Source: a virus. Taken from it: a stretch of DNA of 64,000 bases. A program made the position numbers and the translations under genes. Location: IMG/VR virus record IMGVR_UViG_3300021600_000005, positions 26,169-90,168 of that record, one strand, 5' to 3'. The notes under the pieces were generated by a model. It made no database searches. It saw only the letters and a program-made list of their open reading frames with translations, and was not told the DNA's origin. Below are positions 1-64,000 of the stretch, piece by piece (the stretch's first letter is position 1; each line of letters begins with the position of its first letter).

Positions 1-7
1 ACCAGTA

Positions 8-241
8 ATGATAATCCTATGGTGGTTCAAAGTAGGTAGAAAAATAATTAAAACTTTTTCAGGGATGAAAAATGTTTTAAATCAAAAACCTAATATTGAG
101 ACCCCCCCAATTCATAATATAACAACGGAGCAAAAAATTGAACCTCCGTTAAAAAATCAACAACCACCTATGCCGGATATTGCTCAACTTATGGGGATGG
201 TGGACCAGTTTGGAAAAATGTTTGGAAACAATAGGAAATAA
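8..241 (+). CDS. Hypothetical protein, possibly 5'-truncated by the window edge
   Basis: A 77-residue reading frame with a hydrophobic/basic start and a Pro-rich middle (PPLKNQQPPMP), ending in a Met/Gly-rich tail (LMGMVDQFGKMFGNNRK). The frame is open to the left edge, so the real start may lie outside the window. The next gene starts one base after its stop, suggesting co-transcription. I do not recognise a family. Confidence 0.55.
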   Translation: MIILWWFKVGRKIIKTFSGMKNVLNQKPNIETPPIHNITTEQKIEPPLKNQQPPMPDIAQLMGMVDQFGKMFGNNRK

Positions 242-242
242 T

Positions 243-470
243 ATGGAAATAATGATTTTAAAAAAAGAATATGAATGGGTTTTAAAAATATTAAACTCTT
301 CTATTAATTTATATCAAATAAAAACATCTGAAAATTTATTTAATGCGTTTATTAATAAATGGGATGATGAAATATCTGATGAAAAAAAAATAACTTTATT
401 TTATGAATTTAAAAAAAATAAGTTATCAAAATGTGATGAAATTGGTTTTTCAACCTTTAAAATTTATTAA
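243..470 (+). CDS. Small hypothetical protein
   Basis: A 75-residue Lys/Asn-rich protein. I chose the ATG at 243, two bases after the preceding stop, rather than an in-frame TTG at 180 that would overlap the upstream gene by 60 bases. It ends convergently against the minus-strand gene at 467-775, overlapping its stop by four bases. No family, signal peptide or membrane segment is apparent. Confidence 0.6.
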   Translation: MEIMILKKEYEWVLKILNSSINLYQIKTSENLFNAFINKWDDEISDEKKITLFYEFKKNKLSKCDEIGFSTFKIY

Positions 471-775
471 GGATAATTATTCATATGTAGGTATATAGTT
501 GAGGTAGTTATATAACCCTTCAAATTTAATGTTTCCTCCACCCAGTCTTTTGTAATCGACTGAAGTTCTTTATATTCAAGTGAAAACATGGATTCTAAAA
601 ATGACCAAATTGTATCATAATCAAAATAAAATTGTTTATTTATCCTATCTATCTGAGCAAGTCTTTTTTTATTTTTAACATAATAAGAACCAATAATTTC
701 AACATCAGAAAACATATCGTTTAACCAATCCTTAACCAATCTTGCCCTTTGCGTTTTTGTTATGTTAATTTTCAT
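467..775 (-). CDS. Five-member small-protein family, copy 1
   Basis: A 102-residue protein beginning MKINITKTQRARLVKDW, a start almost identical in the copies at 816-1121, 13763, 14115 and 14452. The middle holds a conserved FDYDTIWSFLES block and an ETLNLKG block; the last 10-15 residues differ in every copy. The element ATAAATA (781-787, i.e. TATTTAT on the coding strand) lies five bases upstream of the ATG, as for many late-type genes here. Function unknown. The basic amphipathic N-terminus could be a leader or a nucleic-acid contact; that is only inference. Confidence 0.8.
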   Translation of the reverse strand: MKINITKTQRARLVKDWLNDMFSDVEIIGSYYVKNKKRLAQIDRINKQFYFDYDTIWSFLESMFSLEYKELQSITKDWVEETLNLKGYITTSTIYLHMNNYP

Positions 776-815
776 TTAATATAAATACTTTAAAATTTAA
801 CGACTCTTTCACCGA

Positions 816-1121
816 TTATGTCCTCCATATAGTAGTATTGGGATTATAAGTAGTTTTATGGCCCTTCAAATTTAATGTTTCTTCCACCCAGTCTTCTGTA
901 ATAGCTTGCAGTTCCCTATATTCAAGTGAAAACACGGATTCTAAAAATAACCAAATTGTATTATAATCAAACCAAAACTCCTTATTTTTTTTATCATGGA
1001 AACCAATGTTTTTTTTATTTTTAACATAATAAGACCCAAGTATTTCAGCATCAGAAAACATATCGTTTAACCAATCCTTAACCAATCTTGCCCTTTGTGT
1101 TTTTGTTATGTTAATTTTCAT
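816..1121 (-). CDS. Five-member small-protein family, copy 2
   Basis: A 101-residue paralog of the protein at 467-775, sharing the first 24 residues almost exactly plus the FDYNTIW and ETLNLKG blocks, with a different C-terminal tail (HKTTYNPNTTIWRT). Downstream of its stop, before copy 1, the DNA again resembles the ETLNLKG coding segment (VEESLNFK in translation), a duplication seen behind the plus-strand copies too. It lies just downstream of the endolysin on the same strand (7 bases), so may share its late transcript. Confidence 0.8.
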   Translation of the reverse strand: MKINITKTQRARLVKDWLNDMFSDAEILGSYYVKNKKNIGFHDKKNKEFWFDYNTIWLFLESVFSLEYRELQAITEDWVEETLNLKGHKTTYNPNTTIWRT

Positions 1122-1128
1122 TTTCTTA

Positions 1129-1950
1129 TTAAGAAAGTGATGAATATATTTTTTTAAATTCTTTCAATCTATGGTCTAAACCTATTGTTCCACCATTTAC
1201 TCGTTTTGTTACAGCGATTACTGTAGAATCGTCAGAGCCTTTATCACAAATAGACCAAAGTTTATTAGAGTCAAAGAAAAACGCAGCTGACGCTAACGGA
1301 TATTTAGTTGCAACTAATTCTGGATTTTTCATAATATCGTCATCAACAGTTTTATCAAATTTTGAATAATTATCTTTACCGGTTAATTGAATATATCCTC
1401 TGCCGCAAAATAAATAACCTTCTTTAGTTAATTCATTACCATTACCCATTCTATTTCCATAAACAAGGGAGGCGATTTTTTCTGGATTACGAGCGTATGA
1501 TTCACTTAAATTACCCGGAAAATATTTAGGGAATATTTTTTTAAGTCCATCAGAGCTGTAATTTAAATTTTCTTTAACCGCTTTAAATCCTCCAGATTCA
1601 TGACTACATTGAGCCAAAAAATGAGACAATCTTAAATTGTTTGTAATATTAAATTTAATAGCCGTTTCAGGTATTTGAGAAATTACCAAATCTGGAATTA
1701 GGCCTTTTAATTTATCTAGTTTTAACCCTTCTACTTTTGGAGTAGATACAGTTTCATTTATGGGTGATAAATTAATTCCCATTTTTTCCAAAGTTGATTG
1801 ACCGGCAATCCCGTCTGAAATTAAACCGTTTTTAGTTTGCCATTCTTTTAATGTTTTTTCTGTGTTAGGGCCAAAGACACCATCAAGTGTTAACCCTAAT
1901 TTTGATTGAAGTTGTTTAACAATTTCACCATTTGAACCTAATTTTACCAT
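1129..1950 (-). CDS. Endolysin: peptidoglycan-binding domain plus GH19 chitinase/lysozyme domain
   Basis: A 273-residue protein. Residues about 1-60 form a PG_binding_1 domain (VKQLQSKLGLTLDGVFGPNT; FGPNTEKTLKEWQ). Residues about 80-270 are a GH19-type glycosidase: FLAQCSHESGGF carries the expected catalytic Glu, and GRGYIQLTGKDNY is the family signature. It should cleave the glycan strand of peptidoglycan at lysis. The late-like element ATAAATAT (1966-1973) sits 15 bases upstream. No signal peptide is visible, so release would need a holin; the divergent membrane peptide at 2096 is a candidate partner. Confident on family, moderate on lysis role versus virion-associated enzyme. Confidence 0.9.
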   Translation of the reverse strand: MVKLGSNGEIVKQLQSKLGLTLDGVFGPNTEKTLKEWQTKNGLISDGIAGQSTLEKMGINLSPINETVSTPKVEGLKLDKLKGLIPDLVISQIPETAIKFNITNNLRLSHFLAQCSHESGGFKAVKENLNYSSDGLKKIFPKYFPGNLSESYARNPEKIASLVYGNRMGNGNELTKEGYLFCGRGYIQLTGKDNYSKFDKTVDDDIMKNPELVATKYPLASAAFFFDSNKLWSICDKGSDDSTVIAVTKRVNGGTIGLDHRLKEFKKIYSSLS

Positions 1951-2095
1951 AAATAATTTTTATTAATAAATATCCAAATAATTTTTTTATGGTATTTAAT
2001 AAATTTTATAAAATTTTATGATTGTTTAATGTAATTTAAAATATTTATATGTAAATACTATAATTAAAAATTAATAAGAACTAAACACTAAAAAT

Positions 2096-2350
2096 ATGGA
2101 CGCACAAACTATAGTTATTATTACCGCTTTAATAGGAATTCTTAAAGGAAAGGATGTGTGGGAGTATTTTAAATTTAGAATTGAAAATAAAAGTAAAGGT
2201 AACGATAAAATTATTGACATTTATGAAAAAAGAATTTTATCTCTTGAATCAGAAATAAAAGAATTAAGGGATAAACAAGATGAATTACTTAAAAGAATGG
2301 AAAGTAAAATATTAAAAAGCCGAGGAACTAAAAAAGAGGTTTTAGGGTAA
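2096..2350 (+). CDS. Small membrane/coiled-coil protein (holin or spanin candidate)
   Basis: An 84-residue protein with an N-terminal hydrophobic stretch (TIVIITALIGILKG) and then a charged heptad-like region (YEKRILSLESEIKELRDKQ) predicted to be a coiled coil. It diverges from the endolysin, with ATATTTATA at 2041-2049 in the shared intergenic region. Small phage lysis proteins often look like this, but there is no specific family motif, so the lysis role is inferred from position. Confidence 0.65.
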   Translation: MDAQTIVIITALIGILKGKDVWEYFKFRIENKSKGNDKIIDIYEKRILSLESEIKELRDKQDELLKRMESKILKSRGTKKEVLG

Positions 2351-2382
2351 TTTATTTGTCTTTGTCAAATGAATCATTGTCT

Positions 2383-2931
2383 TTATAATCCGGAATCAGC
2401 AATAGGGATGCCATTGCTAACGACATCGAAAACCGAAACAACCTGCACCCGACCAAAGTAAGTTTTAGGCTGCCACACCAATACATCAGACAAAAGAAAC
2501 TTCTCTTGTGCCTTTTTGTATGTTCCAGATGGATTTGCAGGGATAAACCAATGCTGAAAAATAATCCTTTTACTTGCTACTCTTGAAAGTTCAGTTAGTA
2601 AATCGTGATTCCATTGAAACTTTCCGTTGTATGGTGGGTCGCAAATAACCGTTTCAAATTCGTTATCCTTTACAAAGTCTTTCATATTTGAAGCATCGCA
2701 AATTATATCAGGTTTATTTTCAGCATCAGCATCTAATCGAACATCTCCAAGCATTGATTTACCACTACAAACGTGCAATGTTCTACCGATGAACAATCCT
2801 TGCAAAACATCTTCAATGCTATCGTTCCAAAGTTTCTTTTTAACTCTGTAAATGTGGCTCGTTCCTGCCAACGGCACACTTCCTTTTGTCTTGTCAATAG
2901 CAGGTTGATTTTTGTAAGTTACATTTCCCAT
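2383..2931 (-). CDS. Class I SAM-dependent methyltransferase (DNA methylase-like)
   Basis: A 182-residue protein with a SAM-binding-like segment (LHVCSGKSMLGDVRLD) and a catalytic DPPY motif (VICDPPYNGKFQ), as in N6-adenine/N4-cytosine DNA methylases, though only the compact catalytic core is present and no target-recognition domain is visible. Base composition and codon use are clearly richer in G+C than in the neighbours, and neither the TATTTAT nor the TAnnTTTG element is seen upstream. With the unusual flank at 2941-3095 this suggests recent acquisition. Likely role: DNA modification, perhaps anti-restriction. Substrate not determinable. Confidence 0.75.
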   Translation of the reverse strand: MGNVTYKNQPAIDKTKGSVPLAGTSHIYRVKKKLWNDSIEDVLQGLFIGRTLHVCSGKSMLGDVRLDADAENKPDIICDASNMKDFVKDNEFETVICDPPYNGKFQWNHDLLTELSRVASKRIIFQHWFIPANPSGTYKKAQEKFLLSDVLVWQPKTYFGRVQVVSVFDVVSNGIPIADSGL

Positions 2932-2940
2932 ATTTATTAT

Positions 2941-3095
2941 TTATTTAAGTTTTCGTTTCAAAATCCGCAACGGCATATAACAGCGGTTTTGTGCTATTTG
3001 CCCCATCAACATTTGTGGTAACTTGAAACTTTGTGCAAGGGGCAAACAGACACAAAGTCAGTACGGTCATAATTATAGTTAATATTATTGTCACA
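2941..3095. other. Non-coding, GC-richer segment with overlapping inverted repeats
   Basis: This gap upstream of the methyltransferase has no open frame of note. It contains the inverted repeat TTTGCCCC/GGGGCAAA (about 2998-3048) and, overlapping it, ACTTTGTG/CACAAAGT. The first part (GGCATATAACAGCGG) resembles, from memory, repeats found between orphan genes in Bacteroidota genomes, some of which are integron attC-like. The composition matches the methyltransferase, not the phage. See findings. Confidence 0.45.
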
Positions 3096-3099
3096 ACTT

Positions 3100-3351
3100 T
3101 TATTTTTTTATTATTGGATTAATTATTATCACTTCTGATTCGGTTTCAATTATTACTCTTGCCCCACAAGATAGTATTGGTTTAGCATCACACCCCTCAC
3201 CACCATATATTATTTTACTCGGACCTAAAATTTCAACTTCATTACAATAAGTATTTTTTTTACCTTGTTTAACTGTAATCACAGGTAAATCAGTTCCTTT
3301 AGTTTTGTTAGAACGAATATTATGTTGGTTAACATGTATTCTTGTTTTCAT
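3100..3351 (-). CDS. Small hypothetical protein
   Basis: An 83-residue protein with a basic N-terminal third (MKTRIHVNQHNIRSNK) and a beta-rich C-terminal part (ARVIIETESEVIIINPI), two bases downstream of the thymidylate synthase stop and on the same strand, so probably the last gene of that operon. Three Cys residues lie in the middle. Family not recognised. Confidence 0.65.
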   Translation of the reverse strand: MKTRIHVNQHNIRSNKTKGTDLPVITVKQGKKNTYCNEVEILGPSKIIYGGEGCDAKPILSCGARVIIETESEVIIINPIIKK

Positions 3352-3354
3352 AAC

Positions 3355-4572
3355 TTAATTACTTAAAGGGGCTTTAATTGTTGGGTGTGATTGATAGTTT
3401 ATAAGTTTGAAGTTATCATAAACATATTCATCAAACTTTAAATCAGGATTAGTGACCATAACTAAGGTTGGTAACTTAAATGATTCTCTACTGATTTGTT
3501 CTTTAGCTTGCTCAATATGATTGAGATACAAGTGAGTATCACCTAAGTTTCCAATTAGCTCATCAGGAACCATATTAACTTCTTTAGCAATAATTTCTAA
3601 TAACAATCCATAACTTGCAATGTTAAATGGTAAACCTAAGAATGTATCTACTGAACGTTGATTCCACATTAAAGAGATTGCTCTGGTTGGAATGTTATAA
3701 TCATCAAATAAACTATTCCACCCATTTTCATCCGTTGGGAAAACATCCTTAATCCAAGATGATTTGTCGTAAATGTTTTTACGTTCTTGTGAACTCAACT
3801 CTTTTGTATAAACTTGAAATCCATAATGACAAGGTGGAAGAGTCATTTGGTCTAATTCTCCAACATTCCAGCTTGAAACCATTAATCGTCTTGAGTCTGG
3901 ATTTGTTTTAAGGTCGTTGATTAGATTTGCGATTTGGTCTATTGAATTATTTTGGTGCGTTACTTTAACATCATATTTACTATAATCTCCACCATCACGA
4001 ATTAAGTCCATAACTTTAACTTTGTCAGAACTTTTTACATTTTCTAAATCATAATTTATTACGTTTTTTTTACCCCAACTTCTCCATTGCTTACCATAAA
4101 TTGGACCTAACTCACCCCACTTATTTTCCCATTCTTTATCTGTTTTAATTTTATTGACAAAATCTTCTTTACTATATGGAATCTTAACTTCAGGACTATT
4201 AACATATCTCTTATAAGCATCGCCGTCCCAAATATGACAATCATTATCAACTAAATACTTAATATTAGTATCTCCTTTTAAAAACCATAACAATTCAGTT
4301 ACAATAGTTTTAAATGCCATCTTCTTAGTTGTAAGCAATGGAAATCCTTCACTCATCTTATGACGTATCTGTCTTCCAAAGATACTGATTGTTCCAGTCC
4401 CTGTTCTGTCCGACTTGGTTACTCCATTATCTAAGATGTCTTGGAGTAGGTCTGTGTATTGTTTATCTAATTTATTCATAACTTTTTCTTTTTGTGCGTA
4501 AGATAATACAGATGGCATACCACTATAATGACACCACAACTCACCTAAATTATCTTCATTATCTTCTTTCAT
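3355..4572 (-). CDS. thyA: Thymidylate synthase
   Basis: Methylates dUMP to dTMP with methylene-tetrahydrofolate. Visible family motifs: SDRTGTGTISIFG near the start, RRLMVSSWNV, the active-site segment LPPCHYGFQVY with the catalytic Cys, FLGLPFNIASYG, and GDTHLYLNH. I place the start at 4572, where ATGA overlaps the stop of the upstream gene. A later ATG at 4479 (MNKLDKQY) would remove a 31-residue N-terminal extension and match the usual family start. Even then the protein (374 residues) exceeds the usual 260-290, with an insertion around the middle (near KSSDKVKVMDLIRDGG). Phage-encoded nucleotide metabolism is typical of T4-like phages. Confidence 0.95.
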   Translation of the reverse strand: MKEDNEDNLGELWCHYSGMPSVLSYAQKEKVMNKLDKQYTDLLQDILDNGVTKSDRTGTGTISIFGRQIRHKMSEGFPLLTTKKMAFKTIVTELLWFLKGDTNIKYLVDNDCHIWDGDAYKRYVNSPEVKIPYSKEDFVNKIKTDKEWENKWGELGPIYGKQWRSWGKKNVINYDLENVKSSDKVKVMDLIRDGGDYSKYDVKVTHQNNSIDQIANLINDLKTNPDSRRLMVSSWNVGELDQMTLPPCHYGFQVYTKELSSQERKNIYDKSSWIKDVFPTDENGWNSLFDDYNIPTRAISLMWNQRSVDTFLGLPFNIASYGLLLEIIAKEVNMVPDELIGNLGDTHLYLNHIEQAKEQISRESFKLPTLVMVTNPDLKFDEYVYDNFKLINYQSHPTIKAPLSN

Positions 4573-4916
4573 TTTACAAACAATTGAATTCCTAGTATGG
4601 TAAGGGCTAATATTAAACAAATAATTGTTTTTGTATTAAAAGGTTCATTAAAAAGATACCAACTAAAGTAAGTAAATACTATTGCTCCTAATGAAAATCC
4701 TATTAATCTTGATGGCCACATTTGACCTTCATATGCAATTACCATATTCTTTACTGAATACATAAAAAACATTGATGCCGGTATACCCATTAAAACAACC
4801 AACCAGTAATTGTTTTTAAACCAATCATACTTCATTTGTCCCTGTAATTGAAAGAAAGTTACGATTTGAGCAAGAATGCCAAACACAATACCGATTATAA
4901 GTTTTCCTACGTTCAT
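4569..4916 (-). CDS. Four-helix membrane protein
   Basis: A 115-residue protein with about four hydrophobic segments: LIIGIVFGILAQIVTFF, WLVVLMGIPASMFFMYSV, LIGFSLGAIVFTYFSW and IICLILALTILGIQLFV. The layout resembles small drug/metabolite-type transporters, but no diagnostic motif is seen. Its stop overlaps the likely thyA start by four bases (ATGA), implying translational coupling. Confidence 0.7.
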   Translation of the reverse strand: MNVGKLIIGIVFGILAQIVTFFQLQGQMKYDWFKNNYWLVVLMGIPASMFFMYSVKNMVIAYEGQMWPSRLIGFSLGAIVFTYFSWYLFNEPFNTKTIICLILALTILGIQLFVK

Positions 4917-4940
4917 TTTATTTTAATAACTTTCTATTAT

Positions 4941-5576
4941 TTAATCCCACCACCACGACATACGTTCATTTAAAATTTTAAACAAAAGACTATGAGCTTT
5001 TTGTTGGTTATAATGACCGATATTCATAGCGATTCTTTGTTTTATTTCAACTGTGTTTTCTTCTTCTCCTATTTTAATATTAAAAATTTGAAGTTTTTTG
5101 TTGGATAAAACTTTTTTATATGAAAGTGGGTACTTTTTAAAATACGAATCAAAGTCTTCGTGTATTATCTTTATGTCTAATGTTTTATTTTCAGTATCTC
5201 CAGGAATATCTAAAAAATTATATTCGGTTTTTTCATAGTCTGAGTATTCAATTGAATAGAAATCTTCTTGTACTCGTTGAATAAGATTCAAACATAAAGT
5301 CATATCTCGATTGTCTCGTTCAACTTCACTATGTCTATTAGACGTAACAATATATTTACGTTGTAGTTCAATCTTACGTTTTAACACTTCAAAAATATAA
5401 TTACTATCCCAATGTCTATCATTAAAAATAACTGAAAACCAATCAATAAGATTTTTTACACCTCTTAAAAATTCTAAAAACCATACCGGTAAATAATTTT
5501 TCCAGGAGTTTCTATCCCAAGCGCTATCTTTCGGCATTGGAAGTTTTTTGATTATTTTGTTATTATAAATGTCCAT
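4941..5576 (-). CDS. Hypothetical protein, Trp-rich
   Basis: A 211-residue soluble protein, rich in aromatic residues (YLPVWFLEFLRG; C-terminal RMSWWWD). No recognised catalytic motif. It is the first gene behind a clear Bacteroidota-type promoter at 5597-5627 and heads the transcript running into the membrane protein and thyA, so it is probably early. Proteins of this general look occur in many T4-like phages, but I cannot assign a function. Confidence 0.7.
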   Translation of the reverse strand: MDIYNNKIIKKLPMPKDSAWDRNSWKNYLPVWFLEFLRGVKNLIDWFSVIFNDRHWDSNYIFEVLKRKIELQRKYIVTSNRHSEVERDNRDMTLCLNLIQRVQEDFYSIEYSDYEKTEYNFLDIPGDTENKTLDIKIIHEDFDSYFKKYPLSYKKVLSNKKLQIFNIKIGEEENTVEIKQRIAMNIGHYNQQKAHSLLFKILNERMSWWWD

Positions 5577-5596
5577 TTTTTACGTTAAATATTTTA

Positions 5597-5627
5597 TAAA
5601 GATATGTAAAAAATATTAATAATCAAA
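5597..5627 (-). promoter_or_regulatory. Bacteroidota-type promoter
   Basis: Read on the minus strand: TTTG (5627-5624), 19-base spacer, TATCTTTA (5604-5597), one base off TAnnTTTG. It sits about 20 bases upstream of the 5576 start codon and would drive the 4941-5576, membrane protein and thyA transcript. Confidence 0.65.
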
Positions 5628-5632
5628 TAAAA

Positions 5633-6994
5633 TCATTTTTTTAAAAACACATTCAAATCTTCAGGAGTCCCCAGTCCCCACATTTTTTCAATATCAAAAG
5701 TTCTAATTTTTTTACAATCTTTAATTGCTTGGTTAAAAACGGGACAAATATAAAATTCATCATTCACTCTGATATTTTTCTTAATCATTTCTTCTGAGTA
5801 TTTTACATAGTCAGAACCTTTTTTCCAAAAATAAATTCCAGCGGTTGCAATATTTGATATTGGGTTTTTTTCTGCAACCTCTGTTACATAACCATTGTCA
5901 TCAATTTTAGCAAATGACCATTTTGGATGAGTGGAACGGAATGTAACAATACCTCCATCAGAATTTGTTTCCATCATTTTGTACATAAATTCATTTGAAT
6001 CCCATTCAATAAATTGGTCAGAATTCGCAATTAAAAGCGGATTTTCATTATTAATATAATCTTTGGTTAATAAAGTTGTGCAAGCGGCTCCTTCAGTTAA
6101 TTTATCTACCTCAACAATTTTACAATTAGGTGAAATTAATTTTAATAACGCGTCTAAGTTATATTTTTCCCTATGTGATTTTTGAACAATATAAATAAAA
6201 TTGGCATTAATATTAAGATTTTCGGTTACTACTTTAATCATTGGTTCTCCGTTAATTTCAATTAATGGTTTTGGAAAAGAATATCCGGCTTTTTCAAATC
6301 TTGAACCGGCTCCCGCCATCGGAATTAAAACGTTTAATTTATTGTCAGACCATTTTGGGATTATCATAATTTTGTTTTTGTTTAATTTATTTTTTATTTT
6401 TTCAATTGTTAAATCTGAAGGATTGTTAACCCTTAAAACATTTGCGTTACTTCTACCGGCAGCTAAAAGCCCTGGAGGGGAATCCTCAACAATTAAAGTT
6501 TCTTCAGGTAAAACTCCCATTGTACTCATGGTTTTCCAATACATTTCAGGATGAGGTTTACTATTTTTAACGTCTTCATTTGAAATAATTAAATCCATGT
6601 ATTCAATAATACCAATTTTTGATAACATAACCAACACAGACCTTCTAATTGAATTTGAAGCGCATGATAATCGATATCCCATTTTTCTTAATTCTTTGAA
6701 CAATTCAATCATTTTAATGTTTGGTTGTAATTCGGAAATTAAGTTAATTGTTAAATTTTGTTTTTGATTCCAAATATCATCATATGTATTTGGATTTAGA
6801 CCTTTATTAACTGTTAGTAATTCTAATTTTTGATAGGTTTTTAAACCGTCATATATTGATAAATGTTCTGTTTCGGATATAACATATTTTTCAGTATTGC
6901 AAACTTCTCTCAAAGATTGGTTTAATGTTTGAAAATGTATTTGTTTAGCGTCAACTAAAACCCCATCTAAATCAAATATTATTAATTTAATCAT
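5633..6994 (-). CDS. Fusion of HAD phosphatase and sugar-phosphate nucleotidyltransferase
   Basis: A 453-residue two-domain protein. Residues about 1-210 are a HAD hydrolase of the phosphoglycolate-phosphatase/beta-phosphoglucomutase type: IFDLDGVLVD (nucleophile Asp), SCASNS, KPHPEMY, VEDSPPGLLAA. Residues about 220-453 are an NTP-transferase: NVLIPMAGAGSRF, FPKPLIEINGEPMI, NSDQFIEW, WGLGTPEDLNVF. It probably dephosphorylates and activates a sugar or polyol phosphate. It overlaps the next gene by eight bases and starts a cluster of sugar/glycan genes reaching to 9908. The exact substrate cannot be read from sequence. Confidence 0.85.
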   Translation of the reverse strand: MIKLIIFDLDGVLVDAKQIHFQTLNQSLREVCNTEKYVISETEHLSIYDGLKTYQKLELLTVNKGLNPNTYDDIWNQKQNLTINLISELQPNIKMIELFKELRKMGYRLSCASNSIRRSVLVMLSKIGIIEYMDLIISNEDVKNSKPHPEMYWKTMSTMGVLPEETLIVEDSPPGLLAAGRSNANVLRVNNPSDLTIEKIKNKLNKNKIMIIPKWSDNKLNVLIPMAGAGSRFEKAGYSFPKPLIEINGEPMIKVVTENLNINANFIYIVQKSHREKYNLDALLKLISPNCKIVEVDKLTEGAACTTLLTKDYINNENPLLIANSDQFIEWDSNEFMYKMMETNSDGGIVTFRSTHPKWSFAKIDDNGYVTEVAEKNPISNIATAGIYFWKKGSDYVKYSEEMIKKNIRVNDEFYICPVFNQAIKDCKKIRTFDIEKMWGLGTPEDLNVFLKK

Positions 6995-7421
6995 TTTTAT
7001 ATCTTTTAATAAAATCTGAGCAAATACCTTCGCATTTGTTCACATTTTCATTGTATAATTCTGGTTTGACAGCAATGCTACCAATAATTGGTTGAGTCCC
7101 AGGATAAGCCCATATGTAATTTTTAGAAGTTAATGTTACAGTATCTTCTTCATGCCAAAAATAATGTATATCATATTTTTTCATTTCCACTAACGCGTCC
7201 AAATTTTTGGCGTGGCACCATAATTTTTTATTCATCAAAAACTTATAATCCACATCATATTTTGCTTCATCATGTCCTAACATAAATTTTCCATTAATAT
7301 ACCAAACATCAATTTCAACATCGTAACCTAACTTAATTGCCGATTCAATATATGTAGGGGTATTTTCAAGTTCATGAAATTCACCATCAATATTTCCTCT
7401 GTGAGATATTAGTATTGTCAT
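6987..7421 (-). CDS. Glycerophosphodiester phosphodiesterase-like protein (short)
   Basis: A 144-residue protein starting TILISHRGNIDG with later VEIDVWYINGKFMLGHDE. The HRG...ExD...GHDE arrangement is that of the GDPD/PI-PLC TIM-barrel superfamily. It is much shorter than a full barrel (usually about 250), so it may be a minimal relative. It overlaps both neighbours by four to eight bases in the glycan cluster. A role on a phosphodiester-linked sugar or polyol is inferred from motif and context. Confidence 0.7.
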   Translation of the reverse strand: MTILISHRGNIDGEFHELENTPTYIESAIKLGYDVEIDVWYINGKFMLGHDEAKYDVDYKFLMNKKLWCHAKNLDALVEMKKYDIHYFWHEEDTVTLTSKNYIWAYPGTQPIIGSIAVKPELYNENVNKCEGICSDFIKRYKND

Positions 7422-8191
7422 ATTTTTGTTGGTATGTTTACATCAATATTTGGGGTTTTCCAAGGACTATCCCTTACATTTAACCTACGTAATAATCCCC
7501 AAGTAGCATATTCTAAACCATACGCATAAAGTTTAGTTTTTAACCCTAATTCTTCAGTTCTATATTTCCAAATAGCGTGGCAAGAGGTTATATTTGTTTC
7601 ATCCATTCCGTGATTTTTAATAAATTTAAAATAATCGTTTTCTAAATTAAAATAACTATCAAGTTTATCGTAAATTAATCCAATATTTTTCATGTTTTCA
7701 TAACCAGAAATAAACCATCCATCATTAAATCCCCACCCTTCGTCTAAAAGATGCCAATGACTAACGTAAAAATTTTCAGGGGATAACAAACTAAAATCAA
7801 TCTTCTCATAAAAAACAGTATCAAATCTTGAAATTAATACCATATCATATGAATCATCAATCAATTCCATTGTTTTTTTAAGTGAATAAAATCTTGAATA
7901 ATTGTTATTTAAATAATTTTTGGTATTCCAAGGACCATCCGGTACAAAATTGTAATCTTTGTACGGATGGTCAAACAATCTTTGTTTTTCAAGAATAAAT
8001 TTTTTTGGGTTAACTGTGCTAATTAATCTTTCGCTTTCTTGTGTAGAATCGTCCCATCCATGAAAAAATATGTCCGTATTTTCTGTAATTACATTTTTTT
8101 TTAAATAATCAAAAGGGATTTTAAATCCTTGTATTTCATCTCGACTATTTTTGCCTGTAAATTTACCGTAGAAACATAAAGCAATTTTCAT
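7418..8191 (-). CDS. Glycosyltransferase-like protein
   Basis: A 257-residue protein with an N-terminal Rossmann-like strand (KIALCFYGKF), ISRFDTVFYE in the middle (a DxD-like position), and several Trp/His-rich loops (SHWHLLDEGWGF). Similar proteins occur in capsule and LPS loci as putative glycosyltransferases; I assign it so by fold impression and by its place between sugar-activation genes. No membrane segment. Its stop overlaps the GDPD-like start. Confidence 0.6.
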   Translation of the reverse strand: MKIALCFYGKFTGKNSRDEIQGFKIPFDYLKKNVITENTDIFFHGWDDSTQESERLISTVNPKKFILEKQRLFDHPYKDYNFVPDGPWNTKNYLNNNYSRFYSLKKTMELIDDSYDMVLISRFDTVFYEKIDFSLLSPENFYVSHWHLLDEGWGFNDGWFISGYENMKNIGLIYDKLDSYFNLENDYFKFIKNHGMDETNITSCHAIWKYRTEELGLKTKLYAYGLEYATWGLLRRLNVRDSPWKTPNIDVNIPTKI

Positions 8192-8212
8192 ATATAAACA
8201 ATTTAATATAAA

Positions 8213-9076
8213 TTATATTAATTCTTTTATTTCCTCAATAGTGAATTGTTCAACTTCAGATGAAAATGGACCGTCTTCTAATATTTTTTCATGAAAATTT
8301 TCTCCAGGTTGGAGACCAATAACATTTATTTTTTGTTTTGCGTTTTTTTGACCATATTTTTGATACATTGTTTCAAGTAAATTTTCAATACTCATTGATT
8401 TCATACCAGGGACATATGGTTTTGATGTGTTGCAATTATCTAAACAACTAAAAATTAAATCAATTGCTTGGTCAACTGTCCAAAAAAATCTTGTTGCTTT
8501 AGGTTCGGTAACTATTACAGGTTTATCATTTTGTATTAATTCTTTCCATTTACACAATACAGACCCTGTTGAATAAAGAACATTTCCATATCTAACTATT
8601 CTGTAATCACATTTAGGGTTTAATTCTTGATATTGTGAACAAAGTCTTTCCATTAATAATTTACTAGCCCCATAAACACCAACAACTTGAGCCGCCTTAT
8701 CCGTTGAAATACTAATAAAGAATTCTAAGTTTTCGTTTAGAGAACAATCTAATAGATTCATAGTACCTATTGTATTAGATTTAACGCATTCTCTAACTTG
8801 TTTTTCAGCTAAACCAACATGTTTTGATGCCGCCAAATGAAAAACGGCTTTAACATCTTTCATTGCTTGTTTTGAGTCAAATGGGTCAGAAATGTCCCCT
8901 GTTAAGATTTCAACATCAGGAAATTCTGATTTCAAATCAATTAATTTGCCTTCATTTCTGGCAATTGTCCGTACATTAGCTCCTAGTTTAAGTAATTCTT
9001 TTATTAAAGGTTTCCCTAAAAATCCTGAACCACCGGTTACTAAAACTAATTTGTTTTTTAAATCGTATTTTTCCAT
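8213..9076 (-). CDS. NDP-sugar epimerase/dehydratase (CapD/PseB-type SDR)
   Basis: A 287-residue extended short-chain dehydrogenase. The N-terminal NAD(P) motif is VTGGSGFLGKPL; HLAASKHVGLAE and ISISTDKAAQVVGVYGASK (YxxxK catalytic pair) are typical of polysaccharide-biosynthesis dehydratases acting on UDP-GlcNAc-like substrates. The C-terminal LQPGENFHEKI matches the same subfamily. It would supply an activated modified sugar to the neighbouring glycosyltransferase-like proteins. Confidence 0.88.
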   Translation of the reverse strand: MEKYDLKNKLVLVTGGSGFLGKPLIKELLKLGANVRTIARNEGKLIDLKSEFPDVEILTGDISDPFDSKQAMKDVKAVFHLAASKHVGLAEKQVRECVKSNTIGTMNLLDCSLNENLEFFISISTDKAAQVVGVYGASKLLMERLCSQYQELNPKCDYRIVRYGNVLYSTGSVLCKWKELIQNDKPVIVTEPKATRFFWTVDQAIDLIFSCLDNCNTSKPYVPGMKSMSIENLLETMYQKYGQKNAKQKINVIGLQPGENFHEKILEDGPFSSEVEQFTIEEIKELI

Positions 9077-9089
9077 TTAAATTAAATTT

Positions 9090-9908
9090 TTATTTACCAA
9101 ATATTTCAATTTCCCAACCACCAAGAACATTATAAAACCAAGCATCGTTCATTAATGGTTCGAATTTTTTTATTCTATCATTTTCATGTTTTAATTTTTC
9201 CATTTGTTCGATATCTTCTTGTCTAATCGCTCTAACATTTATCATTCCGGGCCATTGATTACTTAAACATTCTATTTTTTTAATTGCCCATCTATCAACA
9301 GAACCAATAACTTTATATCCATCACCGTTTGCAAAAGACATACTTCCTATTGTTTCCCATCCCCAAGGTGTCCAATTTCTTTTAATATTTTTTAAAAACC
9401 ATTTTCGATTCCAGATAGAAAAAGCCGCTGCGTTTTGATATAAATTAACATTACCTGGTGCAGAGTCAATAAGAGATATAAATTCAATACCGTTTTTTTC
9501 AACGTATGGTTTTACATGATTTTTATCTCGAGCGTGTTGTAAAGAAGGTTGTAAATCAATTCTACCTACATTTTCGTTTAACAATTCCAAACAAGTTTCA
9601 AAAACTTCAATGTCAACAGGTCTTGCTATCATAAAATCATCTAATCCAAAAACAAAATATTCGTCTTTAATACTTGAAAAAAAATCAATTAAATAATTTG
9701 ACCAACCATCAGCTCCCCCAACCTGTTCTTTTCCCATTGAGATAAATTCAAAATTACTTTCTAATTTAAAATCTGGAGGGGTAAAACCTAAAATTTTAAC
9801 ATTTATATCTTTACTCCAATATTTGTTAAAAAAATATTGGAAATATTTTACAATGAATATATTACTATCACATGTTGAAATGTATACATTCAATTTATTG
9901 GTTGTCAT
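9090..9908 (-). CDS. Glycosyltransferase-like protein (GT-A type)
   Basis: A 272-residue protein whose start (LNVYISTCDSNIF) and EYFVFGLDDFMIARP segment resemble GT-A glycosyltransferases, with LDDF at the metal-binding DxD position. WTPWGWETIGS and the C-terminal VLGGWEIEIFGK are Trp-rich acceptor-side segments. Same strand and close spacing as the rest of the glycan cluster. The acceptor could be phage DNA, virion protein or host envelope; the sequence does not decide. Confidence 0.65.
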   Translation of the reverse strand: MTTNKLNVYISTCDSNIFIVKYFQYFFNKYWSKDINVKILGFTPPDFKLESNFEFISMGKEQVGGADGWSNYLIDFFSSIKDEYFVFGLDDFMIARPVDIEVFETCLELLNENVGRIDLQPSLQHARDKNHVKPYVEKNGIEFISLIDSAPGNVNLYQNAAAFSIWNRKWFLKNIKRNWTPWGWETIGSMSFANGDGYKVIGSVDRWAIKKIECLSNQWPGMINVRAIRQEDIEQMEKLKHENDRIKKFEPLMNDAWFYNVLGGWEIEIFGK

Positions 9909-9918
9909 AACTTTTATA

Positions 9919-10344
9919 TTAATTTATTTTATTCATGTGTCTAATATAGTTTATTAATAAACTATCTATGTTTGCTTTACCAACTGGATTAGCTGATTGT
10001 ATATTGTATAATGGTAATGATTTATTATTATCTAAACAATAGTCAACTAACCATTTAGCACAATCAAACCCTGTTTTTTCTTTTTGTTTTAATAATCTTG
10101 ACTTTTTCTTAGTCATGCCTTTGGACCTTGCATCTAAAGACACGTCCATCCCTAAATCGTGGTCAAAACATATTGCTTCAGGTAATTCGTTATTTTTAAT
10201 CCAATTAATAAATTCGTTATAAGACTTAACCCATTCTATATGTTTTAAATCATCATTTAATATTGGACTAAATGTAACAACCCAGTGATTTTCAAACGGG
10301 TTTCTTACATCATCTAACCAAAGCAATGTCCCCTTATTTTTCAT
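9919..10344 (-). CDS. REC-like protein (cyclic-phosphate-processing receiver type)
   Basis: A 141-residue protein with TLLWLDDVRNP at the N-terminus, CFDHDLGMD in the middle and NIQSANPVGKANI near the C-terminus. These are the acidic pocket, central Asp and following strand of the receiver-like family annotated as cyclic-phosphate-processing receiver domain, found in phages and linked to RNA end processing. There is no output domain. It overlaps the next gene upstream by four bases. Family assignment fairly sure; the RNA-related role comes from family knowledge only. Confidence 0.65.
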   Translation of the reverse strand: MKNKGTLLWLDDVRNPFENHWVVTFSPILNDDLKHIEWVKSYNEFINWIKNNELPEAICFDHDLGMDVSLDARSKGMTKKKSRLLKQKEKTGFDCAKWLVDYCLDNNKSLPLYNIQSANPVGKANIDSLLINYIRHMNKIN

Positions 10345-11012
10345 AAGTTTTTTATTTCTTGTTTAACTTCATTCCAATAATTAAATCTTTTAGTTTCCCA
10401 TTGAACATTATCACTTCCATTCCAATTATAACATTCATTGATAATTTCGTAAACTGCGATTGTCGCCGCATGTTTACCACCATCTATTGTTAGGAGACAT
10501 TCGTTTTCGTATTTTTCAACTAGTTCTATTGCTTTTTCTTTTGGTGTCATAGTTTTATTTTCTTCAATATGTTCATATGCTCCATCTCTTTCTAATTCTT
10601 CAGGTGTTGCAAATGGTTTTAGACATTGTTCTTTCCAATATTGTTCTTCTAACTCCTCTGTCCAATCTTCAGTGTGTTCATATGCTCCATCTGGACCAAT
10701 TTGAAAGTCATCACTAATATATGGTTCATCTTCTAAACCATCATTTAACGTTACATCCCAATCCTTTAATTCAGATTCTTCAGGTGTAATTATCTTAGCG
10801 TATTTAGGAAAGTGCTCAGGTCCGTTGTTATCATAGCCAGCGACCATTTCAAATTCTACTTCTAAACCTTCATTAGAGTCGTATAGTTTTAACCCATCTA
10901 TATGGCCATTGTCTACTAATGGATACTGGTTGATTAGTTTAGCGTCTGGTCCTTCTTTAACCACTTGCTTTACTACCCACCCACGATTTGTTTTATTTAA
11001 TATTCCTTTCAT
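10341..11012 (-). CDS. Acidic hypothetical protein, apparently two fused small modules
   Basis: A 223-residue acidic protein. The N-terminal part (MKGILNKTNRGWVVKQV) and the C-terminal 70 residues (MTPKEKAIELVEKYENE...) each look like separate small phage proteins. The segment GAYEH occurs twice, at about 110 and 145, around the join. The C-terminal module is a common hypothetical in Bacteroidota phages. Four-base overlaps with both neighbours place it inside a tight operon. Confidence 0.7.
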   Translation of the reverse strand: MKGILNKTNRGWVVKQVVKEGPDAKLINQYPLVDNGHIDGLKLYDSNEGLEVEFEMVAGYDNNGPEHFPKYAKIITPEESELKDWDVTLNDGLEDEPYISDDFQIGPDGAYEHTEDWTEELEEQYWKEQCLKPFATPEELERDGAYEHIEENKTMTPKEKAIELVEKYENECLLTIDGGKHAATIAVYEIINECYNWNGSDNVQWETKRFNYWNEVKQEIKNL

Positions 11013-11692
11013 ATTTCAATTATATTTCCGTTACTACTTAATTTACCAAACTTACCATCAGTTACTACACTTCCATTACTATAGATTGTATCACCTATTG
11101 ATAGTTTCATTGTTCCTGCATTAATGATGTCTTCGCTATTGTGGATATGACCAAACAAACATAGTTTAGGTTTTAAATTTAACATACGCTTTTTAAGTGA
11201 AGTATCACCACAAAATTCTAATTTACCAGTTACATCATAAGATAAGTCTAGTATTCCTTTTGGTGGTCCATGTACAACTACAATATTAGTATCATCAGGA
11301 ATATGTTTCCAAACCTCAGAAGTCTTAGCTCTATTCTTATTGAATGCCCATCCATTACCAAATGTTGGTGTGATTGGAGAACCCCATATTTTAATCCCTT
11401 CTATTTCAATCCAATCATTCTCCAAGTATATAATACCTGCTCTTTCAAAGTCATCTTTTTTAATAAAGTTTCTTTCAATACAAACGTCGTGATTACCTGC
11501 TACAAATACTTTATATTTGATTGGTAATAAGCTATACCAAGATATAAAACTTTGCATTTCATCTTCACTTAGGTAAGGGTCTCTTGGATTAGTAGCGTCT
11601 CCACTATGAATCACAATGTCAATATTTTCTGGAATATCTAATAACTCATGATATGTGTGAGTGTCCGATATATGCCATACTGTTTGTTTCAT
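11009..11692 (-). CDS. Calcineurin-like metallophosphoesterase
   Basis: A 227-residue protein with every metal-binding block of the family: WHISDTHTYH (DxH), VIHSGDATNP (GD), FVAGNHDVC (GNHD), VVVHGPP and LFGHIHNSE (GHxH). It hydrolyses a phosphomono- or diester; the substrate is not evident. It lies in the early minus-strand operon beside the REC-like protein, a pairing that would fit nucleotide or RNA-end processing, but that link is inference. Confidence 0.9.
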   Translation of the reverse strand: MKQTVWHISDTHTYHELLDIPENIDIVIHSGDATNPRDPYLSEDEMQSFISWYSLLPIKYKVFVAGNHDVCIERNFIKKDDFERAGIIYLENDWIEIEGIKIWGSPITPTFGNGWAFNKNRAKTSEVWKHIPDDTNIVVVHGPPKGILDLSYDVTGKLEFCGDTSLKKRMLNLKPKLCLFGHIHNSEDIINAGTMKLSIGDTIYSNGSVVTDGKFGKLSSNGNIIEI

Positions 11693-11693
11693 G

Positions 11694-12041
11694 TTATTTA
11701 GTTATTAGTTCGTAAGTTGAATTTTGTGTTTGAAATTTAATGTATCCTTCTCTTTGTTCCACTATCTCAGTAATTACCGTTGTAAGCCAAGTATAACTTA
11801 CTGGATGTGGATTTAATATTAATGACCTCCCAATAGACGGTTCATCATGTATTTCTTTACCTGTAGATTCACCAATTTCATTCCATTCAACCCAACCAAT
11901 ATTTGAACCTACATTAATTAAACCATCGTTTAATCTTTTTAAGGTATATTTTGACGGTTCATCTATTGGTACGATTGAATCGGATATTCTTGGTACGATT
12001 GAATCAGCATCATATTTATTTTGTTTTCCTATTTTGTTCAT
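11694..12041 (-). CDS. Hypothetical protein
   Basis: A 115-residue soluble protein with an internal near-repeat (DSIVPRISDSIVPIDEP) and a beta-rich C-terminus (YIKFQTQNSTYELITK). It ends two bases before the metallophosphoesterase start. Resembles short hypothetical proteins of Bacteroidota phages; no function assigned. Confidence 0.65.
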   Translation of the reverse strand: MNKIGKQNKYDADSIVPRISDSIVPIDEPSKYTLKRLNDGLINVGSNIGWVEWNEIGESTGKEIHDEPSIGRSLILNPHPVSYTWLTTVITEIVEQREGYIKFQTQNSTYELITK

Positions 12042-12054
12042 ATTAGTCTTGTTT

Positions 12055-12156
12055 TTAAAATGACCATACTAAAAAAGGTATACTTAAAAATAACACTATT
12101 CCTAGTATTAATAATAAATGTGCTCCAACATATTCTATTTTTTCTTTTGTTATCAT
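12055..12156 (-). CDS. Membrane micro-peptide, 33 residues
   Basis: Frame MITKEKIEYVG followed by one transmembrane helix (AHLLLILGIVLFLSIPFLV). Its ATG overlaps the stop of the 12153-12272 peptide as ATGA, indicating coupled translation. One of three successive single-helix peptides with overlapping ends behind the promoter at 12397-12428. Function unknown. Confidence 0.6.
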   Translation of the reverse strand: MITKEKIEYVGAHLLLILGIVLFLSIPFLVWSF

Positions 12157-12272
12157 TTTGTTATTAAATTTAATGAGTTTATTGATAAAAACAAAACACC
12201 AATAGTGGTAAAACCAATAATTAAAATTATTAGTATTTCAATCGGTGTTAAAAACATTTTATTTATTTTCAT
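12153..12272 (-). CDS. Membrane micro-peptide, 39 residues
   Basis: Frame MKINKMFLTPIE, then a hydrophobic helix (ILIILIIGFTTIGVLFLSI). An internal ATG (MFLTPIE) is an alternative start. It overlaps the upstream 36-residue peptide by 14 bases and the downstream one by four, the sort of arrangement kept by selection on translation rather than by chance. Confidence 0.6.
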   Translation of the reverse strand: MKINKMFLTPIEILIILIIGFTTIGVLFLSINSLNLITK

Positions 12273-12369
12273 ATTTTCCAATTTTAATTAGTAATCCTAA
12301 AGATATTAACAATACCACAGCTCCAATTATTTTACTTGCGGCTTCATATGTATTATTAGATATTTCCAT
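12259..12369 (-). CDS. Membrane micro-peptide, 36 residues
   Basis: Frame MEISNNTYEAASK followed by one helix (IIGAVVLLISLGLLIKIG). First gene behind the TAnnTTTG promoter at 12397-12404, with a leader of about 20-25 bases. Probably an early inner-membrane peptide; the role (exclusion, transport modulation, other) is open. Confidence 0.6.
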   Translation of the reverse strand: MEISNNTYEAASKIIGAVVLLISLGLLIKIGKYENK

Positions 12370-12396
12370 TTTAGTTTAACAATTAATTTATTCTTT

Positions 12397-12428
12397 CAAA
12401 GATACATTAAAATTTAAATATAAACAAA
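12397..12428 (-). promoter_or_regulatory. Bacteroidota-type promoter
   Basis: On the minus strand: TTTG (12428-12425), 20-base spacer, TATCTTTG (12404-12397), an exact TAnnTTTG. It lies directly upstream of the three membrane micro-peptides and may also feed the minus-strand operon beyond. Confidence 0.75.
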
Positions 12429-12437
12429 TAAATTTAT

Positions 12438-12617
12438 TTATAATTTAGTTCTTTTAACTTTTTTACCAACAGGCAGTTCGTTTGATTTATATTTTACCTC
12501 AACTTCATATGGGTTTATTGAACTTATTTTTGAATTATATTTCCATATGAATTTAGCAACGTCATTTTCAGAAATAACTTCCCATTTAAAATTATTTAAC
12601 GTTTTATTTTTTTCCAT
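12438..12617 (-). CDS. Small hypothetical protein, 59 residues
   Basis: Frame starting MEKNKTLNNFKWEVISEND and ending KKVKRTKL. Soluble, Lys-rich, with an aromatic strand (KFIWKYNSK). It ends just upstream of the promoter at 12397-12428, so it is on a separate transcript from the micro-peptides. No family recognised; supported by a clean frame and gene-like spacing to the divergent gene at 12675. Confidence 0.55.
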   Translation of the reverse strand: MEKNKTLNNFKWEVISENDVAKFIWKYNSKISSINPYEVEVKYKSNELPVGKKVKRTKL

Positions 12618-12674
12618 TTAACAATGATAGTTAAAAAATAGATAAAAACCTAATTAAATGTATTTATAAGAGGT

Positions 12675-13718
12675 ATGAATATTATAATTAAAGAACATCA
12701 ATATTTAAAAATATTAACTGAATCTTTAGGGGTTTCTAGAGCAAGTTTACATTATGTTAATGTGATTTATAAAATATTGGAACCTACGGTCTTAAAATTT
12801 TTAAATTCAAATCGTGATTTAAATGAAAAAATAAATATTGATTTAAATGATTTAAAGGAAGTTTATCAAGATTTTCCTGAAGATTATATTGAATTTCCAA
12901 TTGAACAAATTGTTATTAATCTTAATTGTAAAAAAATAAATAAAATTAATGACAATGCGAATTTTTTTTCTGGGGGAGGGGCTTATAGTATTAGACCAAA
13001 AAAAGAAAAAACAACCCATGTAAAAATTCCATCTAAATTCTTACCAAAATATGTTACAGACGAAATAAATAAAACTATTATTTCTGAGTTTGATTTTACG
13101 GTTACTATATTTAAAAACTATGAAGAAACTAATAAAGACGATTTATTGTTTTTATTACGTGATGCAATATCTCATGAATGTAACCATATGTTTGAGTATT
13201 ATAAAAGAAACGAAAACAATGCTCCCGATGTGGATAACAGATTTACCTGGTCAGGAGTTAAAAATTACAACGTACCTAAAAACATTTGGAATATTTGGGA
13301 ACAATTTACAACAATGCTTTATTTTTCTCAACCACAAGAAATGAATGCTATGACACAAGAAGTTTATAGTGTTAGTTTAAGGAAATCTTTTGAAGAATTT
13401 AAACAAGGTGGTTATTGGCGCTCCGCAATTGTTATGGAAAATTTTGACGCTGACGAATTTATGGACAATTTAGTTAATGAGATTAATAAATATAATCCAG
13501 ACTATATTAAACCTATACTAATAAATTTAAGAAATTGGTTTATAAAAGATTATGTAAATTATGGGGTTTCTGAAAAACTTCCAATAAATCAAAAACTTTT
13601 AAGTAAAAAAGAAATTTTTAGTTTGACAAAATTTTTTGAACCAAGAATACGGTTAGCCGGTAAAAAACTTAAATCTAATTTCATTAGGACTTTTTCTATC
13701 CCTAGAGAATCGATATAA
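12675..13718 (+). CDS. Zincin-like metallopeptidase with capsid-targeting-like leader
   Basis: A 347-residue protein. RDAISHECNHMFEYYKR carries an HExxH zinc motif (HECNH) at about residues 172-176; a third ligand is not obvious, though acidic residues follow within 40-60 positions. The N-terminus (MNIIIKEHQYLKILTE/S) ends in a site fitting gp21-type cleavage after residue 16. TATTTATA (12661-12668) lies six bases before the ATG, as for other late-type genes. I infer a head-packaged protease; its substrate and whether it acts in the virion or the infected cell are unknown. Confidence 0.7.
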   Translation: MNIIIKEHQYLKILTESLGVSRASLHYVNVIYKILEPTVLKFLNSNRDLNEKINIDLNDLKEVYQDFPEDYIEFPIEQIVINLNCKKINKINDNANFFSGGGAYSIRPKKEKTTHVKIPSKFLPKYVTDEINKTIISEFDFTVTIFKNYEETNKDDLLFLLRDAISHECNHMFEYYKRNENNAPDVDNRFTWSGVKNYNVPKNIWNIWEQFTTMLYFSQPQEMNAMTQEVYSVSLRKSFEEFKQGGYWRSAIVMENFDADEFMDNLVNEINKYNPDYIKPILINLRNWFIKDYVNYGVSEKLPINQKLLSKKEIFSLTKFFEPRIRLAGKKLKSNFIRTFSIPRESI

Positions 13719-13762
13719 TGACTGGTCAGAAGAAACATTAAATTTTAAGGTATTTATATAAA

Positions 13763-14077
13763 ATGAAAATTAACATAACTAAAACACAAAGAGCAAGATT
13801 GGTTAAGGATTGGTTAAACGATATGTTTTCTGGTGCTGAAATAAAAAATACTGATTATGGTAATTCTTATTATATTAAAAATGAAAAAAACCTTGCTTTT
13901 CAGAATAAAAAAAATAAAGATTTTCGGTTTGATTACGACCTAATTTGGTCATTTTTAGAATCCATTTTTTCACTTGAATATGAAGAACTGCAATCTATCA
14001 CAAAAGACTGGTTGGACGAGACATTAAATTTGAAGGGATATACAACATCTTATTTACGCAACTTATCTTGGACATAG
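13763..14077 (+). CDS. Five-member small-protein family, copy 3
   Basis: A 104-residue member starting MKINITKTQRARLVKDW, with FDYDLIWSFLES and DETLNLKGY blocks and the private tail TTSYLRNLSWT. TATTTATA (13751-13758) is four bases upstream of the ATG. Just before that element, and again after its stop, the DNA repeats the segment coding (W)xDETLNLK. First of three tandem copies leading to dnaK. Confidence 0.82.
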   Translation: MKINITKTQRARLVKDWLNDMFSGAEIKNTDYGNSYYIKNEKNLAFQNKKNKDFRFDYDLIWSFLESIFSLEYEELQSITKDWLDETLNLKGYTTSYLRNLSWT

Positions 14078-14114
14078 TTGGGCGAGACATTAAATTTGAA
14101 GGTATTTATATAAA

Positions 14115-14414
14115 ATGAAAATTAACATAACTAAAACACAAAGGGCAAGATTGGTTAAGGATTGGTTAAACGATATGTTTTCTGATACTGAAATAATTGA
14201 TTCTTATTATGTTAAAAATGGAAAAAAAATTGCTTTTCGGGAGAAAGAAAATAAAGAGTTTTGGTTTGATTATGACTTAATTTGGTCATTTTTAGAATCC
14301 ATGTTTTCACTTAAATATAAAGAACTGCAAGCTATTACAGAAGACTGGGTGGATGAAACATTAAATTTTAGGGGTTATACAACTTCGCCTCACATGTATC
14401 TCGAACAACGTTAG
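14115..14414 (+). CDS. Five-member small-protein family, copy 4
   Basis: A 99-residue member with the same start, an FDYDLIWSFLES block, DETLNFRGY and the private tail TTSPHMYLEQR. TATTTATA (14103-14110) is four bases upstream. Its stop is followed directly by GTGGATGAAACATTAAAT, another copy of its own ETLN-coding segment. Function unknown. Confidence 0.82.
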   Translation: MKINITKTQRARLVKDWLNDMFSDTEIIDSYYVKNGKKIAFREKENKEFWFDYDLIWSFLESMFSLKYKELQAITEDWVDETLNFRGYTTSPHMYLEQR

Positions 14415-14451
14415 GTGGATGAAACATTAAATTTGAAAGTAATTATATAAA

Positions 14452-14757
14452 ATGAAAATTAACATAACAAAAACACAAAGAGCAAGATTGGTTAAGGAAT
14501 GGTTAAACGATATGTTTTCTGATGTTGAAATTATTGGTTCTTTTGATAATAGAGGAGTGACTTATAGTAAAAACGGAGAAAATATTGCTTTCCAGGATAA
14601 AAAAGATAAAGACTTTTGGTTTGATTATGATATAATTTGGTTATTTTTAGAATCTATGTTTTCGCTCGAATATGAAGAACTGCAATCCATTACAGAAGAC
14701 TGGTTGGAAAAAACATTAAATTTGAAAGGTTATAGAACGTCAGGGGCTCCAGTGTAA
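14452..14757 (+). CDS. Five-member small-protein family, copy 5
   Basis: A 101-residue member with a slightly longer variable centre (IGSFDNRGVTYSKNGEN), FDYDIIWLFLES, KTLNLKGY and a short private tail RTSGAPV. The promoter-like element is TAATTATA (14440-14447), one base off the usual form. A further ETLNLK-like remnant follows at about 14770, before the terminator at 14811. Confidence 0.82.
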   Translation: MKINITKTQRARLVKEWLNDMFSDVEIIGSFDNRGVTYSKNGENIAFQDKKDKDFWFDYDIIWLFLESMFSLEYEELQSITEDWLEKTLNLKGYRTSGAPV

Positions 14758-14810
14758 TTAAACACATTTGTTGGATGAGACATTAAATTTAAGGGACAAA
14801 CAAGTATATT

Positions 14811-14834
14811 AACTGACATTATGTCAGTTTTTTT
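14811..14834 (+). terminator. Intrinsic terminator before dnaK
   Basis: Perfect eight-base stem AACTGACA/TGTCAGTT with loop TTA, followed by a run of T. It closes the transcript of the three tandem family members and separates them from dnaK. Confidence 0.8.
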
Positions 14835-14916
14835 ATGCTTGGTATAATTTTTAATATGTGGGGTTTGTGCTTGACACATTAAAATTAAAAATATATATTT
14901 TAATAAAAAATTATTT

Positions 14917-16788
14917 ATGGGTAAAATTATTGGTATTGATTTAGGAACTACGAATTCGTGTGTTTCTGTAATGGAAAATGGGGAACCTGTTGTTATAACA
15001 AATAACGAAGGAAAAAGAACCACCCCCTCAATTGTTGGTTTTTTAAAAGATGGTGAAAGAAAAATTGGTGACCCGGCAAAAAGACAATCGGTTACAAATC
15101 CAACTAACACTGTTTATTCAATAAAAAGATTTATGGGGTTAAATTTTGACGAATCAAAATCAGAAATTAAAAAAGTACCTTATAAAGTTGTTAAAGGTGA
15201 TAATAATACAACTAGAGTTGATATTGACGGAAAATTATATTCTCCTCAAGAAATTTCATCAGTTATTTTACAAAAAATGAAACAAACTGCTGAAGATTAT
15301 TTAGGTCAAGAAGTGACTGAAGCGGTTATTACAGTTCCGGCTTATTTTAACGACGCTCAACGTCAATCAACAAAAGAAGCCGCAGAAATTGTTGGGTTAA
15401 AAGTTGCTAGAATTATTAATGAGCCTACAGCTGCCGCCTTAGCTTATGGTTTTGACAAAAAAGATAAAGATATGAAAATCGTTGTTTTTGATTGTGGTGG
15501 AGGAACTCACGATGTTTCAGTGTTACAATTAGGAGATGGTATTTTTGAAGTGTTATCTACTGACGGAAATACTCATTTAGGTGGAGATGATTTTGATGAC
15601 GTTATTATTGACTATTTAGTAAAAGAGTTTAAAAAAGATAATGGTATTGACCTTAAAAAAGATTCAATGGCGTTACAACGATTGAGAGAGGCGGCTGAAA
15701 AAGCTAAAATAGAACTTTCTTCGTCGATTTCAACTGAAATTAATTTACCTTACATTATGCCGGTAGACGGTATTCCTAAACATTTGGTTACTAATTTAAC
15801 AAGGTCAAAATTTGAACAATTAGTTAATGATTTAGTTAAAAAAACAATTAACCCATGTAAATCCGCTTTAGAAAAGGCTAAATTAAAAGTATCGGATATT
15901 GATGAAATTATTCTTGTTGGGGGGTCAACTCGTATTCCAGTTATTCAACAAGCGGTGAAAGACTTTTTTGGTAAAGAACCGTCAAAAAGTGTTAATCCTG
16001 ATGAAGTTGTTGCTCTTGGAGCCGCAATTCAAGGGGGAGTATTAGGTGGTGACGTTAAAGATGTTTTATTATTAGATGTTACTCCGTTATCCTTAGGTAT
16101 TGAAACTATGGGAGGTGTTTTTACTAAATTAATAGATTCAAATACAACTATTCCAACCAGACAGTCTCAAGTATTTTCGACAGCTGTTGATAATCAACCA
16201 AGTGTAGAAATACATGTTTTGCAAGGCGAACGTCCAATGTCATCCGATAACAAAACAATTGGAAGATTTCATTTAGATGGACTTCCTCCGGCTCGTAGAG
16301 GAACACCTCAAATTGAAGTGGTTTTTGATATTGACGCTAATGGTATTATAAATGTTTCAGCAATTGATAAAGCGACTGATAAAAAACAATCAATACGTAT
16401 TGAATCATCTACTGGTTTATCAAAAGAAGAAATTCAAAAAATGAAACAAGACGCTGAGTTAAACGCCGAATCAGACAAAAAGAAAAAAGAAGATGTTGAA
16501 ACGTTAAATACTGCGGACAACTTAATGTTTCAAACTGAGAAAACTTTAAATGAAAGTGAAACTAAAATTCCATCGGATAAAAAAACTGAAATTGATAACA
16601 CAATTAAAGAACTAAGACAACATCATTTAGAAAAAAATATTCCAATGGTTGAAAAATTAATGGGTGAACTTAATGAACAAATTCAAAAAGTTGTTAGTGT
16701 GATGTACGAATCAAAAGAACCTCAAGATAATTCCACAGAAAATTCTGGTGAAAACTTAACAGATGTTGAGTTTGAAAACGTTAAATAA
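14917..16788 (+). CDS. dnaK: Chaperone DnaK (Hsp70), full length
   Basis: A 623-residue Hsp70 with all domains: nucleotide-binding domain ([13 protein letters not shown] at the start, [25 protein letters not shown]), substrate-binding beta domain ([33 protein letters not shown]) and a C-terminal helical lid ([18 protein letters not shown]) ending in an acidic DVEFENVK tail. Compared with the usual phosphate-2 loop VFDLGGGTFDVS, it reads [12 protein letters not shown], with Leu to Cys and Phe to His. Codon use is like the phage, so the gene is not a very recent import. It has its own transcription unit between terminators. A virus-borne DnaK is uncommon; it may assist capsid or replication-protein folding. 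Confidence 0.97.
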
Positions 16789-16792
16789 AATG

Positions 16793-16820
16793 ACCCCTTC
16801 TTAAAAAAGAGGGGGTTTTT
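16793..16820. terminator. Bidirectional terminator between dnaK and the holin-like gene
   Basis: Stem ACCCCTTC/GAGGGGGT (one G-U type pair) with loop TTAAAAAA, followed by T-rich sequence on the plus strand; A-rich sequence on the other side makes it plausible for the converging minus-strand gene as well. Confidence 0.7.
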
Positions 16821-17034
16821 ATTTTTTCTTAGAGGTAAACTTATCAACTGATGAAAGTCCAAGACATCCAAATGCTAATAAAGCGACTGATTCTACTAAT
16901 ATATTAGAAGGAGCTTGGTCTAATGATGAAAATGAGTTATGATACATTGTAACACAAAGTGCTACCGTACAAAAAAGACCACAAACTCTTTTCATTGATA
17001 ATTTACCTGTTTCGTCAAAAAATAATTGCTTCAT
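16819..17034 (-). CDS. Small two-helix membrane protein (holin-like)
   Basis: A 71-residue protein: an N-terminal soluble piece MKQLFFDETGKLSMKRVCG, then two hydrophobic segments (LFCTVALCVTMYHNSF and VESVALLAFGCLGLSSV) and a basic tail KFTSKKK. This layout is common for small holin-like proteins of Bacteroidota phages. TATAAATAT (17047-17055; ATATTTATA on the coding strand) is 12 bases upstream, so it is late-type. Holin role probable but unproven. Confidence 0.65.
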   Translation of the reverse strand: MKQLFFDETGKLSMKRVCGLFCTVALCVTMYHNSFSSLDQAPSNILVESVALLAFGCLGLSSVDKFTSKKK

Positions 17035-17080
17035 AATGTTTTTTATTATAAATATTTACATTTTTTATTAAAGAACTATA

Positions 17081-17215
17081 TTAACGACCTTGTCCTTTAT
17101 ATTTTTTTGGTTTTTCCGATTTTGGACCAAAACTTTTTTTTAATTTTCCTGATTTTTTAACACCAAAAGTCACTTTCTTTGAGCCAGAGTCTTTTGAAAC
17201 TTTAGATTTTGCCAT
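17081..17215 (-). CDS. Very basic 44-residue peptide
   Basis: Frame MAKSKVSKDSGSKKVTFGVK, continuing Lys/Gly/Pro-rich to KYKGQGR. Nearly one third Lys/Arg with no hydrophobic segment, so probably a nucleic-acid-associated or virion peptide. A late-type element ATAAATAT (17232-17239) lies 16 bases upstream of the start, which supports it as a real gene despite its size. Confidence 0.6.
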   Translation of the reverse strand: MAKSKVSKDSGSKKVTFGVKKSGKLKKSFGPKSEKPKKYKGQGR

Positions 17216-17362
17216 AAATTATTTTTTTAAAATAAATATTGTTAAAACCATTTACTTTTAAAATATTGTTAAAATTATTTTATTTTTAATTAATATTTTT
17301 CAATTAATTTTTAATAAAATAAATTCAAACTATCATATATTTATTTAAAAAGAATTTCTTAA

Positions 17363-17863
17363 ATGAAAAAAAATATTTTTAATATAGTTGAACTTCGTAA
17401 AACTGTGAGAAAACACATTTTAGAACAAATAGAAAATAAAGAAGAAACAAAACAAAGATGTTTAACTTCTAATGTAATAGCTTTAGATAATATTGTAGGT
17501 CCTTCAAAAATTTTTACAAACTATAATTCAAACACATTGAAAAGAAATGGTGGTATTCATGGTATGGTGGACACTTTGGATTTATTAAAAACATTAAGAT
17601 TACATCCACATATTTCAGATTCCGGTGAACATTTAGCGTACGATTTAATGAATCATTTAAATACGTTTAGAAATAAACATTATTTAGATGAAACAAATTC
17701 TCAATGTCAAAAAGCAATGGATAAAGTTATTGAACTTTATAAAGAAAATGAACATGGTGAAGATTTAGTTAAAGATATCGAAAAAGTTTTATCCCACGCC
17801 CATCCAAGCCCTAGAGCTAAGGAATACTTAAAAAGGTGTATAATTTTAGTTAAAGAAAAATAG
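17363..17863 (+). CDS. Hypothetical protein with capsid-targeting-like leader
   Basis: A 166-residue protein. The N-terminus MKKNIFNIVELRKTVRKHIL ends in ILE/Q at residue 21, fitting the leader pattern of many proteins here. The body is helical with several His residues (RLHPHISDSGEHLAYDLM; LSHAHPSPRAKEYL) but no motif I recognise. ATATTTAT (17337-17344) is 18 bases upstream of the ATG. Followed by the strong terminator at 17908-17940. Confidence 0.7.
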   Translation: MKKNIFNIVELRKTVRKHILEQIENKEETKQRCLTSNVIALDNIVGPSKIFTNYNSNTLKRNGGIHGMVDTLDLLKTLRLHPHISDSGEHLAYDLMNHLNTFRNKHYLDETNSQCQKAMDKVIELYKENEHGEDLVKDIEKVLSHAHPSPRAKEYLKRCIILVKEK

Positions 17864-17907
17864 TCCCCTTTAATAAAGGGTTTAGGACCGTTATCGTTAT
17901 GGTAACA

Positions 17908-17940
17908 AAAAAGGGGAAAGCTCGCTACTGTCCCCTTTTT
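17908..17940. terminator. Bidirectional intrinsic terminator
   Basis: Ten-base perfect stem AAAAAGGGGA/TCCCCTTTTT with a 13-base loop. Flanking T runs on both strands serve the converging genes at 17363 and 17945. A second CCCCTTT copy upstream at 17866 could form an alternative pairing. Confidence 0.8.
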
Positions 17941-17944
17941 AAAT

Positions 17945-18130
17945 TTAGTCATCATTATTACTAATAACTATTTGTAACCAAATATCGAACGTTAAAAATA
18001 ATATCCACCAATTATTTTTTTGTTGGGTCATTTCATACGGACTATTATATGAGGTAATTAAAAATCTAAAAACCAAAATAAAAATAATGATTCGAACTAT
18101 AGTTAAGATTATTTTAAAAAAAATTTTCAT
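17945..18130 (-). CDS. Small two-helix membrane protein
   Basis: A 61-residue protein with a long N-terminal hydrophobic helix (FFKIILTIVRIIIFILVFRF) and a second one (WWILFLTFDIWLQIVI), with a QQKNN loop between. No family recognised. Read against the plus-strand gene at 17363 and closed by the shared terminator. Confidence 0.55.
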   Translation of the reverse strand: MKIFFKIILTIVRIIIFILVFRFLITSYNSPYEMTQQKNNWWILFLTFDIWLQIVISNNDD

Positions 18131-18160
18131 GTTAATTAATTATAGGTATATTTATGAATA

Positions 18161-19132
18161 ATGACAAATAATTTTAATAATTTAATTCGTAAAGCAGTAA
18201 AAGAATATGTAAACCCCTCTATGTCATTATGTGAAAATGTAAAAATATCAAAAGATTTAAAATACCATTTAGATAATAAAATTACTTTAAGTGAAAATAT
18301 ATTTAGGGGGGGTTCTAAAAATTTTTTTAATTTAATTAAGGAAGTAAGAAGTTTATATAATAAAAATTTAATTAAATTAAATGATGACGATTGTTGGATT
18401 GTTGAATCTGATTTAAATAAAAACGTTATTTTAGAAAATGAGAACTTATTTAGAGTGTATGATAACAGCGCAGGAGTAAGAGTTAATGGTAATGATATAG
18501 ATTTGAGTTATTTTGAAAATATAAAAAAAATTTTACAAAAATTAATTAATAGGGAATTAATACCTAAATTAATAGAACAAAATAAAGTTTATGATGATTT
18601 TACGGACCTACAAATAAACATTAAAAAAATTTTGGTGGCTAAAAACCAGGATATGAATAGAAATTTGATTGTTATTGATATCATTCCGTGGTCTAATATT
18701 ACTTGGGGTAGAGTTATATCTGGAGTATGGGAATTATTAGAAATCCTTGGGATTTCAAAACATGATTTTGTAGTTGAATATCTTAAACCTACTCACAATC
18801 GAATAAGTAGATTATCTGATTATTATGCCGAAGAATATATAGTTGTTGAAAATAAACAATCTTTACCATTTAGTGAAGAAATTAAAGACGGTAAAAAAAT
18901 AAGAACATTTTTAGAAAATGTTAGTTTTGAAGAATTAAAATGGCGTTTTGATAATGAAGATAGAATTATACGACCTTTAAATGAAACTAACTGGCAATAC
19001 CAATCAGATAACAAATTGCCAATTTTATTAGAAAATAATAAAACTATATATATTCCAAAAGGAAAGTATCATAGACTTATTAAAGGTTCTGGAGAACTAA
19101 AAGTTGAAATTTCAACTAAAGGAACATATTAA
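18161..19132 (+). CDS. Hypothetical protein with capsid-targeting-like leader
   Basis: A 323-residue protein. Residues 1-25 (MTNNFNNLIRKAVKEYVNPS... SLCE/N) fit the leader pattern. Later segments such as RVNGNDIDLSYFENI and the C-terminal IYIPKGKYHRLIKGSGELKV (cupin-like in look) suggest a small beta domain at the end. ATATTTAT (18148-18155) ends five bases before the ATG. Function not recognised; probably a virion-associated internal protein. Confidence 0.7.
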   Translation: MTNNFNNLIRKAVKEYVNPSMSLCENVKISKDLKYHLDNKITLSENIFRGGSKNFFNLIKEVRSLYNKNLIKLNDDDCWIVESDLNKNVILENENLFRVYDNSAGVRVNGNDIDLSYFENIKKILQKLINRELIPKLIEQNKVYDDFTDLQINIKKILVAKNQDMNRNLIVIDIIPWSNITWGRVISGVWELLEILGISKHDFVVEYLKPTHNRISRLSDYYAEEYIVVENKQSLPFSEEIKDGKKIRTFLENVSFEELKWRFDNEDRIIRPLNETNWQYQSDNKLPILLENNKTIYIPKGKYHRLIKGSGELKVEISTKGTY

Positions 19133-19281
19133 AAATATTCATAGATTTAATCCAAAGGTTAACAATTTTAATGTAACACCAATTATACGCATCGAAAAGT
19201 TTTTCTTTCATATTTACTATTTATAAGTAATTATAATTATGTTGTTAAAAAGAAATTTAATCAACATAAAAAAGAAATAAT

Positions 19282-19875
19282 ATGGATTTAAATAATAAAA
19301 TAAACATTACCGAATCTAAAATGTTGAGAGTCCCTATAAGGACAATTGTTAAAGACATTGTTGAAATTTTAAAACTTAAAAAAGTAGGGACTTTTAATTT
19401 ACCGTCAGATAGTTTTTATAGTTTTCAAAATTCAATGAGTGATTTTTCAGTAGAATTATATTTAAAAAAGAAAAAAAAATTACCGTTACCAATTATTACC
19501 GGTAATTACATTCATGAAGAGGACGTTATTGAAATTATTATATTTTATAATCCTGAAACAATTGAAAAAAATTTATACTTTGTAATTGGCGAATTAAATG
19601 ACATATTGGCTCATGAATTAACTCATATGAAGCAAGGATATAAAGGAGAATTACCTTCAGTTGAGCCAAATTTAACTCCGTTTGAGTACTATACACAAAA
19701 ACATGAGATTGAATCCCAAGTTGAGGGGTTTAAAAGGGTGTCCAAATTAACAAATAAAAATTTTGAAGATGTTGCAACACAATGGTTTGAGACTCATAGA
19801 GACATTCATCATTTAACAAAAAAAGAAGAGACGATAATTATAAATAAATTAATTGATTTTAAAAATGGAAATTGA
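19282..19875 (+). CDS. Zinc metallopeptidase-like protein (HELTH) with leader
   Basis: A 197-residue protein. LNDILAHELTHMKQGYKGEL holds a clear HExxH motif at about residues 112-116, with downstream EIESQVEGF and WFETHRDIHH offering a third ligand (Glu or His). The start MDLNNKINITE/S has an (I)xE site after residue 11. It is the second HExxH protein with a leader in this window. CTATTTATA occurs about 60 bases upstream, followed by an ATGTTG/CAACAT inverted repeat. Likely head-packaged peptidase by inference. Confidence 0.72.
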   Translation: MDLNNKINITESKMLRVPIRTIVKDIVEILKLKKVGTFNLPSDSFYSFQNSMSDFSVELYLKKKKKLPLPIITGNYIHEEDVIEIIIFYNPETIEKNLYFVIGELNDILAHELTHMKQGYKGELPSVEPNLTPFEYYTQKHEIESQVEGFKRVSKLTNKNFEDVATQWFETHRDIHHLTKKEETIIINKLIDFKNGN

Positions 19876-20254
19876 ACAAGTAAATAAAAAATTAGAAATT
19901 CTTAAATATTTGTTTTGGTCATATACTCAAACAAAAAGTGAAGAATATGAGATTGATATTGAAACAAGTTACAATCCAGATAGTACAAATAATCTTTTTA
20001 ATTTTGAGGAGCTTTCGTGGAACATAAGAGTTACACTTATGTGTCCTCCAGAAATAACCAGAATAAGTTATAAATTAAAGAACGCCGAAAATATAATAGA
20101 AAGTTTTTTTAAAAAATATTCGTTTGATTCAAATAATCTTAAAATTTTAAATAGTCCTAGTGAAATGTACCCTATAATTTGTGAAAATTTAAATTATGAA
20201 TTTGGTGATGAAACTTTAAAATTTAATTTAAATTTTTTTATTAGTTGTAAATAA
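19865..20254 (+). CDS. Hypothetical protein
   Basis: A 129-residue soluble protein beginning MEIEQVNKKLEILKYLFW. The ATG at 19865 overlaps the last codons of the metallopeptidase by 11 bases, indicating coupled expression. Alternating beta-like segments (NIRVTLMCPPEITRISYKL). It resembles in size and pattern the minus-strand protein at 54355-54756, but I cannot assert homology. Function unknown. Confidence 0.65.
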   Translation: MEIEQVNKKLEILKYLFWSYTQTKSEEYEIDIETSYNPDSTNNLFNFEELSWNIRVTLMCPPEITRISYKLKNAENIIESFFKKYSFDSNNLKILNSPSEMYPIICENLNYEFGDETLKFNLNFFISCK

Positions 20255-20269
20255 TAATTTAAACTTTTT

Positions 20270-20902
20270 TTACTTATCGGAAAACTTTTTAAAAATTGTT
20301 TTTATTAAACTTTCAATAGTTGAGCTAGACGCGGTAATAAATCCATAAGATGCTAGTCTAATACCAATTTCAGTTATTTGTTTTTCATTTAAACTACCCG
20401 ATGTTGCAATATTAAATATAATTTCTAAAATTGGGATTATAAAAGTATAACTTAACATGTTTATTACTTTATGTATTGTAACTCCTAACCCGCTTAAAAA
20501 ATTTATAAATGTTGTTTTAAGTTCGTCGCTTTTTTCAAGAGAGATTTTAAATTGAGTTAATAAATTTTCAGATTTTATTTTTTCAAAAATTTTTAATAAA
20601 ATATCTTTATTATCTACATAATACGTACATATAATTGCAGTAACAATTAAACTTACATTTAAAGAAGATAATTCTGGAAATTTACCTTCAACAAAATCAG
20701 AAACAGGTTGAAAAAAACCCCCTATACCTGCACCCCAAGTAAATAAAAATTTAAAATCAAGTCCTGTTTGAGTTTCGGCTTTTTTTAAAATATTTTTAGC
20801 AAAACTATACTCGCGTTCAATTGAATCACCAAGTTTTTTACTTACATTTTCAATTAAAATTTTATTTTTTTGACTTTCGTTAATTAAAATTAATATTGAC
20901 AT
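20270..20902 (-). CDS. Membrane protein with capsid-targeting-like leader
   Basis: A 210-residue protein. Starts MSILILINE/SQKNKILIE/N, with two good (I)xE sites after residues 9 and 18. Hydrophobic stretches follow: FLFTWGAGIGGFFQPV, VSLIVTAIICTYYV, IINMLSYTFIIPILEIIF-like and GIRLASYGFITAS. TATTTAT on the coding strand (20915-20909) is six bases upstream. A packaged membrane-active protein is possible, for example one acting at DNA entry; this is inference. Confidence 0.65.
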   Translation of the reverse strand: MSILILINESQKNKILIENVSKKLGDSIEREYSFAKNILKKAETQTGLDFKFLFTWGAGIGGFFQPVSDFVEGKFPELSSLNVSLIVTAIICTYYVDNKDILLKIFEKIKSENLLTQFKISLEKSDELKTTFINFLSGLGVTIHKVINMLSYTFIIPILEIIFNIATSGSLNEKQITEIGIRLASYGFITASSSTIESLIKTIFKKFSDK

Positions 20903-20946
20903 ACAATAATAAATACTTCAAACATATTTATTTAAAAATAATTTTT

Positions 20947-21180
20947 ATGAATCCAGAATTAAATATAGGTGATAATGTAAGATGTCTTTATATGCCAGAT
21001 GAGCATAGTTCAGTACCCCCAGGTACTTTTGGCATTGTTAAAGGTGTTCATGTAATACTTGGAGTTAAACAATACGATGTAATCTGGGAAAATGGGTCTA
21101 AATTGGCGTTATTATCAGATGCTGATATCTGGGATAAAGGTGAAAGAACAAAAAAACACACAAATGAAAAATATAAATAA
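20947..21180 (+). CDS. Small beta-rich hypothetical protein
   Basis: A 77-residue protein from the ATG at 20947 (MNPELNIGDNVRCLYMPDE). An upstream TTG at 20896 would run through the divergent promoter region and is less likely. The pattern GDNVRCL...PPGTFGIVKGV...QYDVIWENGS looks like an SH3/KOW-type beta barrel. ATATTTAT (20925-20932) is 14 bases upstream. Possible nucleic-acid or protein-binding adaptor. Confidence 0.65.
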   Translation: MNPELNIGDNVRCLYMPDEHSSVPPGTFGIVKGVHVILGVKQYDVIWENGSKLALLSDADIWDKGERTKKHTNEKYK

Positions 21181-21260
21181 CTATTTGAAAAAATGGTCAC
21201 GTAAAGTATTACTAACTTACGTAAATTTATTTTTTTAATATATTTATAATAAAATTAATT

Positions 21261-21851
21261 ATGAGCGCATACTTTTTTAAAATGACAAATGAGGAGAAAC
21301 AAAATATCCTTGACAAACATAAAACGGTTTATGATGGGTTTGTTACCAATTATATTAAACCTAAACAACAAGAACTATATGTTCAAGATTTTGCCAACGA
21401 TAAAGAAGGTATAACTATTAATAACAAAGGTGTTGTTACAAATTATAAAAATATGGGGATTAATGAAGGGATGGTTGAAAATGAAGAAAACGATTCTTAC
21501 ATGGTAAGTGTTGGAGAACAAATCGATATGATTGGCGACGGAGAAAATGATTTGAAACACGGCACAGTTGGCGATGACATCATGGACCCTGAGTTATTTA
21601 ACGATAATATAGAACAATGTGAACATTGTGGCGGTCTTGGCTATCATGAAGACACTGATGAGGAATGTGAAGAATGTGATGGAACTGGATTTTATGATAA
21701 ATTATATAATCTTAAGGATGAAGATTCATTAAATATGGATTTTCCTTATAGTGACGATATTAAATTAGATGTTGAAGAGGAATTACAAGAACCTTTAATG
21801 GAACAATTAGATAAAACATTAGATATGTTTAAAAGATTTAAAAATTACTAG
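21261..21851 (+). CDS. Protein with DnaJ-type zinc motif (CxxCxGxG twice)
   Basis: A 196-residue acidic protein. CEHCGGLGYH and CEECDGTGFY (about residues 122-146) form the paired CxxCxGxG elements of the DnaJ cysteine-rich zinc domain, here only one pair instead of two and without a J domain. The N-terminus FFKMTNEEKQNILDKHK matches leaders at 54801 and 58287. TATTTATA (21241-21248) lies 12 bases upstream. Could be a co-chaperone-like partner for the phage DnaK or a packaged zinc protein; the former is attractive but unproven. Confidence 0.7.
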   Translation: MSAYFFKMTNEEKQNILDKHKTVYDGFVTNYIKPKQQELYVQDFANDKEGITINNKGVVTNYKNMGINEGMVENEENDSYMVSVGEQIDMIGDGENDLKHGTVGDDIMDPELFNDNIEQCEHCGGLGYHEDTDEECEECDGTGFYDKLYNLKDEDSLNMDFPYSDDIKLDVEEELQEPLMEQLDKTLDMFKRFKNY

Positions 21852-21853
21852 TA

Positions 21854-22183
21854 ATGCAAATTAAAGATTTGGTGTCTTATTATATTAATGATTCAACTAA
21901 AACTATTGAAGTTGGATTTAAATTAGAAAACGACCTTGATGATGAAATTAGGGAAGATATTATTGAGTTACAAGAATGTGAAAATTTTGGTTATAAATTC
22001 ATTAAAAATAATATATCTGAAATAAAAGACCTTTATGATGAGGAATTCTTTGATGAGGATGATGAATTTTTTGAAGACGATGATGAAAATAATAGTGAAT
22101 TCAATAATCAAGAAGTCGCATCATTTTTAAATGAATATTATTTAATCTACCCTGACAAAATGCCTAAACCTGAATTATTTTAA
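21854..22183 (+). CDS. Acidic hypothetical protein
   Basis: A 109-residue protein with a strongly acidic C-terminal half (DEEFFDEDDEFFEDDDENN). It starts three bases after the previous stop and ends two bases before the next start, so it is in the same transcript as the zinc-motif protein. No family recognised. Confidence 0.65.
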   Translation: MQIKDLVSYYINDSTKTIEVGFKLENDLDDEIREDIIELQECENFGYKFIKNNISEIKDLYDEEFFDEDDEFFEDDDENNSEFNNQEVASFLNEYYLIYPDKMPKPELF

Positions 22184-22184
22184 T

Positions 22185-22421
22185 ATGAGCCTTAATATAG
22201 ACGAACTAATAAAATTAATGAAGAGATTTACCCCAAACGAAAATTTCAACGAATTTAATGAACAAGATTCTGCTGGGCAAACAACGGCTAGTAGTGAAAA
22301 ACCTGAATACCCGACAGTTACAAAATGGGCAACAGGAAGAAAATTTGGACCAACATATAACCCAGAACAAAAAACTTGGGCTTCAGGTGTTGTTAGAAGT
22401 AAAGCTAATACTTTACTATAA
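22185..22421 (+). CDS. Small hypothetical protein, leader-like N-terminus
   Basis: A 78-residue protein. MSLNIDELIKLMKRF is followed by ENFNEFNE/Q and an Ala/Thr/Gly-rich C-terminal part (GRKFGPTYNPEQKTWASGVV). Its start resembles the 39581 gene (MSLNIDMEKK). Last gene of the operon closed by the terminator at 22530-22556. Probably a minor virion component. Confidence 0.6.
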   Translation: MSLNIDELIKLMKRFTPNENFNEFNEQDSAGQTTASSEKPEYPTVTKWATGRKFGPTYNPEQKTWASGVVRSKANTLL

Positions 22422-22529
22422 AAAAATTAAAATGAAAACGTTAAATAAAATGTTATCATAAAGATACTTTTTTGGGTAATAACCAATAAAGTTAAACCAT
22501 CTAAAAGAAAGGGGTGTTTAATATCTAGC

Positions 22530-22556
22530 AAAAAGGTGTCCAAAAGACATCTTTTT
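22530..22556 (+). terminator. Intrinsic terminator
   Basis: Eleven-base stem AAAAAGGTGTC/GACATCTTTTT (one G-U pair), loop CAAAA. It closes the 20947-22421 transcript ahead of the tRNA. Confidence 0.75.
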
Positions 22557-22613
22557 GTCTTTTATAACGTTTGGTTTAGTGATTATAAATGATTATTATT
22601 TAGTAATTAAATT

Positions 22614-22685
22614 GCCCCCGTAGGTAAAGGGATATACCAAAAATTTTCTAAATTTTCGTTTCTGGTTCGAGTCCAGACGGGGGTA
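22614..22685 (+). tRNA. tRNA-Arg, anticodon UCU
   Basis: A full cloverleaf: acceptor GCCCCCG/CGGGGGT (first pair G-U), D arm GGTA...TACC with GG in the loop, anticodon stem AAAAT/ATTTT with loop TTTCTAA (anticodon TCT, A37), T arm TCTGG-TTCGAGT-CCAGA, discriminator A. CCA is not encoded. It reads AGA codons, common in this AT-rich genome. T4-like phages often carry this tRNA. Confidence 0.92.
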
Positions 22686-22707
22686 CAAAAAATAAGTTTA
22701 AAATAAA

Positions 22708-22739
22708 TTTGGTGGTTTTAAATAAAATGACTAAATTTG
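22708..22739 (+). promoter_or_regulatory. Bacteroidota-type promoter of a small RNA
   Basis: TTTG (22708-22711), 20-base spacer, TAAATTTG (22732-22739), an exact match. No coding frame follows; a structured stretch ending in a U-rich run does. Confidence 0.8.
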
Positions 22740-22743
22740 TATT

Positions 22744-22836
22744 GTGGTTGAGAAATCAACATAATTGAGACCGAATTAACTCAATTAGGGGTGAAAAAGA
22801 AAACGATTTAGATACTAAGTTCTCCCCCACATTTTT
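22744..22836 (+). ncRNA. Candidate small non-coding RNA, about 93 nt
   Basis: Starts about five bases after an exact TAnnTTTG element. It can form hairpin GTTGA-GAAA-TCAAC (GNRA loop), hairpin AATTGAG/CTCAATT with a 10-base loop, and a closing pairing of GGGG (22788-22791) or GTGG (22744-22747) with the CCCCCAC near 22824-22830, followed by ATTTTTTAAA. No ORF. It lies between the tRNA and a convergent gene. Could be a regulatory RNA or antitermination-type element. Confidence 0.6.
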
Positions 22837-23249
22837 TAAATTTCAATAACATATTGATTTTCTGAGGTTCTAAATTGTAAATCTTCAGATTCCCTAAAAA
22901 CAGTAATTACAAATAAGGACCAATAATATCCAATATTATGAACTGGATTTATTGCCACGGCCAATTCTTTTTCTTTAGATTTAATGATAAAACGAGTTTG
23001 GTCTTTTATTAACCCGGTTAAAATACCTTCAGAGATTTGTTTTTTAGCCGCCTCAATAAAGTATTTAATTTCGCCATTTGTTATTTCTTTATCGTTATAG
23101 TCGTTAATGTCATCCCTTGTACTTCTTATAAATGCGTGTCTAGTCCTATGAATTTCAAACACAAAAGTTATTTCAGAAGTAGAAACAAATTGTCCTATTT
23201 TTTTTTCTAGTAATAATGATTGAGTACTAACGATATATTGAGCGTTCAT
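22836..23249 (-). CDS. Hypothetical protein
   Basis: A 137-residue protein. Core segments HRTRHAFIRSTRDDIND, RFIIKSKEKELAVAI and YYWSLFVITVFRE give an alpha/beta pattern somewhat like small RelE/barnase-type nuclease folds, but no catalytic set is clear. It ends exactly where the small RNA's U-rich tail lies. Function unassigned. Confidence 0.6.
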   Translation of the reverse strand: MNAQYIVSTQSLLLEKKIGQFVSTSEITFVFEIHRTRHAFIRSTRDDINDYNDKEITNGEIKYFIEAAKKQISEGILTGLIKDQTRFIIKSKEKELAVAINPVHNIGYYWSLFVITVFRESEDLQFRTSENQYVIEI

Positions 23250-23274
23250 TATCTTAAATACTTTAAAAAATAAA

Positions 23275-23306
23275 TTTGGTTAATTAAAAAAAAGTTTGTA
23301 ATTTTA
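23275..23306 (+). promoter_or_regulatory. Bacteroidota-type promoter (near match)
   Basis: TTTG (23275-23278), 20-base spacer, TAATTTTA (23299-23306). It ends five bases before the ATG at 23312, implying a leaderless or nearly leaderless mRNA. Confidence 0.55.
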
Positions 23307-23311
23307 TGGTT

Positions 23312-23602
23312 ATGAATAATATCGGATTAATAGGCAGTTTATTTTTAACGTTCTGTGCTGTACCAGAACTCATTAGAACGATTAAAAACAAAAAGTGTCA
23401 CTTAGGGTGGGGTTTTCTTTTAATGTGGTTATTTGGGGAAGTATTTTGTTTTTTCTACGGGTTTCAATTAAATGAAATTCCCTTAATCATCAATTATACA
23501 TTTAATTTGTTAGTTGTGTCTTTAATGATGTTTTTTAAAATTAAAGAAAATTTGATTTATATAAAAAATATAATTATGTTTTCTACTCATAATAAAAATT
23601 AA
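23312..23602 (+). CDS. PQ-loop/SemiSWEET-like small membrane transporter
   Basis: A 96-residue protein with three hydrophobic helices: IGLIGSLFLTFCAVPELI, WGFLLMWLFGEVFCFFYGF and PLIINYTFNLLVVSLMMFF. The first helix ends with PE followed by R-T-I-K-N-K, the position of the PQ motif in PQ-loop/SemiSWEET proteins (PE here). The length and three-helix layout match a single SemiSWEET unit, which dimerises to transport a sugar or other solute. I chose ATG 23312, since 23306 lies inside the promoter element. Transport role inferred. Confidence 0.7.
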   Translation: MNNIGLIGSLFLTFCAVPELIRTIKNKKCHLGWGFLLMWLFGEVFCFFYGFQLNEIPLIINYTFNLLVVSLMMFFKIKENLIYIKNIIMFSTHNKN

Positions 23603-23613
23603 AAAAAAACAAC

Positions 23614-23844
23614 ATGCAGACCCTTATTTTTGATACCACAAAAAAACAAGCAATTTTATTAAATGGAGCTAGAAGTTCTTCAACAGTTATCGAATCTTTT
23701 AACGATGTTTCAACAGTTAAAGTAAATGTTGCTCACTATGAAGTAATGCAAAAGATAGGTGAGGAATCAGATTGGCAAGACCGAAGTGCGATTCCTGTTA
23801 TGAGAGTACCAATTTCTAACACAAATATGATAATTTTAAAATAA
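23614..23844 (+). CDS. Small hypothetical protein
   Basis: A 76-residue protein (MQTLIFDTTKKQAILLNGAR start; VMRVPISNTNMIILK end), beta-rich, no membrane segment. Preceded by A-rich leader as is usual for Bacteroidota. Eight bases separate it from the next gene, so it belongs to the small-gene operon downstream of the 23275 promoter. Not recognised. Confidence 0.6.
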   Translation: MQTLIFDTTKKQAILLNGARSSSTVIESFNDVSTVKVNVAHYEVMQKIGEESDWQDRSAIPVMRVPISNTNMIILK

Positions 23845-23851
23845 CAATAAT

Positions 23852-24100
23852 ATGAAACATATCTTAAAACAAAATGAAAACGGAGACTTTATAATCATAG
23901 AGGAAAGTTTTGCCGAGCAACCAGATTTTTTATACACTACTTCATTAGAACATAAAGAAATTTGGAATAAAAATTTTATGAAAGATGTTGATGTATTTAA
24001 GGGGGTTAGTCTTATATTGGACAATGACTTTAGTTTAACTGAAACACAAATTGATGATGAGACATATCAAGTCATTGCTAATCCAATAATTAAATCGTAA
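23852..24100 (+). CDS. Small hypothetical protein
   Basis: An 82-residue acidic protein starting MKHILKQNENGDFIIIEES. Alternating strands and a Phe-rich centre; no recognised motif. In the same early operon as its neighbours. Confidence 0.58.
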   Translation: MKHILKQNENGDFIIIEESFAEQPDFLYTTSLEHKEIWNKNFMKDVDVFKGVSLILDNDFSLTETQIDDETYQVIANPIIKS

Positions 24101-24105
24101 ATAAA

Positions 24106-24177
24106 ATGATAAATAATTATAATTGGGTTTCAACAACCACGTTTGAAGGTGTTAATTTTACTTATCATATAATTTGA
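24106..24177 (+). CDS. Possible 23-residue peptide
   Basis: Frame MINNYNWVSTTTFEGVNFTY then HII stop, five bases after one gene and five before the next start. Only spacing supports it; it could equally be an untranslated spacer. Confidence 0.25.
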   Translation: MINNYNWVSTTTFEGVNFTYHII

Positions 24178-24182
24178 AAATT

Positions 24183-24515
24183 ATGAGCGGAGGTCATTTT
24201 GAATATAAACAACATTTTATCCAAGAAATTTACAATGAAATTGACTTTATTGTGGAAAAAAACGGTAAAGAAAAAACTCCGGAAGAAATAAATGAAGAAT
24301 GGGGGGATTCTAACTGGTATGAAAATTCAAATGAAGGTAAATTTTATCGGAAATTTCCAGTAGAAATTATTAATGAATTTAAAAACGCCCAAAAAATCTT
24401 AAAACTAGCCGAAATTTATACCACCCGAATTGATTGGTTATTATCGGGGGATGATAATGAATCTGATTTTTTAACTAGATTAAAAAAACAGATTAACGAA
24501 CCACCAAAAATTTAA
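24183..24515 (+). CDS. Phage protein of the MSGGHF family
   Basis: A 110-residue protein starting MSGGHFEYKQHFIQEIY, a start seen in many phage and bacterial hypothetical proteins. It continues with EEWGDSNWYENSNEG and RIDWLLSGDDNESDF. I chose ATG 24183 over the in-frame TTG at 24174. The function of this family is not known to me. Last gene before the promoter at 24525. Confidence 0.75.
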   Translation: MSGGHFEYKQHFIQEIYNEIDFIVEKNGKEKTPEEINEEWGDSNWYENSNEGKFYRKFPVEIINEFKNAQKILKLAEIYTTRIDWLLSGDDNESDFLTRLKKQINEPPKI

Positions 24516-24524
24516 AAAAATAAA

Positions 24525-24556
24525 TTTGGCAGTTCGGAATTAAATTTATATATTTG
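24525..24556 (+). promoter_or_regulatory. Bacteroidota-type promoter
   Basis: TTTG (24525-24528), 20-base spacer, TATATTTG (24549-24556), an exact match, 20 bases upstream of ATG 24577. Confidence 0.8.
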
Positions 24557-24576
24557 TATCCTAAACTATATAAATT

Positions 24577-25317
24577 ATGACACAAGATACAATCACAAAA
24601 ATTACAAATTATCAAGGAAATAACTCATTTTTAATTAAAATGAAAGAATCCTTTCAGAAATACGGAAACTTAACTCCAAATCAACTAACCGCAGTTGAAA
24701 ATATCTTAGGTAAACCGACTCCAAAATCATTTGAGGAATTACCTGAAGAAGTGAAGGAAATCGCCTTATATAACGGTAATAATAAATTCTTAATTGATAT
24801 TAAAACCAAGTTAATTGAGAAACGTTCTTTAACTGAAAAACAAATTGAAGTGGCAATTAAACAAAATCGCCAGGAAAAAGACAAAAACAGAAAAGTGAAG
24901 ATGAAAGTTCCAACCATTGGGGAAACTATTAAAATTGGTCGTAAAGTTGGAACCGGTCTTAAAGAAAAATATTCTTTAAAATTTAACCCAATTTTAATTG
25001 ATATTACTAAAGTTCTTGCCTTAACTCCAAAATCAGTTTTATTCTCTGGTAAAATGACCATAAAACGTGGTGATGTTTGTATGATTTGTGCAAAAACATT
25101 AACTGACGAATTTTCAATGTTAACTCGTATGGGTAAAACATGTGCTAAACATCTTAAAGTAGAATATATTACCGATTCATCACAAGCAGAAAGATTCCGT
25201 AACGAATATTTAAAAAAAGTGAATGAAATTGGAGAAATGGAATTTTGGGTACCGATTTCACAAATTGTAAAATGGGATGGTGACTCTAAAGTTATTTTAG
25301 ATATTGTTCACGTTTAA
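24577..25317 (+). CDS. Hypothetical protein with a zinc-ribbon-like segment
   Basis: A 246-residue protein. Two similar N-terminal repeats (GNNSFLIKMKESF...LTPNQLTAVE and GNNKFLIDIKTKL...LTEKQIEVAI) are followed by a basic linker and a Cys cluster (CMICAKTLTDEF...GKTCAKHL, about residues 167-190) of C-x2-C...C-x3-H zinc-binding form. It has its own early promoter and is followed by the tRNA-like RNA at 25330. Possibly a nucleic-acid-binding early protein. Confidence 0.7.
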   Translation: MTQDTITKITNYQGNNSFLIKMKESFQKYGNLTPNQLTAVENILGKPTPKSFEELPEEVKEIALYNGNNKFLIDIKTKLIEKRSLTEKQIEVAIKQNRQEKDKNRKVKMKVPTIGETIKIGRKVGTGLKEKYSLKFNPILIDITKVLALTPKSVLFSGKMTIKRGDVCMICAKTLTDEFSMLTRMGKTCAKHLKVEYITDSSQAERFRNEYLKKVNEIGEMEFWVPISQIVKWDGDSKVILDIVHV

Positions 25318-25329
25318 TTTTTATAAAAT

Positions 25330-25620
25330 AGTCAGGTGGCGGAATGGTAGACGCAGGTATCTCAAGATATGATTACAAGGTTCGATTCCTGTTCTGATTA
25401 CACAAGTCGAGTTGTGTTCGACTAATGTGCTCCCGCATGATAGAAGTGGTGTCACAACCACAGGGACCTGGGCTAACACTTGAATCTAAGTTGGTTGGTT
25501 GGTGTACCAGTAACAACAGTAAGTTAACACACAAGTCCTAACCTCCCATTTACGTGGGTTGCCGCTGAAGTCTCAAGAAACTATTCGGTATTAGGGACAG
25601 TCAGAAATGATTGGACGTTT
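25330..25620 (+). ncRNA. Candidate structured RNA headed by a tRNA-Leu-like element
   Basis: 25330-25400 resembles tRNA-Leu: acceptor AGTCAGG/TCTGATT plus discriminator A, the Leu-type D arm GCGGAATGGTAGACGC and the T-loop block GGTTCGATTCC. The anticodon arm does not close with a normal 7-base loop around CAA, and the T stem has an extra A, so a standard tRNA is doubtful. Downstream 25401-25620 has no ORF but folds locally: CACAAGTCGA/TCGACT(aa)TGTG, GTGGT/ACCAC, ACTT/AAGT and CCCA/TGGG hairpins. Possibly one longer RNA, an intron-bearing tRNA or a decayed tRNA plus spacer. Confidence 0.5.
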
Positions 25621-25681
25621 ATTTTTTTAAATTGTTAAAAAAAAATTAGTTTTTAATTAATAAAATAGTATCTTTGTTGTT

Positions 25682-25855
25682 ATGGAAGAACAGTTAATAA
25701 GAAAAATAAAAGGTGGGTTAATGGGGATTAAAATGAAAACTAAACAACCTAAAGATGTTGCAGTGTTATTAAATAAGTTAAAACTTGTCAACAAATTAAT
25801 GTATGAAGATTTATTGAACGATTATAAACAAACTTTAAAATCGATTAATTTTTAA
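25682..25855 (+). CDS. Small hypothetical protein, 57 residues
   Basis: Frame MEEQLIRKIKGGLMGIKMKT continuing basic/helical to SINF. TATCTTTG (25669-25676) ends five bases before the ATG, an exact TAnnTTTG element (the -33 box is TTAG), implying a leaderless early mRNA. No family recognised. Confidence 0.6.
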   Translation: MEEQLIRKIKGGLMGIKMKTKQPKDVAVLLNKLKLVNKLMYEDLLNDYKQTLKSINF

Positions 25856-25906
25856 TTAGACATATCTTTTTTGTAATAAGTTATATTTATTATAAATTAT
25901 AAATTA

Positions 25907-26509
25907 ATGTCAACTCCCGTAATTGTAGCATTTATCACTGGTGTATTAGGTCCTATATTAGTATTATATATTAAAAGCTTTATAGATAAAAAAAACCCAA
26001 ATGATATGGTTAGAGACACTCTTCGTGTTAGTGAACTAGTAACCACAAAAATAGAACAAATTAAAGACGAATTTGATTCGGATAGAGTTTGGATAACTCA
26101 ATTTCATAATGGAGGTTCTTTTTACCCAACAGGTAAATCAATGGCCAAATTTAGTATTATTTATGAAAGCGTTGCTCCCGGAGCAACATCTATACAAAGT
26201 AATTTTCATAATATTCCAGTAAATTTATTTAGTAAATCAATAAATCAGTTATTAGAAAACGATTTAATTGAAGTTCCTGATTATAAAGATGAAGTAATTC
26301 ACACTTTTGGTTTAAGATATGTTGCTCAAGATACTGGTTGTAAATCAGGTTATTTATTCGCTATTAAAACTATTGAAGGAAAATTTATTGGGACTTTAGG
26401 TCTTGATTATACAAAGAAAAAACATAAACTAGACGAAGAGTCTATAATTCAGTTACAAGTACATGCATCTTCTTTAGGTGGGGTACTTATGACTCATTTA
26501 TTAGGATAA
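25907..26509 (+). CDS. Membrane-anchored GAF-like protein
   Basis: A 200-residue protein: N-terminal transmembrane helix (VIVAFITGVLGPILVLYI), then a domain with VWITQFHNGGSFYPTGK, SIIYESVAPG and FIGTLGLDYTKKKH, in the layout of GAF-type sensory or ligand-binding domains. ATATTTAT (25883-25890) is 16 bases upstream. No effector domain. May be a membrane-facing late protein; ligand unknown. Confidence 0.65.
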   Translation: MSTPVIVAFITGVLGPILVLYIKSFIDKKNPNDMVRDTLRVSELVTTKIEQIKDEFDSDRVWITQFHNGGSFYPTGKSMAKFSIIYESVAPGATSIQSNFHNIPVNLFSKSINQLLENDLIEVPDYKDEVIHTFGLRYVAQDTGCKSGYLFAIKTIEGKFIGTLGLDYTKKKHKLDEESIIQLQVHASSLGGVLMTHLLG

Positions 26510-26521
26510 AAAACAAATAAT

Positions 26522-27091
26522 ATGGATGATATAATAAGTAATATACTAATTGGGGTTAATCCAAAGGTAAAGTCCGGTAGTTTTGGGATTGGTGAGAATA
26601 CCGCAACTTATAATTGTAGTAGTAATGTTGATGTTTCATCACCAGTTGGCGGTAAAATTGAAAAAATAAATGGAACTGAGGTCATTATTGTATCTAATGC
26701 GGGAAATAAGTATACAATTAATGGAGTTTCTACTTCTTTGAGCGTAGGAGCCTCAGTATCTTCAGGGACTTCAATTGGTAAAACAAGTGGTAGACAGATA
26801 ACCTTAAAATCCAGACAAGATTTATCAAGTTTAGAGTCTACAGATGAAAAAAAAGAAAATAATGTTAATAATACTGAAAACTCAGGCGAGTTAGGGTTTA
26901 ATAGTGGTGAAACTCAAAAAATTTGGGATAAAACCGTAGGTAAGATGATTGGCATTTCAAACATACCATATGATGTTGCTTCAAAACGTATAAAAAAGGC
27001 AATTAAAAAGGTAACCTTAAAAAAAGAATCTATTGATATTAAAGATAATGTTTTATCTGAAGAATTAAAAAGAATCAAAAGTTTATTCTAA
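26522..27091 (+). CDS. Hypothetical beta-rich protein, possible M23-fold remnant
   Basis: A 189-residue protein. Residues 35-95 (VSSPVGGKIEKINGTEVII, NKYTINGVSTSLSVG, GTSIGKTSG) follow the glycine-punctuated strand pattern of LytM/M23-type or biotinyl-like folds, but the zinc ligands of M23 (HxxxD, HxH) are missing. The C-terminal 40 residues are basic and helical. Follows the GAF-like gene by 12 bases. Virion or wall-binding role possible. Confidence 0.6.
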   Translation: MDDIISNILIGVNPKVKSGSFGIGENTATYNCSSNVDVSSPVGGKIEKINGTEVIIVSNAGNKYTINGVSTSLSVGASVSSGTSIGKTSGRQITLKSRQDLSSLESTDEKKENNVNNTENSGELGFNSGETQKIWDKTVGKMIGISNIPYDVASKRIKKAIKKVTLKKESIDIKDNVLSEELKRIKSLF

Positions 27092-27145
27092 AAAAAATCC
27101 CCATTGTTAAATGAGGAATCAAAAAATCTATGTTTTTTTAAACTC

Positions 27146-27346
27146 TTAGTGAGTTGTGCTTGTAGCAACAACTGACATTGTTTCAACTGGTAGAACAACT
27201 GTAGAATCTACAACTTTGTTACAAGTGTCTTCACAACATGTAACTGTGGTTGAATCTGTTGTTGTTGGTTTAGTTGAATCACCACTTACACAAGATGCAA
27301 GTGAAAGTGCGGTTACTAGGACTGATGTTAAAATTACTTTTTTCAT
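27146..27346 (-). CDS. Small lipoprotein
   Basis: A 66-residue protein with a type II signal peptide (KKVILTSVLVTALSLASC, lipobox LASC with Cys19), then a Thr/Val-rich segment with CCEDTC. It should be anchored in a host membrane after processing. It lies alone between the 26522 gene and the tandem promoters. Candidate superinfection-exclusion or surface protein, by analogy with phage lipoproteins. Confidence 0.72.
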   Translation of the reverse strand: MKKVILTSVLVTALSLASCVSGDSTKPTTTDSTTVTCCEDTCNKVVDSTVVLPVETMSVVATSTTH

Positions 27347-27433
27347 TTTTTATATTGTTTTTATTTACTCAATAAATATACTATTTCACCCAATAAGTCA
27401 ACATTTATTAAAAAAATATTTTTTTTAATAAAA

Positions 27434-27740
27434 TTTGGTTTTTAATATAAAATGATTACATTTGTAGAACTTTGATAAAGTTTAATGTATTTATAAAACA
27501 CGTAAAATTTATTAAAAAAAGATTTGACAGTTTAAAAAAAATGTCTTATTTTTGTAAAAGAATTGATAGTTTTTAATGTATTTGTAAGACATAAAAAAAT
27601 ATTAAAAAAAGATTTGGTAAATCAAAAAACTTTACCTAACTTTGTAAAAGAATTGATAGTTTTTAATGTGTTTGTAAAACATAAAAAAAATTAAAAAAAG
27701 ATTTGGTAAATTAAAAAAAAATACCTAACTTTGTAAAAGA
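27434..27740 (+). promoter_or_regulatory. Four tandem promoters in an 89-90 bp repeat
   Basis: TTTG boxes at 27434, 27523, 27613 and 27702, each 19-20 bases before a TAnnTTTG box: TACATTTG 27457-27464, TATTTTTG 27547-27554, TAACTTTG 27637-27644, TAACTTTG 27726-27733. The DNA between is repetitive (TTGATAGTTTTTAATGTATT). All point into the structured RNA starting near 27740. The regular period shows duplication of a promoter unit and suggests very strong transcription. Confidence 0.85.
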
Positions 27741-29068
27741 TATCAGAAACGTCTGATTGTGTTCTTTGAAATATTATTATCCGTTTGACGGATTAAAATG
27801 AAACCTTCGGGTTAATTTTGAACTCCGTCAATAAATGATAATCGGCCGTGTATGGTCGTTAAATAAACCACGAAAGTGGGATAAAGTGAATTTACTTGTG
27901 TTAGTAAGTTTGCGGTTTCTTTAGAAACTCGAGTACACAAGTGGGATATCATCCGACCTTTATTACTGAGGGCGACGCTTTAAGGAAAGTGGTTGGATGG
28001 TTTGGGAATGTGGATTCTCAAACTGAGTTCGGAAGAACAATAAAAGTAACCCATAGGAATCAAGTAAAAAATGTGGCACCAACCATATAATTGCGGGTTC
28101 CAATGTTAAAGAGGACTTAAAACCGAAAGGTAAGATAAAGAACAAGTGGTGTTGTTATTATCCTTACATATCATCCGCCAAGATGTATGTTTGAAGTAAT
28201 CTTAAAATATTGAGATAGGGATATTTCACTGAGTAGAAAAGCATTTTGATTCTCAAAAGGAGTTGAAGCTTAAGATGGACCTCTACTTGGACGCATCCAC
28301 GACACATAAAACTTATACCAAATTTTAAGTAAAATTAAACTAAATATAAGCAAAAGTGTTCATCAGGTTTTGATGAAAGTCGCCTACATAGTCATGGGTT
28401 GTCCATGGCATACTAAGACCGCAAGTCGAAGTATATTTTTACCAAAAACCTCTAAGGAGTCGAATCCTGAGTTAACTCGCAAGGTTAAGGAGAGTGGAGT
28501 AGTAAAAGAGTAGTTGAAACCTTTAGGAGTGATTAGTCTAACTAATCGGCGATGAGACTTACCATTCAAAAGATGGTGGAAACAAAGGGAACTAATAATC
28601 CTTTAAAAGATTCTCACATATAGGTGTATTCTCAGCCTAAATTAAATATTGTAACAAAAATTGTTTATTAAATTAAACACTGGAGATGATACCTCATTAC
28701 AATACAAGTGGTTCCCAAGTTGTTTCCTTCATAACAACAGCAATGAACTAAAACTTGCAAAAATAAAATGAAAGGTTTTTTATTGGTGATTTAGTTAATT
28801 TATCACATTTTGGTACCACATCCAAAAAGATTAAAAAATAAACACTTTTTATGACTTCGGATGTCACAGGTTAGTTCAAACCAAAAAAACTCATGTCACT
28901 TTTGTTTAGAAAGTTTTGTTTTATAAACAGTCTTCTATTTTAGTGGTTAACTAAAAATGAAACAATTGAATAAACGGTTTTGTTAGAATTACCAAAAAAA
29001 AGTAACGTCACAAACTACTTTCGTATAATATCCAATTTACGTTCTAACAACTGGGTAAAGGCTAAATA
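27740..29068 (+). ncRNA. Giant structured non-coding RNA (GOLLD/ROOL-like class suspected)
   Basis: About 1.33 kb without a sensible ORF, between four tandem promoters and a terminator. It is GC-richer than the coding regions and full of stable hairpins: ATCCGT-TTG-ACGGAT, AACC-TTCG-GGTT, CCAC-GAAA-GTGG, GTTTC-TTTA-GAAAC nested in ACTTGTGT/ACACAAGT, TTTGGGAAT-GTGG-ATTCTCAAA, ACC-GAAA-GGT, TTCATCA/TGATGAA, GATTAGT-CTA-ACTAATC and long-range GGTTGG/CCAACC. The densest part is 27740-28650. A 3' part (28650-29068) has ACATCC/GGATGT and TTGTTAGAA/TTCTAACAA pairings. Size, ornateness, phage context and nearby tRNA/tmRNA suggest GOLLD or ROOL, but I cannot confirm the class. Confidence 0.75.
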
Positions 29069-29106
29069 GGGAGGTTTGATTAGCCGTCAGACCTCCCTTT
29101 CTTTTT
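29069..29106 (+). terminator. Terminator of the giant RNA
   Basis: Stem GGGAGGT (29069-29075)/ACCTCCC (29091-29097) followed by TTTCTTTTT. It defines the 3' end of the transcript started at the tandem promoters. Confidence 0.85.
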
Positions 29107-29165
29107 GAAAAATCTTTAATATTATTATGGTACCCTTGAGGTATAAAAACTAAAAATTTAATAGC

Positions 29166-29501
29166 ATGGAAATGTATTATTTTTCTTTAGGTATTCTTTC
29201 GATTATTAGTCTAATTTTTTGTAGTCTAATTGTTTGGGGTTTAGTTAAGGTGATTAAAACAAAAAATGATTTAGAAAATTTCAAAGAGTCTTATAAATGG
29301 GATTTAGAATGTAACCATAGAAGATTTGATGACAACAAAAGAGAGGTTAATCTTCATATGGAAGCTTTCAATAGAAATATTGAAGAGACCGTTAACAGTG
29401 TACACCGCTCAATTGATGAAAATTTTAATGAATCTAGAAGTTACACCGACAAACGAATTGACAAATTTTTAAACAAGTCAATTGACTCTGAAAAGAATTA
29501 A
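29166..29501 (+). CDS. Membrane-anchored coiled-coil protein
   Basis: A 111-residue protein: N-terminal transmembrane helix (FSLGILSIISLIFCSLIVWG) then a long charged helix (KTKNDLENFKESYKWDLE; HRSIDENFNESRSYTDKRID). Isolated between the giant RNA and the tmRNA, with a terminator directly behind. No family recognised; spanin-like or scaffold roles are possible. Confidence 0.65.
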   Translation: MEMYYFSLGILSIISLIFCSLIVWGLVKVIKTKNDLENFKESYKWDLECNHRRFDDNKREVNLHMEAFNRNIEETVNSVHRSIDENFNESRSYTDKRIDKFLNKSIDSEKN

Positions 29502-29505
29502 CAAA

Positions 29506-29530
29506 AACCCCACTTATATGTGGGGTTTTT
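29506..29530. terminator. Bidirectional terminator
   Basis: Eight-base stem AACCCCAC/GTGGGGTT, loop TTATAT, T run on the plus side and A run on the other. It ends both the 29166 gene and, on the minus strand, the tmRNA, whose CCA end is five bases away. Confidence 0.85.
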
Positions 29531-29534
29531 TAAT

Positions 29535-29927
29535 TGGTGGAGGCGGAGGGCTCCGACTCCCTCGTCCAAGTAACCCCGATTAACCAGGACTACACGCTTA
29601 GTATAAAGTTTTCTAACTTTCCAAAAATACTTAATTCTCTTATTTTATAGTGGTTCGATTTATCAAGAACTTAACTTCCACTTGTCTCTTTTTGGGTAGA
29701 GTCCACACCATTGCAAGGACTTCTGTTCCTAGGTTATATGTCCGCCGACCCGAAACTGTTACTTAATCTAATTAAGCTACAGCAACTTCCTCAGTACGGA
29801 TTAATCCAACTGATGAAAGTTTGTTGATGATGTTATCACCTGAAAAGTAAACCAGTTTTTACAAGGTTAGTTTAGCCTCGACGTGCCCCAATTAACAGAA
29901 AAAACCTGTCAAATCCAAAGCGCCCCC
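29535..29927 (-). ncRNA. ssrA: Transfer-messenger RNA (tmRNA)
   Basis: A complete one-piece tmRNA. The 5' end GGGGGCG (29927-29921) pairs over seven bases with CGCCTCC before the encoded ACCA (29535). TTTGGATTTGACAGG follows the 5' end, as in bacterial tmRNAs; AAGCGTGTAGTCC and GGACGAGGG mark the 3' tRNA-like half. The tag frame 29840-29772 reads GDNIINKLSSVGLIRTEEVA then VA and stop (22 residues, assuming resumption at GGT). The T loop reads AGTCGGAG instead of a TTCRANY-type loop. It rescues stalled ribosomes and tags products for proteolysis. Own promoter at 29956-29986. Confidence 0.93.
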
Positions 29928-29955
29928 AATATGTTAATGAACGATTATTAAGATA

Positions 29956-29986
29956 CAAATATAATTATAATTTGACAATTATCAAA
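29956..29986 (-). promoter_or_regulatory. Promoter of the tmRNA
   Basis: On the minus strand: TTTG (29986-29983), 19-base spacer, TATATTTG (29963-29956), an exact match. Start would fall near 29950, leaving a short 5' leader for RNase P to remove at 29927. Confidence 0.8.
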
Positions 29987-30020
29987 TTTTTAATATTTAT
30001 TCTTAAACATATTTATAAAT

Positions 30021-31421
30021 ATGCCAGAACAAGAAGAAGAAAATAAAAACTTAGCTTATGAACATTCTAGGGTTTTATATGATACTGACGATTTGATGTT
30101 AGTTGAAGTTGAAAATTACGATGGGGCTAAGTATTTTGGACCTAATTTTGTAGAAAGAAATTATTTTAAAAATTATAATAATGGTGTCTTGTATTTTATT
30201 ATTAATAAAAAAGAAATAACTAAAGAGTCTTTTAAATCGTCAACCTATACAATTTATATTGAGGGTAAGGGCAATGAAACCCATATTTTTAATCCTTTGG
30301 GGGATAAAATTTCATTGTCTGAAATTATTAAAACATTTCCAGTTTTAGAAACTCGTTTAATAGAAATACTAGGTGTTAGTGGTATATATTCAGCATTATT
30401 ATCAATAAAGAATGGGAATGAAACGACTTCATACCAATTACAAAGACATGATGATTTAATATCTGGGTTTAAATTTAAAGAAAAATCTCCCGGTAATAGT
30501 ATGGTATCTTTAACGTTTGCTAATGAAAGTAAATTTTTTGAGTTATTTGGATTTGATGAAAATGACATGTGGGCTTTAAACGTAATTATGAGTAGATATG
30601 GAGCCGATGATGTATTTTACTCAAATGACTACGCATATTCAGATTTTAAAGAAGGATACCTTATTAGGGAGTTTTCTAATGAAAATATGGATAAAGTCAA
30701 AGAAATAATATCGTATTTAGAACCATCAATACTTCCTATAAATGATGAAAATGATAAATTAGAGAATGTTTCACAGATTTTATTTAAAACTTTTGAAAGT
30801 GAATGTGAATCATTTATTAATGATTATTCAAGTATGATGAATAACTGCAAACAAAGCGCAGCTCTTGACGATGTATACGATGATTTAGGGGATGTTTTAA
30901 TTAAATATGGAATGTTAACTAAAACACCACTATATAAATATTACACAACTGTATCAACTCTTTTAGCTCTATATGATATGACAGGAGTAAAAGATGGAAG
31001 TATAACTGATGTTTTAACTAAGTTACTAAATGATTCTCACGGCGGAGGATGGTCCGATAGTTTATATGAATACGATTGTAAAGATTTTGGTAGTGAAGAA
31101 TTTAATAACGGCGTTTCTTGGGAATTAGATAAAATGTTAGAACAACTTTTAGATTCTGATAAATTTGCTAATTTAGAAGTGTATAGAAAGGCTCTTTCAA
31201 TTTTAGATAAATACACTATAGGGTTTACCTATGAACTTCCAAGAAATAAAAAGGAAAAGTTTAAAATTATGAGTCTTGACCCGGCAACAAACAAATTTAC
31301 AATAAGATATTTTTCAAGCGAAAATACTTCTGGTATTGGGACTAGAAATAATCCTGGAGAATTAAGGTCATTCACTTTGGATGAATTTAACAATTTTTTA
31401 CATACACCAGAACTTTTTTAA
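30021..31421 (+). CDS. Hypothetical protein, 466 residues
   Basis: An acidic protein starting MPEQEEENKNLAYEHSRVLY. The first half looks like a beta-rich domain (YTIYIEGKGNETHIFNPLG); the second half is helical (SECESFINDYSSMMNNC, DVYDDLGDVLIKYGML). ATATTTATA (30009-30017) ends three bases before the ATG. No leader site. Probably a late protein; no family recognised. Confidence 0.7.
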   Translation: MPEQEEENKNLAYEHSRVLYDTDDLMLVEVENYDGAKYFGPNFVERNYFKNYNNGVLYFIINKKEITKESFKSSTYTIYIEGKGNETHIFNPLGDKISLSEIIKTFPVLETRLIEILGVSGIYSALLSIKNGNETTSYQLQRHDDLISGFKFKEKSPGNSMVSLTFANESKFFELFGFDENDMWALNVIMSRYGADDVFYSNDYAYSDFKEGYLIREFSNENMDKVKEIISYLEPSILPINDENDKLENVSQILFKTFESECESFINDYSSMMNNCKQSAALDDVYDDLGDVLIKYGMLTKTPLYKYYTTVSTLLALYDMTGVKDGSITDVLTKLLNDSHGGGWSDSLYEYDCKDFGSEEFNNGVSWELDKMLEQLLDSDKFANLEVYRKALSILDKYTIGFTYELPRNKKEKFKIMSLDPATNKFTIRYFSSENTSGIGTRNNPGELRSFTLDEFNNFLHTPELF

Positions 31422-31445
31422 TTATTAATTATTAAGATTTTTTAG

Positions 31446-31453
31446 TATATTTG
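31446..31453 (+). promoter_or_regulatory. TAnnTTTG element directly before a start codon
   Basis: TATATTTG ends four bases before the ATG at 31458; only a weak upstream box can be seen. Implies a leaderless or nearly leaderless transcript for the peptidase. Confidence 0.5.
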
Positions 31454-31457
31454 TACT

Positions 31458-32291
31458 ATGGAAAGAAATTATGAATTATTAAAAAGTGTATTATCTGTAG
31501 CAACTCACACTTATCAGGAAGAATTAATGATTAATTTTATTGAAAATTGGTTAGTTGAAAATAATCTACCATATTTTGTTGATGATATGGGGAATATTTA
31601 TGTAACAAAACAAACTGACCAAAATATTAAATTTTTTCCATGTGTTGTCTCTCATACAGATACTGTACATAATATCGACACCATTAACATTCGAGAGACT
31701 ATATTACCAAACACTCAAAATATAATGAAACCATCTTTAAATGCCTTTAATAACGAAGGTAAACCAACTGGGATTGGCGGGGATGATAAATGTGGAGTTT
31801 ACGCTTGTTTAGAATTACTTAAAGAATTACCTAATTTAAAGGCGGCGTTTTTTGTTTCAGAAGAAACTGGGTGTTATGGTTCAAGGTCAGCAAATAAATC
31901 ATTTTTTGAAAATGTTGGTTATGCTATACAGTTTGACGCTCCTGGTAATAGAATGATTACTGAAATCTCTATGGGTACTAGGTTATTTGAACTAAATGGA
32001 GACTTTCATAAAATAACAAGTAATATTTTAAATGAAGAATTTAACGGTACTGGAGAATATGGTTCACATCCATATACCGATATATATGCTTTAAAACATT
32101 TATTTGATTTTTCATGTATTAACATCTCTATTGGGTATTATAGATACCATACAAGAAATGAGTACGTGGTTATTGAAGATGTTTATAACGGTATTAATGT
32201 TGGAAAAAAAATAATTGAAGGACTGTCGTATAAAAAATACAAATATTTACCAGATTCAAATTATTTATTTAATACAAAAAAACAGTTTTAA
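31458..32291 (+). CDS. M20/M42-type metallo-aminopeptidase-like protein
   Basis: A 277-residue protein with the dinuclear-zinc landmarks of the family: VVSHTDTVHN (His and Asp ligands), GIGGDDKCGVY (bridging Asp), VSEETGCYGS (catalytic EE), and a C-terminal RYHTRNEYVVIED (His ligand). The lid insertion is short, so it is smaller than the usual 340-400. It should release amino acids from peptides, perhaps recycling host protein. Converges with the Clp gene, overlapping by four bases. Confidence 0.82.
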   Translation: MERNYELLKSVLSVATHTYQEELMINFIENWLVENNLPYFVDDMGNIYVTKQTDQNIKFFPCVVSHTDTVHNIDTINIRETILPNTQNIMKPSLNAFNNEGKPTGIGGDDKCGVYACLELLKELPNLKAAFFVSEETGCYGSRSANKSFFENVGYAIQFDAPGNRMITEISMGTRLFELNGDFHKITSNILNEEFNGTGEYGSHPYTDIYALKHLFDFSCINISIGYYRYHTRNEYVVIEDVYNGINVGKKIIEGLSYKKYKYLPDSNYLFNTKKQF

Positions 32292-34354
32292 TCAATCTTT
32301 TTTTTCTTTCTTGTTTTTTTTGGTTTTTCTTCAATTTCATTTTGATTATCAGGCAAAAGTATTTTAACCAAGTTGTTTTCTGAAGTCAAAGAATAGTTAC
32401 CATTTTCGATAATGTTACCTTTAATAATTTCTTCAGATATAAAATCTTCTATTTTATCCTGAATAGCTCTTTTTATTGGTCTTGCACCATATGTTTCATC
32501 AAACCCAACTTCAGAAATTAAATTTAAGACTGTTTCATCAAAAGTTATATTATAATTTAAACCAATTAACCTTTTAGATAGAACATCCAATTCTATAGTT
32601 ACTATTTTTTTAATATCTTCTTTAACCAACGCGTTAAAAATTACTATTTCATCAACTCTATTTAAAAATTCAGGAGAAAAAAAGTTTTTAAGTTCTTTTT
32701 TTAACACATCTCTACGATGTTCTTCTTCAGCATATGAATTATTAATAGTTTTAAATCCAACTCCAGTTCCAAAATCTTGTAATTTTTTTGAACCAATATT
32801 AGAGGTCATAATGATTACACAATTTTTAAAATTAATTTTTTTACCTAAACTATCCGTTAAATGTCCTTCATCTAGTACTTGAAGTAACGTTGAAAAAATA
32901 TCTTTATGGGCTTTTTCAACCTCATCAAATAAAATTACAGAATACGGTCTATTTTTAACTTGTTCAGTTAATTGTCCTCCATCTTCATAACCAACATACC
33001 CACTAGGAGCTCCAATTAATCTTGATATAGTGTGTTTTTCTTGATATTCTGACATATCCACACGAATTAAATTATCTTCACTACCAAACATTTCTTTTGC
33101 TAATTTTTTGGCCAATAACGTTTTACCAACACCTGTTGACCCGAGAAAAATAAAAGAACCAATTGGTTTATTAGGGTCTTTTATACCTAACCTATTTCTT
33201 CTAATTGATTTTGCAACTTTTAATACCGCTTCTTCCTGACCAATAACTTTACCAGATAAATTATCTGCCAATTTTGATAATAAAACTGTTTCGTCAAAAT
33301 TTAATTTTGTAATTGGAATTTTAGTCATATTTGATACGACCTCATAAACCAAGTCAATTGTGATTATTTTCTTTTTTATTAAGAGTTCTTCTTCAAATTT
33401 TTTCTTTTCAGAACTTAATTTATCTAAAATTTTCTTTTCTTTATCTCTAAGATTTGCGGCCTCTTCATAGTTTTGTTTTTTAACAACATCTATTTTTTGT
33501 TGTTTAATTTTTTGCGCCTGTTCTTTCAAATCGTCAATAACAAATGGCATTTTAACTTCAACCTGACTACGAGCTCCAACTTCATCAATAATATCAAATG
33601 CTTTATCTGGGAATTCTCTGTCTGTAATATATCTTTCAGACAAATCAACACATAACGATAAAACTTCATCACTATAGAGTACTTTATGAAAAGTTTCATA
33701 TTTATCCTTAACATTTTTAAGGATTTCTAAGGTTTCTTTTTTACTTGTTGGGTCAATTATTACTTTTTGAAAACGTCTTTCTAATGCTCCATCTTTTTCA
33801 AAGTTTTTTCTATACTCATCTAATGTTGTTGCTCCAACACATTGAATTTCACCTCTAGCTAACGCTGGTTTAAATATATTAGAAGCGTCTAAAGAACCTG
33901 AAGAATTACCGGCTCCAACGATTGTGTGTATTTCATCAATAAAAACAATAATATTAGATTGAGACTGAAGTTCATCTATAATAACTTTCATTCTTTCTTC
34001 AAATTGACCTCTGTATTTAGTTCCGGCAACAATTGAGGTCATATCTAATGAAACTACTCTTTTATCCGCTAAATTTCTTGGACAATCACCATTATATATT
34101 TTTATTGCTAACCCTTCAATAATAGCCGTTTTTCCACTTCCTGGAGCCCCAATAATAATTGGGTTATTTTTTTTACGTCTAGATAAAATTTGAGCAATTC
34201 TCATTATTTCACGTTCACGTCCAATTACCGGGTCAAGTTTACCTTCCTCCGCCAATTTTATTAAATCTCTACTAAAGTTATCTAAAACTGGTGTTGGGGA
34301 GTCAGAATCTTTTTTTGGTTTTTGTTTACCATCATTTTCTACAGAATCGGTCAT
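32288..34354 (-). CDS. ClpC/ClpA-like AAA+ unfoldase
   Basis: A 688-residue protein with two AAA+ modules. D1: Walker A GAPGSGKTAI, Walker B VFIDEIHT. D2: GSTGVGKTLLAKKLA, GAPSGYVGYEDGGQL, ILFDEVEKAH, sensor EFLNRVDEI. Between them is a UVR-like coiled segment (KKQNYEEAANLRDKEKK), as in ClpC. The usual N-terminal adaptor domain is missing; it begins with about 20 charged residues and ANFSRDLIKL-like entry. FGTGVGFKT sits where the ClpP-docking loop lies in ClpC, so it could recruit host ClpP. A basic KKTRKKKK tail follows. Confidence 0.9.
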   Translation of the reverse strand: MTDSVENDGKQKPKKDSDSPTPVLDNFSRDLIKLAEEGKLDPVIGREREIMRIAQILSRRKKNNPIIIGAPGSGKTAIIEGLAIKIYNGDCPRNLADKRVVSLDMTSIVAGTKYRGQFEERMKVIIDELQSQSNIIVFIDEIHTIVGAGNSSGSLDASNIFKPALARGEIQCVGATTLDEYRKNFEKDGALERRFQKVIIDPTSKKETLEILKNVKDKYETFHKVLYSDEVLSLCVDLSERYITDREFPDKAFDIIDEVGARSQVEVKMPFVIDDLKEQAQKIKQQKIDVVKKQNYEEAANLRDKEKKILDKLSSEKKKFEEELLIKKKIITIDLVYEVVSNMTKIPITKLNFDETVLLSKLADNLSGKVIGQEEAVLKVAKSIRRNRLGIKDPNKPIGSFIFLGSTGVGKTLLAKKLAKEMFGSEDNLIRVDMSEYQEKHTISRLIGAPSGYVGYEDGGQLTEQVKNRPYSVILFDEVEKAHKDIFSTLLQVLDEGHLTDSLGKKINFKNCVIIMTSNIGSKKLQDFGTGVGFKTINNSYAEEEHRRDVLKKELKNFFSPEFLNRVDEIVIFNALVKEDIKKIVTIELDVLSKRLIGLNYNITFDETVLNLISEVGFDETYGARPIKRAIQDKIEDFISEEIIKGNIIENGNYSLTSENNLVKILLPDNQNEIEEKPKKTRKKKKID

Positions 34355-34448
34355 ATGTTTTTTTTTAAAAATATAACTAATAAAAATAAAAAACTCAACC
34401 TATTAAAAATTAAGTTTATAATTTTATAAAATTTAATATATTTAAATT

Positions 34449-34691
34449 ATGGCAATTAAAAAAGAAACAATAGAAGGTACAAAGATTATTAATGAAATTG
34501 ATTCTAGTAACTTATCAAAAACCGAATACGATACTGAAACTAAAAAACTTTTAGTTGAGTTTAAAAATGGTTTAAAATATGAATATTATGAAGTCCCTCA
34601 TAAACTACACGTTCAATTTAGAATGTCTGAATCTCAAGGTAAATTTTTTAGTTTAAATATCTCAAAAACATATAAGTATAAAAAAATATAA
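34449..34691 (+). CDS. KTSC-domain protein
   Basis: An 80-residue protein. SSNLSKTEYDTETKKLLVEF, YEYYEVPHKL and SQGKFFSLNI match the KTSC family pattern (S..I...YD....L.V.F..G..Y.Y..VP). This small domain is common in phages and in fusions with RNA- or DNA-related proteins; its exact role is not known. Stands alone between Clp and the wall-hydrolase fusion. Confidence 0.85.
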   Translation: MAIKKETIEGTKIINEIDSSNLSKTEYDTETKKLLVEFKNGLKYEYYEVPHKLHVQFRMSESQGKFFSLNISKTYKYKKI

Positions 34692-34721
34692 TATTAATAT
34701 TTATTATGATATTTATTGTCA

Positions 34722-36767
34722 ATGAGTAATTTAAAAAACATTTTATCTAGTTTTAAACTTAGAAATACTTTAAACCTTAAAATTTGGGAGTTATCAGATA
34801 AAGATAAGGATTCAAATAACACTACTAATAATTATAAAATTTACCCTGAAGTCAGAGAAAGACTTTTAGAAATTGCTTATCGTTTTATAGATAGTTTTGA
34901 CATTGAGGTTGTTATTGATGATATCATAATAACAGGTTCGTTAGTTAATTTTAACTGGTCAAAATTTTCAGATGTTGATTTACACGTTTTAATAAATTTT
35001 AAACAATTTCCAGAAAAACATAGACCTCTTTATGTTGAATTATTGGACCTTAAAAAAGTTCTATTTAATTTAAAGTATAATATAAAAGTTAAAGGATTTG
35101 ATGTTGAATTATACGCTCAAGATAAATCAGTAACTAGTTTTAGTTCTGGAGTTTATTCCGTATTGTTTGATAAGTGGGAAAGTTTCCCTAACAAAGAAAA
35201 AGTTGAAATTGATAAAGAAGCGATTTTGAATAAAACAAATCAATGGACACAAATTATTGATTCCGCAATTGAAGAGGCTTCCGATAAAAATTTAGAAGAC
35301 GGGTTAAAAATACTTAACAAATTTAAAGATAAATTAAAAAAATATAGAACAAGTGGATTAGAAGAAGGTGGTGAGTATTCAAATGAAAATTTAGTTTTTA
35401 AAGCCTTAAGAAGAAATGGGTACATTGGAAAATTATATGATTTTAAAAATAAGTTAATGAGTAATAAATTATCATTAACTGAATCTTATTTAAATGAAGC
35501 GAACACCTATGGTTTCCCTGAAGGTAATGTTGATTCGGGGAAGGTATTAACAGGCGGTGTTGGAGGTAATTGGGGTGGTTCTATGGATATTGCGTTAGAA
35601 ATATTAAGTTTTGCTAAAGATTGTAAAGGAGGGGATATAGTTGTTTCATCACAAAAAAGAAGTAGGAAAAAAACCGCATCTGGTAATGTTTCCGACCATT
35701 ACGTTGGTAATTTAGGGGCATATGCTGTAGATATACCTACGAGTGGGAAACAAGGAGATGAATTGCTCTCATGTATAATGGAAAAATGGAATGGGGGGTC
35801 TAATAAAGATTATAAGGGGGGTAAATGGTTAAACGTTAATGTTGGAGAATATAGATACCAATTTGGTTGGAGGGTTAAGGACCACTATGACCATATTCAT
35901 GTTGGGGTTAAAAAAAATAACATAAAGTCAGGAATTGATACTGATTCTGAAATAAAAAATGAATTAGTTACTGATGCAGAAAAATCAGAATTTTTAGAAG
36001 AACTTAAATCAATTGCAAATTCTGATAAAACATTTAAAAATCTTAAAACAGATGGTAATAGAATCCCATACGACCCTGATGTTGAAATAATTCAAACTTC
36101 ATTACAATTTTTAGGGTTTTTATTGCCAAAATGGGGTGTTGATGGAAAATTTGGACCTGAAACCGAAGCGTCGTCAAATGGATTTAAATCAAAGTATCTT
36201 CCAATACTTAAAAAATTTAAACATTTAATATCGTCTGAAAAAAATGTTTTAACAAGTGATGATATAAAAGTATTATACGCTTCTTTACTTGAAGAAGGTT
36301 TTGAAGAGTCTGATTTAACCGGTATACAAAAAAAGTCTGATTTTAGTAAAATGGATATTGGAGATGATAAAGAATTTTATGAACAAATTCTTAACTGTGT
36401 AGGAGCCCCAATAACGGAAGAAAATTTAAAATTTTTATATGCTTGGAGGCAAGCAGAAAATGCTAACGCTGCTAATAACCCTTTCAATACTACTATGCCA
36501 TTTAAAAACGCCACACTTTACGGAACAAATAAGGCAAAAGTAAAAGAATATCAAACACGTCAAGATGGTCTTGAAGCAACTTGTAAAACACTTAACTTAA
36601 GTTATTATACATGTATTGTTGATGGACTTGTTAATGACATTGGGGCTGAACTTATTTCAACAAAATGTGACTCCGCATTAAAAAAATGGGGGACTCATGC
36701 AACTACTCCATTAATAACAAAGGTATTAAAAGGTAAAATTGACCCACCACCAATTGCTACATCATAA
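34722..36767 (+). CDS. Multidomain effector: nucleotidyltransferase, M15-like peptidase, PG-binding, lysozyme-like
   Basis: A 681-residue protein from ATG 34722 (a TTG at 34716 is less likely). Leader MSNLKNILSSFKLRNTLNLK ends in IWE/L. Residues about 55-145: nucleotidyltransferase fold (IITGSLVNFNWSKFSDVDLH, GS...DxD). About 265-410: M15-type peptidase (SDHYVGNLGAYAVDI, DHYDHIHVGV). About 440-500: PG_binding_1 (GVDGKFGPETEA). C-terminal 120: lysozyme-like (WRQAENANAANNPFNTTM). Two ATATTTAT elements (34697, 34709) precede it. An enzyme acting on wall and probably nucleotides or RNA in one chain is unusual. Confidence 0.85.
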   Translation: MSNLKNILSSFKLRNTLNLKIWELSDKDKDSNNTTNNYKIYPEVRERLLEIAYRFIDSFDIEVVIDDIIITGSLVNFNWSKFSDVDLHVLINFKQFPEKHRPLYVELLDLKKVLFNLKYNIKVKGFDVELYAQDKSVTSFSSGVYSVLFDKWESFPNKEKVEIDKEAILNKTNQWTQIIDSAIEEASDKNLEDGLKILNKFKDKLKKYRTSGLEEGGEYSNENLVFKALRRNGYIGKLYDFKNKLMSNKLSLTESYLNEANTYGFPEGNVDSGKVLTGGVGGNWGGSMDIALEILSFAKDCKGGDIVVSSQKRSRKKTASGNVSDHYVGNLGAYAVDIPTSGKQGDELLSCIMEKWNGGSNKDYKGGKWLNVNVGEYRYQFGWRVKDHYDHIHVGVKKNNIKSGIDTDSEIKNELVTDAEKSEFLEELKSIANSDKTFKNLKTDGNRIPYDPDVEIIQTSLQFLGFLLPKWGVDGKFGPETEASSNGFKSKYLPILKKFKHLISSEKNVLTSDDIKVLYASLLEEGFEESDLTGIQKKSDFSKMDIGDDKEFYEQILNCVGAPITEENLKFLYAWRQAENANAANNPFNTTMPFKNATLYGTNKAKVKEYQTRQDGLEATCKTLNLSYYTCIVDGLVNDIGAELISTKCDSALKKWGTHATTPLITKVLKGKIDPPPIATS

Positions 36768-36846
36768 TAATTAATTTTAATTATAACAATTTGAATTAAT
36801 TATATATTTATATAAAAATAATTTATTTAAAAAAAAAATAAAAAAA

Positions 36847-38166
36847 ATGGGAAATTTAAGACCTATAGGAAGTGAAAAACTCACAGGAATGGAAAAAATT
36901 AATCGTATGATTGAAATTTCAAGATACAATGAGAGCATTCCTAAATCAATCAATGAAGATAAATCAGTTGAATTTAGTAAAACTTTAACTGATGGTAACA
37001 ATTATATCATCCAAAAAGAAAAAAGTGGATACGTAATTAAACGTACTATAACAGAATCAGATTCAAATTATGAGTATATTGAACCTATGAAAAATAGGAA
37101 ATATTATTCTTCATATTCAACAGCGCTAAAAAGGTTGAATCTTATTTCAAATGAAATTAATAAAATTGAAGGTTCTAATGAAAACTTATCTCTTTTTGGA
37201 GAAAGTGATGAATCTACAAAATATTTTTTAAAATTCGGAGAAAAAAACGAACAAACCGCTCCGGCAACAGCTCCAACCCCGGTTCCAGCTCCGGCTCCGG
37301 CTCCAGCACCAGTTCCAGAACCATTACCTACCGAAACCCCTTCACCTGAAGAAGATGAAGATTTAGATTTTGGTGATGAAATCGAAACTGATGATGATGA
37401 TATGTCAAACGACGACGAACCTGTTACATTAAAAACAATTCAAAAATTAACTGGTAAGTTAGCTCAAAAATTAAGAGCGTTTTCTTCAGACGAAGAAAAC
37501 AAAATGTCATCTAACGATGTTAAATACGTAATCAATTCTGTTTTATCAGCGTTAGATTTAAATTCATTAGAAGATGAAGATAAAGAAGAAATTATGTCAA
37601 AATTTGAAGGTGGTGATGAGTTATCAGACGAAGAACCAATGGATAATAATGATATGAATGATGAAGATGACGATACCGATATGGGTGGAGAAGAAGTAAC
37701 TTCTGAACCTCCGGCAAATCCTGAAGGTGAAATGGGCGAATCTAACCATTACCGTTCATTTGATAGTGATGATAATTTTGGACATGATGATTTTGACCAT
37801 AATGAGTTTGACACATACAAAAATTTACATCATAAATACGGTAACAATAAGAGAAATAACCCATTTAAAATGGGTCATCAAATGGATGATATTTTTTCAG
37901 AATCAAAAATTGAAAAAGTATTAAGTAAATATTTTTTATTAAGTAAAGATGAAAAACAATTAAATGAGTCAATTAAAAAAGAAAAAATTAACCTTAATAA
38001 AAAAATAAAAAATTTATCAGAATCTATTAGTCAAGAAGTTGTATCAAGACAAATTATTGAAAAAAACCCAAATGCGAAATTTTTAGGTAAAACTAAAAAA
38101 TCAATTTTGGTTTTTGAAGTAAAAAATCGTAAAATTGGTGTTTCTTCTAATGGTGAAATTATATGA
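36847..38166 (+). CDS. Acidic virion-type protein with Pro/Ala linker
   Basis: A 439-residue protein: N-terminal domain (to about 135) with leader-like LTGMEKINRMIEISRYNE/S; a PVPAPAPAPAPV linker; a very acidic middle (DFGDEIETDDDDMSNDDE); a central helical domain (LTGKLAQKLRAFSSDEENKM); and a C-terminal domain with FLGKTKKSILVFEVKNRKIG. ATATTTATA (36804-36812) precedes it by 34 bases. First of a close-packed run of genes to terminase. Probably a virion or scaffold component; no named family. Confidence 0.7.
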   Translation: MGNLRPIGSEKLTGMEKINRMIEISRYNESIPKSINEDKSVEFSKTLTDGNNYIIQKEKSGYVIKRTITESDSNYEYIEPMKNRKYYSSYSTALKRLNLISNEINKIEGSNENLSLFGESDESTKYFLKFGEKNEQTAPATAPTPVPAPAPAPAPVPEPLPTETPSPEEDEDLDFGDEIETDDDDMSNDDEPVTLKTIQKLTGKLAQKLRAFSSDEENKMSSNDVKYVINSVLSALDLNSLEDEDKEEIMSKFEGGDELSDEEPMDNNDMNDEDDDTDMGGEEVTSEPPANPEGEMGESNHYRSFDSDDNFGHDDFDHNEFDTYKNLHHKYGNNKRNNPFKMGHQMDDIFSESKIEKVLSKYFLLSKDEKQLNESIKKEKINLNKKIKNLSESISQEVVSRQIIEKNPNAKFLGKTKKSILVFEVKNRKIGVSSNGEII

Positions 38167-38576
38167 GTTATTTAATTTATTTAAATGAATTAGGTCCAAA
38201 CTACAAAGGAGATAATATATACGAATTTATTTTTTCTGATAGTTTAGAAGATGTTTGGGGGGAATCTTGGGAATCAAATCCCGCAAATGGTTACCCACAA
38301 CCACCTGATTTGGAATTAATAAGTAAAGTAGCAGTTTTAAAAAACGACAAATTAAAATTTAATGTAATTCAAAATTCTGATTATTTTTCAATGATTGATT
38401 GTAAAGATGACATTATATCGTTGGGATGGGAAATAGAAAATGAATTTGTTAACTATAGTATTAATAAACGATTATCTTTTAGGTTTGGAGAATCTGAAGA
38501 AATTGTAAAAAATAAACTATATGAAAGAGATATAGTTTTAGAATTTGAAAAAAAAATAACATATGAAAGCAAGTAG
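38163..38576 (+). CDS. Hypothetical protein
   Basis: A 137-residue protein (MSYLIYLNELGPNYKGDNIY start). Its ATG overlaps the previous stop as ATGA. WGESWESNPANGYPQPPDLE is a recognisable loop seen, to my knowledge, in small proteins of T4-like phages next to structural genes. Beta-rich; function unknown. Confidence 0.68.
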   Translation: MSYLIYLNELGPNYKGDNIYEFIFSDSLEDVWGESWESNPANGYPQPPDLELISKVAVLKNDKLKFNVIQNSDYFSMIDCKDDIISLGWEIENEFVNYSINKRLSFRFGESEEIVKNKLYERDIVLEFEKKITYESK

Positions 38577-39579
38577 ACAAATATTAGAACTGATTAATCA
38601 TGGTTTTAAAAGTAATCTTTTAATTAATTTAAATGAAAATCAAATAACTGCCTTACATAATAGATTAGTCGAGGTTAAAAAAGAAAGTAAAGAACAAGTT
38701 ACTCCAGTAGAAAAACCGGCGACAAAAAGTTATAAAATTGGAAATCAAGGGGGTAATATTCCACCAAGCTCGACAGGGTATGATATAACTAAAAGCCCAA
38801 GTGGTGAAATGATGGCAACACCTGAAATGAAAGAAAACAAAAATTTTATACAAAAAGCTAATTCAAAAATTAAAAAAAAAGGAACTGAAGGTAAATTTGG
38901 AGCTTGGTGTAAAAAACAAGGTTTAGATTTTAATGGTGAAGTAACTAAAAAATGTATAGATAAAGCCATGAAATCGGAGGATTCTTCCGTTGTTAAAATG
39001 GCAAATTTTGCAAATAACATTGGTGGGTTTCATAACGCTAAACATAAAAACGACACTAAAAAAGTTGAAAGTAAAGAAGGCTATTCAGACATTTTAAAAT
39101 CAACTTATTCAAGAGCGGTTGGAAATAACATTTCTAAAATGGTACCACATGTTAAATTTGGGGAAAATTTAGAAAAAAAGATTTCTAATTTATTAGAAAA
39201 ACATTTACCGGCAAAAATGAGTAAAAAAGATTTTATTAATCTTATAAATTATAAAAACAATATTTTAGAATCATCTAAGGAAACTGCTCCGGTTAAAACT
39301 CCTCCAAAAGTAAAACCAGGAACAAAACCAAATACTCCAGATACTCCTTACAAACCTAAACCTGGTGTTAAACCAGCTCCTAAGGCAGAAAAGAATGAAA
39401 TGGTTGAAAATGAAACTGCTCCAGTTAAAACTCCACCAAAAGTAAAACCAGGAACAAAACCAAATACCCCAGACACTCCTTACAAACCTAAACCGGGAAC
39501 TAAACCGGCACCTAAAGCTAAAAAGAATAATATGCCAAATTGGTTAACATATTCTTCAATAGGGTTAAATCTTAATTAA
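38563..39579 (+). CDS. Virion-type protein with C-terminal Lys/Pro repeats
   Basis: A 338-residue protein. Helical start (SRQILELINHGFKSNLLINLNE/N) with a leader-like site near residue 26. Centre has EGKFGAWCKKQGLDFNGEVT...NFANNIGGFH, a Cys-bearing basic module common in phage small proteins. The C-terminus holds two near-identical copies of about 36 residues (ETAPVKTPPKVKPGTKPN...), then a short end. It overlaps the previous gene by 14 bases and precedes the next by two. Likely internal head protein or DNA-contacting protein. Confidence 0.7.
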   Translation: MKASRQILELINHGFKSNLLINLNENQITALHNRLVEVKKESKEQVTPVEKPATKSYKIGNQGGNIPPSSTGYDITKSPSGEMMATPEMKENKNFIQKANSKIKKKGTEGKFGAWCKKQGLDFNGEVTKKCIDKAMKSEDSSVVKMANFANNIGGFHNAKHKNDTKKVESKEGYSDILKSTYSRAVGNNISKMVPHVKFGENLEKKISNLLEKHLPAKMSKKDFINLINYKNNILESSKETAPVKTPPKVKPGTKPNTPDTPYKPKPGVKPAPKAEKNEMVENETAPVKTPPKVKPGTKPNTPDTPYKPKPGTKPAPKAKKNNMPNWLTYSSIGLNLN

Positions 39580-39580
39580 T

Positions 39581-40927
39581 ATGAGTTTAAATATAGATAT
39601 GGAAAAAAAAATTAAAGAAAGTCAAGGACTTAAACGTACATTAGTAAACGAAAGTTTAACAAAAAAAGAAAGAAATATTATTAACTCAGTTAAAAAAATG
39701 ATTTCTGAAGCTCCTATTGACTATGAAGGACCTGAAAGAATGGACCCAAATATCGAAAACACAATTACAAAAAAAGAAACCCCATTTCATGGAAACCCGG
39801 CTGTACCTAAAGAAAATCGTGATTTTCTTGAAGTTGTTTCTTCTAAAAGATTTAAAGATTCCGTAGAAAAAGTAAGACGTTATTTAGGAGATACTACTAT
39901 TTTACAAGGAAGAAATCCAGTTAATGATTTAATGCAAATGGCGATGGGTGGTCTTCAAAAAATTATGTCCATAGAATCTAGACATAAAGAATATCTTGAA
40001 AAATTAGCAGTTGAATTAGTTAAAAAAGAATTAGGTATTCCAAAAGGAAGTCTTCAATTTGATGCTAAATTAATACATGGAGGAATGTCAGCCGCTGAAG
40101 GTATGAGAGAAAAACCTGAAGAGCCGGATGAAGAAGAAATTGAAGATGCATTTAAAAATGCTGAAGAAAATCCAAATAAATTAAAAGATTTTGCGGATGA
40201 ATTTGAAAAGTTTAATTTAGAAAAAGCAAAACGAAGATTTATTAATTCTTTAATTCAAGGAGCCGCTTTTAAAGGTGGTCATATGTATGTTTTAATGTCA
40301 GATAAAATAAATCAACTAAACCCAGAATTAATGAACCTTTATGGTGTTACCCAATCATTAATGGAACACTTATATTGGATTTATCCGGATATGGAATCAA
40401 TGGCAGCGTCAGGTGGAGGTCAAATGGGACAATCTGAAATTGACGACGAAACCGACCCCCCAACAGTAATTGCAAGAGCTGGAACTTTTCCATTATTAGT
40501 ACATGAACTTGTTAAAGGTGTTTATGAAGTATTTGGTACACATGGTTTACCTGATGACCCTAAACAATCTGAAATGGTTCAAGGGGCTGAAGATACTTTA
40601 CCTGCAGAAATATGGGATTCTAGATTAGGTCCAATATTTTGGGAAAAATTGCAAGACACATATCCTGACGAACTTTTTGAAGAAGACACTAAATTTATTC
40701 AACATTATTTATTTGTTCGTTTTTCAAAAATTTCAGCGAAAGATTTTTTAAAATTAGCAAACTCAATTTTAAAAGGAGATAGTGCTGGTAAACAAGCCAT
40801 CCAAAGAATGGTAAATGAAATTATTGCAGATTTAAAAAAACAAGATTTAGAACAAGCATTAGGGTCTAGTAACGATGACAATGACGATGACGTTGATGAT
40901 GTTGACTTATCTTCATTAGGGCTGTAG
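39581..40927 (+). CDS. Virion-type protein upstream of terminase, with leader
   Basis: A 448-residue protein. Leader MSLNIDMEKKIKESQGLKRT, then LVNE/S and a good site at residue 43 (KKMISE/APIDYEG). A mostly helical body with GNPAVPKENRDFLEVVSSKR and LLVHELVKGVYEVFGTHGLP, ending in an acidic stretch (NDDNDDDVDDVDLSS). It sits immediately before the terminase gene. A portal-region or head-completion role is plausible. No small terminase is recognised nearby; this protein is too long and shows no helix-turn-helix. Confidence 0.7.
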   Translation: MSLNIDMEKKIKESQGLKRTLVNESLTKKERNIINSVKKMISEAPIDYEGPERMDPNIENTITKKETPFHGNPAVPKENRDFLEVVSSKRFKDSVEKVRRYLGDTTILQGRNPVNDLMQMAMGGLQKIMSIESRHKEYLEKLAVELVKKELGIPKGSLQFDAKLIHGGMSAAEGMREKPEEPDEEEIEDAFKNAEENPNKLKDFADEFEKFNLEKAKRRFINSLIQGAAFKGGHMYVLMSDKINQLNPELMNLYGVTQSLMEHLYWIYPDMESMAASGGGQMGQSEIDDETDPPTVIARAGTFPLLVHELVKGVYEVFGTHGLPDDPKQSEMVQGAEDTLPAEIWDSRLGPIFWEKLQDTYPDELFEEDTKFIQHYLFVRFSKISAKDFLKLANSILKGDSAGKQAIQRMVNEIIADLKKQDLEQALGSSNDDNDDDVDDVDLSSLGL

Positions 40928-40943
40928 TATATTACTACAAATT

Positions 40944-42713
40944 ATGTCTAATTTATCTAAAGAACAAGTTATTATGGAATACATACGATGTATGAGGGAC
41001 ACCCCTTATGCGTTAAAAACGTATTTACAGACTTACGACAATACGGTTTCAAAATACGTTCCATTAGAGTTATTTCCAGACCAAATATCGTTATTAACAG
41101 ATTATGAAAATTTTAACGAAAACATTGCTTTAAAATACAGACAAGCCGGAGTATCTACAGTTACCGCTGCCTGGGCCTCAAAAATAATTTCATTTGCTAA
41201 AAAAGAAAAACCTGAAAAAGTTCTTATAATTGCTAACAAACTTGATACTTCTCAAGAAATGGCAAACAAAATTAGAGCCTTTGTAGGACAGTGGCCACAA
41301 TGGGTTGGGATTGATTTTGCAAAAGAAAAAGATTCTCAAAAACATTTTAAATTAACTAACGGATGTGAAGTTAAAGCGGTTGCAACATCAAAAGATGCGT
41401 TACGTGGATTTACCCCAACAATTCTTATTTTTGACGAGGCCGCCTTTATTGAAGCGGATAATGATTTTTGGGCGGCTTGTATGGCATCACTTTCTACCGG
41501 TGGTAAAGTTATTGTGGTTTCAACACCTAATGGTTATGACGCAATTTATTATGAAATTTATGACCAAGCGTTAAGAAATATGAACGATTTTAAAATTTCT
41601 GAAATGTTTTGGTTTCGTGACCCTAGATACACTAAAGATTTATATTTGGTTAAAACAAACGATATTATTCATTATTTGTTAAATAAAGAAGAATATCCTA
41701 CAGATAATATTATTAGTTGGGAAAAGATTCCTTTTTTAAAAAGAGATTATACTGACTTAAAAATTATAATGGACAGCGGTTATAAACCATCATCTTCTTG
41801 GTTTGAAGGTATGGTTAAAAAACTTAAATACGATAAAAGAAAAGTATCACAAGAATTAGAATGCAATTTTCTTGGGTCCGGAGATAATGTATTTGATTCT
41901 ACCTTATTATTAAAAATTAGAGAAAATTATATTAGAGAACCTCAAAACAAAATGATGGGGAACGCTCTTTGGATATGGAAAGAACCTGTTATTGGTAATA
42001 AATACGTAATGGGTGTTGACGTAAGCAGAGGGGATAGTGAAGATTTTAGTTCGTTTCAAATTATTGATTTTGATACAAGAGAACAAGTTGCGGAATACGT
42101 TGGAAAACTACCTCCAGACACAATGGCCGAAGTTTGTTATAAATGGGCCAATATGTATTCTTGTTTTGTTGTAATAGATATAACTGGAGGAATGGGAGTT
42201 TCAACAGCTAGAAAAATGCAAGAACTTGGTTATAAAAATTTATATGTTGATGGTGTTGATGTTAATAATAAATGGAAATACGATTCTAAAATAGGAGAAA
42301 AAATTCCAGGAATAAATTTTAATAATAAACGAGTTCAAATTATTGCCGCATTTGAAGAATCAATGAGACATGAATTTAAAATTTATAGTTCTCGTTTATT
42401 CAATGAAATGAATACGTTTATTTATATTAGTGGTAGACCTGACCATCAAAAAGGACACCATGATGATTTAATTATGTCTATTTCAATGGCTTGTTATGTT
42501 GCCGAATCGTCATTTTCAAATTTAACAAAAGTTACTGAACACACAAAAGCCATGTTAGAGTCTTGGTCTGTTAGTAATAATGATTTTCAAACTAATTTAT
42601 TGTCCTTTAATCCGGTAATTCCAAATTTACAAGAAAAAATTAACCAAACTAACTCACAAAATGTTTCTAAAGACGATTATATGAAATATGGTTGGTTATT
42701 TGGTAAAAGGTAA
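40944..42713 (+). CDS. gp17: Terminase large subunit (gp17-like)
   Basis: A 589-residue DNA-packaging motor. ATPase: KYRQAGVSTVTAAWA at the Walker A position (non-classical, as in T4-like terminases), ILIFDEAAF as Walker B with catalytic Glu, then VVSTPNG (coupling motif). Nuclease: MGVDVSRGDSEDFSSF (first Asp), FVVIDITGGMG and GHHDDLIMSISMA (last Asp pair). The end KYGWLFGKR is duplicated at 44415, see the repeat entries. Core gene of the head module. Confidence 0.96.
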   Translation: MSNLSKEQVIMEYIRCMRDTPYALKTYLQTYDNTVSKYVPLELFPDQISLLTDYENFNENIALKYRQAGVSTVTAAWASKIISFAKKEKPEKVLIIANKLDTSQEMANKIRAFVGQWPQWVGIDFAKEKDSQKHFKLTNGCEVKAVATSKDALRGFTPTILIFDEAAFIEADNDFWAACMASLSTGGKVIVVSTPNGYDAIYYEIYDQALRNMNDFKISEMFWFRDPRYTKDLYLVKTNDIIHYLLNKEEYPTDNIISWEKIPFLKRDYTDLKIIMDSGYKPSSSWFEGMVKKLKYDKRKVSQELECNFLGSGDNVFDSTLLLKIRENYIREPQNKMMGNALWIWKEPVIGNKYVMGVDVSRGDSEDFSSFQIIDFDTREQVAEYVGKLPPDTMAEVCYKWANMYSCFVVIDITGGMGVSTARKMQELGYKNLYVDGVDVNNKWKYDSKIGEKIPGINFNNKRVQIIAAFEESMRHEFKIYSSRLFNEMNTFIYISGRPDHQKGHHDDLIMSISMACYVAESSFSNLTKVTEHTKAMLESWSVSNNDFQTNLLSFNPVIPNLQEKINQTNSQNVSKDDYMKYGWLFGKR

Positions 42714-42737
42714 TGTTATTGTTATGGGATTAACGGA
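42684..42737 (+). repeat. Direct repeat, left copy (terminase 3' end)
   Basis: About 54 bases covering the last codons of terminase, its stop and the first codons of a following small gene (MGLT...). It is about 94% identical to 44415-44469. The copy's small ORF is cut off after 15 residues (MGLTEPKLVSIFLNN). Confidence 0.88.
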
Positions 42738-42819
42738 GCCCAAACTTGTTAGTATATTTTTAAATAACTAAGTTTTTTTTATTATGGTATATTTATAATA
42801 AAACTAAAATTAGTTTGAA

Positions 42820-44415
42820 ATGAAAAATTTGATTAATGAGGAAATAATTAGGGTTAAAGAATTAATGGGAATCCTCAATGAGAATATTACTGTTAATATT
42901 CCAGAAATTATTAAATCTAAATTAAGGTCGGTTGAAACAAAATACAATGTTAAAATTACCGATACCAATGTTAACGACGAGTTAAATCAAGAAAATCAAT
43001 ACTACGAAGATAATGGTGGTGAGGACACAAAGGCAAGAGAACAAATAGATAAGTTAGTTAGTAAACTTAAACAAACTTTCCCAAAGATTAATAAAGGAGT
43101 TGTTTCTGCATATAGAAGTTATGATAAACAAGTTGATACTTTTGGTAGTAACATCGCAAGAGATGGTGGAGTTAGTAAAAGACAAAAATATTCAGCGTTA
43201 CCAGGATTTTCACAACATCATACAGGTAAAACTTTTGATATTGTAAGCGTTGAACCTAGTTGGTGGAATAAAAACTCTGATGTTAAAAAATGGGTTGTTA
43301 ATAACTGTGGTGACTTTGGTTTTAAAATATCATATCCGATTGATGGGGTTTTACGTAAAGCTGAACCTTGGCATTTATATTATGTAGGGGGAGAATCAAG
43401 TGGTTCAATTATTACCAAACAAACTATATTAAATACAAAGGTTGATGATTATTATTCAAGTGATAAAGTTGACCCAAAATTAGAAAAAGAAACAGTTAAA
43501 CAATTTAAGAAAGTTGGTTGTAATTCAACCAAAGAGTATAGTGAATCTCCCACATTTGATGAGATAATGAAAAATGATTCAAAAGTTATTAGAATTGGAC
43601 ATAAAGGAAAACCTGTAACCGAACTACAAACAATACTTAATGGTTTGGGTTATGATTTAGGTAAGTGTGGTATTGATGGTTTATTTGGTCCAAAGACTAA
43701 AAAAGCTCTAGAACAATTCCAATCAGATAAAGAATTAAACGTATCATCATCAGTTAATAAAGAAACGTTAGATAAGTTAAAGAATCCTGGTGAAAAAATA
43801 AAATCTATAATACCAAAGGAAAATAATAATAGTGAGGTTTCTGCCGATGTAACAAATGACAACGAGTATTCAATTATTAAATCGGACTACAAGGGTAAAA
43901 ATGTCCACGTATTATTTGGTGGGGCTAGTACTTCATCATATAATAAAGGCGGAGCGAACCCTCAAGCAATTCAAAAGTATGTTAAATTTTTAAAACCATA
44001 TAGTAATAACGCAATAATTGTTATTACCCATCATATGAATACCCTTGACAATGTTCGTAAGTATGTTAAAGAAAAGTTTGATGGGGCGGATGTAACATCT
44101 ATTGCAGGGTTCTCACAAGGAGGTAGAGAAACTTGGGAACATGCTGATGATTCATCATTAAAGTTGGTAGGTTTAATTGACCCATCAACATATAAAACAG
44201 ATGTAACATTTGGGGCAAACACTTATTTAGTTTGTGACCCAAACAACTGGGGGTCTAACGGATTCTACGGAGCTGTTAAAAATAGATTAATGTGGTATTG
44301 TAAAAATAAAGACGAATCAAAGTATGTTGGACATGTTGAATGTACAAAAGGTATACAACATATGAATTTTGCTATCTTGGAATACTTTTACCAAAAGTAC
44401 GGGTCTAAAATATAA
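42820..44415 (+). CDS. Cell-wall effector: VanY-like peptidase, PG-binding, alpha/beta-hydrolase
   Basis: A 531-residue protein. Leader MKNLINEEIIRVKELMGILN-E/N (residue 21). About 75-195: M15B/VanY D,D-carboxypeptidase-like (SAYRSYDKQ, SQHHTGKTFDI, EPWHLYYVG). About 255-310: PG_binding_1 (GIDGLFGPKTKKALEQF). About 350-531: alpha/beta-hydrolase with nucleophile elbow IAGFSQGGRE, candidate Asp in LIDPS and His in QHMNF. ATATTTATA (42789-42797) is 22 bases upstream. The gene lies between direct repeats and looks inserted between terminase and its old neighbour. Probably delivered in the head. Confidence 0.85.
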   Translation: MKNLINEEIIRVKELMGILNENITVNIPEIIKSKLRSVETKYNVKITDTNVNDELNQENQYYEDNGGEDTKAREQIDKLVSKLKQTFPKINKGVVSAYRSYDKQVDTFGSNIARDGGVSKRQKYSALPGFSQHHTGKTFDIVSVEPSWWNKNSDVKKWVVNNCGDFGFKISYPIDGVLRKAEPWHLYYVGGESSGSIITKQTILNTKVDDYYSSDKVDPKLEKETVKQFKKVGCNSTKEYSESPTFDEIMKNDSKVIRIGHKGKPVTELQTILNGLGYDLGKCGIDGLFGPKTKKALEQFQSDKELNVSSSVNKETLDKLKNPGEKIKSIIPKENNNSEVSADVTNDNEYSIIKSDYKGKNVHVLFGGASTSSYNKGGANPQAIQKYVKFLKPYSNNAIIVITHHMNTLDNVRKYVKEKFDGADVTSIAGFSQGGRETWEHADDSSLKLVGLIDPSTYKTDVTFGANTYLVCDPNNWGSNGFYGAVKNRLMWYCKNKDESKYVGHVECTKGIQHMNFAILEYFYQKYGSKI

Positions 44416-44469
44416 AATATGGTTGGTTATTTAGTAAAAGGTAATATTTATTGTTATGGGATTAACGGC
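44415..44469 (+). repeat. Direct repeat, right copy
   Basis: A 55-base near copy of 42684-42737. In translation it begins KYGWLFSKR and stop, a remnant of the terminase C-terminus, followed by the intact start of the 44456 gene. Confidence 0.88.
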
Positions 44470-44602
44470 AAGAAAAAAATCTGGTAAAAAAATAGGGGGT
44501 AGTAAATTAATTGTTCCAGGACAAAACGTACAAACGTTTAATGTTAGTGGCAATGTAAATGGACAAGGAACAGGTCAAAATAATGTAAGCCCAAAAAAAT
44601 AA
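44456..44602 (+). CDS. Small Gly/Lys/Asn-rich protein, 48 residues
   Basis: Frame MGLTARKKSGKKIGGSKLIV then a Gly/Asn-rich end (NVNGQGTGQNNVSPKK). Basic start, low-complexity end. Its first codons occur also behind terminase at 42726, showing that it was once the direct neighbour of that gene. It precedes the portal gene by 58 bases. Possibly a small head or DNA-associated protein. Confidence 0.65.
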   Translation: MGLTARKKSGKKIGGSKLIVPGQNVQTFNVSGNVNGQGTGQNNVSPKK

Positions 44603-44660
44603 AAATAACTGAATAAGTTAAACTATTTAATTAATAATATTAAAGGTTAAATTTTAAGGG

Positions 44661-46496
44661 ATGGAAAATAACAATAAAAATAAAATGACAGTTTGGCAAA
44701 GGTTACAAAACGCTTTTGGACCAAACGCTTTACTAAATCAAGACTACCCGACTTATAAATTTGATAAAAAAGAACTTCTTAAAACTAACTCAAAAGAAGA
44801 ATACGAAAAAGAAAAATTACAAGCCCAACAAACTTTCTATTTGTCTAATCAATGGACTAAAATTGAAAGTAATCTTTATACTCAGGCCGTTTATTATGAG
44901 CCAACCCGTTTAGCATCATTTTATGATTACGAATCTATGGAATACACACCCGAAATTTCTGCGGCGTTAGACATTTATGGTGAAGAATCAACAACTGTTG
45001 ACCAAAATGGATATATGTTACAAATCTATTCTGAATCAAAACGTATTAAATCAATATTAACAGATTTATTTAATAATTCATTAGATATTAACACAAATTT
45101 ACCAATGTGGACAAGAAACACCTGCAAGTATGGTGATAATTTTGTTTATTTAAAATTAGATTCTACTAAAGGGATTGTCGGATGTATGCAACTTCCAAAT
45201 ATTGAAATTGAACGTTTAGAAAGAGGGTTAGCAGTTAAAGCACATAATGTTGAAGAACTTCCTGAAAATAAAGGATTGAGATTTAAATGGAAAACTAAAG
45301 ACATGGAGTTTAATTCTTGGGAAATTGCTCACTTTAGATTATTAGGCGACGATAGAAAATTACCGTACGGTACTTCAATGTTAGAAAAAGCCAGACGTAT
45401 TTGGAAACAATTATTACTTTCGGAAGATGCTATGTTAATATATAGAACATCAAGAGCGCCTGAAAGAAGGGTATTTAAAGTGTTTGTTGGTAATATGGAT
45501 GATAAAGACGTTGAAGGATATGTTCAACGTGTGGCAAATAAGTTTAAACGAGACCAAGTTGTTGATTCAAAAACCGGAAACGTTGACATGAGATTTAATC
45601 AAATGGCAGTTGACCAAGATTATTTTATACCAGTTAGAGACCCCGCACAAGCATCTCCAATAGAAACTTTACCAGGAGCAACTAATCTATCTGAAATTGC
45701 CGATATTGAGTACATTCAAAAGAAATTAGTTACCGCTCTTAGAGTTCCTAAAGCGTTTTTAGGTTTTGAAGAACCAGTTGGTGGAGGTAAAGATTTAGCG
45801 TTAATGGATATTAGATTTGCAAGAACTATTAATAGAATACAAAAATGTATGATTGCGGAAATGAATAAAATTGCAATTATTCATTTATTTTTATTAGGAT
45901 TTGAAGATGAATTATCAAATTTTACAATAGGTCTTACTAACCCTTCAACACAAGCTGACTTATTAAAGATTGACGCAATGAAAGAAAAAATGTTGCTTTA
46001 CAAGGACGCTGTAGCCGCTTCCCAGGAAGGAATCGCTCCTGTATCAGCAACTTGGGCTAAAAAACACATTCTTAATTTTTCAGATGAAGAAATTAAATTA
46101 GATTTACAACAACAAAGGATTGAAAGAGCCGTTGGAGCTGAATTAATTAATACCGCAACAATCATTACCCATACCGGTGTTTTTGATAATATTGACAAAT
46201 TATATGGTAATAAAAAACCAGGCAGTCCAGAAGCCGCAACATCAACACCACCTCCAGGACCTGAAGGTGGAGCTCCTGAAGGAGGAGGAGCGCCTGAAGG
46301 AGAAATGCCACCACCACCTGGACCACCTCCTGGAGGACCGGCAGGAGTAACACCTGAATCATTCCAAAAAGATAATTTAAAAATTTTACTTGAAAGTGAA
46401 AACTTAACTGATGACGATTCATTTATTGATTTGTCAAGAGGTAAAAATCAACTTGGAGAAATGTCAAATGAATTGAACAGAATCTTAGGTGACTAA
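44661..46496 (+). CDS. gp20: Portal vertex protein (gp20-like)
   Basis: A 611-residue protein. Typical T4-portal segments: EYTPEISAALDIYGEESTTV, LPMWTRNTCKYGDNFVYLKL, YRTSRAPERRVFKVFVGNM, IADIEYIQKKLVTALRVPKA and FLGFEEPVGGGKDLALMDIR. The C-terminal part has a Pro/Gly-rich stretch (PPPGPEGGAPEGGGAPEGEM) not usual in T4 gp20. It forms the dodecameric DNA-entry ring and nucleates head assembly. Located between terminase and the protease/scaffold/capsid set, as in T4. Confidence 0.95.
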   Translation: MENNNKNKMTVWQRLQNAFGPNALLNQDYPTYKFDKKELLKTNSKEEYEKEKLQAQQTFYLSNQWTKIESNLYTQAVYYEPTRLASFYDYESMEYTPEISAALDIYGEESTTVDQNGYMLQIYSESKRIKSILTDLFNNSLDINTNLPMWTRNTCKYGDNFVYLKLDSTKGIVGCMQLPNIEIERLERGLAVKAHNVEELPENKGLRFKWKTKDMEFNSWEIAHFRLLGDDRKLPYGTSMLEKARRIWKQLLLSEDAMLIYRTSRAPERRVFKVFVGNMDDKDVEGYVQRVANKFKRDQVVDSKTGNVDMRFNQMAVDQDYFIPVRDPAQASPIETLPGATNLSEIADIEYIQKKLVTALRVPKAFLGFEEPVGGGKDLALMDIRFARTINRIQKCMIAEMNKIAIIHLFLLGFEDELSNFTIGLTNPSTQADLLKIDAMKEKMLLYKDAVAASQEGIAPVSATWAKKHILNFSDEEIKLDLQQQRIERAVGAELINTATIITHTGVFDNIDKLYGNKKPGSPEAATSTPPPGPEGGAPEGGGAPEGEMPPPPGPPPGGPAGVTPESFQKDNLKILLESENLTDDDSFIDLSRGKNQLGEMSNELNRILGD

Positions 46497-46517
46497 TATT
46501 TATTAAATAAAAAAAAG

Positions 46518-47234
46518 ATGAAAATAGGAATTTTAAAATCAAACGTAGATAAGTTTTTAACTGAATCATATTCAAAAGGAACTTTTAAAAACGAAGTTAT
46601 TAATTTTAATAAATTAGTATTAACTAAAAAAAATGTTGCAAAATTATTTTATATTTATGATGATTTAAAAACCAATAAAGGTCTTAATGAGTCTATTGCA
46701 ACTGAATATTTAAACGAAACAATTTTTTCATTTGAAAGTACTTTAAAAAAAGTAAAACAAAGTGATTTAGAAAAAATTAAAAAATGGGTAGGAAAAACAA
46801 ATTCAATTAATTCTTATTCTGAAGTCGATTATTTATTATATCCAACACTTTCAAAGTTAGAAGAAAAAATAGAATCAAAAAAAATAATTATTGAAACTCT
46901 TAAACAATCCCCAGTGGTTGAAAATAAAGAACTTATAAATTTACCAATGCAAACAATGGTAAATGTGGCAAATAGAACTATTTCAAATTATATTGATAAT
47001 TTAAACGAATCTGAAAAAGATGAATTATTTAAATTTTTATCAATGGATAATTCCGAGTTAAATAATAAATTTAACGATTTAAAAGAAAACATTAAAACAA
47101 AGTTATCAGTTTTAAATGAATCTTCTGACGAAGAAACAAATAAGAAAATTAACGAAACTTTGCAAATGGTTGAATCAGAAAAATGTGAGTTAATTAATTT
47201 TTTTAAACTTAAAAATCTTAACGATAGTCTTTAA
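46518..47234 (+). CDS. Head-module protein with leader, after portal
   Basis: A 238-residue helical, Lys/Glu/Asn-rich protein. Leader MKIGILKSNVDKFLTE/S (residue 16). Repeated ESxE/NESEK helices, no catalytic motif. ATATTTAT (46496-46503) is 14 bases upstream. In T4 this interval holds small prohead core proteins (67, 68); a core or internal role is likely but sequence similarity is not visible. Confidence 0.7.
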   Translation: MKIGILKSNVDKFLTESYSKGTFKNEVINFNKLVLTKKNVAKLFYIYDDLKTNKGLNESIATEYLNETIFSFESTLKKVKQSDLEKIKKWVGKTNSINSYSEVDYLLYPTLSKLEEKIESKKIIIETLKQSPVVENKELINLPMQTMVNVANRTISNYIDNLNESEKDELFKFLSMDNSELNNKFNDLKENIKTKLSVLNESSDEETNKKINETLQMVESEKCELINFFKLKNLNDSL

Positions 47235-47425
47235 ATTTCGTTACTAGTTTTTAATTTCTGAATATATTTCGCCTTTAAAATTTGTTTTCTTTTAATTACC
47301 GACTTTTTTTCAAATTTTTTCCTGGAAATTAATTCATTATTTTGTTTAATTTTTATAAGTTTACTCTTATAAAGTCTTAAAGCTTTTTCAATTGAAATGT
47401 TTTTATCTAATTTAATGATTATCAT
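47231..47425 (-). CDS. rpsU: Ribosomal protein bS21 homolog
   Basis: A 64-residue basic protein (MIIIKLDKNISIEKALRLYK; SRKKFEKKSVIKRKQILKAK). The spacing of ALRxYK, ELxxRKxFEKxSVxRK and AxY matches bacterial bS21 along its length. In Bacteroidota, bS21 is tied to occlusion of the 16S rRNA anti-Shine-Dalgarno tail, so a phage copy could retune initiation on host ribosomes. It is on the opposite strand to the head genes, with TATATTTG upstream (near 47470), and so is probably early. Confidence 0.88.
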   Translation of the reverse strand: MIIIKLDKNISIEKALRLYKSKLIKIKQNNELISRKKFEKKSVIKRKQILKAKYIQKLKTSNEI

Positions 47426-47518
47426 ATATTACATATAGTCTATTTTATTAATTTTTTTGACTATGAGTACAAATATACTTACTTTTTTGTTAATAAACGA
47501 AAAAAAATATGGATACTA

Positions 47519-47992
47519 ATGAAAAAAGGCAAAACAGCCAAAATTATCGGTTTTAAAACCGCTAAAGTTACCTATGGAACAGTCGATTCCGTAAATTTTA
47601 AATCTATTTACTTAAATATTCAAACTTGGGTTGAACCAAAAAAAGAAGTCGAAAATTGGGAACGAGTCGTCTTAAATTTAAGTAGAGATATTAAACACAC
47701 ATTATTTAATAAATTAGATAAACAAATTTTTGAAGAAAACATTATTGTTGACTTAGACTTAAGGCCTAGTGGTATTAGTATGAACAAAAAATCCTTTTCA
47801 AATTTAGAAATTAATTTTTATTTTAGACCAGGAGTGCGTTGCACAGACAATCATTTGGAATTTAAATCAAAAAAATTAAAAGAAACTTTAAAAAAAATAG
47901 CTAAACAAATTTTTAATGATAATTTTTCTAAAAACGAATATTTTAAACTTCATTTAACCAAATCTACTAAAGAAAAAAATATTATAGTTTAA
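47519..47992 (+). CDS. Hypothetical protein
   Basis: A 157-residue basic protein (MKKGKTAKIIGFKTAKVTYG start). Beta-rich with FRPGVRCTDNHLEFKSKKL. An ATG at 47509 in another frame gives only a very short ORF. No leader site or catalytic motif. Lies between bS21 and the prohead protease; may be early (divergent from bS21) or belong to the head module. Confidence 0.68.
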   Translation: MKKGKTAKIIGFKTAKVTYGTVDSVNFKSIYLNIQTWVEPKKEVENWERVVLNLSRDIKHTLFNKLDKQIFEENIIVDLDLRPSGISMNKKSFSNLEINFYFRPGVRCTDNHLEFKSKKLKETLKKIAKQIFNDNFSKNEYFKLHLTKSTKEKNIIV

Positions 47993-48059
47993 ATCAACAT
48001 TTGTTAATATTTATTTGTTAACCGAAATGGTTATAAATGTCAATTTATAAAATTAATTA

Positions 48060-48791
48060 ATGGATTATCAAATAAATAATAACAATATTTTTGGAAAAAA
48101 AACTATTCTAATTGAAGAAGATGCGGGATATATTTCTCCAAAACATGAATTCAATCAAAAAGTTATTAATGAATCAAAAAACCTTATGGACTACTCAAAA
48201 CCATTTGAATTTTATGCGGTTCTTCAAAAATATAATGTTCCCAATAGAAATGGTAGAATATACCCCGAAAAAATCTTAAAAAGAGAATCTGAGAACTATA
48301 AAAAAGCAATCAATAAAGGTACATCACTTTCTGAATTAAATCACCCTGAGTCATCTTTAATCGATTTAGATAGAGTTTCTCACATTATCAATGAAATTTG
48401 GTGGGAAGGAAACGTTTTAATGGGAAAACTTAAGTTACTTACAAGTCCAGGTTTTCATGAAAGAGGGGTTTGCTCAACAAAAGGAGATTTAGCCGCAAAT
48501 TATCTTAGACAAGGTGTTACTTTAGGAATTTCTTCAAGAGGAGTTGGTTCATTAAAAAAAGTTGGCGAACAAAATGAAGTTCAAGACGATTTTGAATTAA
48601 TATGTTTTGATTTAGTATCTTCACCATCAACACCTGGAGCTTATCTTTTTAATAATCCTGATGATAGAATGAAATATGATGAAAATCTTGAAGAAGAGAA
48701 AAAAATAAGTATAGAAACGTCAAATAATGGAAATGGAACCAAATCACTTGACTTAATGAAAAAATTAAACGATTATTTGGGAAATCGTTAA
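48060..48791 (+). CDS. gp21: Prohead core protease (gp21-like)
   Basis: A 243-residue serine protease of the T4 gp21 type. YAVLQKYNVPNRNGRIYP, SELNHPESSLIDL (catalytic His), GVTLGISSRGVGS (catalytic Ser) and FDLVSSPSTPGAY are family landmarks. In T4 it cleaves scaffold, capsid protein and internal proteins after (L/I)xE during maturation. The many (L/I)xE leaders in this window would be its substrates. ATATTTAT lies at 48006-48013. Followed at 13 bases by the DUF4494-like gene. Confidence 0.92.
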   Translation: MDYQINNNNIFGKKTILIEEDAGYISPKHEFNQKVINESKNLMDYSKPFEFYAVLQKYNVPNRNGRIYPEKILKRESENYKKAINKGTSLSELNHPESSLIDLDRVSHIINEIWWEGNVLMGKLKLLTSPGFHERGVCSTKGDLAANYLRQGVTLGISSRGVGSLKKVGEQNEVQDDFELICFDLVSSPSTPGAYLFNNPDDRMKYDENLEEEKKISIETSNNGNGTKSLDLMKKLNDYLGNR

Positions 48792-48804
48792 AAAATAAAT
48801 AATC

Positions 48805-49014
48805 ATGGATGAAAAGTATTTTATTGCAAAAATTACCGTTGATATGGTAGATTCTGAATCAGGAAAAATTAAAAAACAAAGAGAAGAAAAATTAGTTAAA
48901 GGGTATTCACCAACAGACGTGGAAGCCAAAGTAACTAAAGTTTTTGAATCGTATTCTCAAGATTGGAGAATTACCGCAATTGTTGAAAGCAAAATTAATG
49001 AAGTTATTGATTAA
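48805..49014 (+). CDS. DUF4494-like small protein
   Basis: A 69-residue protein. YFIAKITVDMVDSESGKIKK, EKLVKGYSPTDVEAKVTKVF and DWRITAIVESKINEV follow the pattern of DUF4494, a small family common in Bacteroidota genomes and phages. Role unknown. Position between protease and scaffold suggests a head function or simple co-transcription. Terminator follows. Confidence 0.7.
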   Translation: MDEKYFIAKITVDMVDSESGKIKKQREEKLVKGYSPTDVEAKVTKVFESYSQDWRITAIVESKINEVID

Positions 49015-49037
49015 TCTTTAAAATCAAAATCAATTTA

Positions 49038-49064
49038 AAAGGAGGGAATTACCCTCCTTTTTTT
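49038..49064 (+). terminator. Intrinsic terminator after the protease transcript
   Basis: Nine-base perfect stem AAAGGAGGG/CCCTCCTTT, loop AATTA, then T run. It separates the protease unit from the scaffold-capsid unit, which has its own ATATTTAT element at 49168-49175. Confidence 0.85.
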
Positions 49065-49195
49065 GTTTATATACATTTTTAAATTTTATTTATATAACAA
49101 TAATTAAAAGTTTAAATCTAAAAATTCTTTATTATTTTTTATTTTTTGAATTTTTTTGCATTTGTACATATTTATTAAGAAAATCTAAAAGAAAA

Positions 49196-50713
49196 ATGTC
49201 AAACAAAAAATCTCTAGTAGAAGAAGCTATTATCCAAATGAAAAATTTGGAGGAAACCGTAGCTCAAAACGCAAAAGGAATACTTGCTTCAACAATGAAG
49301 AAAGAAATCAAAGACTTAGTTAAAGAATCTATCGTATCTGAAAAAGATGACGATGAGATTGACTCTAATGTCAAAATGGATATGGATACCAATTCTGATG
49401 AAGATGACGTTGAAGTAGATATGAATGTTGATTCTGATGAAGATGATACTGACATGGATATGAACATGGATTCTGATAAAGATGACATGGATATGGACAT
49501 GGATGTTAATTCTAATGAAGATGATATGGATATGGACGAACCTATCGACCTTACAAAACATTCTGATGAAGAAGTTATGAAAGTTTTCAAACTTATGGGA
49601 CCTAATGACCAAATTATTGTTACTAAAGATAATTCAGGAAATATTAACCTCAAAGATGGGGGTAATGATACTGAATATATGTTAGTTGGCGAAAATGAGG
49701 AAGAATATTATAACCAAGAAATGAGTGAAGATGATGAAGATGATGACGATTCAGATGACATGTATATGAGTAATGTTGATAATCAAGATATGGATATGGG
49801 AACAAATGACTCATCAATTGAAGATATCATTAATGATGTTTTTGGTAGCTCTGAAGAAATGGGAGAACAAGAAGATGAATTTTTAGATGATGAAGATTCA
49901 GAAGTTGTTTATGAAATTGAAATGGATGAAGAAGATGATTCTATGGAAATGGATGAAGATGATGATTCTATGGAAATGGATGAAGAAGAAGAAGACGAAG
50001 AATATATGTCTGAATCTAAAATGTCTATTAAACCTAAAGGCGTTGGAATGGGAAGTCCAAAATTCAAATATTCGTCTAAACCAAATCAAGGTCAAGGTTT
50101 TAAAACAAAAATGAAGCAAGGTAACCTTAAAATGGGTACTGGTAAACCTAAATTCGAATTCAAAGAAGGTGAAAATCTTGATATGGAAATGACTGAAGTT
50201 AAACCAAAATTCAAAAAGTTTGAAACTAAAGAAGCATCACGTACTTACGGAAATGGGTCTAAATCTGGTCGTGGTTTAAGAAAAGGTCACACACCAAATA
50301 GAAACTTAACTTTCGAAAGTAAAACAAATAATGAAATTCAAATTCTTAGAGAGAAAAATGAAGAGTACAGAAAAGCACTTAACGTTTTTCGTAATAAATT
50401 GACTGAAGTTGCGGTTTTCAATTCAAACTTAGCTTACGCTACACGTTTGTTCACTGAACACACAACCTCAAAACACGAAAAAATCAATATCCTTAGACGA
50501 TTTGATGGTGTTGAATCAATTAAAGAATCTAAAAATTTGTACAAATCAATAAAGGACGAATTATTAAATACAACAAACCAAACAATGAATGAATCAATTG
50601 AAAGAAAAATTGAAAACACTCCTGTTACCGGTTCAGTTAATTTAATTGAGTCAAAAACATATGAAAACCCTCAATTCGCAAGAATGAAGGACCTTATGTC
50701 AAAAATAAAATAA
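49196..50713 (+). CDS. gp22: Acidic prohead scaffold protein (gp22-like)
   Basis: A 505-residue protein directly before the capsid gene, in the position of T4 gp22. Helical start (LVEEAIIQMKNLEETVAQNA), long repetitive acidic region of D/M/N runs (DMDMNMDSD... type, about residues 60-125, and EMDEDDDSMEMDEEEEDEE near 245-265), basic middle (GSPKFKYSSKPNQGQGF), and a conserved-looking helical C-terminus (ILREKNEEYRKALNVFRNKL). (V/I)xE sites occur near the start (KESIVSE/K). The scaffold is expected to be degraded by the protease. Acidic repeats much longer than in T4. Confidence 0.82.
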   Translation: MSNKKSLVEEAIIQMKNLEETVAQNAKGILASTMKKEIKDLVKESIVSEKDDDEIDSNVKMDMDTNSDEDDVEVDMNVDSDEDDTDMDMNMDSDKDDMDMDMDVNSNEDDMDMDEPIDLTKHSDEEVMKVFKLMGPNDQIIVTKDNSGNINLKDGGNDTEYMLVGENEEEYYNQEMSEDDEDDDDSDDMYMSNVDNQDMDMGTNDSSIEDIINDVFGSSEEMGEQEDEFLDDEDSEVVYEIEMDEEDDSMEMDEDDDSMEMDEEEEDEEYMSESKMSIKPKGVGMGSPKFKYSSKPNQGQGFKTKMKQGNLKMGTGKPKFEFKEGENLDMEMTEVKPKFKKFETKEASRTYGNGSKSGRGLRKGHTPNRNLTFESKTNNEIQILREKNEEYRKALNVFRNKLTEVAVFNSNLAYATRLFTEHTTSKHEKINILRRFDGVESIKESKNLYKSIKDELLNTTNQTMNESIERKIENTPVTGSVNLIESKTYENPQFARMKDLMSKIK

Positions 50714-50745
50714 AATAAAAAATAAAAAAACAAAACAAAACTAAA

Positions 50746-52602
50746 ATGGGAGCATTATTAGAATCAGGTCTTGTTGGTAACATAGGTTTAAAACACCTTA
50801 AGGTTATTAAAGAAGATACTATTAACAAATGGGACAAATTAGGGTTCCTTGAAGGTCTTAAAGGCCACCTAAAAGAAAATGTTGCGCAGTTATATGAAAA
50901 CCAAGCGTCACATTTAATAAACGAAGCGACTTCAGATGGTGCATCAGGTTCTTTTGAAACTGTTGTATTTCCAATTGTAAGACGTGTGTTTTCTAAATTA
51001 TTAGCTAACGATATTGTATCTGTACAAGCTATGAACTTACCTATTGGTAAATTATTCTTCTTTATTCCTAAAATTCAAGGATATAGTGGAGCAACTGGAG
51101 CTAACGCTCAATACAACCCAGATTCTGGAGACCATTATTCACCTTTAGGTTCTAATGGAGCACCAGCATCAAACACTGCGGGTTACACAGGTGCTGGAAC
51201 TTACGCTAAGAATCTTTATGATTTATATTATGAAGGTACTGAACCAGGTCTTGACCCAGGTGGACTTTTTGACTACTCAAAAGGTCGTTGGTCAGCAATT
51301 ACTGCTGCAGCATCAATCCAAAAATGGTATAATGGTTCTTTACAAGACGCTGTTATTTCAGGAACTAGTAATGCTAGTGGACTTATTGCTGGTGGTAACA
51401 TAAGAAAAGTTATTATCAAAATGAATGGTTTTGCTGATACCGGAGCTGGTAAATTAATCGGTCCTGATGGTAATGAAATGGACACTGAATCTTTCCTTTC
51501 TGACTTAATTGTTTATACTGGAGCTGGTTTATCAATGGTAGCAGGTACTCCTTGTACTGTTTCTACTGGTCCATTATTATATAGAGTTGTTACTCAACAA
51601 TATGGTAGCGGTATCGTTAACGGAATAAATACAACAACATCAACTTCATGGCCTTCTACAGGTAATGGTGGTTCATTCAGAAATGTTTGTAACGCAAATG
51701 GTGAAATTTATTTAGAAGTTGACTTATCTTGTCCAGTTTGTGCTGATTGTAACGCAACATCTTTAGATGGTTACACTGGTACAACTATATCAACTGGTCA
51801 AACTAGTACTTCATTCTATTGTGCATGGAAACGTTACGAAACTCTTGAATTTGAAGACAAAATCGGTGAGGTTTCTTTTGATTTAGATTCTGTTACAGTT
51901 TCTGTGACTGAAAGAAAATTAAGAGCTCAGTGGTCTCCAGAATTAGCTCAAGACGTTGCGGCTTTCCACAACATTGATGCTGAAGCTGAATTAACCGCTT
52001 TATTATCTGAACAAGTTGCAGCTGAAATCGACCGTGAAATCCTTCGTGATTTACGTAAAGGTGCAGCTTGGCAATTACGTTGGGATTATAATGGTTGGAG
52101 AAGAATTTCTGCAACAACCTCTTATACTCAAAAAGATTGGAACCAAACATTAATTACAACAATTAACCAATTATCTGCTCAAATTCACAAGTCAACTCTT
52201 CGTGGTGGAGCTAACTGGATTGTTGTATCAAGTGAGGTTTCTGCAATCTTTGATGATTTAGAATACTTCCACGTATCTAACGCTTCACCTGAGCAAGACC
52301 AATACAACATGGGTATTGAAAGAGTAGGTACATTAGCAGGTCGTTACCAAGTGTATCGTGACCCTTATTTCCCAGCTAACCAAGTGTTAATTGGACATAA
52401 AGGTACTTCGTTACTTGATACTGGTTACATCTACGCACCGTACGTACCATTACAATTAACACCTACAATGTATAACCCGTTTAATTTTACTCCAATAAAA
52501 GGAATAATGACAAGGTATGCTAAGAAGATGGTTAATAACAGATTCTACGCTAGAATTACCGTTGACGGTGTTCGTACTTTTGATTTAAGAGAATTAAGAT
52601 AA
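50746..52602 (+). CDS. gp23: Major capsid protein (gp23-like)
   Basis: A 618-residue HK97-fold capsid protein of the T4 gp23 family. Residues 1-60 form a propeptide ending LINE/ATSDGA, a clean gp21-type site close to where T4 gp23 is cut. Then FETVVFPIVRRVFSKLLAND and MNLPIGKLFFFIPK. Later VTVSVTERKLRAQWSPELAQ, DAEAELTALLSEQVAAEIDR and YVPLQLTPTMYNPFNFTP are gp23 hallmarks. An insertion (about 120-370) is rich in Gly/Thr/Ser. G+C at codon third positions is higher than in the neighbours, consistent with high expression. Confidence 0.96.
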   Translation: MGALLESGLVGNIGLKHLKVIKEDTINKWDKLGFLEGLKGHLKENVAQLYENQASHLINEATSDGASGSFETVVFPIVRRVFSKLLANDIVSVQAMNLPIGKLFFFIPKIQGYSGATGANAQYNPDSGDHYSPLGSNGAPASNTAGYTGAGTYAKNLYDLYYEGTEPGLDPGGLFDYSKGRWSAITAAASIQKWYNGSLQDAVISGTSNASGLIAGGNIRKVIIKMNGFADTGAGKLIGPDGNEMDTESFLSDLIVYTGAGLSMVAGTPCTVSTGPLLYRVVTQQYGSGIVNGINTTTSTSWPSTGNGGSFRNVCNANGEIYLEVDLSCPVCADCNATSLDGYTGTTISTGQTSTSFYCAWKRYETLEFEDKIGEVSFDLDSVTVSVTERKLRAQWSPELAQDVAAFHNIDAEAELTALLSEQVAAEIDREILRDLRKGAAWQLRWDYNGWRRISATTSYTQKDWNQTLITTINQLSAQIHKSTLRGGANWIVVSSEVSAIFDDLEYFHVSNASPEQDQYNMGIERVGTLAGRYQVYRDPYFPANQVLIGHKGTSLLDTGYIYAPYVPLQLTPTMYNPFNFTPIKGIMTRYAKKMVNNRFYARITVDGVRTFDLRELR

Positions 52603-52629
52603 TTAATTTTTTAAAATAATTAACAAATA

Positions 52630-52655
52630 AAAAGGGACTTATAGTCCCTTTTTTG
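52630..52655 (+). terminator. Terminator after the capsid gene
   Basis: Ten-base perfect stem AAAAGGGACT/AGTCCCTTTT, loop TAT, T run. It separates the capsid transcript from the convergent endonuclease gene. Confidence 0.88.
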
Positions 52656-54269
52656 TTATAATAACATTTCGTATTTTAAATTTCCAGTGTCCCAAATTTT
52701 ATCATAACCTAATTCGGACATTATTTGTGATTCGCTTTTATTTTTATTATGTCCCATTTTGACTAATTTATCTTTACGATAATTAAATCTATGTTCTCTA
52801 ATGTCGTATTTTTTAGTGTAAGAATAATTTGGTTTAGTTTCACCAATAAAATTAAAACCTATCTTAGAATAAAAACAATAATCGTTTGTTGGTGACCAGT
52901 TTCTATTTGAATATGTAATTATTTTTTTTGGTGAATAATTTTTAATAAAAAAATTTAATAATTTTGTAAATCCGCCAACAACATTATTTGAACAAAACCT
53001 ATATAGTTCATATTCGTTTTCATTTTTAATTTTATTACCTAAAACATTTCTTAATTTACCAAACGACATTACACTTACTATTTCATCATTATGTTTTAAT
53101 CCTAAATAAATTGAAGACTTATCATTACCCTGTAAATGGTTTTTATTAAGGAAGTCGCTTTTTTGTTTACTAGTTAAAATAATTATTTTACAATTTCTAG
53201 CATATAATTTAAAATTATTTTTATGTAATAAGTTAATAATTCTATCTTTTACTATGTTCTTTTTCATTAACCATTCATCCGAAAAAATGTGTATTAAATG
53301 TATTTTTTTATTAACGCATTTAATTGTTTTATCAATATGGTAATTTTTATGTTTTCCTCTTTTTTCTGAATGCCAATATAAACCATTGTATTCTATTGCA
53401 ACATTATATTCGGGTAAAAATAAATCTAACTCAACACCTCCCAATTGTTTTTTATCACATACTTTGACAACAACACCTAAATCACTTATAAATTTTTCAA
53501 TTTCTTTTTCAGAGTTACTCCTATAAGAATGATTAATTTCACAATTATTTAAATTAGTAATAAATTCATTTTTGGTATTATTAGAAATTAATGAATTTTC
53601 ACCAAATTTATTTTTATAATCATTAATTGTTGTCTCATGTAATAACAAATGGGTGTTAGATATTGTTTTAAATTGTTCTCCGCATAAATTACAAGTAATG
53701 TAATTTTCAGAATCTGAAAATAAAACTTCTCTGTCTATTAAATTTGAATATGTTGTGAATAACTTTAATTCCGATGGAAATTTTTTAACGTATTCGCTAA
53801 TCGATGTGTGATTTTTTTCAATATGTTTAGATAATGCTCCGGTCTTATTAGTAATGTCTTTAGTTGACCAATTACATTCTAAACAATTAATTACATTATC
53901 GTTAATTTTAGGAACAAGGTTAAAATAATTAAAATGCCAATATTTTCCTGTGTCATTTAAATACATTCTTCTTTTAAACGATGAAGGTATTTTTTCATTT
54001 GGGGAGCATTTTTTAATATGTGTTATTATACCACCACTTTTATTTTCTATATCGTCGTATTTTTTACCACATGTTTTACAAGACAATATTAAATTTGAGT
54101 ATTCAACTTTTTCAATAAAAATATGTTTTATTTGACCTCCTTTAGATTTTATTGGAATGTTGTTTTCTAATAAAATTTTTTTAAGTTTTAATTTTCCTAT
54201 ATTAAATTCTTTACATAATGTCTCAATAGAAACGTTTGTTTTGTACTTTTCAATTATTTTATTTATCAT
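52656..54269 (-). CDS. Free-standing homing-endonuclease-like protein
   Basis: A 537-residue protein. The start resembles a helix-turn-helix (IETLCKEFNIGKLKLKKILL). Three Cys/His fingers follow: CKTCGKKY...HIKKC, CLECNWST...HIEKNH, CNLCGEQF...HLLLHE. The catalytic region, about 285-350, has GVELDLFLPEYNVAIEYNGL, WHSEKRGKH and IHIFSDEWL, the layout of Vsr/EDxHD-type homing nucleases. The C-terminal 150 residues (SVMSFGKLRN, YSNRNWSPTND) form the accessory domain often seen with them. No late element upstream. Typical selfish insertion behind a conserved capsid gene. Confidence 0.8.
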   Translation of the reverse strand: MINKIIEKYKTNVSIETLCKEFNIGKLKLKKILLENNIPIKSKGGQIKHIFIEKVEYSNLILSCKTCGKKYDDIENKSGGIITHIKKCSPNEKIPSSFKRRMYLNDTGKYWHFNYFNLVPKINDNVINCLECNWSTKDITNKTGALSKHIEKNHTSISEYVKKFPSELKLFTTYSNLIDREVLFSDSENYITCNLCGEQFKTISNTHLLLHETTINDYKNKFGENSLISNNTKNEFITNLNNCEINHSYRSNSEKEIEKFISDLGVVVKVCDKKQLGGVELDLFLPEYNVAIEYNGLYWHSEKRGKHKNYHIDKTIKCVNKKIHLIHIFSDEWLMKKNIVKDRIINLLHKNNFKLYARNCKIIILTSKQKSDFLNKNHLQGNDKSSIYLGLKHNDEIVSVMSFGKLRNVLGNKIKNENEYELYRFCSNNVVGGFTKLLNFFIKNYSPKKIITYSNRNWSPTNDYCFYSKIGFNFIGETKPNYSYTKKYDIREHRFNYRKDKLVKMGHNKNKSESQIMSELGYDKIWDTGNLKYEMLL

Positions 54270-54354
54270 ATAATAAAATTATACCTAAAATAGGAATAAA
54301 GTCAAATAATTAACTTATTTTTAAATTATTAATTAAAATTGGGATAAATAATAA

Positions 54355-54756
54355 TTATAAATTAGTATTTAACCAACTTTTGTAATTATTACATTCTACC
54401 GATAAATAAATAGAAGAATTGTAAACCACGTCAAAACCAATTGTTAATTGAAATACTGATAATATTGTATCTTTAATTGTTTTTTCATTAATTTTATCTC
54501 CAGAACACTTATTAAAACTCCAACAACTCATATACCAAGTATCATCATGTAAAGTTTCGTCATAACATTTAATATCAAGATTTTCAACCCACCAATCTTT
54601 ATCAATAACTAACGATATTGTTAAAGTGGGAGAATGTTTAAATTTATAGTCAATTAAATCAACATTAACATTGGAGATAAAAGAATATTCTTTTTGTAAT
54701 ATTTTTGTTAAAAGTTTGCCAAATTTTAAATTTTCCGGAATATTTTTACCTCTCAT
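54355..54756 (-). CDS. Hypothetical protein
   Basis: A 133-residue protein (MRGKNIPENLKFGKLLTKIL start; YLSVECNNYKSWLNTNL end), alpha/beta, with several Cys and Trp residues (CYDETLHDDTWYMSCWSFNK). TATTTAT on the coding strand (54767-54761) is four bases upstream, so late-type. No family recognised. Confidence 0.65.
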   Translation of the reverse strand: MRGKNIPENLKFGKLLTKILQKEYSFISNVNVDLIDYKFKHSPTLTISLVIDKDWWVENLDIKCYDETLHDDTWYMSCWSFNKCSGDKINEKTIKDTILSVFQLTIGFDVVYNSSIYLSVECNNYKSWLNTNL

Positions 54757-54800
54757 AGTAATAAATAGTTAACCTGGGGATATTTATAAATAAAAATGTT

Positions 54801-55226
54801 ATGATAAAGAATTATAATTTCAATATATCGGAAGAAGAAAAAAGACAAATTTTAAATCTTCATGAATCAAGAACTAAACGTCATTATTTGATTAATGAAC
54901 AAAAAATTCATTTTAATGATGCAATGGAACTGGAAAATGTAAAAAAAATTCAAGCTCAATTAGGATTTACGGGGGCGGACCTTGATGGTAAACTTGGACC
55001 TAAAACATTGGCGGCAATTACCGCTAAGTTGACTTCACCGGCAGCAGAAGTTAAAAAAGACGATAAAGTAACACCGGCAGCAGAAGTTAAAAAAGACGAT
55101 AAAGTAACACCGGCAGCAGAAGTTAAAAAAGACGATAAAGTAACACCGGCAGCAGAAGTTAAAAAAGACGATAAAGTAACACCTGAAACTCCAAAAATTG
55201 ATTTTTTTAATGATGATAATTATTAA
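54801..55226 (+). CDS. PG-binding protein with leader and tandem repeats
   Basis: A 141-residue protein. Leader NISEEEKRQILNLHES...HYLINE/Q (site after residue 33; same type as in 21261 and 58287). Residues 40-82 form PG_binding_1 (IQAQLGFTGADLDGKLGPKT). The tail is four perfect 12-residue repeats (TPAAEVKKDDKV), encoded by 36-base DNA repeats from about 55035. TATTTATA (54781-54788) is 12 bases upstream. It lacks a catalytic domain, so it may anchor or guide a packaged partner to peptidoglycan. Confidence 0.8.
   Translation: MIKNYNFNISEEEKRQILNLHESRTKRHYLINEQKIHFNDAMELENVKKIQAQLGFTGADLDGKLGPKTLAAITAKLTSPAAEVKKDDKVTPAAEVKKDDKVTPAAEVKKDDKVTPAAEVKKDDKVTPETPKIDFFNDDNY
55045..55188 (+). repeat. 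36-bp tandem repeat, four copies
   Basis: Within the 54801 gene: unit CCGGCAGCAGAAGTTAAAAA + AGACGATAAAGTAACA, four head-to-tail copies with no visible differences (the last one ends ACACCTGAA). Perfect identity points to recent expansion. Confidence 0.85.
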
Positions 55227-55361
55227 TTAATCAAAAATATCTTTTTTATTTTTATACAATTCATTAATTCTTTCAGGTAATCCCTGTAAACATTTGTGAA
55301 ATGTCATTAAATTATTAACACCATAAATACTTAATTTTTCTTCAGGGTATACCGAGTCAAG
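55227..55361 (-). pseudogene. Gene remnant without a start codon
   Basis: On the minus strand a frame reads LDSVYPEEKLSIYGVNNLMT and continues FHKCLQGLPERINEL...FD to a stop. Amino-acid composition is protein-like, but a stop precedes it and no start codon is present except an internal ATG (26 residues left). It directly follows the stop of the 55368 gene, so it could be a decayed gene or a severed C-terminal part. Confidence 0.4.
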
Positions 55362-55367
55362 TTATAG

Positions 55368-55682
55368 TTAATTTGAATTTAATAAGTCATTAAATAATTT
55401 TTCATCAAAAGGTTTAATTATTAATTCTTTATCTTCAAATAAAAATTTAAACAAATTTTCTTGTTCAAATTTTGTTAATTCTTTATCCTCAATCATTTTT
55501 TCAATACAATCTGAAATATTAAAAAAAGGTTTTTTAATTATTTTTGAAACAGGAAAACATTTTGTTTTTAAACCTTGAGTAAAAATCACTGTTTCATTTT
55601 CAAAAATTTCTATTGATTCAATAGTATGTTCGGTATTATCAACTAAGTAAATAATTTTTTCACCAATATTAAAGTTTTCCAT
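55368..55682 (-). CDS. Small hypothetical protein
   Basis: A 104-residue acidic protein. The start (MENFNIGEKIIYLVDNTEHT) looks like a small SH3/KOW-type beta domain; the second half is helical (IEKMIEDKELTKFEQENLFK). Divergent from the 55745 gene. May have lost a C-terminal part, see the adjacent remnant. Confidence 0.62.
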   Translation of the reverse strand: MENFNIGEKIIYLVDNTEHTIESIEIFENETVIFTQGLKTKCFPVSKIIKKPFFNISDCIEKMIEDKELTKFEQENLFKFLFEDKELIIKPFDEKLFNDLLNSN

Positions 55683-55744
55683 AAAACAAAATTACTAATT
55701 TTTTTTATATAAAACAAACTATTTATAATAAAAAATATTTTAGA

Positions 55745-56812
55745 ATGGATGTTAAATACGTTATAAGTGATTTAGAGAAAATACGTTTATTAATAGAATA
55801 TGACATAAGTAAAACACGTTTTGAAAACAACCAGTTTATTAGTGAACAATCAGATTTAAGGGCGGTAACATCATCTGCCGGGGCAACGGCATCATATTAT
55901 GATGGACCATATTTTTCACCTGGAGATTGGGACACTCATGATTTTTTAAACTGTGTTGAAATCACATCGTCTGTGTTAGGTATGTTACCAACACCATTGG
56001 CACCTCTTTTTTGGGGAATTTCGACAATTGCGGGAGTAGCTGACGCTGTAACATATTTTCAGGAAGATGACCCTTATATGGGAACTATGATGATGGCATT
56101 AAGTGTAATTCCAGGTGGTGAACTTTTAAAAATATTCAAATCTAGTAAAGTATTTCAAAAAATTGGAGTTAACGGACTTAAAAAGTTAATTAAATCATAT
56201 AAATCAGGTAATTTACAAAAAGAATCTGTAAAATACTTAAAAGAATTTACAAACATTTTTAAAGAGCCTTCAGTTATTAAACAAGTTAATAAGGGGATTA
56301 TTGAAGCGTCACTATTAGAATTAAAAAATAATTTAAAAAATAAATCGTCAAAATTTTTAATAAACTTTTTAATTTATTTATATAAATTCTCTAAAGGGGT
56401 AGGAAAAATAACATTCAAAGTAGGCGGAACCGTATTTGGTATAGATAAACTATATCTTCTTATTTTTGCGGACAATGAAAAATATTTTAATAGCCGTCAA
56501 AAAAATGAATTACGAATGTTAATAAATAAAACATTGGGAATTACAAGTGCGGTAAAAGATTATGAAAACAATTCTGAAGTTAAAAAACAATTATTGGATA
56601 ATATTGATAAACAATTAAAAAATCCTGAAATGATTGAAGAGGTACTTGGTGATTTAAAAAATGCTACAGTGAAGGATTATGAAAATTTTAACCCTTCAAG
56701 TTTTGATTCAATTCCTAACGCAACAGAAATTGATAATAAACCAAACGCAACAGAAATTGATAATAAACCAAACGTAACTAATTTAAGAAGTGTTAATTCT
56801 TTTATAAAATAA
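55745..56812 (+). CDS. Membrane-active virion-type protein with leader
   Basis: A 355-residue protein. Leader MDVKYVISDLEKIRLLIEYD...NNQFISE/Q (residue 34). Residues 65-125 carry hydrophobic, Gly/Pro-rich segments (SSVLGMLPTPLAPLFWGIST; YMGTMMMALSVIPGGEL), a pattern I associate with phage internal proteins predicted to enter membranes. Another hydrophobic region near 200-245. C-terminus with NATEIDNKP repeats. TATTTATA at 55720-55727. May help DNA or proteins cross the inner membrane; inferred. Confidence 0.68.
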   Translation: MDVKYVISDLEKIRLLIEYDISKTRFENNQFISEQSDLRAVTSSAGATASYYDGPYFSPGDWDTHDFLNCVEITSSVLGMLPTPLAPLFWGISTIAGVADAVTYFQEDDPYMGTMMMALSVIPGGELLKIFKSSKVFQKIGVNGLKKLIKSYKSGNLQKESVKYLKEFTNIFKEPSVIKQVNKGIIEASLLELKNNLKNKSSKFLINFLIYLYKFSKGVGKITFKVGGTVFGIDKLYLLIFADNEKYFNSRQKNELRMLINKTLGITSAVKDYENNSEVKKQLLDNIDKQLKNPEMIEEVLGDLKNATVKDYENFNPSSFDSIPNATEIDNKPNATEIDNKPNVTNLRSVNSFIK

Positions 56813-56836
56813 TTAAAATAAAGATATTTATATATT

Positions 56837-58276
56837 ATGGAAAAAAAAATAATTAACGAAATAACAAGAATCCAAGAATTAATAGGTAAAAAAATACTAG
56901 TAGAAGGAGGCACTCCTACATTGTTTACTAAACTAATTAAATTTTTTGAAAAAAACGTAGGCGACGATGGACTGCCTTTTATGGGGCCATCGAACCCAGA
57001 CCTTAAATTACTAAAAGCTGAAAAAAGTTTATTAAAAAAATTTGATATAATTTTAGATTACGCTAATCATAGTTCGATGATTCGTGAACAATTAATTAAA
57101 TTTATTAATGCAGGAATGCCTCCAGCTGAATTACAAAAACTTAATGATTTTAAAACTTTTTTAATTACATATTCAAATAAAGATAAAACAATCCTTAAAA
57201 ACGCTGTCAATAAAAAATTAGATTTAATGATACCTGATTCTAAGATTAGAGAAATTTATAAACTTGATTTTGATGATTATGTTGACAATTTAAAACCAAC
57301 ACCAATACCGCCTAAAAAAATACCGGTTAAAAAAGTTAAAAAAGTTAAACCCGCGCCAACTAATGTTCCAAAAGATGATAAAATGTTAGGAGATGAAATT
57401 AATAAATCAATTGATGATGCTTTTGTTAATAAAAAAATTCCATTAAAACACATTCGAAGATTTAAAACTGAATTTGAAAAAGCCGTCATTAAACAAGTAG
57501 ATAAAATTCCAAAAGAAACTATTGATAAACTTAATTTTTGTATTAAGGAGTTAGAAAAAATACCAGGTTTGGAACGTCAAAAATTAGTAGAAACTATAGT
57601 AAGTGATTATGAGAGATTATCAGGTAAAAAAATGCCTTTAAGGGAGACACAAAGAATTAAAAACTTTTTATTAGGAAAAAATTTTAATAAAGCGGAATTT
57701 GATGGCACATTTTTTGGGACATTAGGAGCCATTCAGGACAACGCAGTGTCGTTTTTAATACATTGGTTTAGTAAATGTTTGTTATCAACTGGAATTTATG
57801 GTGCAAGTTATGCTGCCGATGCGTTTGCAGAGTTTCATGGTAATGAAAAAGCAAAACAATTAATGTATGACAAAGGTGATACTGCATGGGGAGCGTTTTT
57901 TATTCGAATATTAGGAGGTCCATTTGGACTTCTTTATACAATCATAGCGGATTTTATCCCATCAATGTGGAACTCACTTGTGGCGTTTAAAAACCATAAT
58001 AAAGATGACAGAGGATTTATAAAACGTAAAATTGACAATTTCGGAATGTGGACTTTTAAAAAAGAACTAAAATACAAATATGATGTATTAGACGTTTATA
58101 TTAATCTAATAACAATTAATAAAGACGGATTTCCAGTTTATGATTACAAAGGTACTCAATATGAAATTTATAATGTAGACTTAACAGACGTTAACAAAGC
58201 TCATATAATTATTAAAGGTGAAACACCTGAAGATGATAAAACGTTTTATTTAACGGGACCACAATTTAAAAAATAA
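56837..58276 (+). CDS. Large leader-bearing virion-type protein with membrane segments
   Basis: A 479-residue protein. Leader IINEITRIQELIGKKILVE/G (residue 23), close to that of the 42820 gene. Helical N-terminal half, a PIPPKKIPVKKVKKVKP linker near 155, then helices and a hydrophobic part (LLSTGIYGASYAADAF; FFIRILGGPFGLLYTIIADF). ATATTTATA (56824-56832) ends four bases before the ATG. Probably packaged and membrane-interacting; no named family. Confidence 0.68.
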   Translation: MEKKIINEITRIQELIGKKILVEGGTPTLFTKLIKFFEKNVGDDGLPFMGPSNPDLKLLKAEKSLLKKFDIILDYANHSSMIREQLIKFINAGMPPAELQKLNDFKTFLITYSNKDKTILKNAVNKKLDLMIPDSKIREIYKLDFDDYVDNLKPTPIPPKKIPVKKVKKVKPAPTNVPKDDKMLGDEINKSIDDAFVNKKIPLKHIRRFKTEFEKAVIKQVDKIPKETIDKLNFCIKELEKIPGLERQKLVETIVSDYERLSGKKMPLRETQRIKNFLLGKNFNKAEFDGTFFGTLGAIQDNAVSFLIHWFSKCLLSTGIYGASYAADAFAEFHGNEKAKQLMYDKGDTAWGAFFIRILGGPFGLLYTIIADFIPSMWNSLVAFKNHNKDDRGFIKRKIDNFGMWTFKKELKYKYDVLDVYINLITINKDGFPVYDYKGTQYEIYNVDLTDVNKAHIIIKGETPEDDKTFYLTGPQFKK

Positions 58277-58286
58277 TTTTAAAAAT

Positions 58287-58961
58287 ATGAAAAACAGATT
58301 AATAATAACCAATGAAGAAAAAAATAGAATTTTATCAATACATAAAATTGCTATTAACGAATCTAACATGTCCAAATTTTTAAAAAAAAGTTTGGTAATT
58401 AAAGAACAAGATTTAGATAATGCTCCAAGTGAAAAAAACCCACCCCCTTCAAAAACTAAGGACAAAATTGATAATGTTAAAAAAAAAGGAAAAGAGATTA
58501 TCGATAAAATTAAAGATGTTAAAGATGAAGTAATTGACGACCCAAATAATAATGGTAGTAAGATATCCAGATGGTGGGAGGGGATTCAAGATGACCCAGA
58601 AAATGATGGTACAGTATTAAACAGAAAAAAAACTCCAGGGCAAACTAAAATAGAAAATGCGTGGCAATCTGTTAAATTATATGCTATTCAAAATAAATTA
58701 AAAAGTCATACAGAAACAACTGGCACTCATGATGATGCTAAAACATATTATGATATTAAAGGGACAAAGTTTTACGAAGACGGTTATAAAATGGGAACAG
58801 ATAAAAAACTTGTTCCGTATTTTGAAGATGATGATGCGTTAACAATTGTTTATCCAGATAACAAATCAGAAACTAAAACAGAAACTAAACCAGTTACAAC
58901 ACCTACTCCAACAGTAATTCAAAAACCAACATACACATCTACTGAAGATAAAGACTTTTAA
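58287..58961 (+). CDS. Leader-bearing hydrophilic virion-type protein
   Basis: A 224-residue protein. Leader LIITNEEKNRILSIHKIAIN-E/S (residue 25) with a second site SLVIKE/Q at 40. The rest is Lys/Asp-rich, with a disordered middle and ASP/THR-rich tail (ETKTETKPVTTPTPTVIQKP). Ten bases after the previous gene and no own late element, so likely co-transcribed. Function unknown. Confidence 0.68.
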   Translation: MKNRLIITNEEKNRILSIHKIAINESNMSKFLKKSLVIKEQDLDNAPSEKNPPPSKTKDKIDNVKKKGKEIIDKIKDVKDEVIDDPNNNGSKISRWWEGIQDDPENDGTVLNRKKTPGQTKIENAWQSVKLYAIQNKLKSHTETTGTHDDAKTYYDIKGTKFYEDGYKMGTDKKLVPYFEDDDALTIVYPDNKSETKTETKPVTTPTPTVIQKPTYTSTEDKDF

Positions 58962-58972
58962 TACAATATATT

Positions 58973-59779
58973 ATGAAAACAGAAATAGGTAGAATAAAAA
59001 TAAAACAAATATTAAAGTCGTATATTAAAGAAAATAAAACGTCTAATGTTATTTTAGAGCAAAACAATGATACACAATTAGTGAGTAAATTAAAAGGGTT
59101 GATTAAATGTTTTAACTCTACATTAGTACCTACTGTAACTAAGATGGGTGGTGAGGGGGATTATAAATTTGCAATTAGAACAACTGGAAAGTTAGGAGGT
59201 TATCGATATTTTTTTATAAATGGAAAGGCGGCACAACAACCAAAAGATGGAGTTTTAAAATACGTCTCTGATTGGAATCCTAGTGAATGCGCTCCATCAC
59301 AACAATCTGCATCATATACAACACAACAAAAGTCATTTATTGAAAGTTGGAAATCCAAACATCCTGGAGCTAAATTTCAAGATGATTTACGAGGAGAAGA
59401 ACAAAGCTCATATACCGAACAACTAGTTAGTCCAAAATCTGACGGTATATTTACCGAAGATTTATACATGTGGTTACCACCCGCAAATTTAAAATTGGGT
59501 AGTACGATTACCGACGCGTTTAAATTACAGGCGGACGCTCAAACACCAACAGATAATAAAGGTTGTAAAGAGGCAGTTAAAACTTTTTATGACGCATATA
59601 AAAACCAACTTGCAATTGACCCAAGTGTGGTATCATCTTTAAACAAACAAGTTAAAGCATGTAGAACCCGTTACTATCAAAAATGGGGATTTTTACAAGG
59701 AGGAAATAAGTTAGATAAAATGTTAGAAGAGTTAGCTGGAGTAACTTCAACTGAGCCTTGGTATGTAAGTGCTCGTTAA
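58973..59779 (+). CDS. Leader-bearing hypothetical virion-type protein
   Basis: A 268-residue protein. Leader MKTEIGRIKIKQILKSYIKE/N (residue 20) and a second site NVILE/Q at 31. Then a beta-type domain (YKFAIRTTGKLGGYRYFFIN), a Gln/Ser linker, and a helical domain ending in ACRTRYYQKWGFLQGGNKLD. It resembles the group of proteins around it in design. No catalytic motif recognised. Confidence 0.68.
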   Translation: MKTEIGRIKIKQILKSYIKENKTSNVILEQNNDTQLVSKLKGLIKCFNSTLVPTVTKMGGEGDYKFAIRTTGKLGGYRYFFINGKAAQQPKDGVLKYVSDWNPSECAPSQQSASYTTQQKSFIESWKSKHPGAKFQDDLRGEEQSSYTEQLVSPKSDGIFTEDLYMWLPPANLKLGSTITDAFKLQADAQTPTDNKGCKEAVKTFYDAYKNQLAIDPSVVSSLNKQVKACRTRYYQKWGFLQGGNKLDKMLEELAGVTSTEPWYVSAR

Positions 59780-59994
59780 TCGTTATTTTTTTTTGTTAAA
59801 CATCTAAGTGATTTTGATAATATTTCAGCTTCAGCAAAAGTATACATTCCTGTTTTAAGTCCGTAATTAAGAGCTTGTCCAATAATATACATTGCGGTTT
59901 CAGGTGTTAACGTATTAAGAATAACATCAAGATGATTTTCATCTGATAAAGGTATATTATCAAAAAGTTTTCCAAAAATTTTAGTTTCTTCCAT
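59776..59994 (-). CDS. Small hypothetical protein
   Basis: A 72-residue helical protein (LDVILNTLTPETAMYIIGQA; FAEAEILSKSLRCL), overlapping the end of the 58973 gene by four bases on the other strand. No family recognised. Confidence 0.6.
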   Translation of the reverse strand: MEETKIFGKLFDNIPLSDENHLDVILNTLTPETAMYIIGQALNYGLKTGMYTFAEAEILSKSLRCLTKKNND

Positions 59995-60053
59995 AATATT
60001 AAAGATAAGTTAAAAAAAATTTTAAATCAATTAATAAGATATTTATATTTTAA

Positions 60054-60692
60054 ATGGATAAAAAAACAATAATTGATATTGCTTTTGATAGTATAATTCA
60101 AAGAACAAATTCTATTGATGAAGTTTCAACTATAAATAGGGGGTCTTATAGTCTTCCTTTAACACCAGGTGTTAAGTATTTTAAAAAAAATGAATTAGCT
60201 CCATATGAGATTCAAGTGTCAAAGTATGATAGTGCGGATTTGGCTTTTGATAGTTATGATGGGTCACTTGACGTATCAAAATCTAAAGCGTCCAAAATTG
60301 AAAAAATTTCTAAAAAAATATCAAAATATTTAAAAAACCATCCAAATAATAATGATGATGATGGTGACGTATTAAATCAATCGCCCGGTAAAATCAATGA
60401 AGACTTGGGGGTTTGGTTTGGGACAAAAACTAAACCTAAGGGGAGTTCTGAACCAAAAGGTCCTTGGGTTAACATATGTAAAAAGGTCGACGGAAAACAC
60501 CCTCCTTGTGGACGTAATCAGGCGACTGACAAAGCATATCCTAAATGTAGAGCGTCCGGGGTTGCGGGTAAGATGAGTGATTCACAAAAAAGGTCCGCAT
60601 GTTCACAAAAAAGAAAAGCGGAAAAATCCCATCCTAAAACAGGAACTGGGAATTCTCCTAAAATGGTGTCATATCGGCCAAGAAAAAAATAA
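60054..60692 (+). CDS. DUF5872-like basic Cys-containing protein
   Basis: A 212-residue protein. The C-terminal 90 residues (DLGVWFGTKTKPKGSSEPKG, PPCGRNQATDKAYPKC, KRSACSQKRKAEKSHP) match a module common in large phages and giant viruses, annotated I believe as DUF5872: basic, with four Cys that may bind metal. N-terminal region is less conserved. ATATTTATA (60039-60047) is six bases upstream. Possible DNA-binding virion protein. Confidence 0.75.
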   Translation: MDKKTIIDIAFDSIIQRTNSIDEVSTINRGSYSLPLTPGVKYFKKNELAPYEIQVSKYDSADLAFDSYDGSLDVSKSKASKIEKISKKISKYLKNHPNNNDDDGDVLNQSPGKINEDLGVWFGTKTKPKGSSEPKGPWVNICKKVDGKHPPCGRNQATDKAYPKCRASGVAGKMSDSQKRSACSQKRKAEKSHPKTGTGNSPKMVSYRPRKK

Positions 60693-60698
60693 CAATAT

Positions 60699-61280
60699 TT
60701 AATGATTATAAGCGTTTACTGCAATTATTCTTTTGGATGGGGGTAAAGGTGTGTTTAACGGAAAATTATGTTTTTTAGTTGAGTCTACGGTGTATTTAAC
60801 ATCATGGTCAAAATTACCGTAAAATTTAGTTAATTTACCAACGTATTTCATGTCATCAGTAACTGCATATAAAAAGTCAATTTGAGTTTCAGTGTTGTCT
60901 TGACTAATAGTTAACCACATCTTTCTAAAGTCACCAGTAGTGTCTCTATCTTCATATATAACATCAACAAGACCATATGTTTGTGGAGTATTAATTTGTA
61001 AAATAGGCGCGGTTTCATCTTGAATTACTTTTTTATTTTCATTAAATAAAAATCTTACTGTTTTATTATTTAAATTAACTATTACTGTTTTTACATATTT
61101 TTTTGGAATAATAATCATTTCTTTTCTTTCTAAATTATCATTATCTAAGGCATTTTCGTAAGTTTTAAATTTGATATCGTAATTATAACATAAAAACGTA
61201 TCAATACTTAACGTATAAATTTGACTTTTGATTAGGTTAGTTCCTAGTAATAGTAATATTGTTAAAATTAAATTTTTCAT
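60699..61280 (-). CDS. Secreted hypothetical protein
   Basis: A 193-residue protein with a type I signal peptide (MKNLILTILLLLGTNLIKSQ, cleavage likely before the Gln as is common in Bacteroidota). The mature part is beta-rich (KYVKTVIVNLNNKTVRFLFN). TATATTTG lies upstream near 61310 on the coding strand, so it may be early, acting in the host periplasm or surface during infection. Confidence 0.68.
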   Translation of the reverse strand: MKNLILTILLLLGTNLIKSQIYTLSIDTFLCYNYDIKFKTYENALDNDNLERKEMIIIPKKYVKTVIVNLNNKTVRFLFNENKKVIQDETAPILQINTPQTYGLVDVIYEDRDTTGDFRKMWLTISQDNTETQIDFLYAVTDDMKYVGKLTKFYGNFDHDVKYTVDSTKKHNFPLNTPLPPSKRIIAVNAYNH

Positions 61281-61388
61281 ATGTATTTTTTTTTATTTGG
61301 TTAATAATCAATACAAATATAATAATTATTTTTTTAATCGGATGATTTTTTTAAAAAAATTTATATTTATTAATAAATTATTAATATA

Positions 61389-61793
61389 ATGAAAAAAATT
61401 ATAAAATTAACTGAAAACGATTTAATTAATTTAGTAAAAAAAATTATAAAAGAACAAATTGTTACTCCTAAACCTTATGTTGTTATTGGTGGGGTTACAT
61501 ATAAAAATAAAAAGTTAACAACAAAAAGAAAAGTTGAAAGGTTTTTAGAATATAGTTTTCCTACTGATTTAGGTTTAGATTCTAACTATTTAAAACATAT
61601 TAAACAAACTGATGTTGATAGTATGTTAAATTATGTGGCCAGAACTGGTGGCGATTTTAAGAATTCTAATGGTTATACAAAATTAATAACTTATTTTAAA
61701 GATATTAAAGGTCCTCTTGAAAAATTTAACGAAAAAATATCACAATTTGTTAAGATGCAATATTCAGCCGCTAACTTGACAGTATCAATTTAG
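61389..61793 (+). CDS. Leader-bearing small protein
   Basis: A 134-residue protein. The start KKIIKLTENDLINLVKKIIK-E/Q (residue 22) is nearly the same as in the 63204 gene and is followed by an unrelated body (DFKNSNGYTKLITYFKDIKG). ATATTTAT (61363-61370) is 18 bases upstream. A textbook example of the leader shared between non-homologous proteins here. Confidence 0.72.
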   Translation: MKKIIKLTENDLINLVKKIIKEQIVTPKPYVVIGGVTYKNKKLTTKRKVERFLEYSFPTDLGLDSNYLKHIKQTDVDSMLNYVARTGGDFKNSNGYTKLITYFKDIKGPLEKFNEKISQFVKMQYSAANLTVSI

Positions 61794-61907
61794 ATTTACA
61801 GGAGTGAATCAAAAGGTAATTTTAATAGGAAAAACAACTAATGATTTACTTTTTTTAAAGAATAATTTTATTTGTTTGTTACTGTATAAACGTTCTTGTT
61901 TATAAAA

Positions 61908-62219
61908 TTATTTAATCATTACAGAATCTAAATTATTAGACCGAACACGATTAATAGTTGTATCTGTAATTAATTTTGGTATAGAATCTTGTTTAATTTT
62001 AATTTTTTTAACTGTTTTTTTAACAACTTTAACACTATCAACATTAATTAATGATTTAATTACAGGACTTATTACTTTAACCGTATCAAACACAATTATT
62101 TTTTTTCCATTACTGTTTAATCTCGAATTACTACTACATATTATCACAATAATAAGTAAAAATATAGGGATTATTGTAAATAAAATACCGGTATAAAATA
62201 GTTTATCAAACTTTGTCAT
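61908..62219 (-). CDS. Membrane-anchored periplasmic-type protein
   Basis: A 103-residue protein with a hydrophobic N-terminal anchor (LFYTGILFTIIPIFLLIIVI followed by ICSSNS) and a Lys/Val/Ser-rich remainder (KSLINVDSVKVVKKTVKKIK). Layout recalls an inner-membrane spanin subunit, but no partner is identified. Overlaps the next gene upstream by 14 bases. Confidence 0.6.
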   Translation of the reverse strand: MTKFDKLFYTGILFTIIPIFLLIIVIICSSNSRLNSNGKKIIVFDTVKVISPVIKSLINVDSVKVVKKTVKKIKIKQDSIPKLITDTTINRVRSNNLDSVMIK

Positions 62220-62634
62220 TGAATAGATTTTGATATATGTTAGTTAATGAATGTTTAACATTAGATTTAATTTCCATTTCCATTTTTTCTCGTCTACGTT
62301 CTACTTCATGGTCAAATATATGGGTTAATTTCTCATAAGGCCTACCCCAAATATCAATATTATAACTGTAGTTATGGTTAACGATTGTCATTTGATTGGG
62401 TTCAATAATAATAAAAATTTGAGTTTCATCGCTTTTAATATATCTTTTTTTTGAAATTGGAGAAATTAATAAACTAGTTGATTCTTTTTCCATTAAATTA
62501 TGACATATTGCAAAACATTCATAATCATACTCACCTCGTTTTTTTAACTCTTTTGGGGTCAGCATTTTATAATACTTAATCGATAAAGATTGTAAAAATC
62601 TTCTAAATTTGTGTTTATTAATATTGGTTTTCAT
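62206..62634 (-). CDS. Hypothetical protein
   Basis: A 142-residue protein (MKTNINKHKFRRFLQSLSIK start) with FIIIEPNQMTIVNHNYSYNI and a Glu/Arg-rich C-terminal helix (HEVERRREKMEMEIKSN). TATATTTG is seen on its coding strand at about 62650, pointing to early expression. Not recognised. Confidence 0.6.
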   Translation of the reverse strand: MKTNINKHKFRRFLQSLSIKYYKMLTPKELKKRGEYDYECFAICHNLMEKESTSLLISPISKKRYIKSDETQIFIIIEPNQMTIVNHNYSYNIDIWGRPYEKLTHIFDHEVERRREKMEMEIKSNVKHSLTNIYQNLFNDKV

Positions 62635-62696
62635 TTGTAATAGAATATACTACAAATATAAGAAGTTTTTTTGATTAAACCAAAAAATAAATTTTA

Positions 62697-63182
62697 TTAT
62701 TTTTTAACCCAGTTTCCGCCTTTACTATTGTAATGTTTAACTGCGGCTCCATTACAATAAGCACTTGGACAAACTTTGTATCTAGATTTTGCCCAAGCCA
62801 ACGACGCTTTCCATAATTTTTGATTTGTTGCGGTGTTTTTTTTCTTTTTTTCTGTTAATTCTTCTGATTCTCCCATAATATCTTCATGGTGATTCATATC
62901 GTCAGTAAAGTTATTTTCAGTCGATTTGGTTTCATTCATTAAAAAATCAAATACTTGGTCAATAGATTCTTTTGCGGTTGCAATATGGTCTTGAGCCCAA
63001 TCATGTCCATTTTCTAATATATTATGAATTTGTTCTTCATTTTCTTGTAATAAAATTTCGGTTTGTCTATGAATTTGTTCTAAATTTGAAAAAAACATAT
63101 ATCTATCATTGTTTTTTTCATGAGTTTCATTTAATACTTTTTTAACAAGTTTTTTAATAAGTGAATTTTCAAAATTTTTCAT
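62697..63182 (-). CDS. Leader-bearing small protein with basic C-terminal module
   Basis: A 161-residue protein. Leader MKNFENSLIKKLVKKVLNE/T (residue 19). Acidic helical middle (QTEILLQENEEQIHNILENG). C-terminal 40 residues (LWKASLAWAKSRYKVCPSAY, then NGAAVKHYNSKGG) form a basic module repeated in many phage and giant-virus proteins. Likely internal head protein. Confidence 0.72.
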   Translation of the reverse strand: MKNFENSLIKKLVKKVLNETHEKNNDRYMFFSNLEQIHRQTEILLQENEEQIHNILENGHDWAQDHIATAKESIDQVFDFLMNETKSTENNFTDDMNHHEDIMGESEELTEKKKKNTATNQKLWKASLAWAKSRYKVCPSAYCNGAAVKHYNSKGGNWVKK

Positions 63183-63203
63183 AATATTAATTAAGGTATT
63201 GGT

Positions 63204-63524
63204 TTAATCTTCAGTTATATCAAATTCATCAATTACTGTTTTGGCGTCAATCATGTTTAATTTTATTAAACGTTTTGTTAATTGAGCTTTTCCCATTTTT
63301 CTAAGATATCTAACAACAATTGGAGGAATATCGTCTTGATATTTACCAAAAAGTTGAGACATAATTTCACTTTCTTTAGGTAATGGTTCAAAATCGGCTT
63401 TTGACCTTGCGGCTCTCATTCCAGATTTACCTTTTTCGTAATTAGGAGTTTCTTCAGTTTCGTTAATTATTTTTTGAACTAATTTTGTTAAATCCGTTTC
63501 TGTTAATCTAATCGTTTTTTTCAT
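63204..63524 (-). CDS. Leader-bearing small protein
   Basis: A 106-residue protein. Start KKTIRLTETDLTKLVQKIIN-E/T (residue 22), the same leader type as at 61389. The body is short (SQLFGKYQDDIPPIVVRYLR) and helical. No further family match. Confidence 0.72.
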   Translation of the reverse strand: MKKTIRLTETDLTKLVQKIINETEETPNYEKGKSGMRAARSKADFEPLPKESEIMSQLFGKYQDDIPPIVVRYLRKMGKAQLTKRLIKLNMIDAKTVIDEFDITED

Positions 63525-63538
63525 TTTATTTTAAATAT

Positions 63539-64000
63539 TTAACCGTTTAATCCGTTTCCGCCAATAACGACAGCATTTAATTGTACCACCGCTTTACCAA
63601 GTTCGTTTGTGTAAATAGGTGATGGTGCGTAAACTTTACTTGCAGTGTTTCCAGTGTAAGTATCTTGATTACAAAAAATTGAACCGTTTTGTGATGTATC
63701 TGCACTTAATGGGGTGTAACATTCAGTACAACTATTATAAGGACCATATGAAAACGACATTGTTGCTGATTGTGTGGTACGAGCCCCAGTATTTAATGTT
63801 ACACAAATTCCGTTACTTAGTTGATAAACTTTTGTATCTGTTATCTCTCGACTATCAATAACATAATTTATGACTTCACCATGACATGTTGTAGCAGTAA
63901 CTAACACGTTATATAATGGTGTTGCTGATGGAGTAGGTGTTGGAGTATGAGTTGGAGTAACAGAAATAGTTGGAGTTATTGTTGGAGTTGTAGTTTTTGT
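63539..64000 (-). CDS. Fibre- or adhesin-like protein, 5' part outside the window
   Basis: The frame stays open to the right edge, so the annotated ATG at 63907 is probably internal. The upstream residues are Thr/Pro repeats (TPTITPTISVTPTHTPTPTP), a typical linker, then a C-terminal domain with VTATTCHGEVINYVID, SATMSFSYGPYNSCTECYTP and VVQLNAVVIGGNGLNG. Reads as the C-terminal end of a virion surface or tail-fibre protein. Confidence 0.7.
   Translation of the reverse strand, partial: TKTTTPTITPTISVTPTHTPTPTPSATPLYNVLVTATTCHGEVINYVIDSREITDTKVYQLSNGICVTLNTGARTTQSATMSFSYGPYNSCTECYTPLSADTSQNGSIFCNQDTYTGNTASKVYAPSPIYTNELGKAVVQLNAVVIGGNGLNG

Follow-up and report, generated by a model that had tools for sequence, protein, structure and literature searches.

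The 64,000-nt stretch of DNA analyzed here (the window) belongs to a T4-like phage fragment of 90 kb that encodes the portal, gp21 protease, scaffold, and gp23, and it raises the question of why many proteins with unrelated bodies begin with short segments ending in (L/I)xE. In phage T4, gp21 cuts after L/I-x-E and thereby removes the capsid-targeting sequence (CTS) from four cargo proteins, IPI, IPII, IPIII, and Alt (PMC9026906). We consider it very probable that the shared N-termini in the window are likewise capsid-targeting sequences removed by gp21 and that their cargo is loaded in the head and injected with the DNA. A leader of ~11–35 residues would bind the gp22-type scaffold core during prohead assembly, placing the attached protein inside; gp21 would then cut after (L/I/V)xE during head maturation, and the freed cargo would remain in the head with the DNA, enter the next host alongside it, and act on that host early in infection. 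Leader and cargo would be separate modules, a few leader families having been joined by recombination, in each lineage, to dozens of proteins that are unrelated and for the most part uncharacterised. This reading is supported by the edge of leader conservation, leader swaps, virus specificity, the presence of gp21 together with a gp23 site, a late-type promoter motif, the absence of leaders from replication enzymes, and the detection of comparable proteins in cyanophage virions.

The earlier note on this DNA had named 16 leaders, with all coordinates correct, and for 14 of them support comes from a leader-family profile, a site kept in homologs, or leader swaps (genes 12675, 17363, 20270, 39581, 42820, 46518, 54801, 55745, 56837, 58287, 58973, 61389, 62697, and 63204; 20270, 62697, and 63204 are on the minus strand; Table 1). 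For 55745, 56837, and 58973, the support consists of a near relative or family resemblance. The other two were wrong: KIWE/L of gene 34722 lies inside a stretch conserved as part of the body, and in the homolog from Maribacter phage Molly a separate leader precedes the matching 'LNPSIW', while NITE/S of gene 19282 was rejected because the homolog G018|22058 aligns from within a longer protein. Gene 21261 resembles T2 without having a usable site and was also rejected. The earlier note had missed gene 60054, as well as about 14 further leader genes that lie in the 26 kb preceding the window.

Table 1 Leaders, head genes, and related features of the window (T1–T5 are leader families; G and L labels are loci with homologs).
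Feature	Position	Strand	Evidence
Family T4 leader, KILTE/S, body of unknown family	12675..12722	+	profile 8.6 bits
Leader KHILE/Q (gene 17363)	17363..17425	+	homologs: KHLIE/Q (G018), T2 leader ending YFFE/Q (L097)
Family T4-like leader, KILIE/N (gene 20270)	20849..20902	-	G018 homolog has LLIE/S
Two LxE sites in 34722 (LTE254/S, LNE259/A)	35472..35498	+	where relatives' stand-alone nucleotidyltransferases end
39581 head-cluster protein, 43-residue N-terminal extension ending MISE/A	39581..39709	+	RLNE/A in G018 and G005
Terminase large subunit	40944..42713	+	PHROG 5989, E 1.4e-24
T3 leader, GILNE/N, on VanY D,D-carboxypeptidase + peptidoglycan-binding body	42820..42882	+	profile 12.1 bits; Pfam VanY 1.3e-21
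Portal protein gp20	44661..46496	+	PHROG 213, E 1.8e-63
N-terminal site FLTE/S, protein at gp67/gp68 position (portal–gp21 gap)	46518..46565	+	E/SY kept in most relatives; gene order
gp21-type prohead protease	48060..48791	+	PHROG 207, E 6.6e-44
gp22-type scaffold	49196..50713	+	homolog of immuto scaffold, E 1e-6
Propeptide of major capsid protein gp23, expected cut LINE60/A	50746..50925	+	PHROG 138, E 1.3e-66
TATTTAT late-type promoter motif (example), upstream of leader gene 54801	54781..54787	+	
T2 leader, YLINE/Q	54801..54899	+	profile 44.8 bits
T2-like leader (by eye), FISE/Q	55745..55846	+	junction identical in near relative L096
T3-like leader (by eye), ILVE/G	56837..56905	+	L096 homolog ILVE/A
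T2 leader, AINE/S; second site LVIKE/Q at residue 40	58287..58361	+	profile 27 bits
T5-like leader (by eye), YIKE/N	58973..59032	+	kept in L096 only
N-terminus SIDE/V (gene 60054)	60054..60122	+	homologs here: LKE/ATS, LRE/ATS or LNE/AT
T1 leader, IIKE/Q	61389..61454	+	profile 40.2 bits
Leader KVLNE/T (gene 62697)	63126..63182	-	homologous body with T1 leader in L016, L197; T5-like in G005
T1 leader, IINE/T (gene 63204)	63459..63524	-	profile 47.5 bits

The leaders, 11–35 residues long and located at the ORF start, fall into at least five families (T1–T5), each recurring on unrelated bodies; among the loci fetched, 652 proteins with leaders form 354 body clusters, which extends the earlier count of at least three types common to non-homologous bodies. 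At ≥8 bits, profiles T1–T4 matched 114 N-termini in four genomes versus 2 of 2,816 internal control segments. The site itself marks a sharp edge. In T1, (I/L/V)xE stands at the edge in 68 of 70 proteins (4–11 of 70 in control windows), even though the search pattern covered residues 1–16 only and the site lies outside it; in T3, it is found in 50 of 53 proteins (controls 2–7). Across 57 T1 body clusters, the information content is 3.2 bits at Glu22 but only ~0.5 by residue 24, and lower still beyond, so that conservation ends exactly after (I/L/V)xE. Molly and Flavobacterium phage immuto, both cultured relatives, have leader families of their own, and a sixth family derived from immuto comprises 60 body clusters, 59 of which have the site (the immuto types and the T5 set were defined by regular expression). 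Predicted cut sites include AITE/A at 108009 and VLTE/A at 107604 in Molly and IITE/S at 111675 in immuto. Alternatively, the leaders could serve as tags that dock the proteins to some other machinery of the phage or host, such as the membrane, RNA polymerase, or a compartment for replication, with the (L/I)xE ending incidental. We judge this unlikely: such tags would fit leaders without sequence likeness to the T4 CTS and leader genes that mostly lie outside the head block, but the Glu and the I/L/V two residues earlier are kept in three unrelated leader families of differing length, and conservation stops directly after the Glu.

The swaps between leaders and bodies point in the same direction. 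We found 22 body clusters with more than one leader type, and in clear cases the junction is at the Glu, e.g., GLINE/QNSEPPICSNTGC versus LLIE/QAETPVCSAGGC; joining at this bond would not be expected of a docking tag. Most bodies have no recognisable domain, and those that do include VanY, lysozyme, M23, P-loop kinase, ECF sigma factor, and 2H phosphoesterase. These unrelated folds, and homologous bodies with different leaders, make it hardly credible that the proteins descend from a small number of old families, or a single one, in which the C-terminal parts lost all recognizable likeness while the N-terminus was merely better conserved, a history that the swaps already contradict and that would suit the family T4 proteins of ~110 residues, which are alike past the leader, and one body cluster of 95, which mixes leader types via chained matches. 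Many members of leader family T4 are similar past the leader, so that part of this family may reflect ordinary homology, and a few lack a usable (L/I)xE. As for what the cargo does, the peptidases and membrane-active proteins proposed in the earlier note are not established as typical, since most bodies lack a domain and HExxH, the metalloprotease motif, is not significantly enriched among them (p 0.18). The pI of the bodies is similar to that of other phage proteins, so they do not share the basicity of T4 internal proteins, and PADLOC matches among them are few and weak.

At T1 leader positions with the same residue, the codons differ in 43% of pairs, compared with 51% expected from background usage. 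The residues are fixed while silent positions vary nearly as much as the background, indicating that selection acts on the peptide. The promoter motif and the leader frequently move together, as they would if the repeated 5' ends were recombination platforms, i.e., a promoter and gene start copied as DNA to capture genes, with a functionless peptide; the silent variation makes this very improbable. That motif, TATTTAT, is of the late type and was found upstream of 66 of 124 leader genes, 15 of 30 late genes, 2 of 23 early genes, and 145 of 666 others. The leader genes are accordingly predicted from this motif to be expressed with the virion genes, and their use of the structural-gene rather than the early-gene motif again disfavors a docking role. 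The 58 leader genes without their own TATTTAT could belong to operons. A late promoter like that of T4, TATAAATA read in the sense direction, was rejected as the signal because it is not enriched upstream of leader genes. The earlier note had said that leaders on early enzymes would count against capsid targeting; none of the 23 homologs of replication or nucleotide enzymes has one.

The machinery for such processing is co-encoded with the leader proteins, namely the gp21 protease, the gp22 scaffold, and a gp23 with a matching site, the last of which speaks against a docking function. Both the protease and the gp23 site had been recognized earlier, and the latter is conserved as LINE/A in 9 of 9 sequences listed. 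The protease itself contains an ILIE/ site at residue 19 that relatives also keep; the scaffold is acidic, contains several (L/I)xE sites, and is preceded by the TATTTAT motif. Not every protein listed as cargo in the earlier note need be cargo, because 39581 and 46518 are located among the head genes and may encode proteins of the core or the head. In particular, the 46518 protein, with numerous additional (L/I)xE sites as expected for a prohead core protein, is better read as such a protein.

In IMG/VR viral contigs, 97 stretches contain T1, but none turned up in the 257 Gb of bacterial and archaeal genomes searched. Among 28 T1 contigs, 17 lack gp21; this likely results from contig fragmentation because all six T1 contigs of ≥290 kb encode it. 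The T1 leader was not found in cultured phages by tblastn, nor the T1 pattern in Lak phages, 634–735 kb phages, Molly, immuto, or S-CREM2, indicating that leader families are lineage-specific. Leader genes cluster in accessory regions, mostly away from the head block. One 308-kb genome that carries terminal repeats encodes ~49 leader proteins, and genomes of ~300 kb have 49–52 candidates each, in line with the earlier estimate of a load much larger than in T4; the head cargo here probably comprises about ten times as many kinds.

Compared with the T4 CTS, the leaders similarly are short N-terminal segments ending in (L/I)xE, are common to unrelated bodies, and are encoded beside gp20-gp21-gp22-gp23, with the gp23 propeptide ending at a matching motif. 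In contrast to T4, they form at least five families in one clade, are often longer (11–35 versus 6–10 residues), and have ~50 carriers per genome instead of four, for which we infer packaging and cleavage from sequence. In T4 IPIII, replacing Glu by Asp as the last leader residue is reported to permit head entry while preventing cleavage. By eye, T1–T5, which are Bacteroidota-type leaders, do not resemble the T4/cyanophage leader MKxFxxFLTE, and we regard the relation to the T4 CTS as functional analogy, not descent. Unrelated enzymes detected in published cyanophage virion proteomes (PMC10665884, PMC9602691) share a leader ending in (L/I/M/F)xE: five S-CREM2 proteins that have the leader at the N-terminus or close to it (SAM hydrolase, kinase, cytidylyltransferase, 'Cas9', and gp136) and the S-SCSM1 NMNAT were all detected, making 6 of 6 T4-type leader carriers in these T4-like cyanophages. 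Their leader is of the T4 kind, unlike those here, and only about five carriers were found; those papers apparently do not mention it. The inner-body and ejection proteins of phiKZ and SPN3US, which belong to a different phage group, also make up a large internal load, which a protease related to gp21 cuts behind a Glu motif, but their propeptides are mostly long (several >100 residues) and have no shared short leader family (PMC5694885).

We think it reasonably likely that, in this clade of T4-like phages, each particle delivers ~50 different proteins, with interchangeable leaders and continually exchanged cargo, and that this cargo, which would include wall hydrolases, kinases, an Acb1-like anti-CBASS enzyme, and an ECF sigma factor, acts on the host before any phage gene is read. 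To our knowledge, injected phage proteins are known for just a few model phages. If the reading is true, leader profiles would list the injected effectors of uncultured phages of this widespread group directly from sequence, a first hypothesis, action on the host as infection begins, would be available for hundreds of protein families of unknown function, and the leader of each lineage could serve directly as a tag to load proteins into heads.

Further (L/I)xE sites are found in 34722 and 58287. The pair in 34722 is likely an internal processing point of a fusion protein, as judged from its position, and both sites of 58287 are also present in the L096 homolog (AIDE/S and VIKE/Q).

The short N-termini that the earlier note described as shared between unrelated window proteins are real, since their profile matches lie at N-termini far above internal controls. 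Profiles of four recurring leader types were run on 1,058 ORFs from four genomes, using the N-terminal 60 residues of each, and on 2,816 internal segments of the same length as controls. At 8 bits or more, T1 (MKKxIRLTESDLxRLVKRVINE/Q) matched 25 N-termini and 1 control segment, T2 ((F)IISEEEKxRILxLHExxxKxxYLxE/Q) 19 and 0, T3 (MNLQENIxRIxxMMGxxxE) 19 and 1, and leader type T4 (MKIIITESQYxxLxE/S; not to be confused with phage T4) 51 and 0. With a fifth type, T5 (MK(E/D)LI(K/R)K(I/V)L(K/R)E), defined by a regular expression, leaders are carried by 23 of the 133 ORFs of the window's record; the counts are 52 of 334 ORFs for G005 and 49 of 376 for G018. Maribacter phage Molly_1 has its own family, found by eye (IKSLIESxxxVxxIVxxLTE/A, on ~12 proteins). 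We also noticed paralogous proteins of ~100-120 residues that start with MKINITKTQ or MKxIITE and have their C-terminal part in common, with five window copies in two clusters and many in locus L002.

The 90,168-base record, of which the window covers bases 26169-90168 (28.5% G+C), was examined together with its remaining 26 kb, the long related contigs G005 (291,867 bases) and G018 (308,574 bases), and the cultured phages immuto, Maribacter phage Molly_1 and cyanophage S-CREM2. G018 is probably a complete genome because it has a 123-base exact terminal repeat. The window contains a T4-type head block, and its capsid protein has relatives in Flavobacterium phage immuto, Microcystis phage Mel-JY01 and other T4-like phages; from the relatives of the window's phage, its host is inferred to be a member of the Bacteroidota.

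A removable leader predicts that conservation ends exactly at the protease motif, and this edge is seen in three leaders that are unrelated and differ in length. The T1 pattern, limited to residues 1-16 and scanned over IMG/VR, was found in 97 stretches and 104 ORFs, giving 72 distinct proteins of at least 60 residues in 57 unrelated body clusters. Conservation is high through Glu22 (3.2 bits), falls to 1.6 bits at residue 23, which is often Gln, and to ~0.5 bits at residue 24, and then lower still. In a short window at the edge, [ILV]xE is present in 68 of 70 proteins for T1 and in 50 of 53 for T3; windows of equal width further on give 4-11 and 2-7, respectively. The immuto-type leader (FDLKKFLVENKLTxNSxLLxE) precedes 60 body clusters, with the site in 59.

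The same body can carry different leaders. The comparison took in 3,070 distinct ORFs of the retrieved loci. Its 652 leader proteins sort into 354 body clusters, 22 of which contain more than one leader type, although one body cluster of 95 is chained and does not qualify as a clean example. Where the swap is clear, homology begins at the predicted cleavage point, as in T3 ..LLIE/QAETPVCSAGGCSGKYVGPEFDN versus T2 ..GLINE/QNSEPPICSNTGCKGTYTGPEFEN and leader type T4 ..KFLIE/NQEVVDRILDKIS versus T1 ..RVINE/NQEEVDRILDKIS. The body of window protein 62697 follows KVLNE/T here and T1 in two other loci (L016 and L197); in G005 its leader is T5-like. The codons of T1 leaders differ in 43% of comparisons, near the 51% predicted from background usage, indicating that the conserved entity is the peptide and not the DNA.

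No match to the T1 pattern was found across bacterial and archaeal genomes totalling 257 Gb. The prohead protease gp21 (PHROG 207) is encoded by all six T1-bearing contigs of at least 290 kb and by 5 of 22 contigs below that length, possibly fragments, and the capsid site LINE/A of gp23 is kept in 9/9 sequences listed. In addition, TATTTAT is located ~10-30 bases ahead of start codons and looks, from its distribution, like the late promoter. Within 45 bases upstream it is present at 66 of the 124 leader genes and at 15 of the 30 genes homologous to structural genes of immuto. For homologs of replication and nucleotide genes the count is 2 of 23, and for all other genes 145 of 666 (leader versus early, p = 4e-5; leader versus late, p = 0.84). 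The earlier note had held that leaders occurring equally on early enzymes would refute its head-delivery claim; none of the 23 replication and nucleotide gene homologs bears one, so the claim stands on this point.

In phage T4, gp21 cleaves after L/I-x-E, and the ten-residue capsid-targeting sequence (CTS) of IPIII is enough to carry foreign proteins into the head (PMC9026906). Published virion mass spectrometry of T4-like phages allowed us to test whether a leader shared between proteins is predictive of their presence in the virion. For S-CREM2 (virion list, Table 3 of PMC10665884), six ORFs match (F/Y)xxF(L/I/V/M/F)xE within residues 1-45. All five with the motif at or near the N-terminus are virion proteins (SAM hydrolase, APH kinase, cytidylyltransferase, a protein annotated Cas9, and gp136), while the sixth, with the motif from residue 19 onward, was undetected there (p = 0.002). 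The S-SCSM1 virion enzyme NMNAT starts with MKSFLQFLKE/A, and no similar start occurs among the 23 proteins of the same stretch not marked as virion. Where a check is possible, then, the principle holds, in this case for a leader sequence different from those of the window's phage.

The leaders are very probably a T4-like capsid-targeting and gp21-processing system, functionally equivalent to the T4 CTS. Because those of the window's clade do not resemble the T4 CTS in sequence, we do not claim membership in that family by descent. The best reading is a system expanded ~tenfold in kinds of cargo relative to phage T4 and assembled from several leader families, with different families in different phage lineages. 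The general idea is already known, since a review remarked that further basic proteins in close relatives of T4 bear CTS-like sequences (PMC9026906). A search of open-access papers found no earlier description of such a leader system; new here are the scale, the multiple leader families, the swaps and the presence in Bacteroidota-type phages.

Most bodies match no known family. Those recognised include VanY carboxypeptidase, lysozymes, M23 peptidase, Tae4-like amidase, and peptidoglycan-binding and LysM domains, as well as P-loop kinases, a GNAT acetyltransferase and a pterin dehydratase. Window protein 34722 fuses a nucleotidyltransferase, with relatives in Lak phages, 634-735 kb phages, Maribacter phages and cyanophages, to wall-peptidase-like and lysozyme-like parts assigned by eye and weak Pfam matches. 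It has LTE254/S and LNE259/A where the relatives' stand-alone nucleotidyltransferases end, and is predicted to be cut there; elsewhere its C-terminal part is encoded on its own, behind a T2 leader. An Acb1-like 2H phosphoesterase has a T3-type N-terminus in three contigs (L185, L124 and L181), and its Molly homolog (118992) is without this leader. The ECF-type sigma factor of L153 is possibly an injected sigma factor. Both are candidate cargo known from single cases or small groups, and the roles given to them are conjecture. The window also holds a few features of other kinds, listed at the end of the table.

Coordinates of the head block, selected candidate cargo proteins and other features
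Feature	Sequence	Position	Strand	Remark
Terminase	window	40944		head block
Portal	window	44661		head block
gp21 protease	window	48060		head block
Scaffold	window	49196		head block
Capsid protein gp23	window	50746		head block
Fusion protein 34722	window	34722-36767
2H phosphoesterase, Acb1-like	L185	2400-2963	-	T3 leader; barely over Pfam cut-off for Acb1
ECF sigma factor	L153	4140-4685		leader type T4
Longer homolog of L153 sigma factor	L145	7912-8919
MKINITKTQ/MKxIITE paralogs	window	467-1121	-	first cluster
MKINITKTQ/MKxIITE paralogs	window	13763-14757	+	second cluster
DnaK-type chaperone gene	window	14917-16788		DNA ~71% identical to stretch of 634-kb uncultured phage (LR745206)
tRNA-Arg(tct)	window	22614-22686		single tRNA gene
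ORF-poor stretch	window	27429-29165		~1.7 kb, scarcely any ORFs except 60-residue ones
Homing endonuclease	window	52656-54269	-	PHROG 3339, E 8e-97; directly past capsid gene, opposite strand

Follow-up and report, generated by a model that had tools for sequence, protein, structure and literature searches.

The 64,000-nt stretch of viral DNA analysed here (the window, bases 26169-90168 within a 90,168-base IMG/VR virus record) very probably carries a GOLLD gene, belonging to a T4-like phage and co-transcribed with a second, uncatalogued structured RNA, which we call the trailer. The Rfam match at 28229-28638, together with the 5' domain before it, makes up a full-length GOLLD gene, an RNA of already known identity. 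The new part is the 3' third, seen by comparison with relatives to be a conserved folded RNA outside Rfam and outside the named phages searched. GOLLD identity, covarying 5' domain, promoters, terminator, trailer and a variable slot are read from the sequence; we infer expression, cutting, cage assembly and function. The main features are the following.

27740..28228, plus strand: GOLLD 5' domain, from covariation in 23 relatives
28229..28638, plus strand: GOLLD 3' domain, Rfam RF02032, 306.8 bits, model 1-416
28291..28352, plus strand: variable linker within the GOLLD 3' domain; in relatives these columns hold about 49-70 nt
28461..28462, plus strand: self-complementary CG in the L21a-matched loop, from position counting
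28647..28704, plus strand: slot closed by an 8-bp stem, TATTGTAA/TTACAATA; no tRNA recognised
28705..29107, plus strand: trailer, conserved structured RNA domain, from a held-out profile HMM, without Rfam family
29068..29105, plus strand: intrinsic terminator, stem 29068-29098
29535..29927, minus strand: phage tmRNA in convergent orientation to the GOLLD unit, 98.6 bits

When the whole window was scanned against Rfam, four matches were obtained: GOLLD, a minus-strand tmRNA and two tRNAs, the second of which, at 25330, scores near the cut-off. The GOLLD match (RF02032, 28229-28638, plus strand) reaches 306.8 bits (E 7.2e-87) against a gathering cut-off of 150 bits and covers model positions 1-416 of 416. 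ROOL, HEARO and OLE gave no match, ROOL neither at the gathering threshold in the window nor down to E<=5 over 27700-29150. A sequence-only reading of this DNA had proposed GOLLD or ROOL, perhaps a divergent member, and suggested a search with these four models; GOLLD was the right choice and the only one reported. Its statement that the region lacks an ORF also holds, the longest within 27740-29106 being at most 61 aa.

The Rfam model spans only the conserved 3' half of GOLLD. Full-length homologues were collected by scanning for the 3' end of GOLLD (63 contigs) and among terminase relatives, where GOLLD was found in 13 of 48 records and in 5 of the 10 records of at least 70 kb. An alignment of 23 non-redundant sequences over 27734-28258 gave a 5'-domain consensus fold of 114 pairs, 77 of which change on both sides, with 96.6% of cells paired; none of 500 shuffles reached any of these measures, and slid partners paired in just 37-42%. 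Bases 27740-28640 reach a folding energy of -240.7 kcal/mol (z = -3.98 relative to 20 shuffles), which, with the strong covariation, bears out the earlier reading's view of the densest 900 nt or so as structured. The Rfam match and the covarying 5' half together identify the RNA as GOLLD, and the variable and highly structured stretch of about 400 nt that this family carries as a separate 5' domain is present at 27740-28228. Its GAAA hairpin loop (27872-27875) is invariant among the aligned relatives and would correspond to the conserved L11a loop of the solved GOLLD structure (PMC12286853), with which it is in keeping.

The setting is also that of GOLLD, a phage or prophage near tRNA genes: the phage is T4-like and tRNA-Met adjoins GOLLD in relatives, with only a probable remnant beside this copy. 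Expression rising towards lysis would be expected of a GOLLD RNA. We know of no function for the hollow GOLLD cages, the structure of which has been solved. With env-38 GOLLD (RF02032; PMC12286853) the present gene shares the 3' domain in full, a structured 5' domain that stands apart from it, a total of about 900 nt, the variable linker, the invariant 5'-domain GAAA loop, a self-complementary L21a-like loop, the phage location and tRNA-Met neighbours. Unlike env-38, it has tandem Bacteroidota-type promoters and, downstream, a conserved RNA module with a slot for tRNA or endonuclease, and its relatives include an AU form of L21a besides GC and CG, the two published ones. Mycobacterial GOLLD in tRNA arrays (PMC6582537) likewise has adjacent tRNA genes, a pseudo-tRNA and a homing-type endonuclease nearby; in that bacterial chromosome, however, the GOLLD gene itself contains the pseudo-tRNA, whereas in the T4-like phage setting described here a tRNA or its remnant sits between GOLLD and a second RNA module. 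ROOL is similarly a large cage-forming phage RNA near tRNAs, but it has no Rfam match here and its sequence and fold are unrelated to GOLLD.

The env-38 GOLLD was seen by cryo-EM as a 14-mer, a self-assembled nanocage, in which L21a pairs with its own copy on another chain (PMC12286853). This symmetric contact, B8, was published with a dinucleotide switching between GC and CG (PMC12286853). With the loop located by position counting from the published residue numbers, all 32 GOLLD copies carried a self-complementary dinucleotide, as B8 requires (GC in 18, CG in 8 and AU in 6, counts which rest on few independent changes). AU would be a third allowed palindromic form of the contact. The kissing contact B7 of the published structure did not emerge from a column-covariation scan along the full GOLLD.

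Upstream of GOLLD, the motif scan and the repeat analysis gave the following features.

27435..27464, plus strand: Bacteroidota-type promoter 1 (TTG N19 TACATTTG)
27524..27554, plus strand: Bacteroidota-type promoter 2 (TTG N20 TATTTTTG)
27614..27644, plus strand: Bacteroidota-type promoter 3 (TTG N20 TAACTTTG)
27703..27733, plus strand: Bacteroidota-type promoter 4, proximal, at the same position in relatives
27481..27740, plus strand: tandem array, 2.9 copies of a 90-bp unit

The house-keeping promoter of Bacteroidota consists of TTTG near -33 and TAnnTTTG at -7 (PMC7366714). Four TTG-N19/20-TAnnTTTG sites lie inside 300 bp upstream of GOLLD (27435-27733), for a chance expectation of about 3 sites per spacing in the entire window, both strands, and promoters 2-4 each sit on one copy of the 90-bp repeat. 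Among the core-set relatives with a readable upstream region, all have a TTG-N18/19-TAnnTTTG promoter with its -7 motif 836-977 nt ahead of the GOLLD 3' end; each has 1-5 at that place, mostly two to five in tandem. Transcription is therefore probably driven by the four tandem promoters at 27435-27733, and from proximal promoter 4 we infer a start near 27740. The tandem promoters announced by the earlier reading are real, but of Bacteroidota type: sigma-70 promoters were considered for the unit and rejected, the scan showing no excess, although promoter 2 is also the top sigma-70-like match. The clear terminator it described was confirmed (stem 29068-29098, hairpin z = -4.66), the unit ending at 29098. 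Promoter-repeat units as ahead of GOLLD also occur among tRNA genes in two other loci (L053 3615-4428, L046 1928-1986), which suggests that structural RNAs of these phages share a promoter cassette.

The promoter type suggests transcription by the host polymerase. The terminase, portal and capsid proteins of the virus are T4-like, and in a terminase comparison the named isolates that come nearest are Flavobacterium phages, with 27% identity. Given the promoter type and this distant similarity, the virus is probably a T4-like phage of a Bacteroidota host. A search for relatives of the neighbouring 466-aa protein found none.

The tmRNA that had been noticed nearby is real. It was missed by ARAGORN, encodes a readable tag, GDNIINKLSSVGLIRTEEVAVA, followed by a stop, and has its own Bacteroidota-type promoter-like site (29985-29956, minus strand). 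A convergent tmRNA also lies downstream of GOLLD in L008, L026, L146, L151 and L153. Elsewhere in the window, 32288-34354 (minus strand) and 14917-16788 encode a ClpA/ClpB-type AAA ATPase (Pfam) and a DnaK-like chaperone (ORF reading), and paralogous ORFs of about 100 aa starting MKINITKTQRARLVKDWLNDMF occur at two places, 467-1121 (minus strand) and 13763-14757, the latter cluster having a 337-bp repeat unit.

GOLLD ends at 28638. The 1.36 kb that had been read as a single RNA is not one GOLLD: a conserved domain of its own, without Rfam family, occupies 28705-29107. A profile HMM built without the copies of the window (locus L001) and of L028 found 28705-29105 at E 1.7e-7; with L028 included, the window copy was found at E 1.5e-18. 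Upstream of the trailer, GOLLD was detected in 49 of 51 cases, the exceptions being L064 and L078, which begin at contig ends, and pattern scans aimed at the trailer itself again gave loci with GOLLD upstream. The distance is 11-91 nt, and 640 nt in four near-identical endonuclease contigs. Over about 400 nt, the order of the trailer is conserved across 15 non-redundant lineages, the window copy being 45-52% identical to its relatives. Against 4227 Rfam models the trailers of the window, L045 and L145 gave chance-level hits only; the other loci searched gave no gathering-level Rfam hit, and the named phage collection gave no hit. On a GOLLD tree of 32 sequences, the trailer is present in 16, and its distribution needs five changes, at least three of them forced by well-supported branches. 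Such repeated gain or loss indicates a separate module, dispensable to GOLLD.

Since the trailer sequences are too divergent, MAFFT plus RNAalifold yielded only 24 pairs, and this approach was replaced by arm tests, in which pairing of arms within a sequence is compared with that of arms from different sequences. Several helices had to be placed by hand in the window copy because of its identity of only about 50% to relatives.

28707..28755, plus strand: helix P1, AGUGGUUC (28707-28714) with GAACU (28745-28749), from the arm test
28937..28958, plus strand: proposed helix HE, AUUUUAGU (28937-28944) / ACUAAAAAU (28950-28958), arms hand-placed, covariation in relatives
29000..29020, plus strand: hairpin HC, AAGUA (29000-29004) / UACUU (29016-29020), with a conserved UCACNAA loop
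29022..29041, plus strand: hairpin HD, CGUA (29022-29025) / UACG (29038-29041), from the window-pair test, arms hand-placed
29060..29085, plus strand: GGCUAA (29060-29065) / UUAGCC (29080-29085), read from sequence

The difference between the two kinds of pairing averaged -0.32 kcal/mol (sd 0.67) in 1710 window pairs. HE stood out as the best helix with -4.33 kcal/mol, 6 sd beyond this mean; among its arms in relatives are GACAUUUU/AAAAUGUC, CCCUUU/AAAGGG, GGUUUUUU/AAAAAACC and GUGUUU/AAACAC. Permutation p values were 0.0002 for HC and P1, 0.001 for HA and 0.009 for HD, against a background in which 6.7% of random trailer window pairs, some overlapping the described helices, have p <= 0.0025. 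HD was not significant in a first test (p 0.22), nor was HB in anchored windows (p 0.10). A loop-to-downstream pairing, seen in relatives as GGUAU/AUACC, AGUAU/AUACU, ACUAU/AUAGU and UUUGU/ACAAA, is likely a pseudoknot. GGCUAA/UUAGCC, interleaved with the terminator stem, is also a possible pseudoknot, retained in most relatives whose slot holds a tRNA or remnant. The structure claimed earlier for the 3' 400 nt is thus upheld by comparison with relatives, but not by the folding energy of this copy, which is no more stable than shuffles (z = -0.78).

The slot between the two RNAs changes its content. It holds tRNA-Met in L008, L009, L010, L026, L056 and others, a diverged tRNA-Met (30.5 bits) in L045, an element not recognised as tRNA in the window and L028, and nothing in L145, L146, L151, L153, L006 and L029. 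In L012 and near-identical contigs it is occupied by an endonuclease gene; at L012 1522-2058 (minus strand) this SegE-like GIY-YIG enzyme with a NUMOD3 motif lies exactly between GOLLD and trailer. Neither Rfam RF00005 nor ARAGORN finds a tRNA in the window's slot (28647-28704), whereas the tRNAs of relatives do pass. With its sequence completely changed, it keeps the 8-bp acceptor-like stem and a T-arm-like hairpin, and is a probable remnant of the tRNA-Met found there in relatives. Three trailer-less loci have a tRNA-Met upstream of GOLLD, near the promoters (L031 6179-6252, minus strand; L058 4608-4681; L059 3391-3464).

In the mechanism that we propose, host RNA polymerase would read the unit from its four stacked promoters, possibly from early infection onward, giving a high dosage. 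The GOLLD part would fold and self-assemble into a 14-chain nanocage as its homologue env-38 does. Where the slot holds tRNA-Met, RNase P and 3' tRNA processing would cut GOLLD, tRNA and trailer apart in the precursor; in the window's phage GOLLD and trailer may remain joined, since the tRNA has decayed. As the trailer is gained and lost in evolution and can be parted from GOLLD by an endonuclease gene, it is probably a separate RNA and not a part of the cage. Tentatively, it may represent a new class of structured phage RNA, some 400 nt long and pseudoknotted, acting together with GOLLD, for instance as cage cargo, tether or adaptor, made from the same precursor and released in some phages by excision of tRNA-Met.

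That the entire 1.36 kb is instead one integral RNA, the trailer being a third domain that decorates or fills the GOLLD particle, seems unlikely. In its favour, the trailer nearly always follows GOLLD by 11-91 nt on the same strand with no terminator seen between them, several clades have no intervening tRNA, and in the window this tRNA has decayed. However, about half of the relatives in the tree have GOLLD without trailer, including L148 and L150, near neighbours of trailer-bearing L146; a GIY-YIG gene splits the two in L012, L030, L040 and L044; and the intact tRNA-Met elsewhere implies processing. Somewhat less probable still is a trailer that is a mere 3' untranslated or regulatory tail (terminator region, stability element) with no function of its own. 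Its fast divergence, the weak folding of the window copy and its repeated loss would fit a tail, but an order kept over 15 lineages, helices with compensating changes and a probable pseudoknot would not, and GOLLD of trailer-less relatives ends with a short terminator, so that a tail is not needed for termination.

The window's slot might also be a deliberate tRNA-like signal, kept for trimming of the GOLLD 3' end by RNase P, for which MALAT1-mascRNA is a precedent. The stem and hairpin persisting through complete sequence change, and the 7-bp stem with one arm kept in L028, speak for it; yet neither element folds better than shuffled sequence (z -0.74 for the window and -1.09 for L028), no Rfam tRNA score is obtained and several clades lack the element altogether, which makes this improbable. 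As for a different ornate RNA (ROOL, HEARO, OLE) or a coding region misread as RNA, only the phage setting and size would agree with it, and we ruled it out as next to inconceivable from the sole GOLLD match, the short ORFs and the covariation of the 5' domain. We thus retain a GOLLD gene with a distinct partner RNA. Its company of tRNA-Met and tmRNA and the published ribosome pull-down (PMC12286853) allow a guess, a doubtful one, at a role in tRNA or ribosome handling during phage takeover.

In metagenomes, GOLLD recurs as a gene in an abundant group of T4-like phages, which offers natural pairs with and without trailer (L146 against L148 and L150) for comparison. The conserved partner RNA and the alternating slot provide a handle on the function of the GOLLD cage and name a candidate partner for it.
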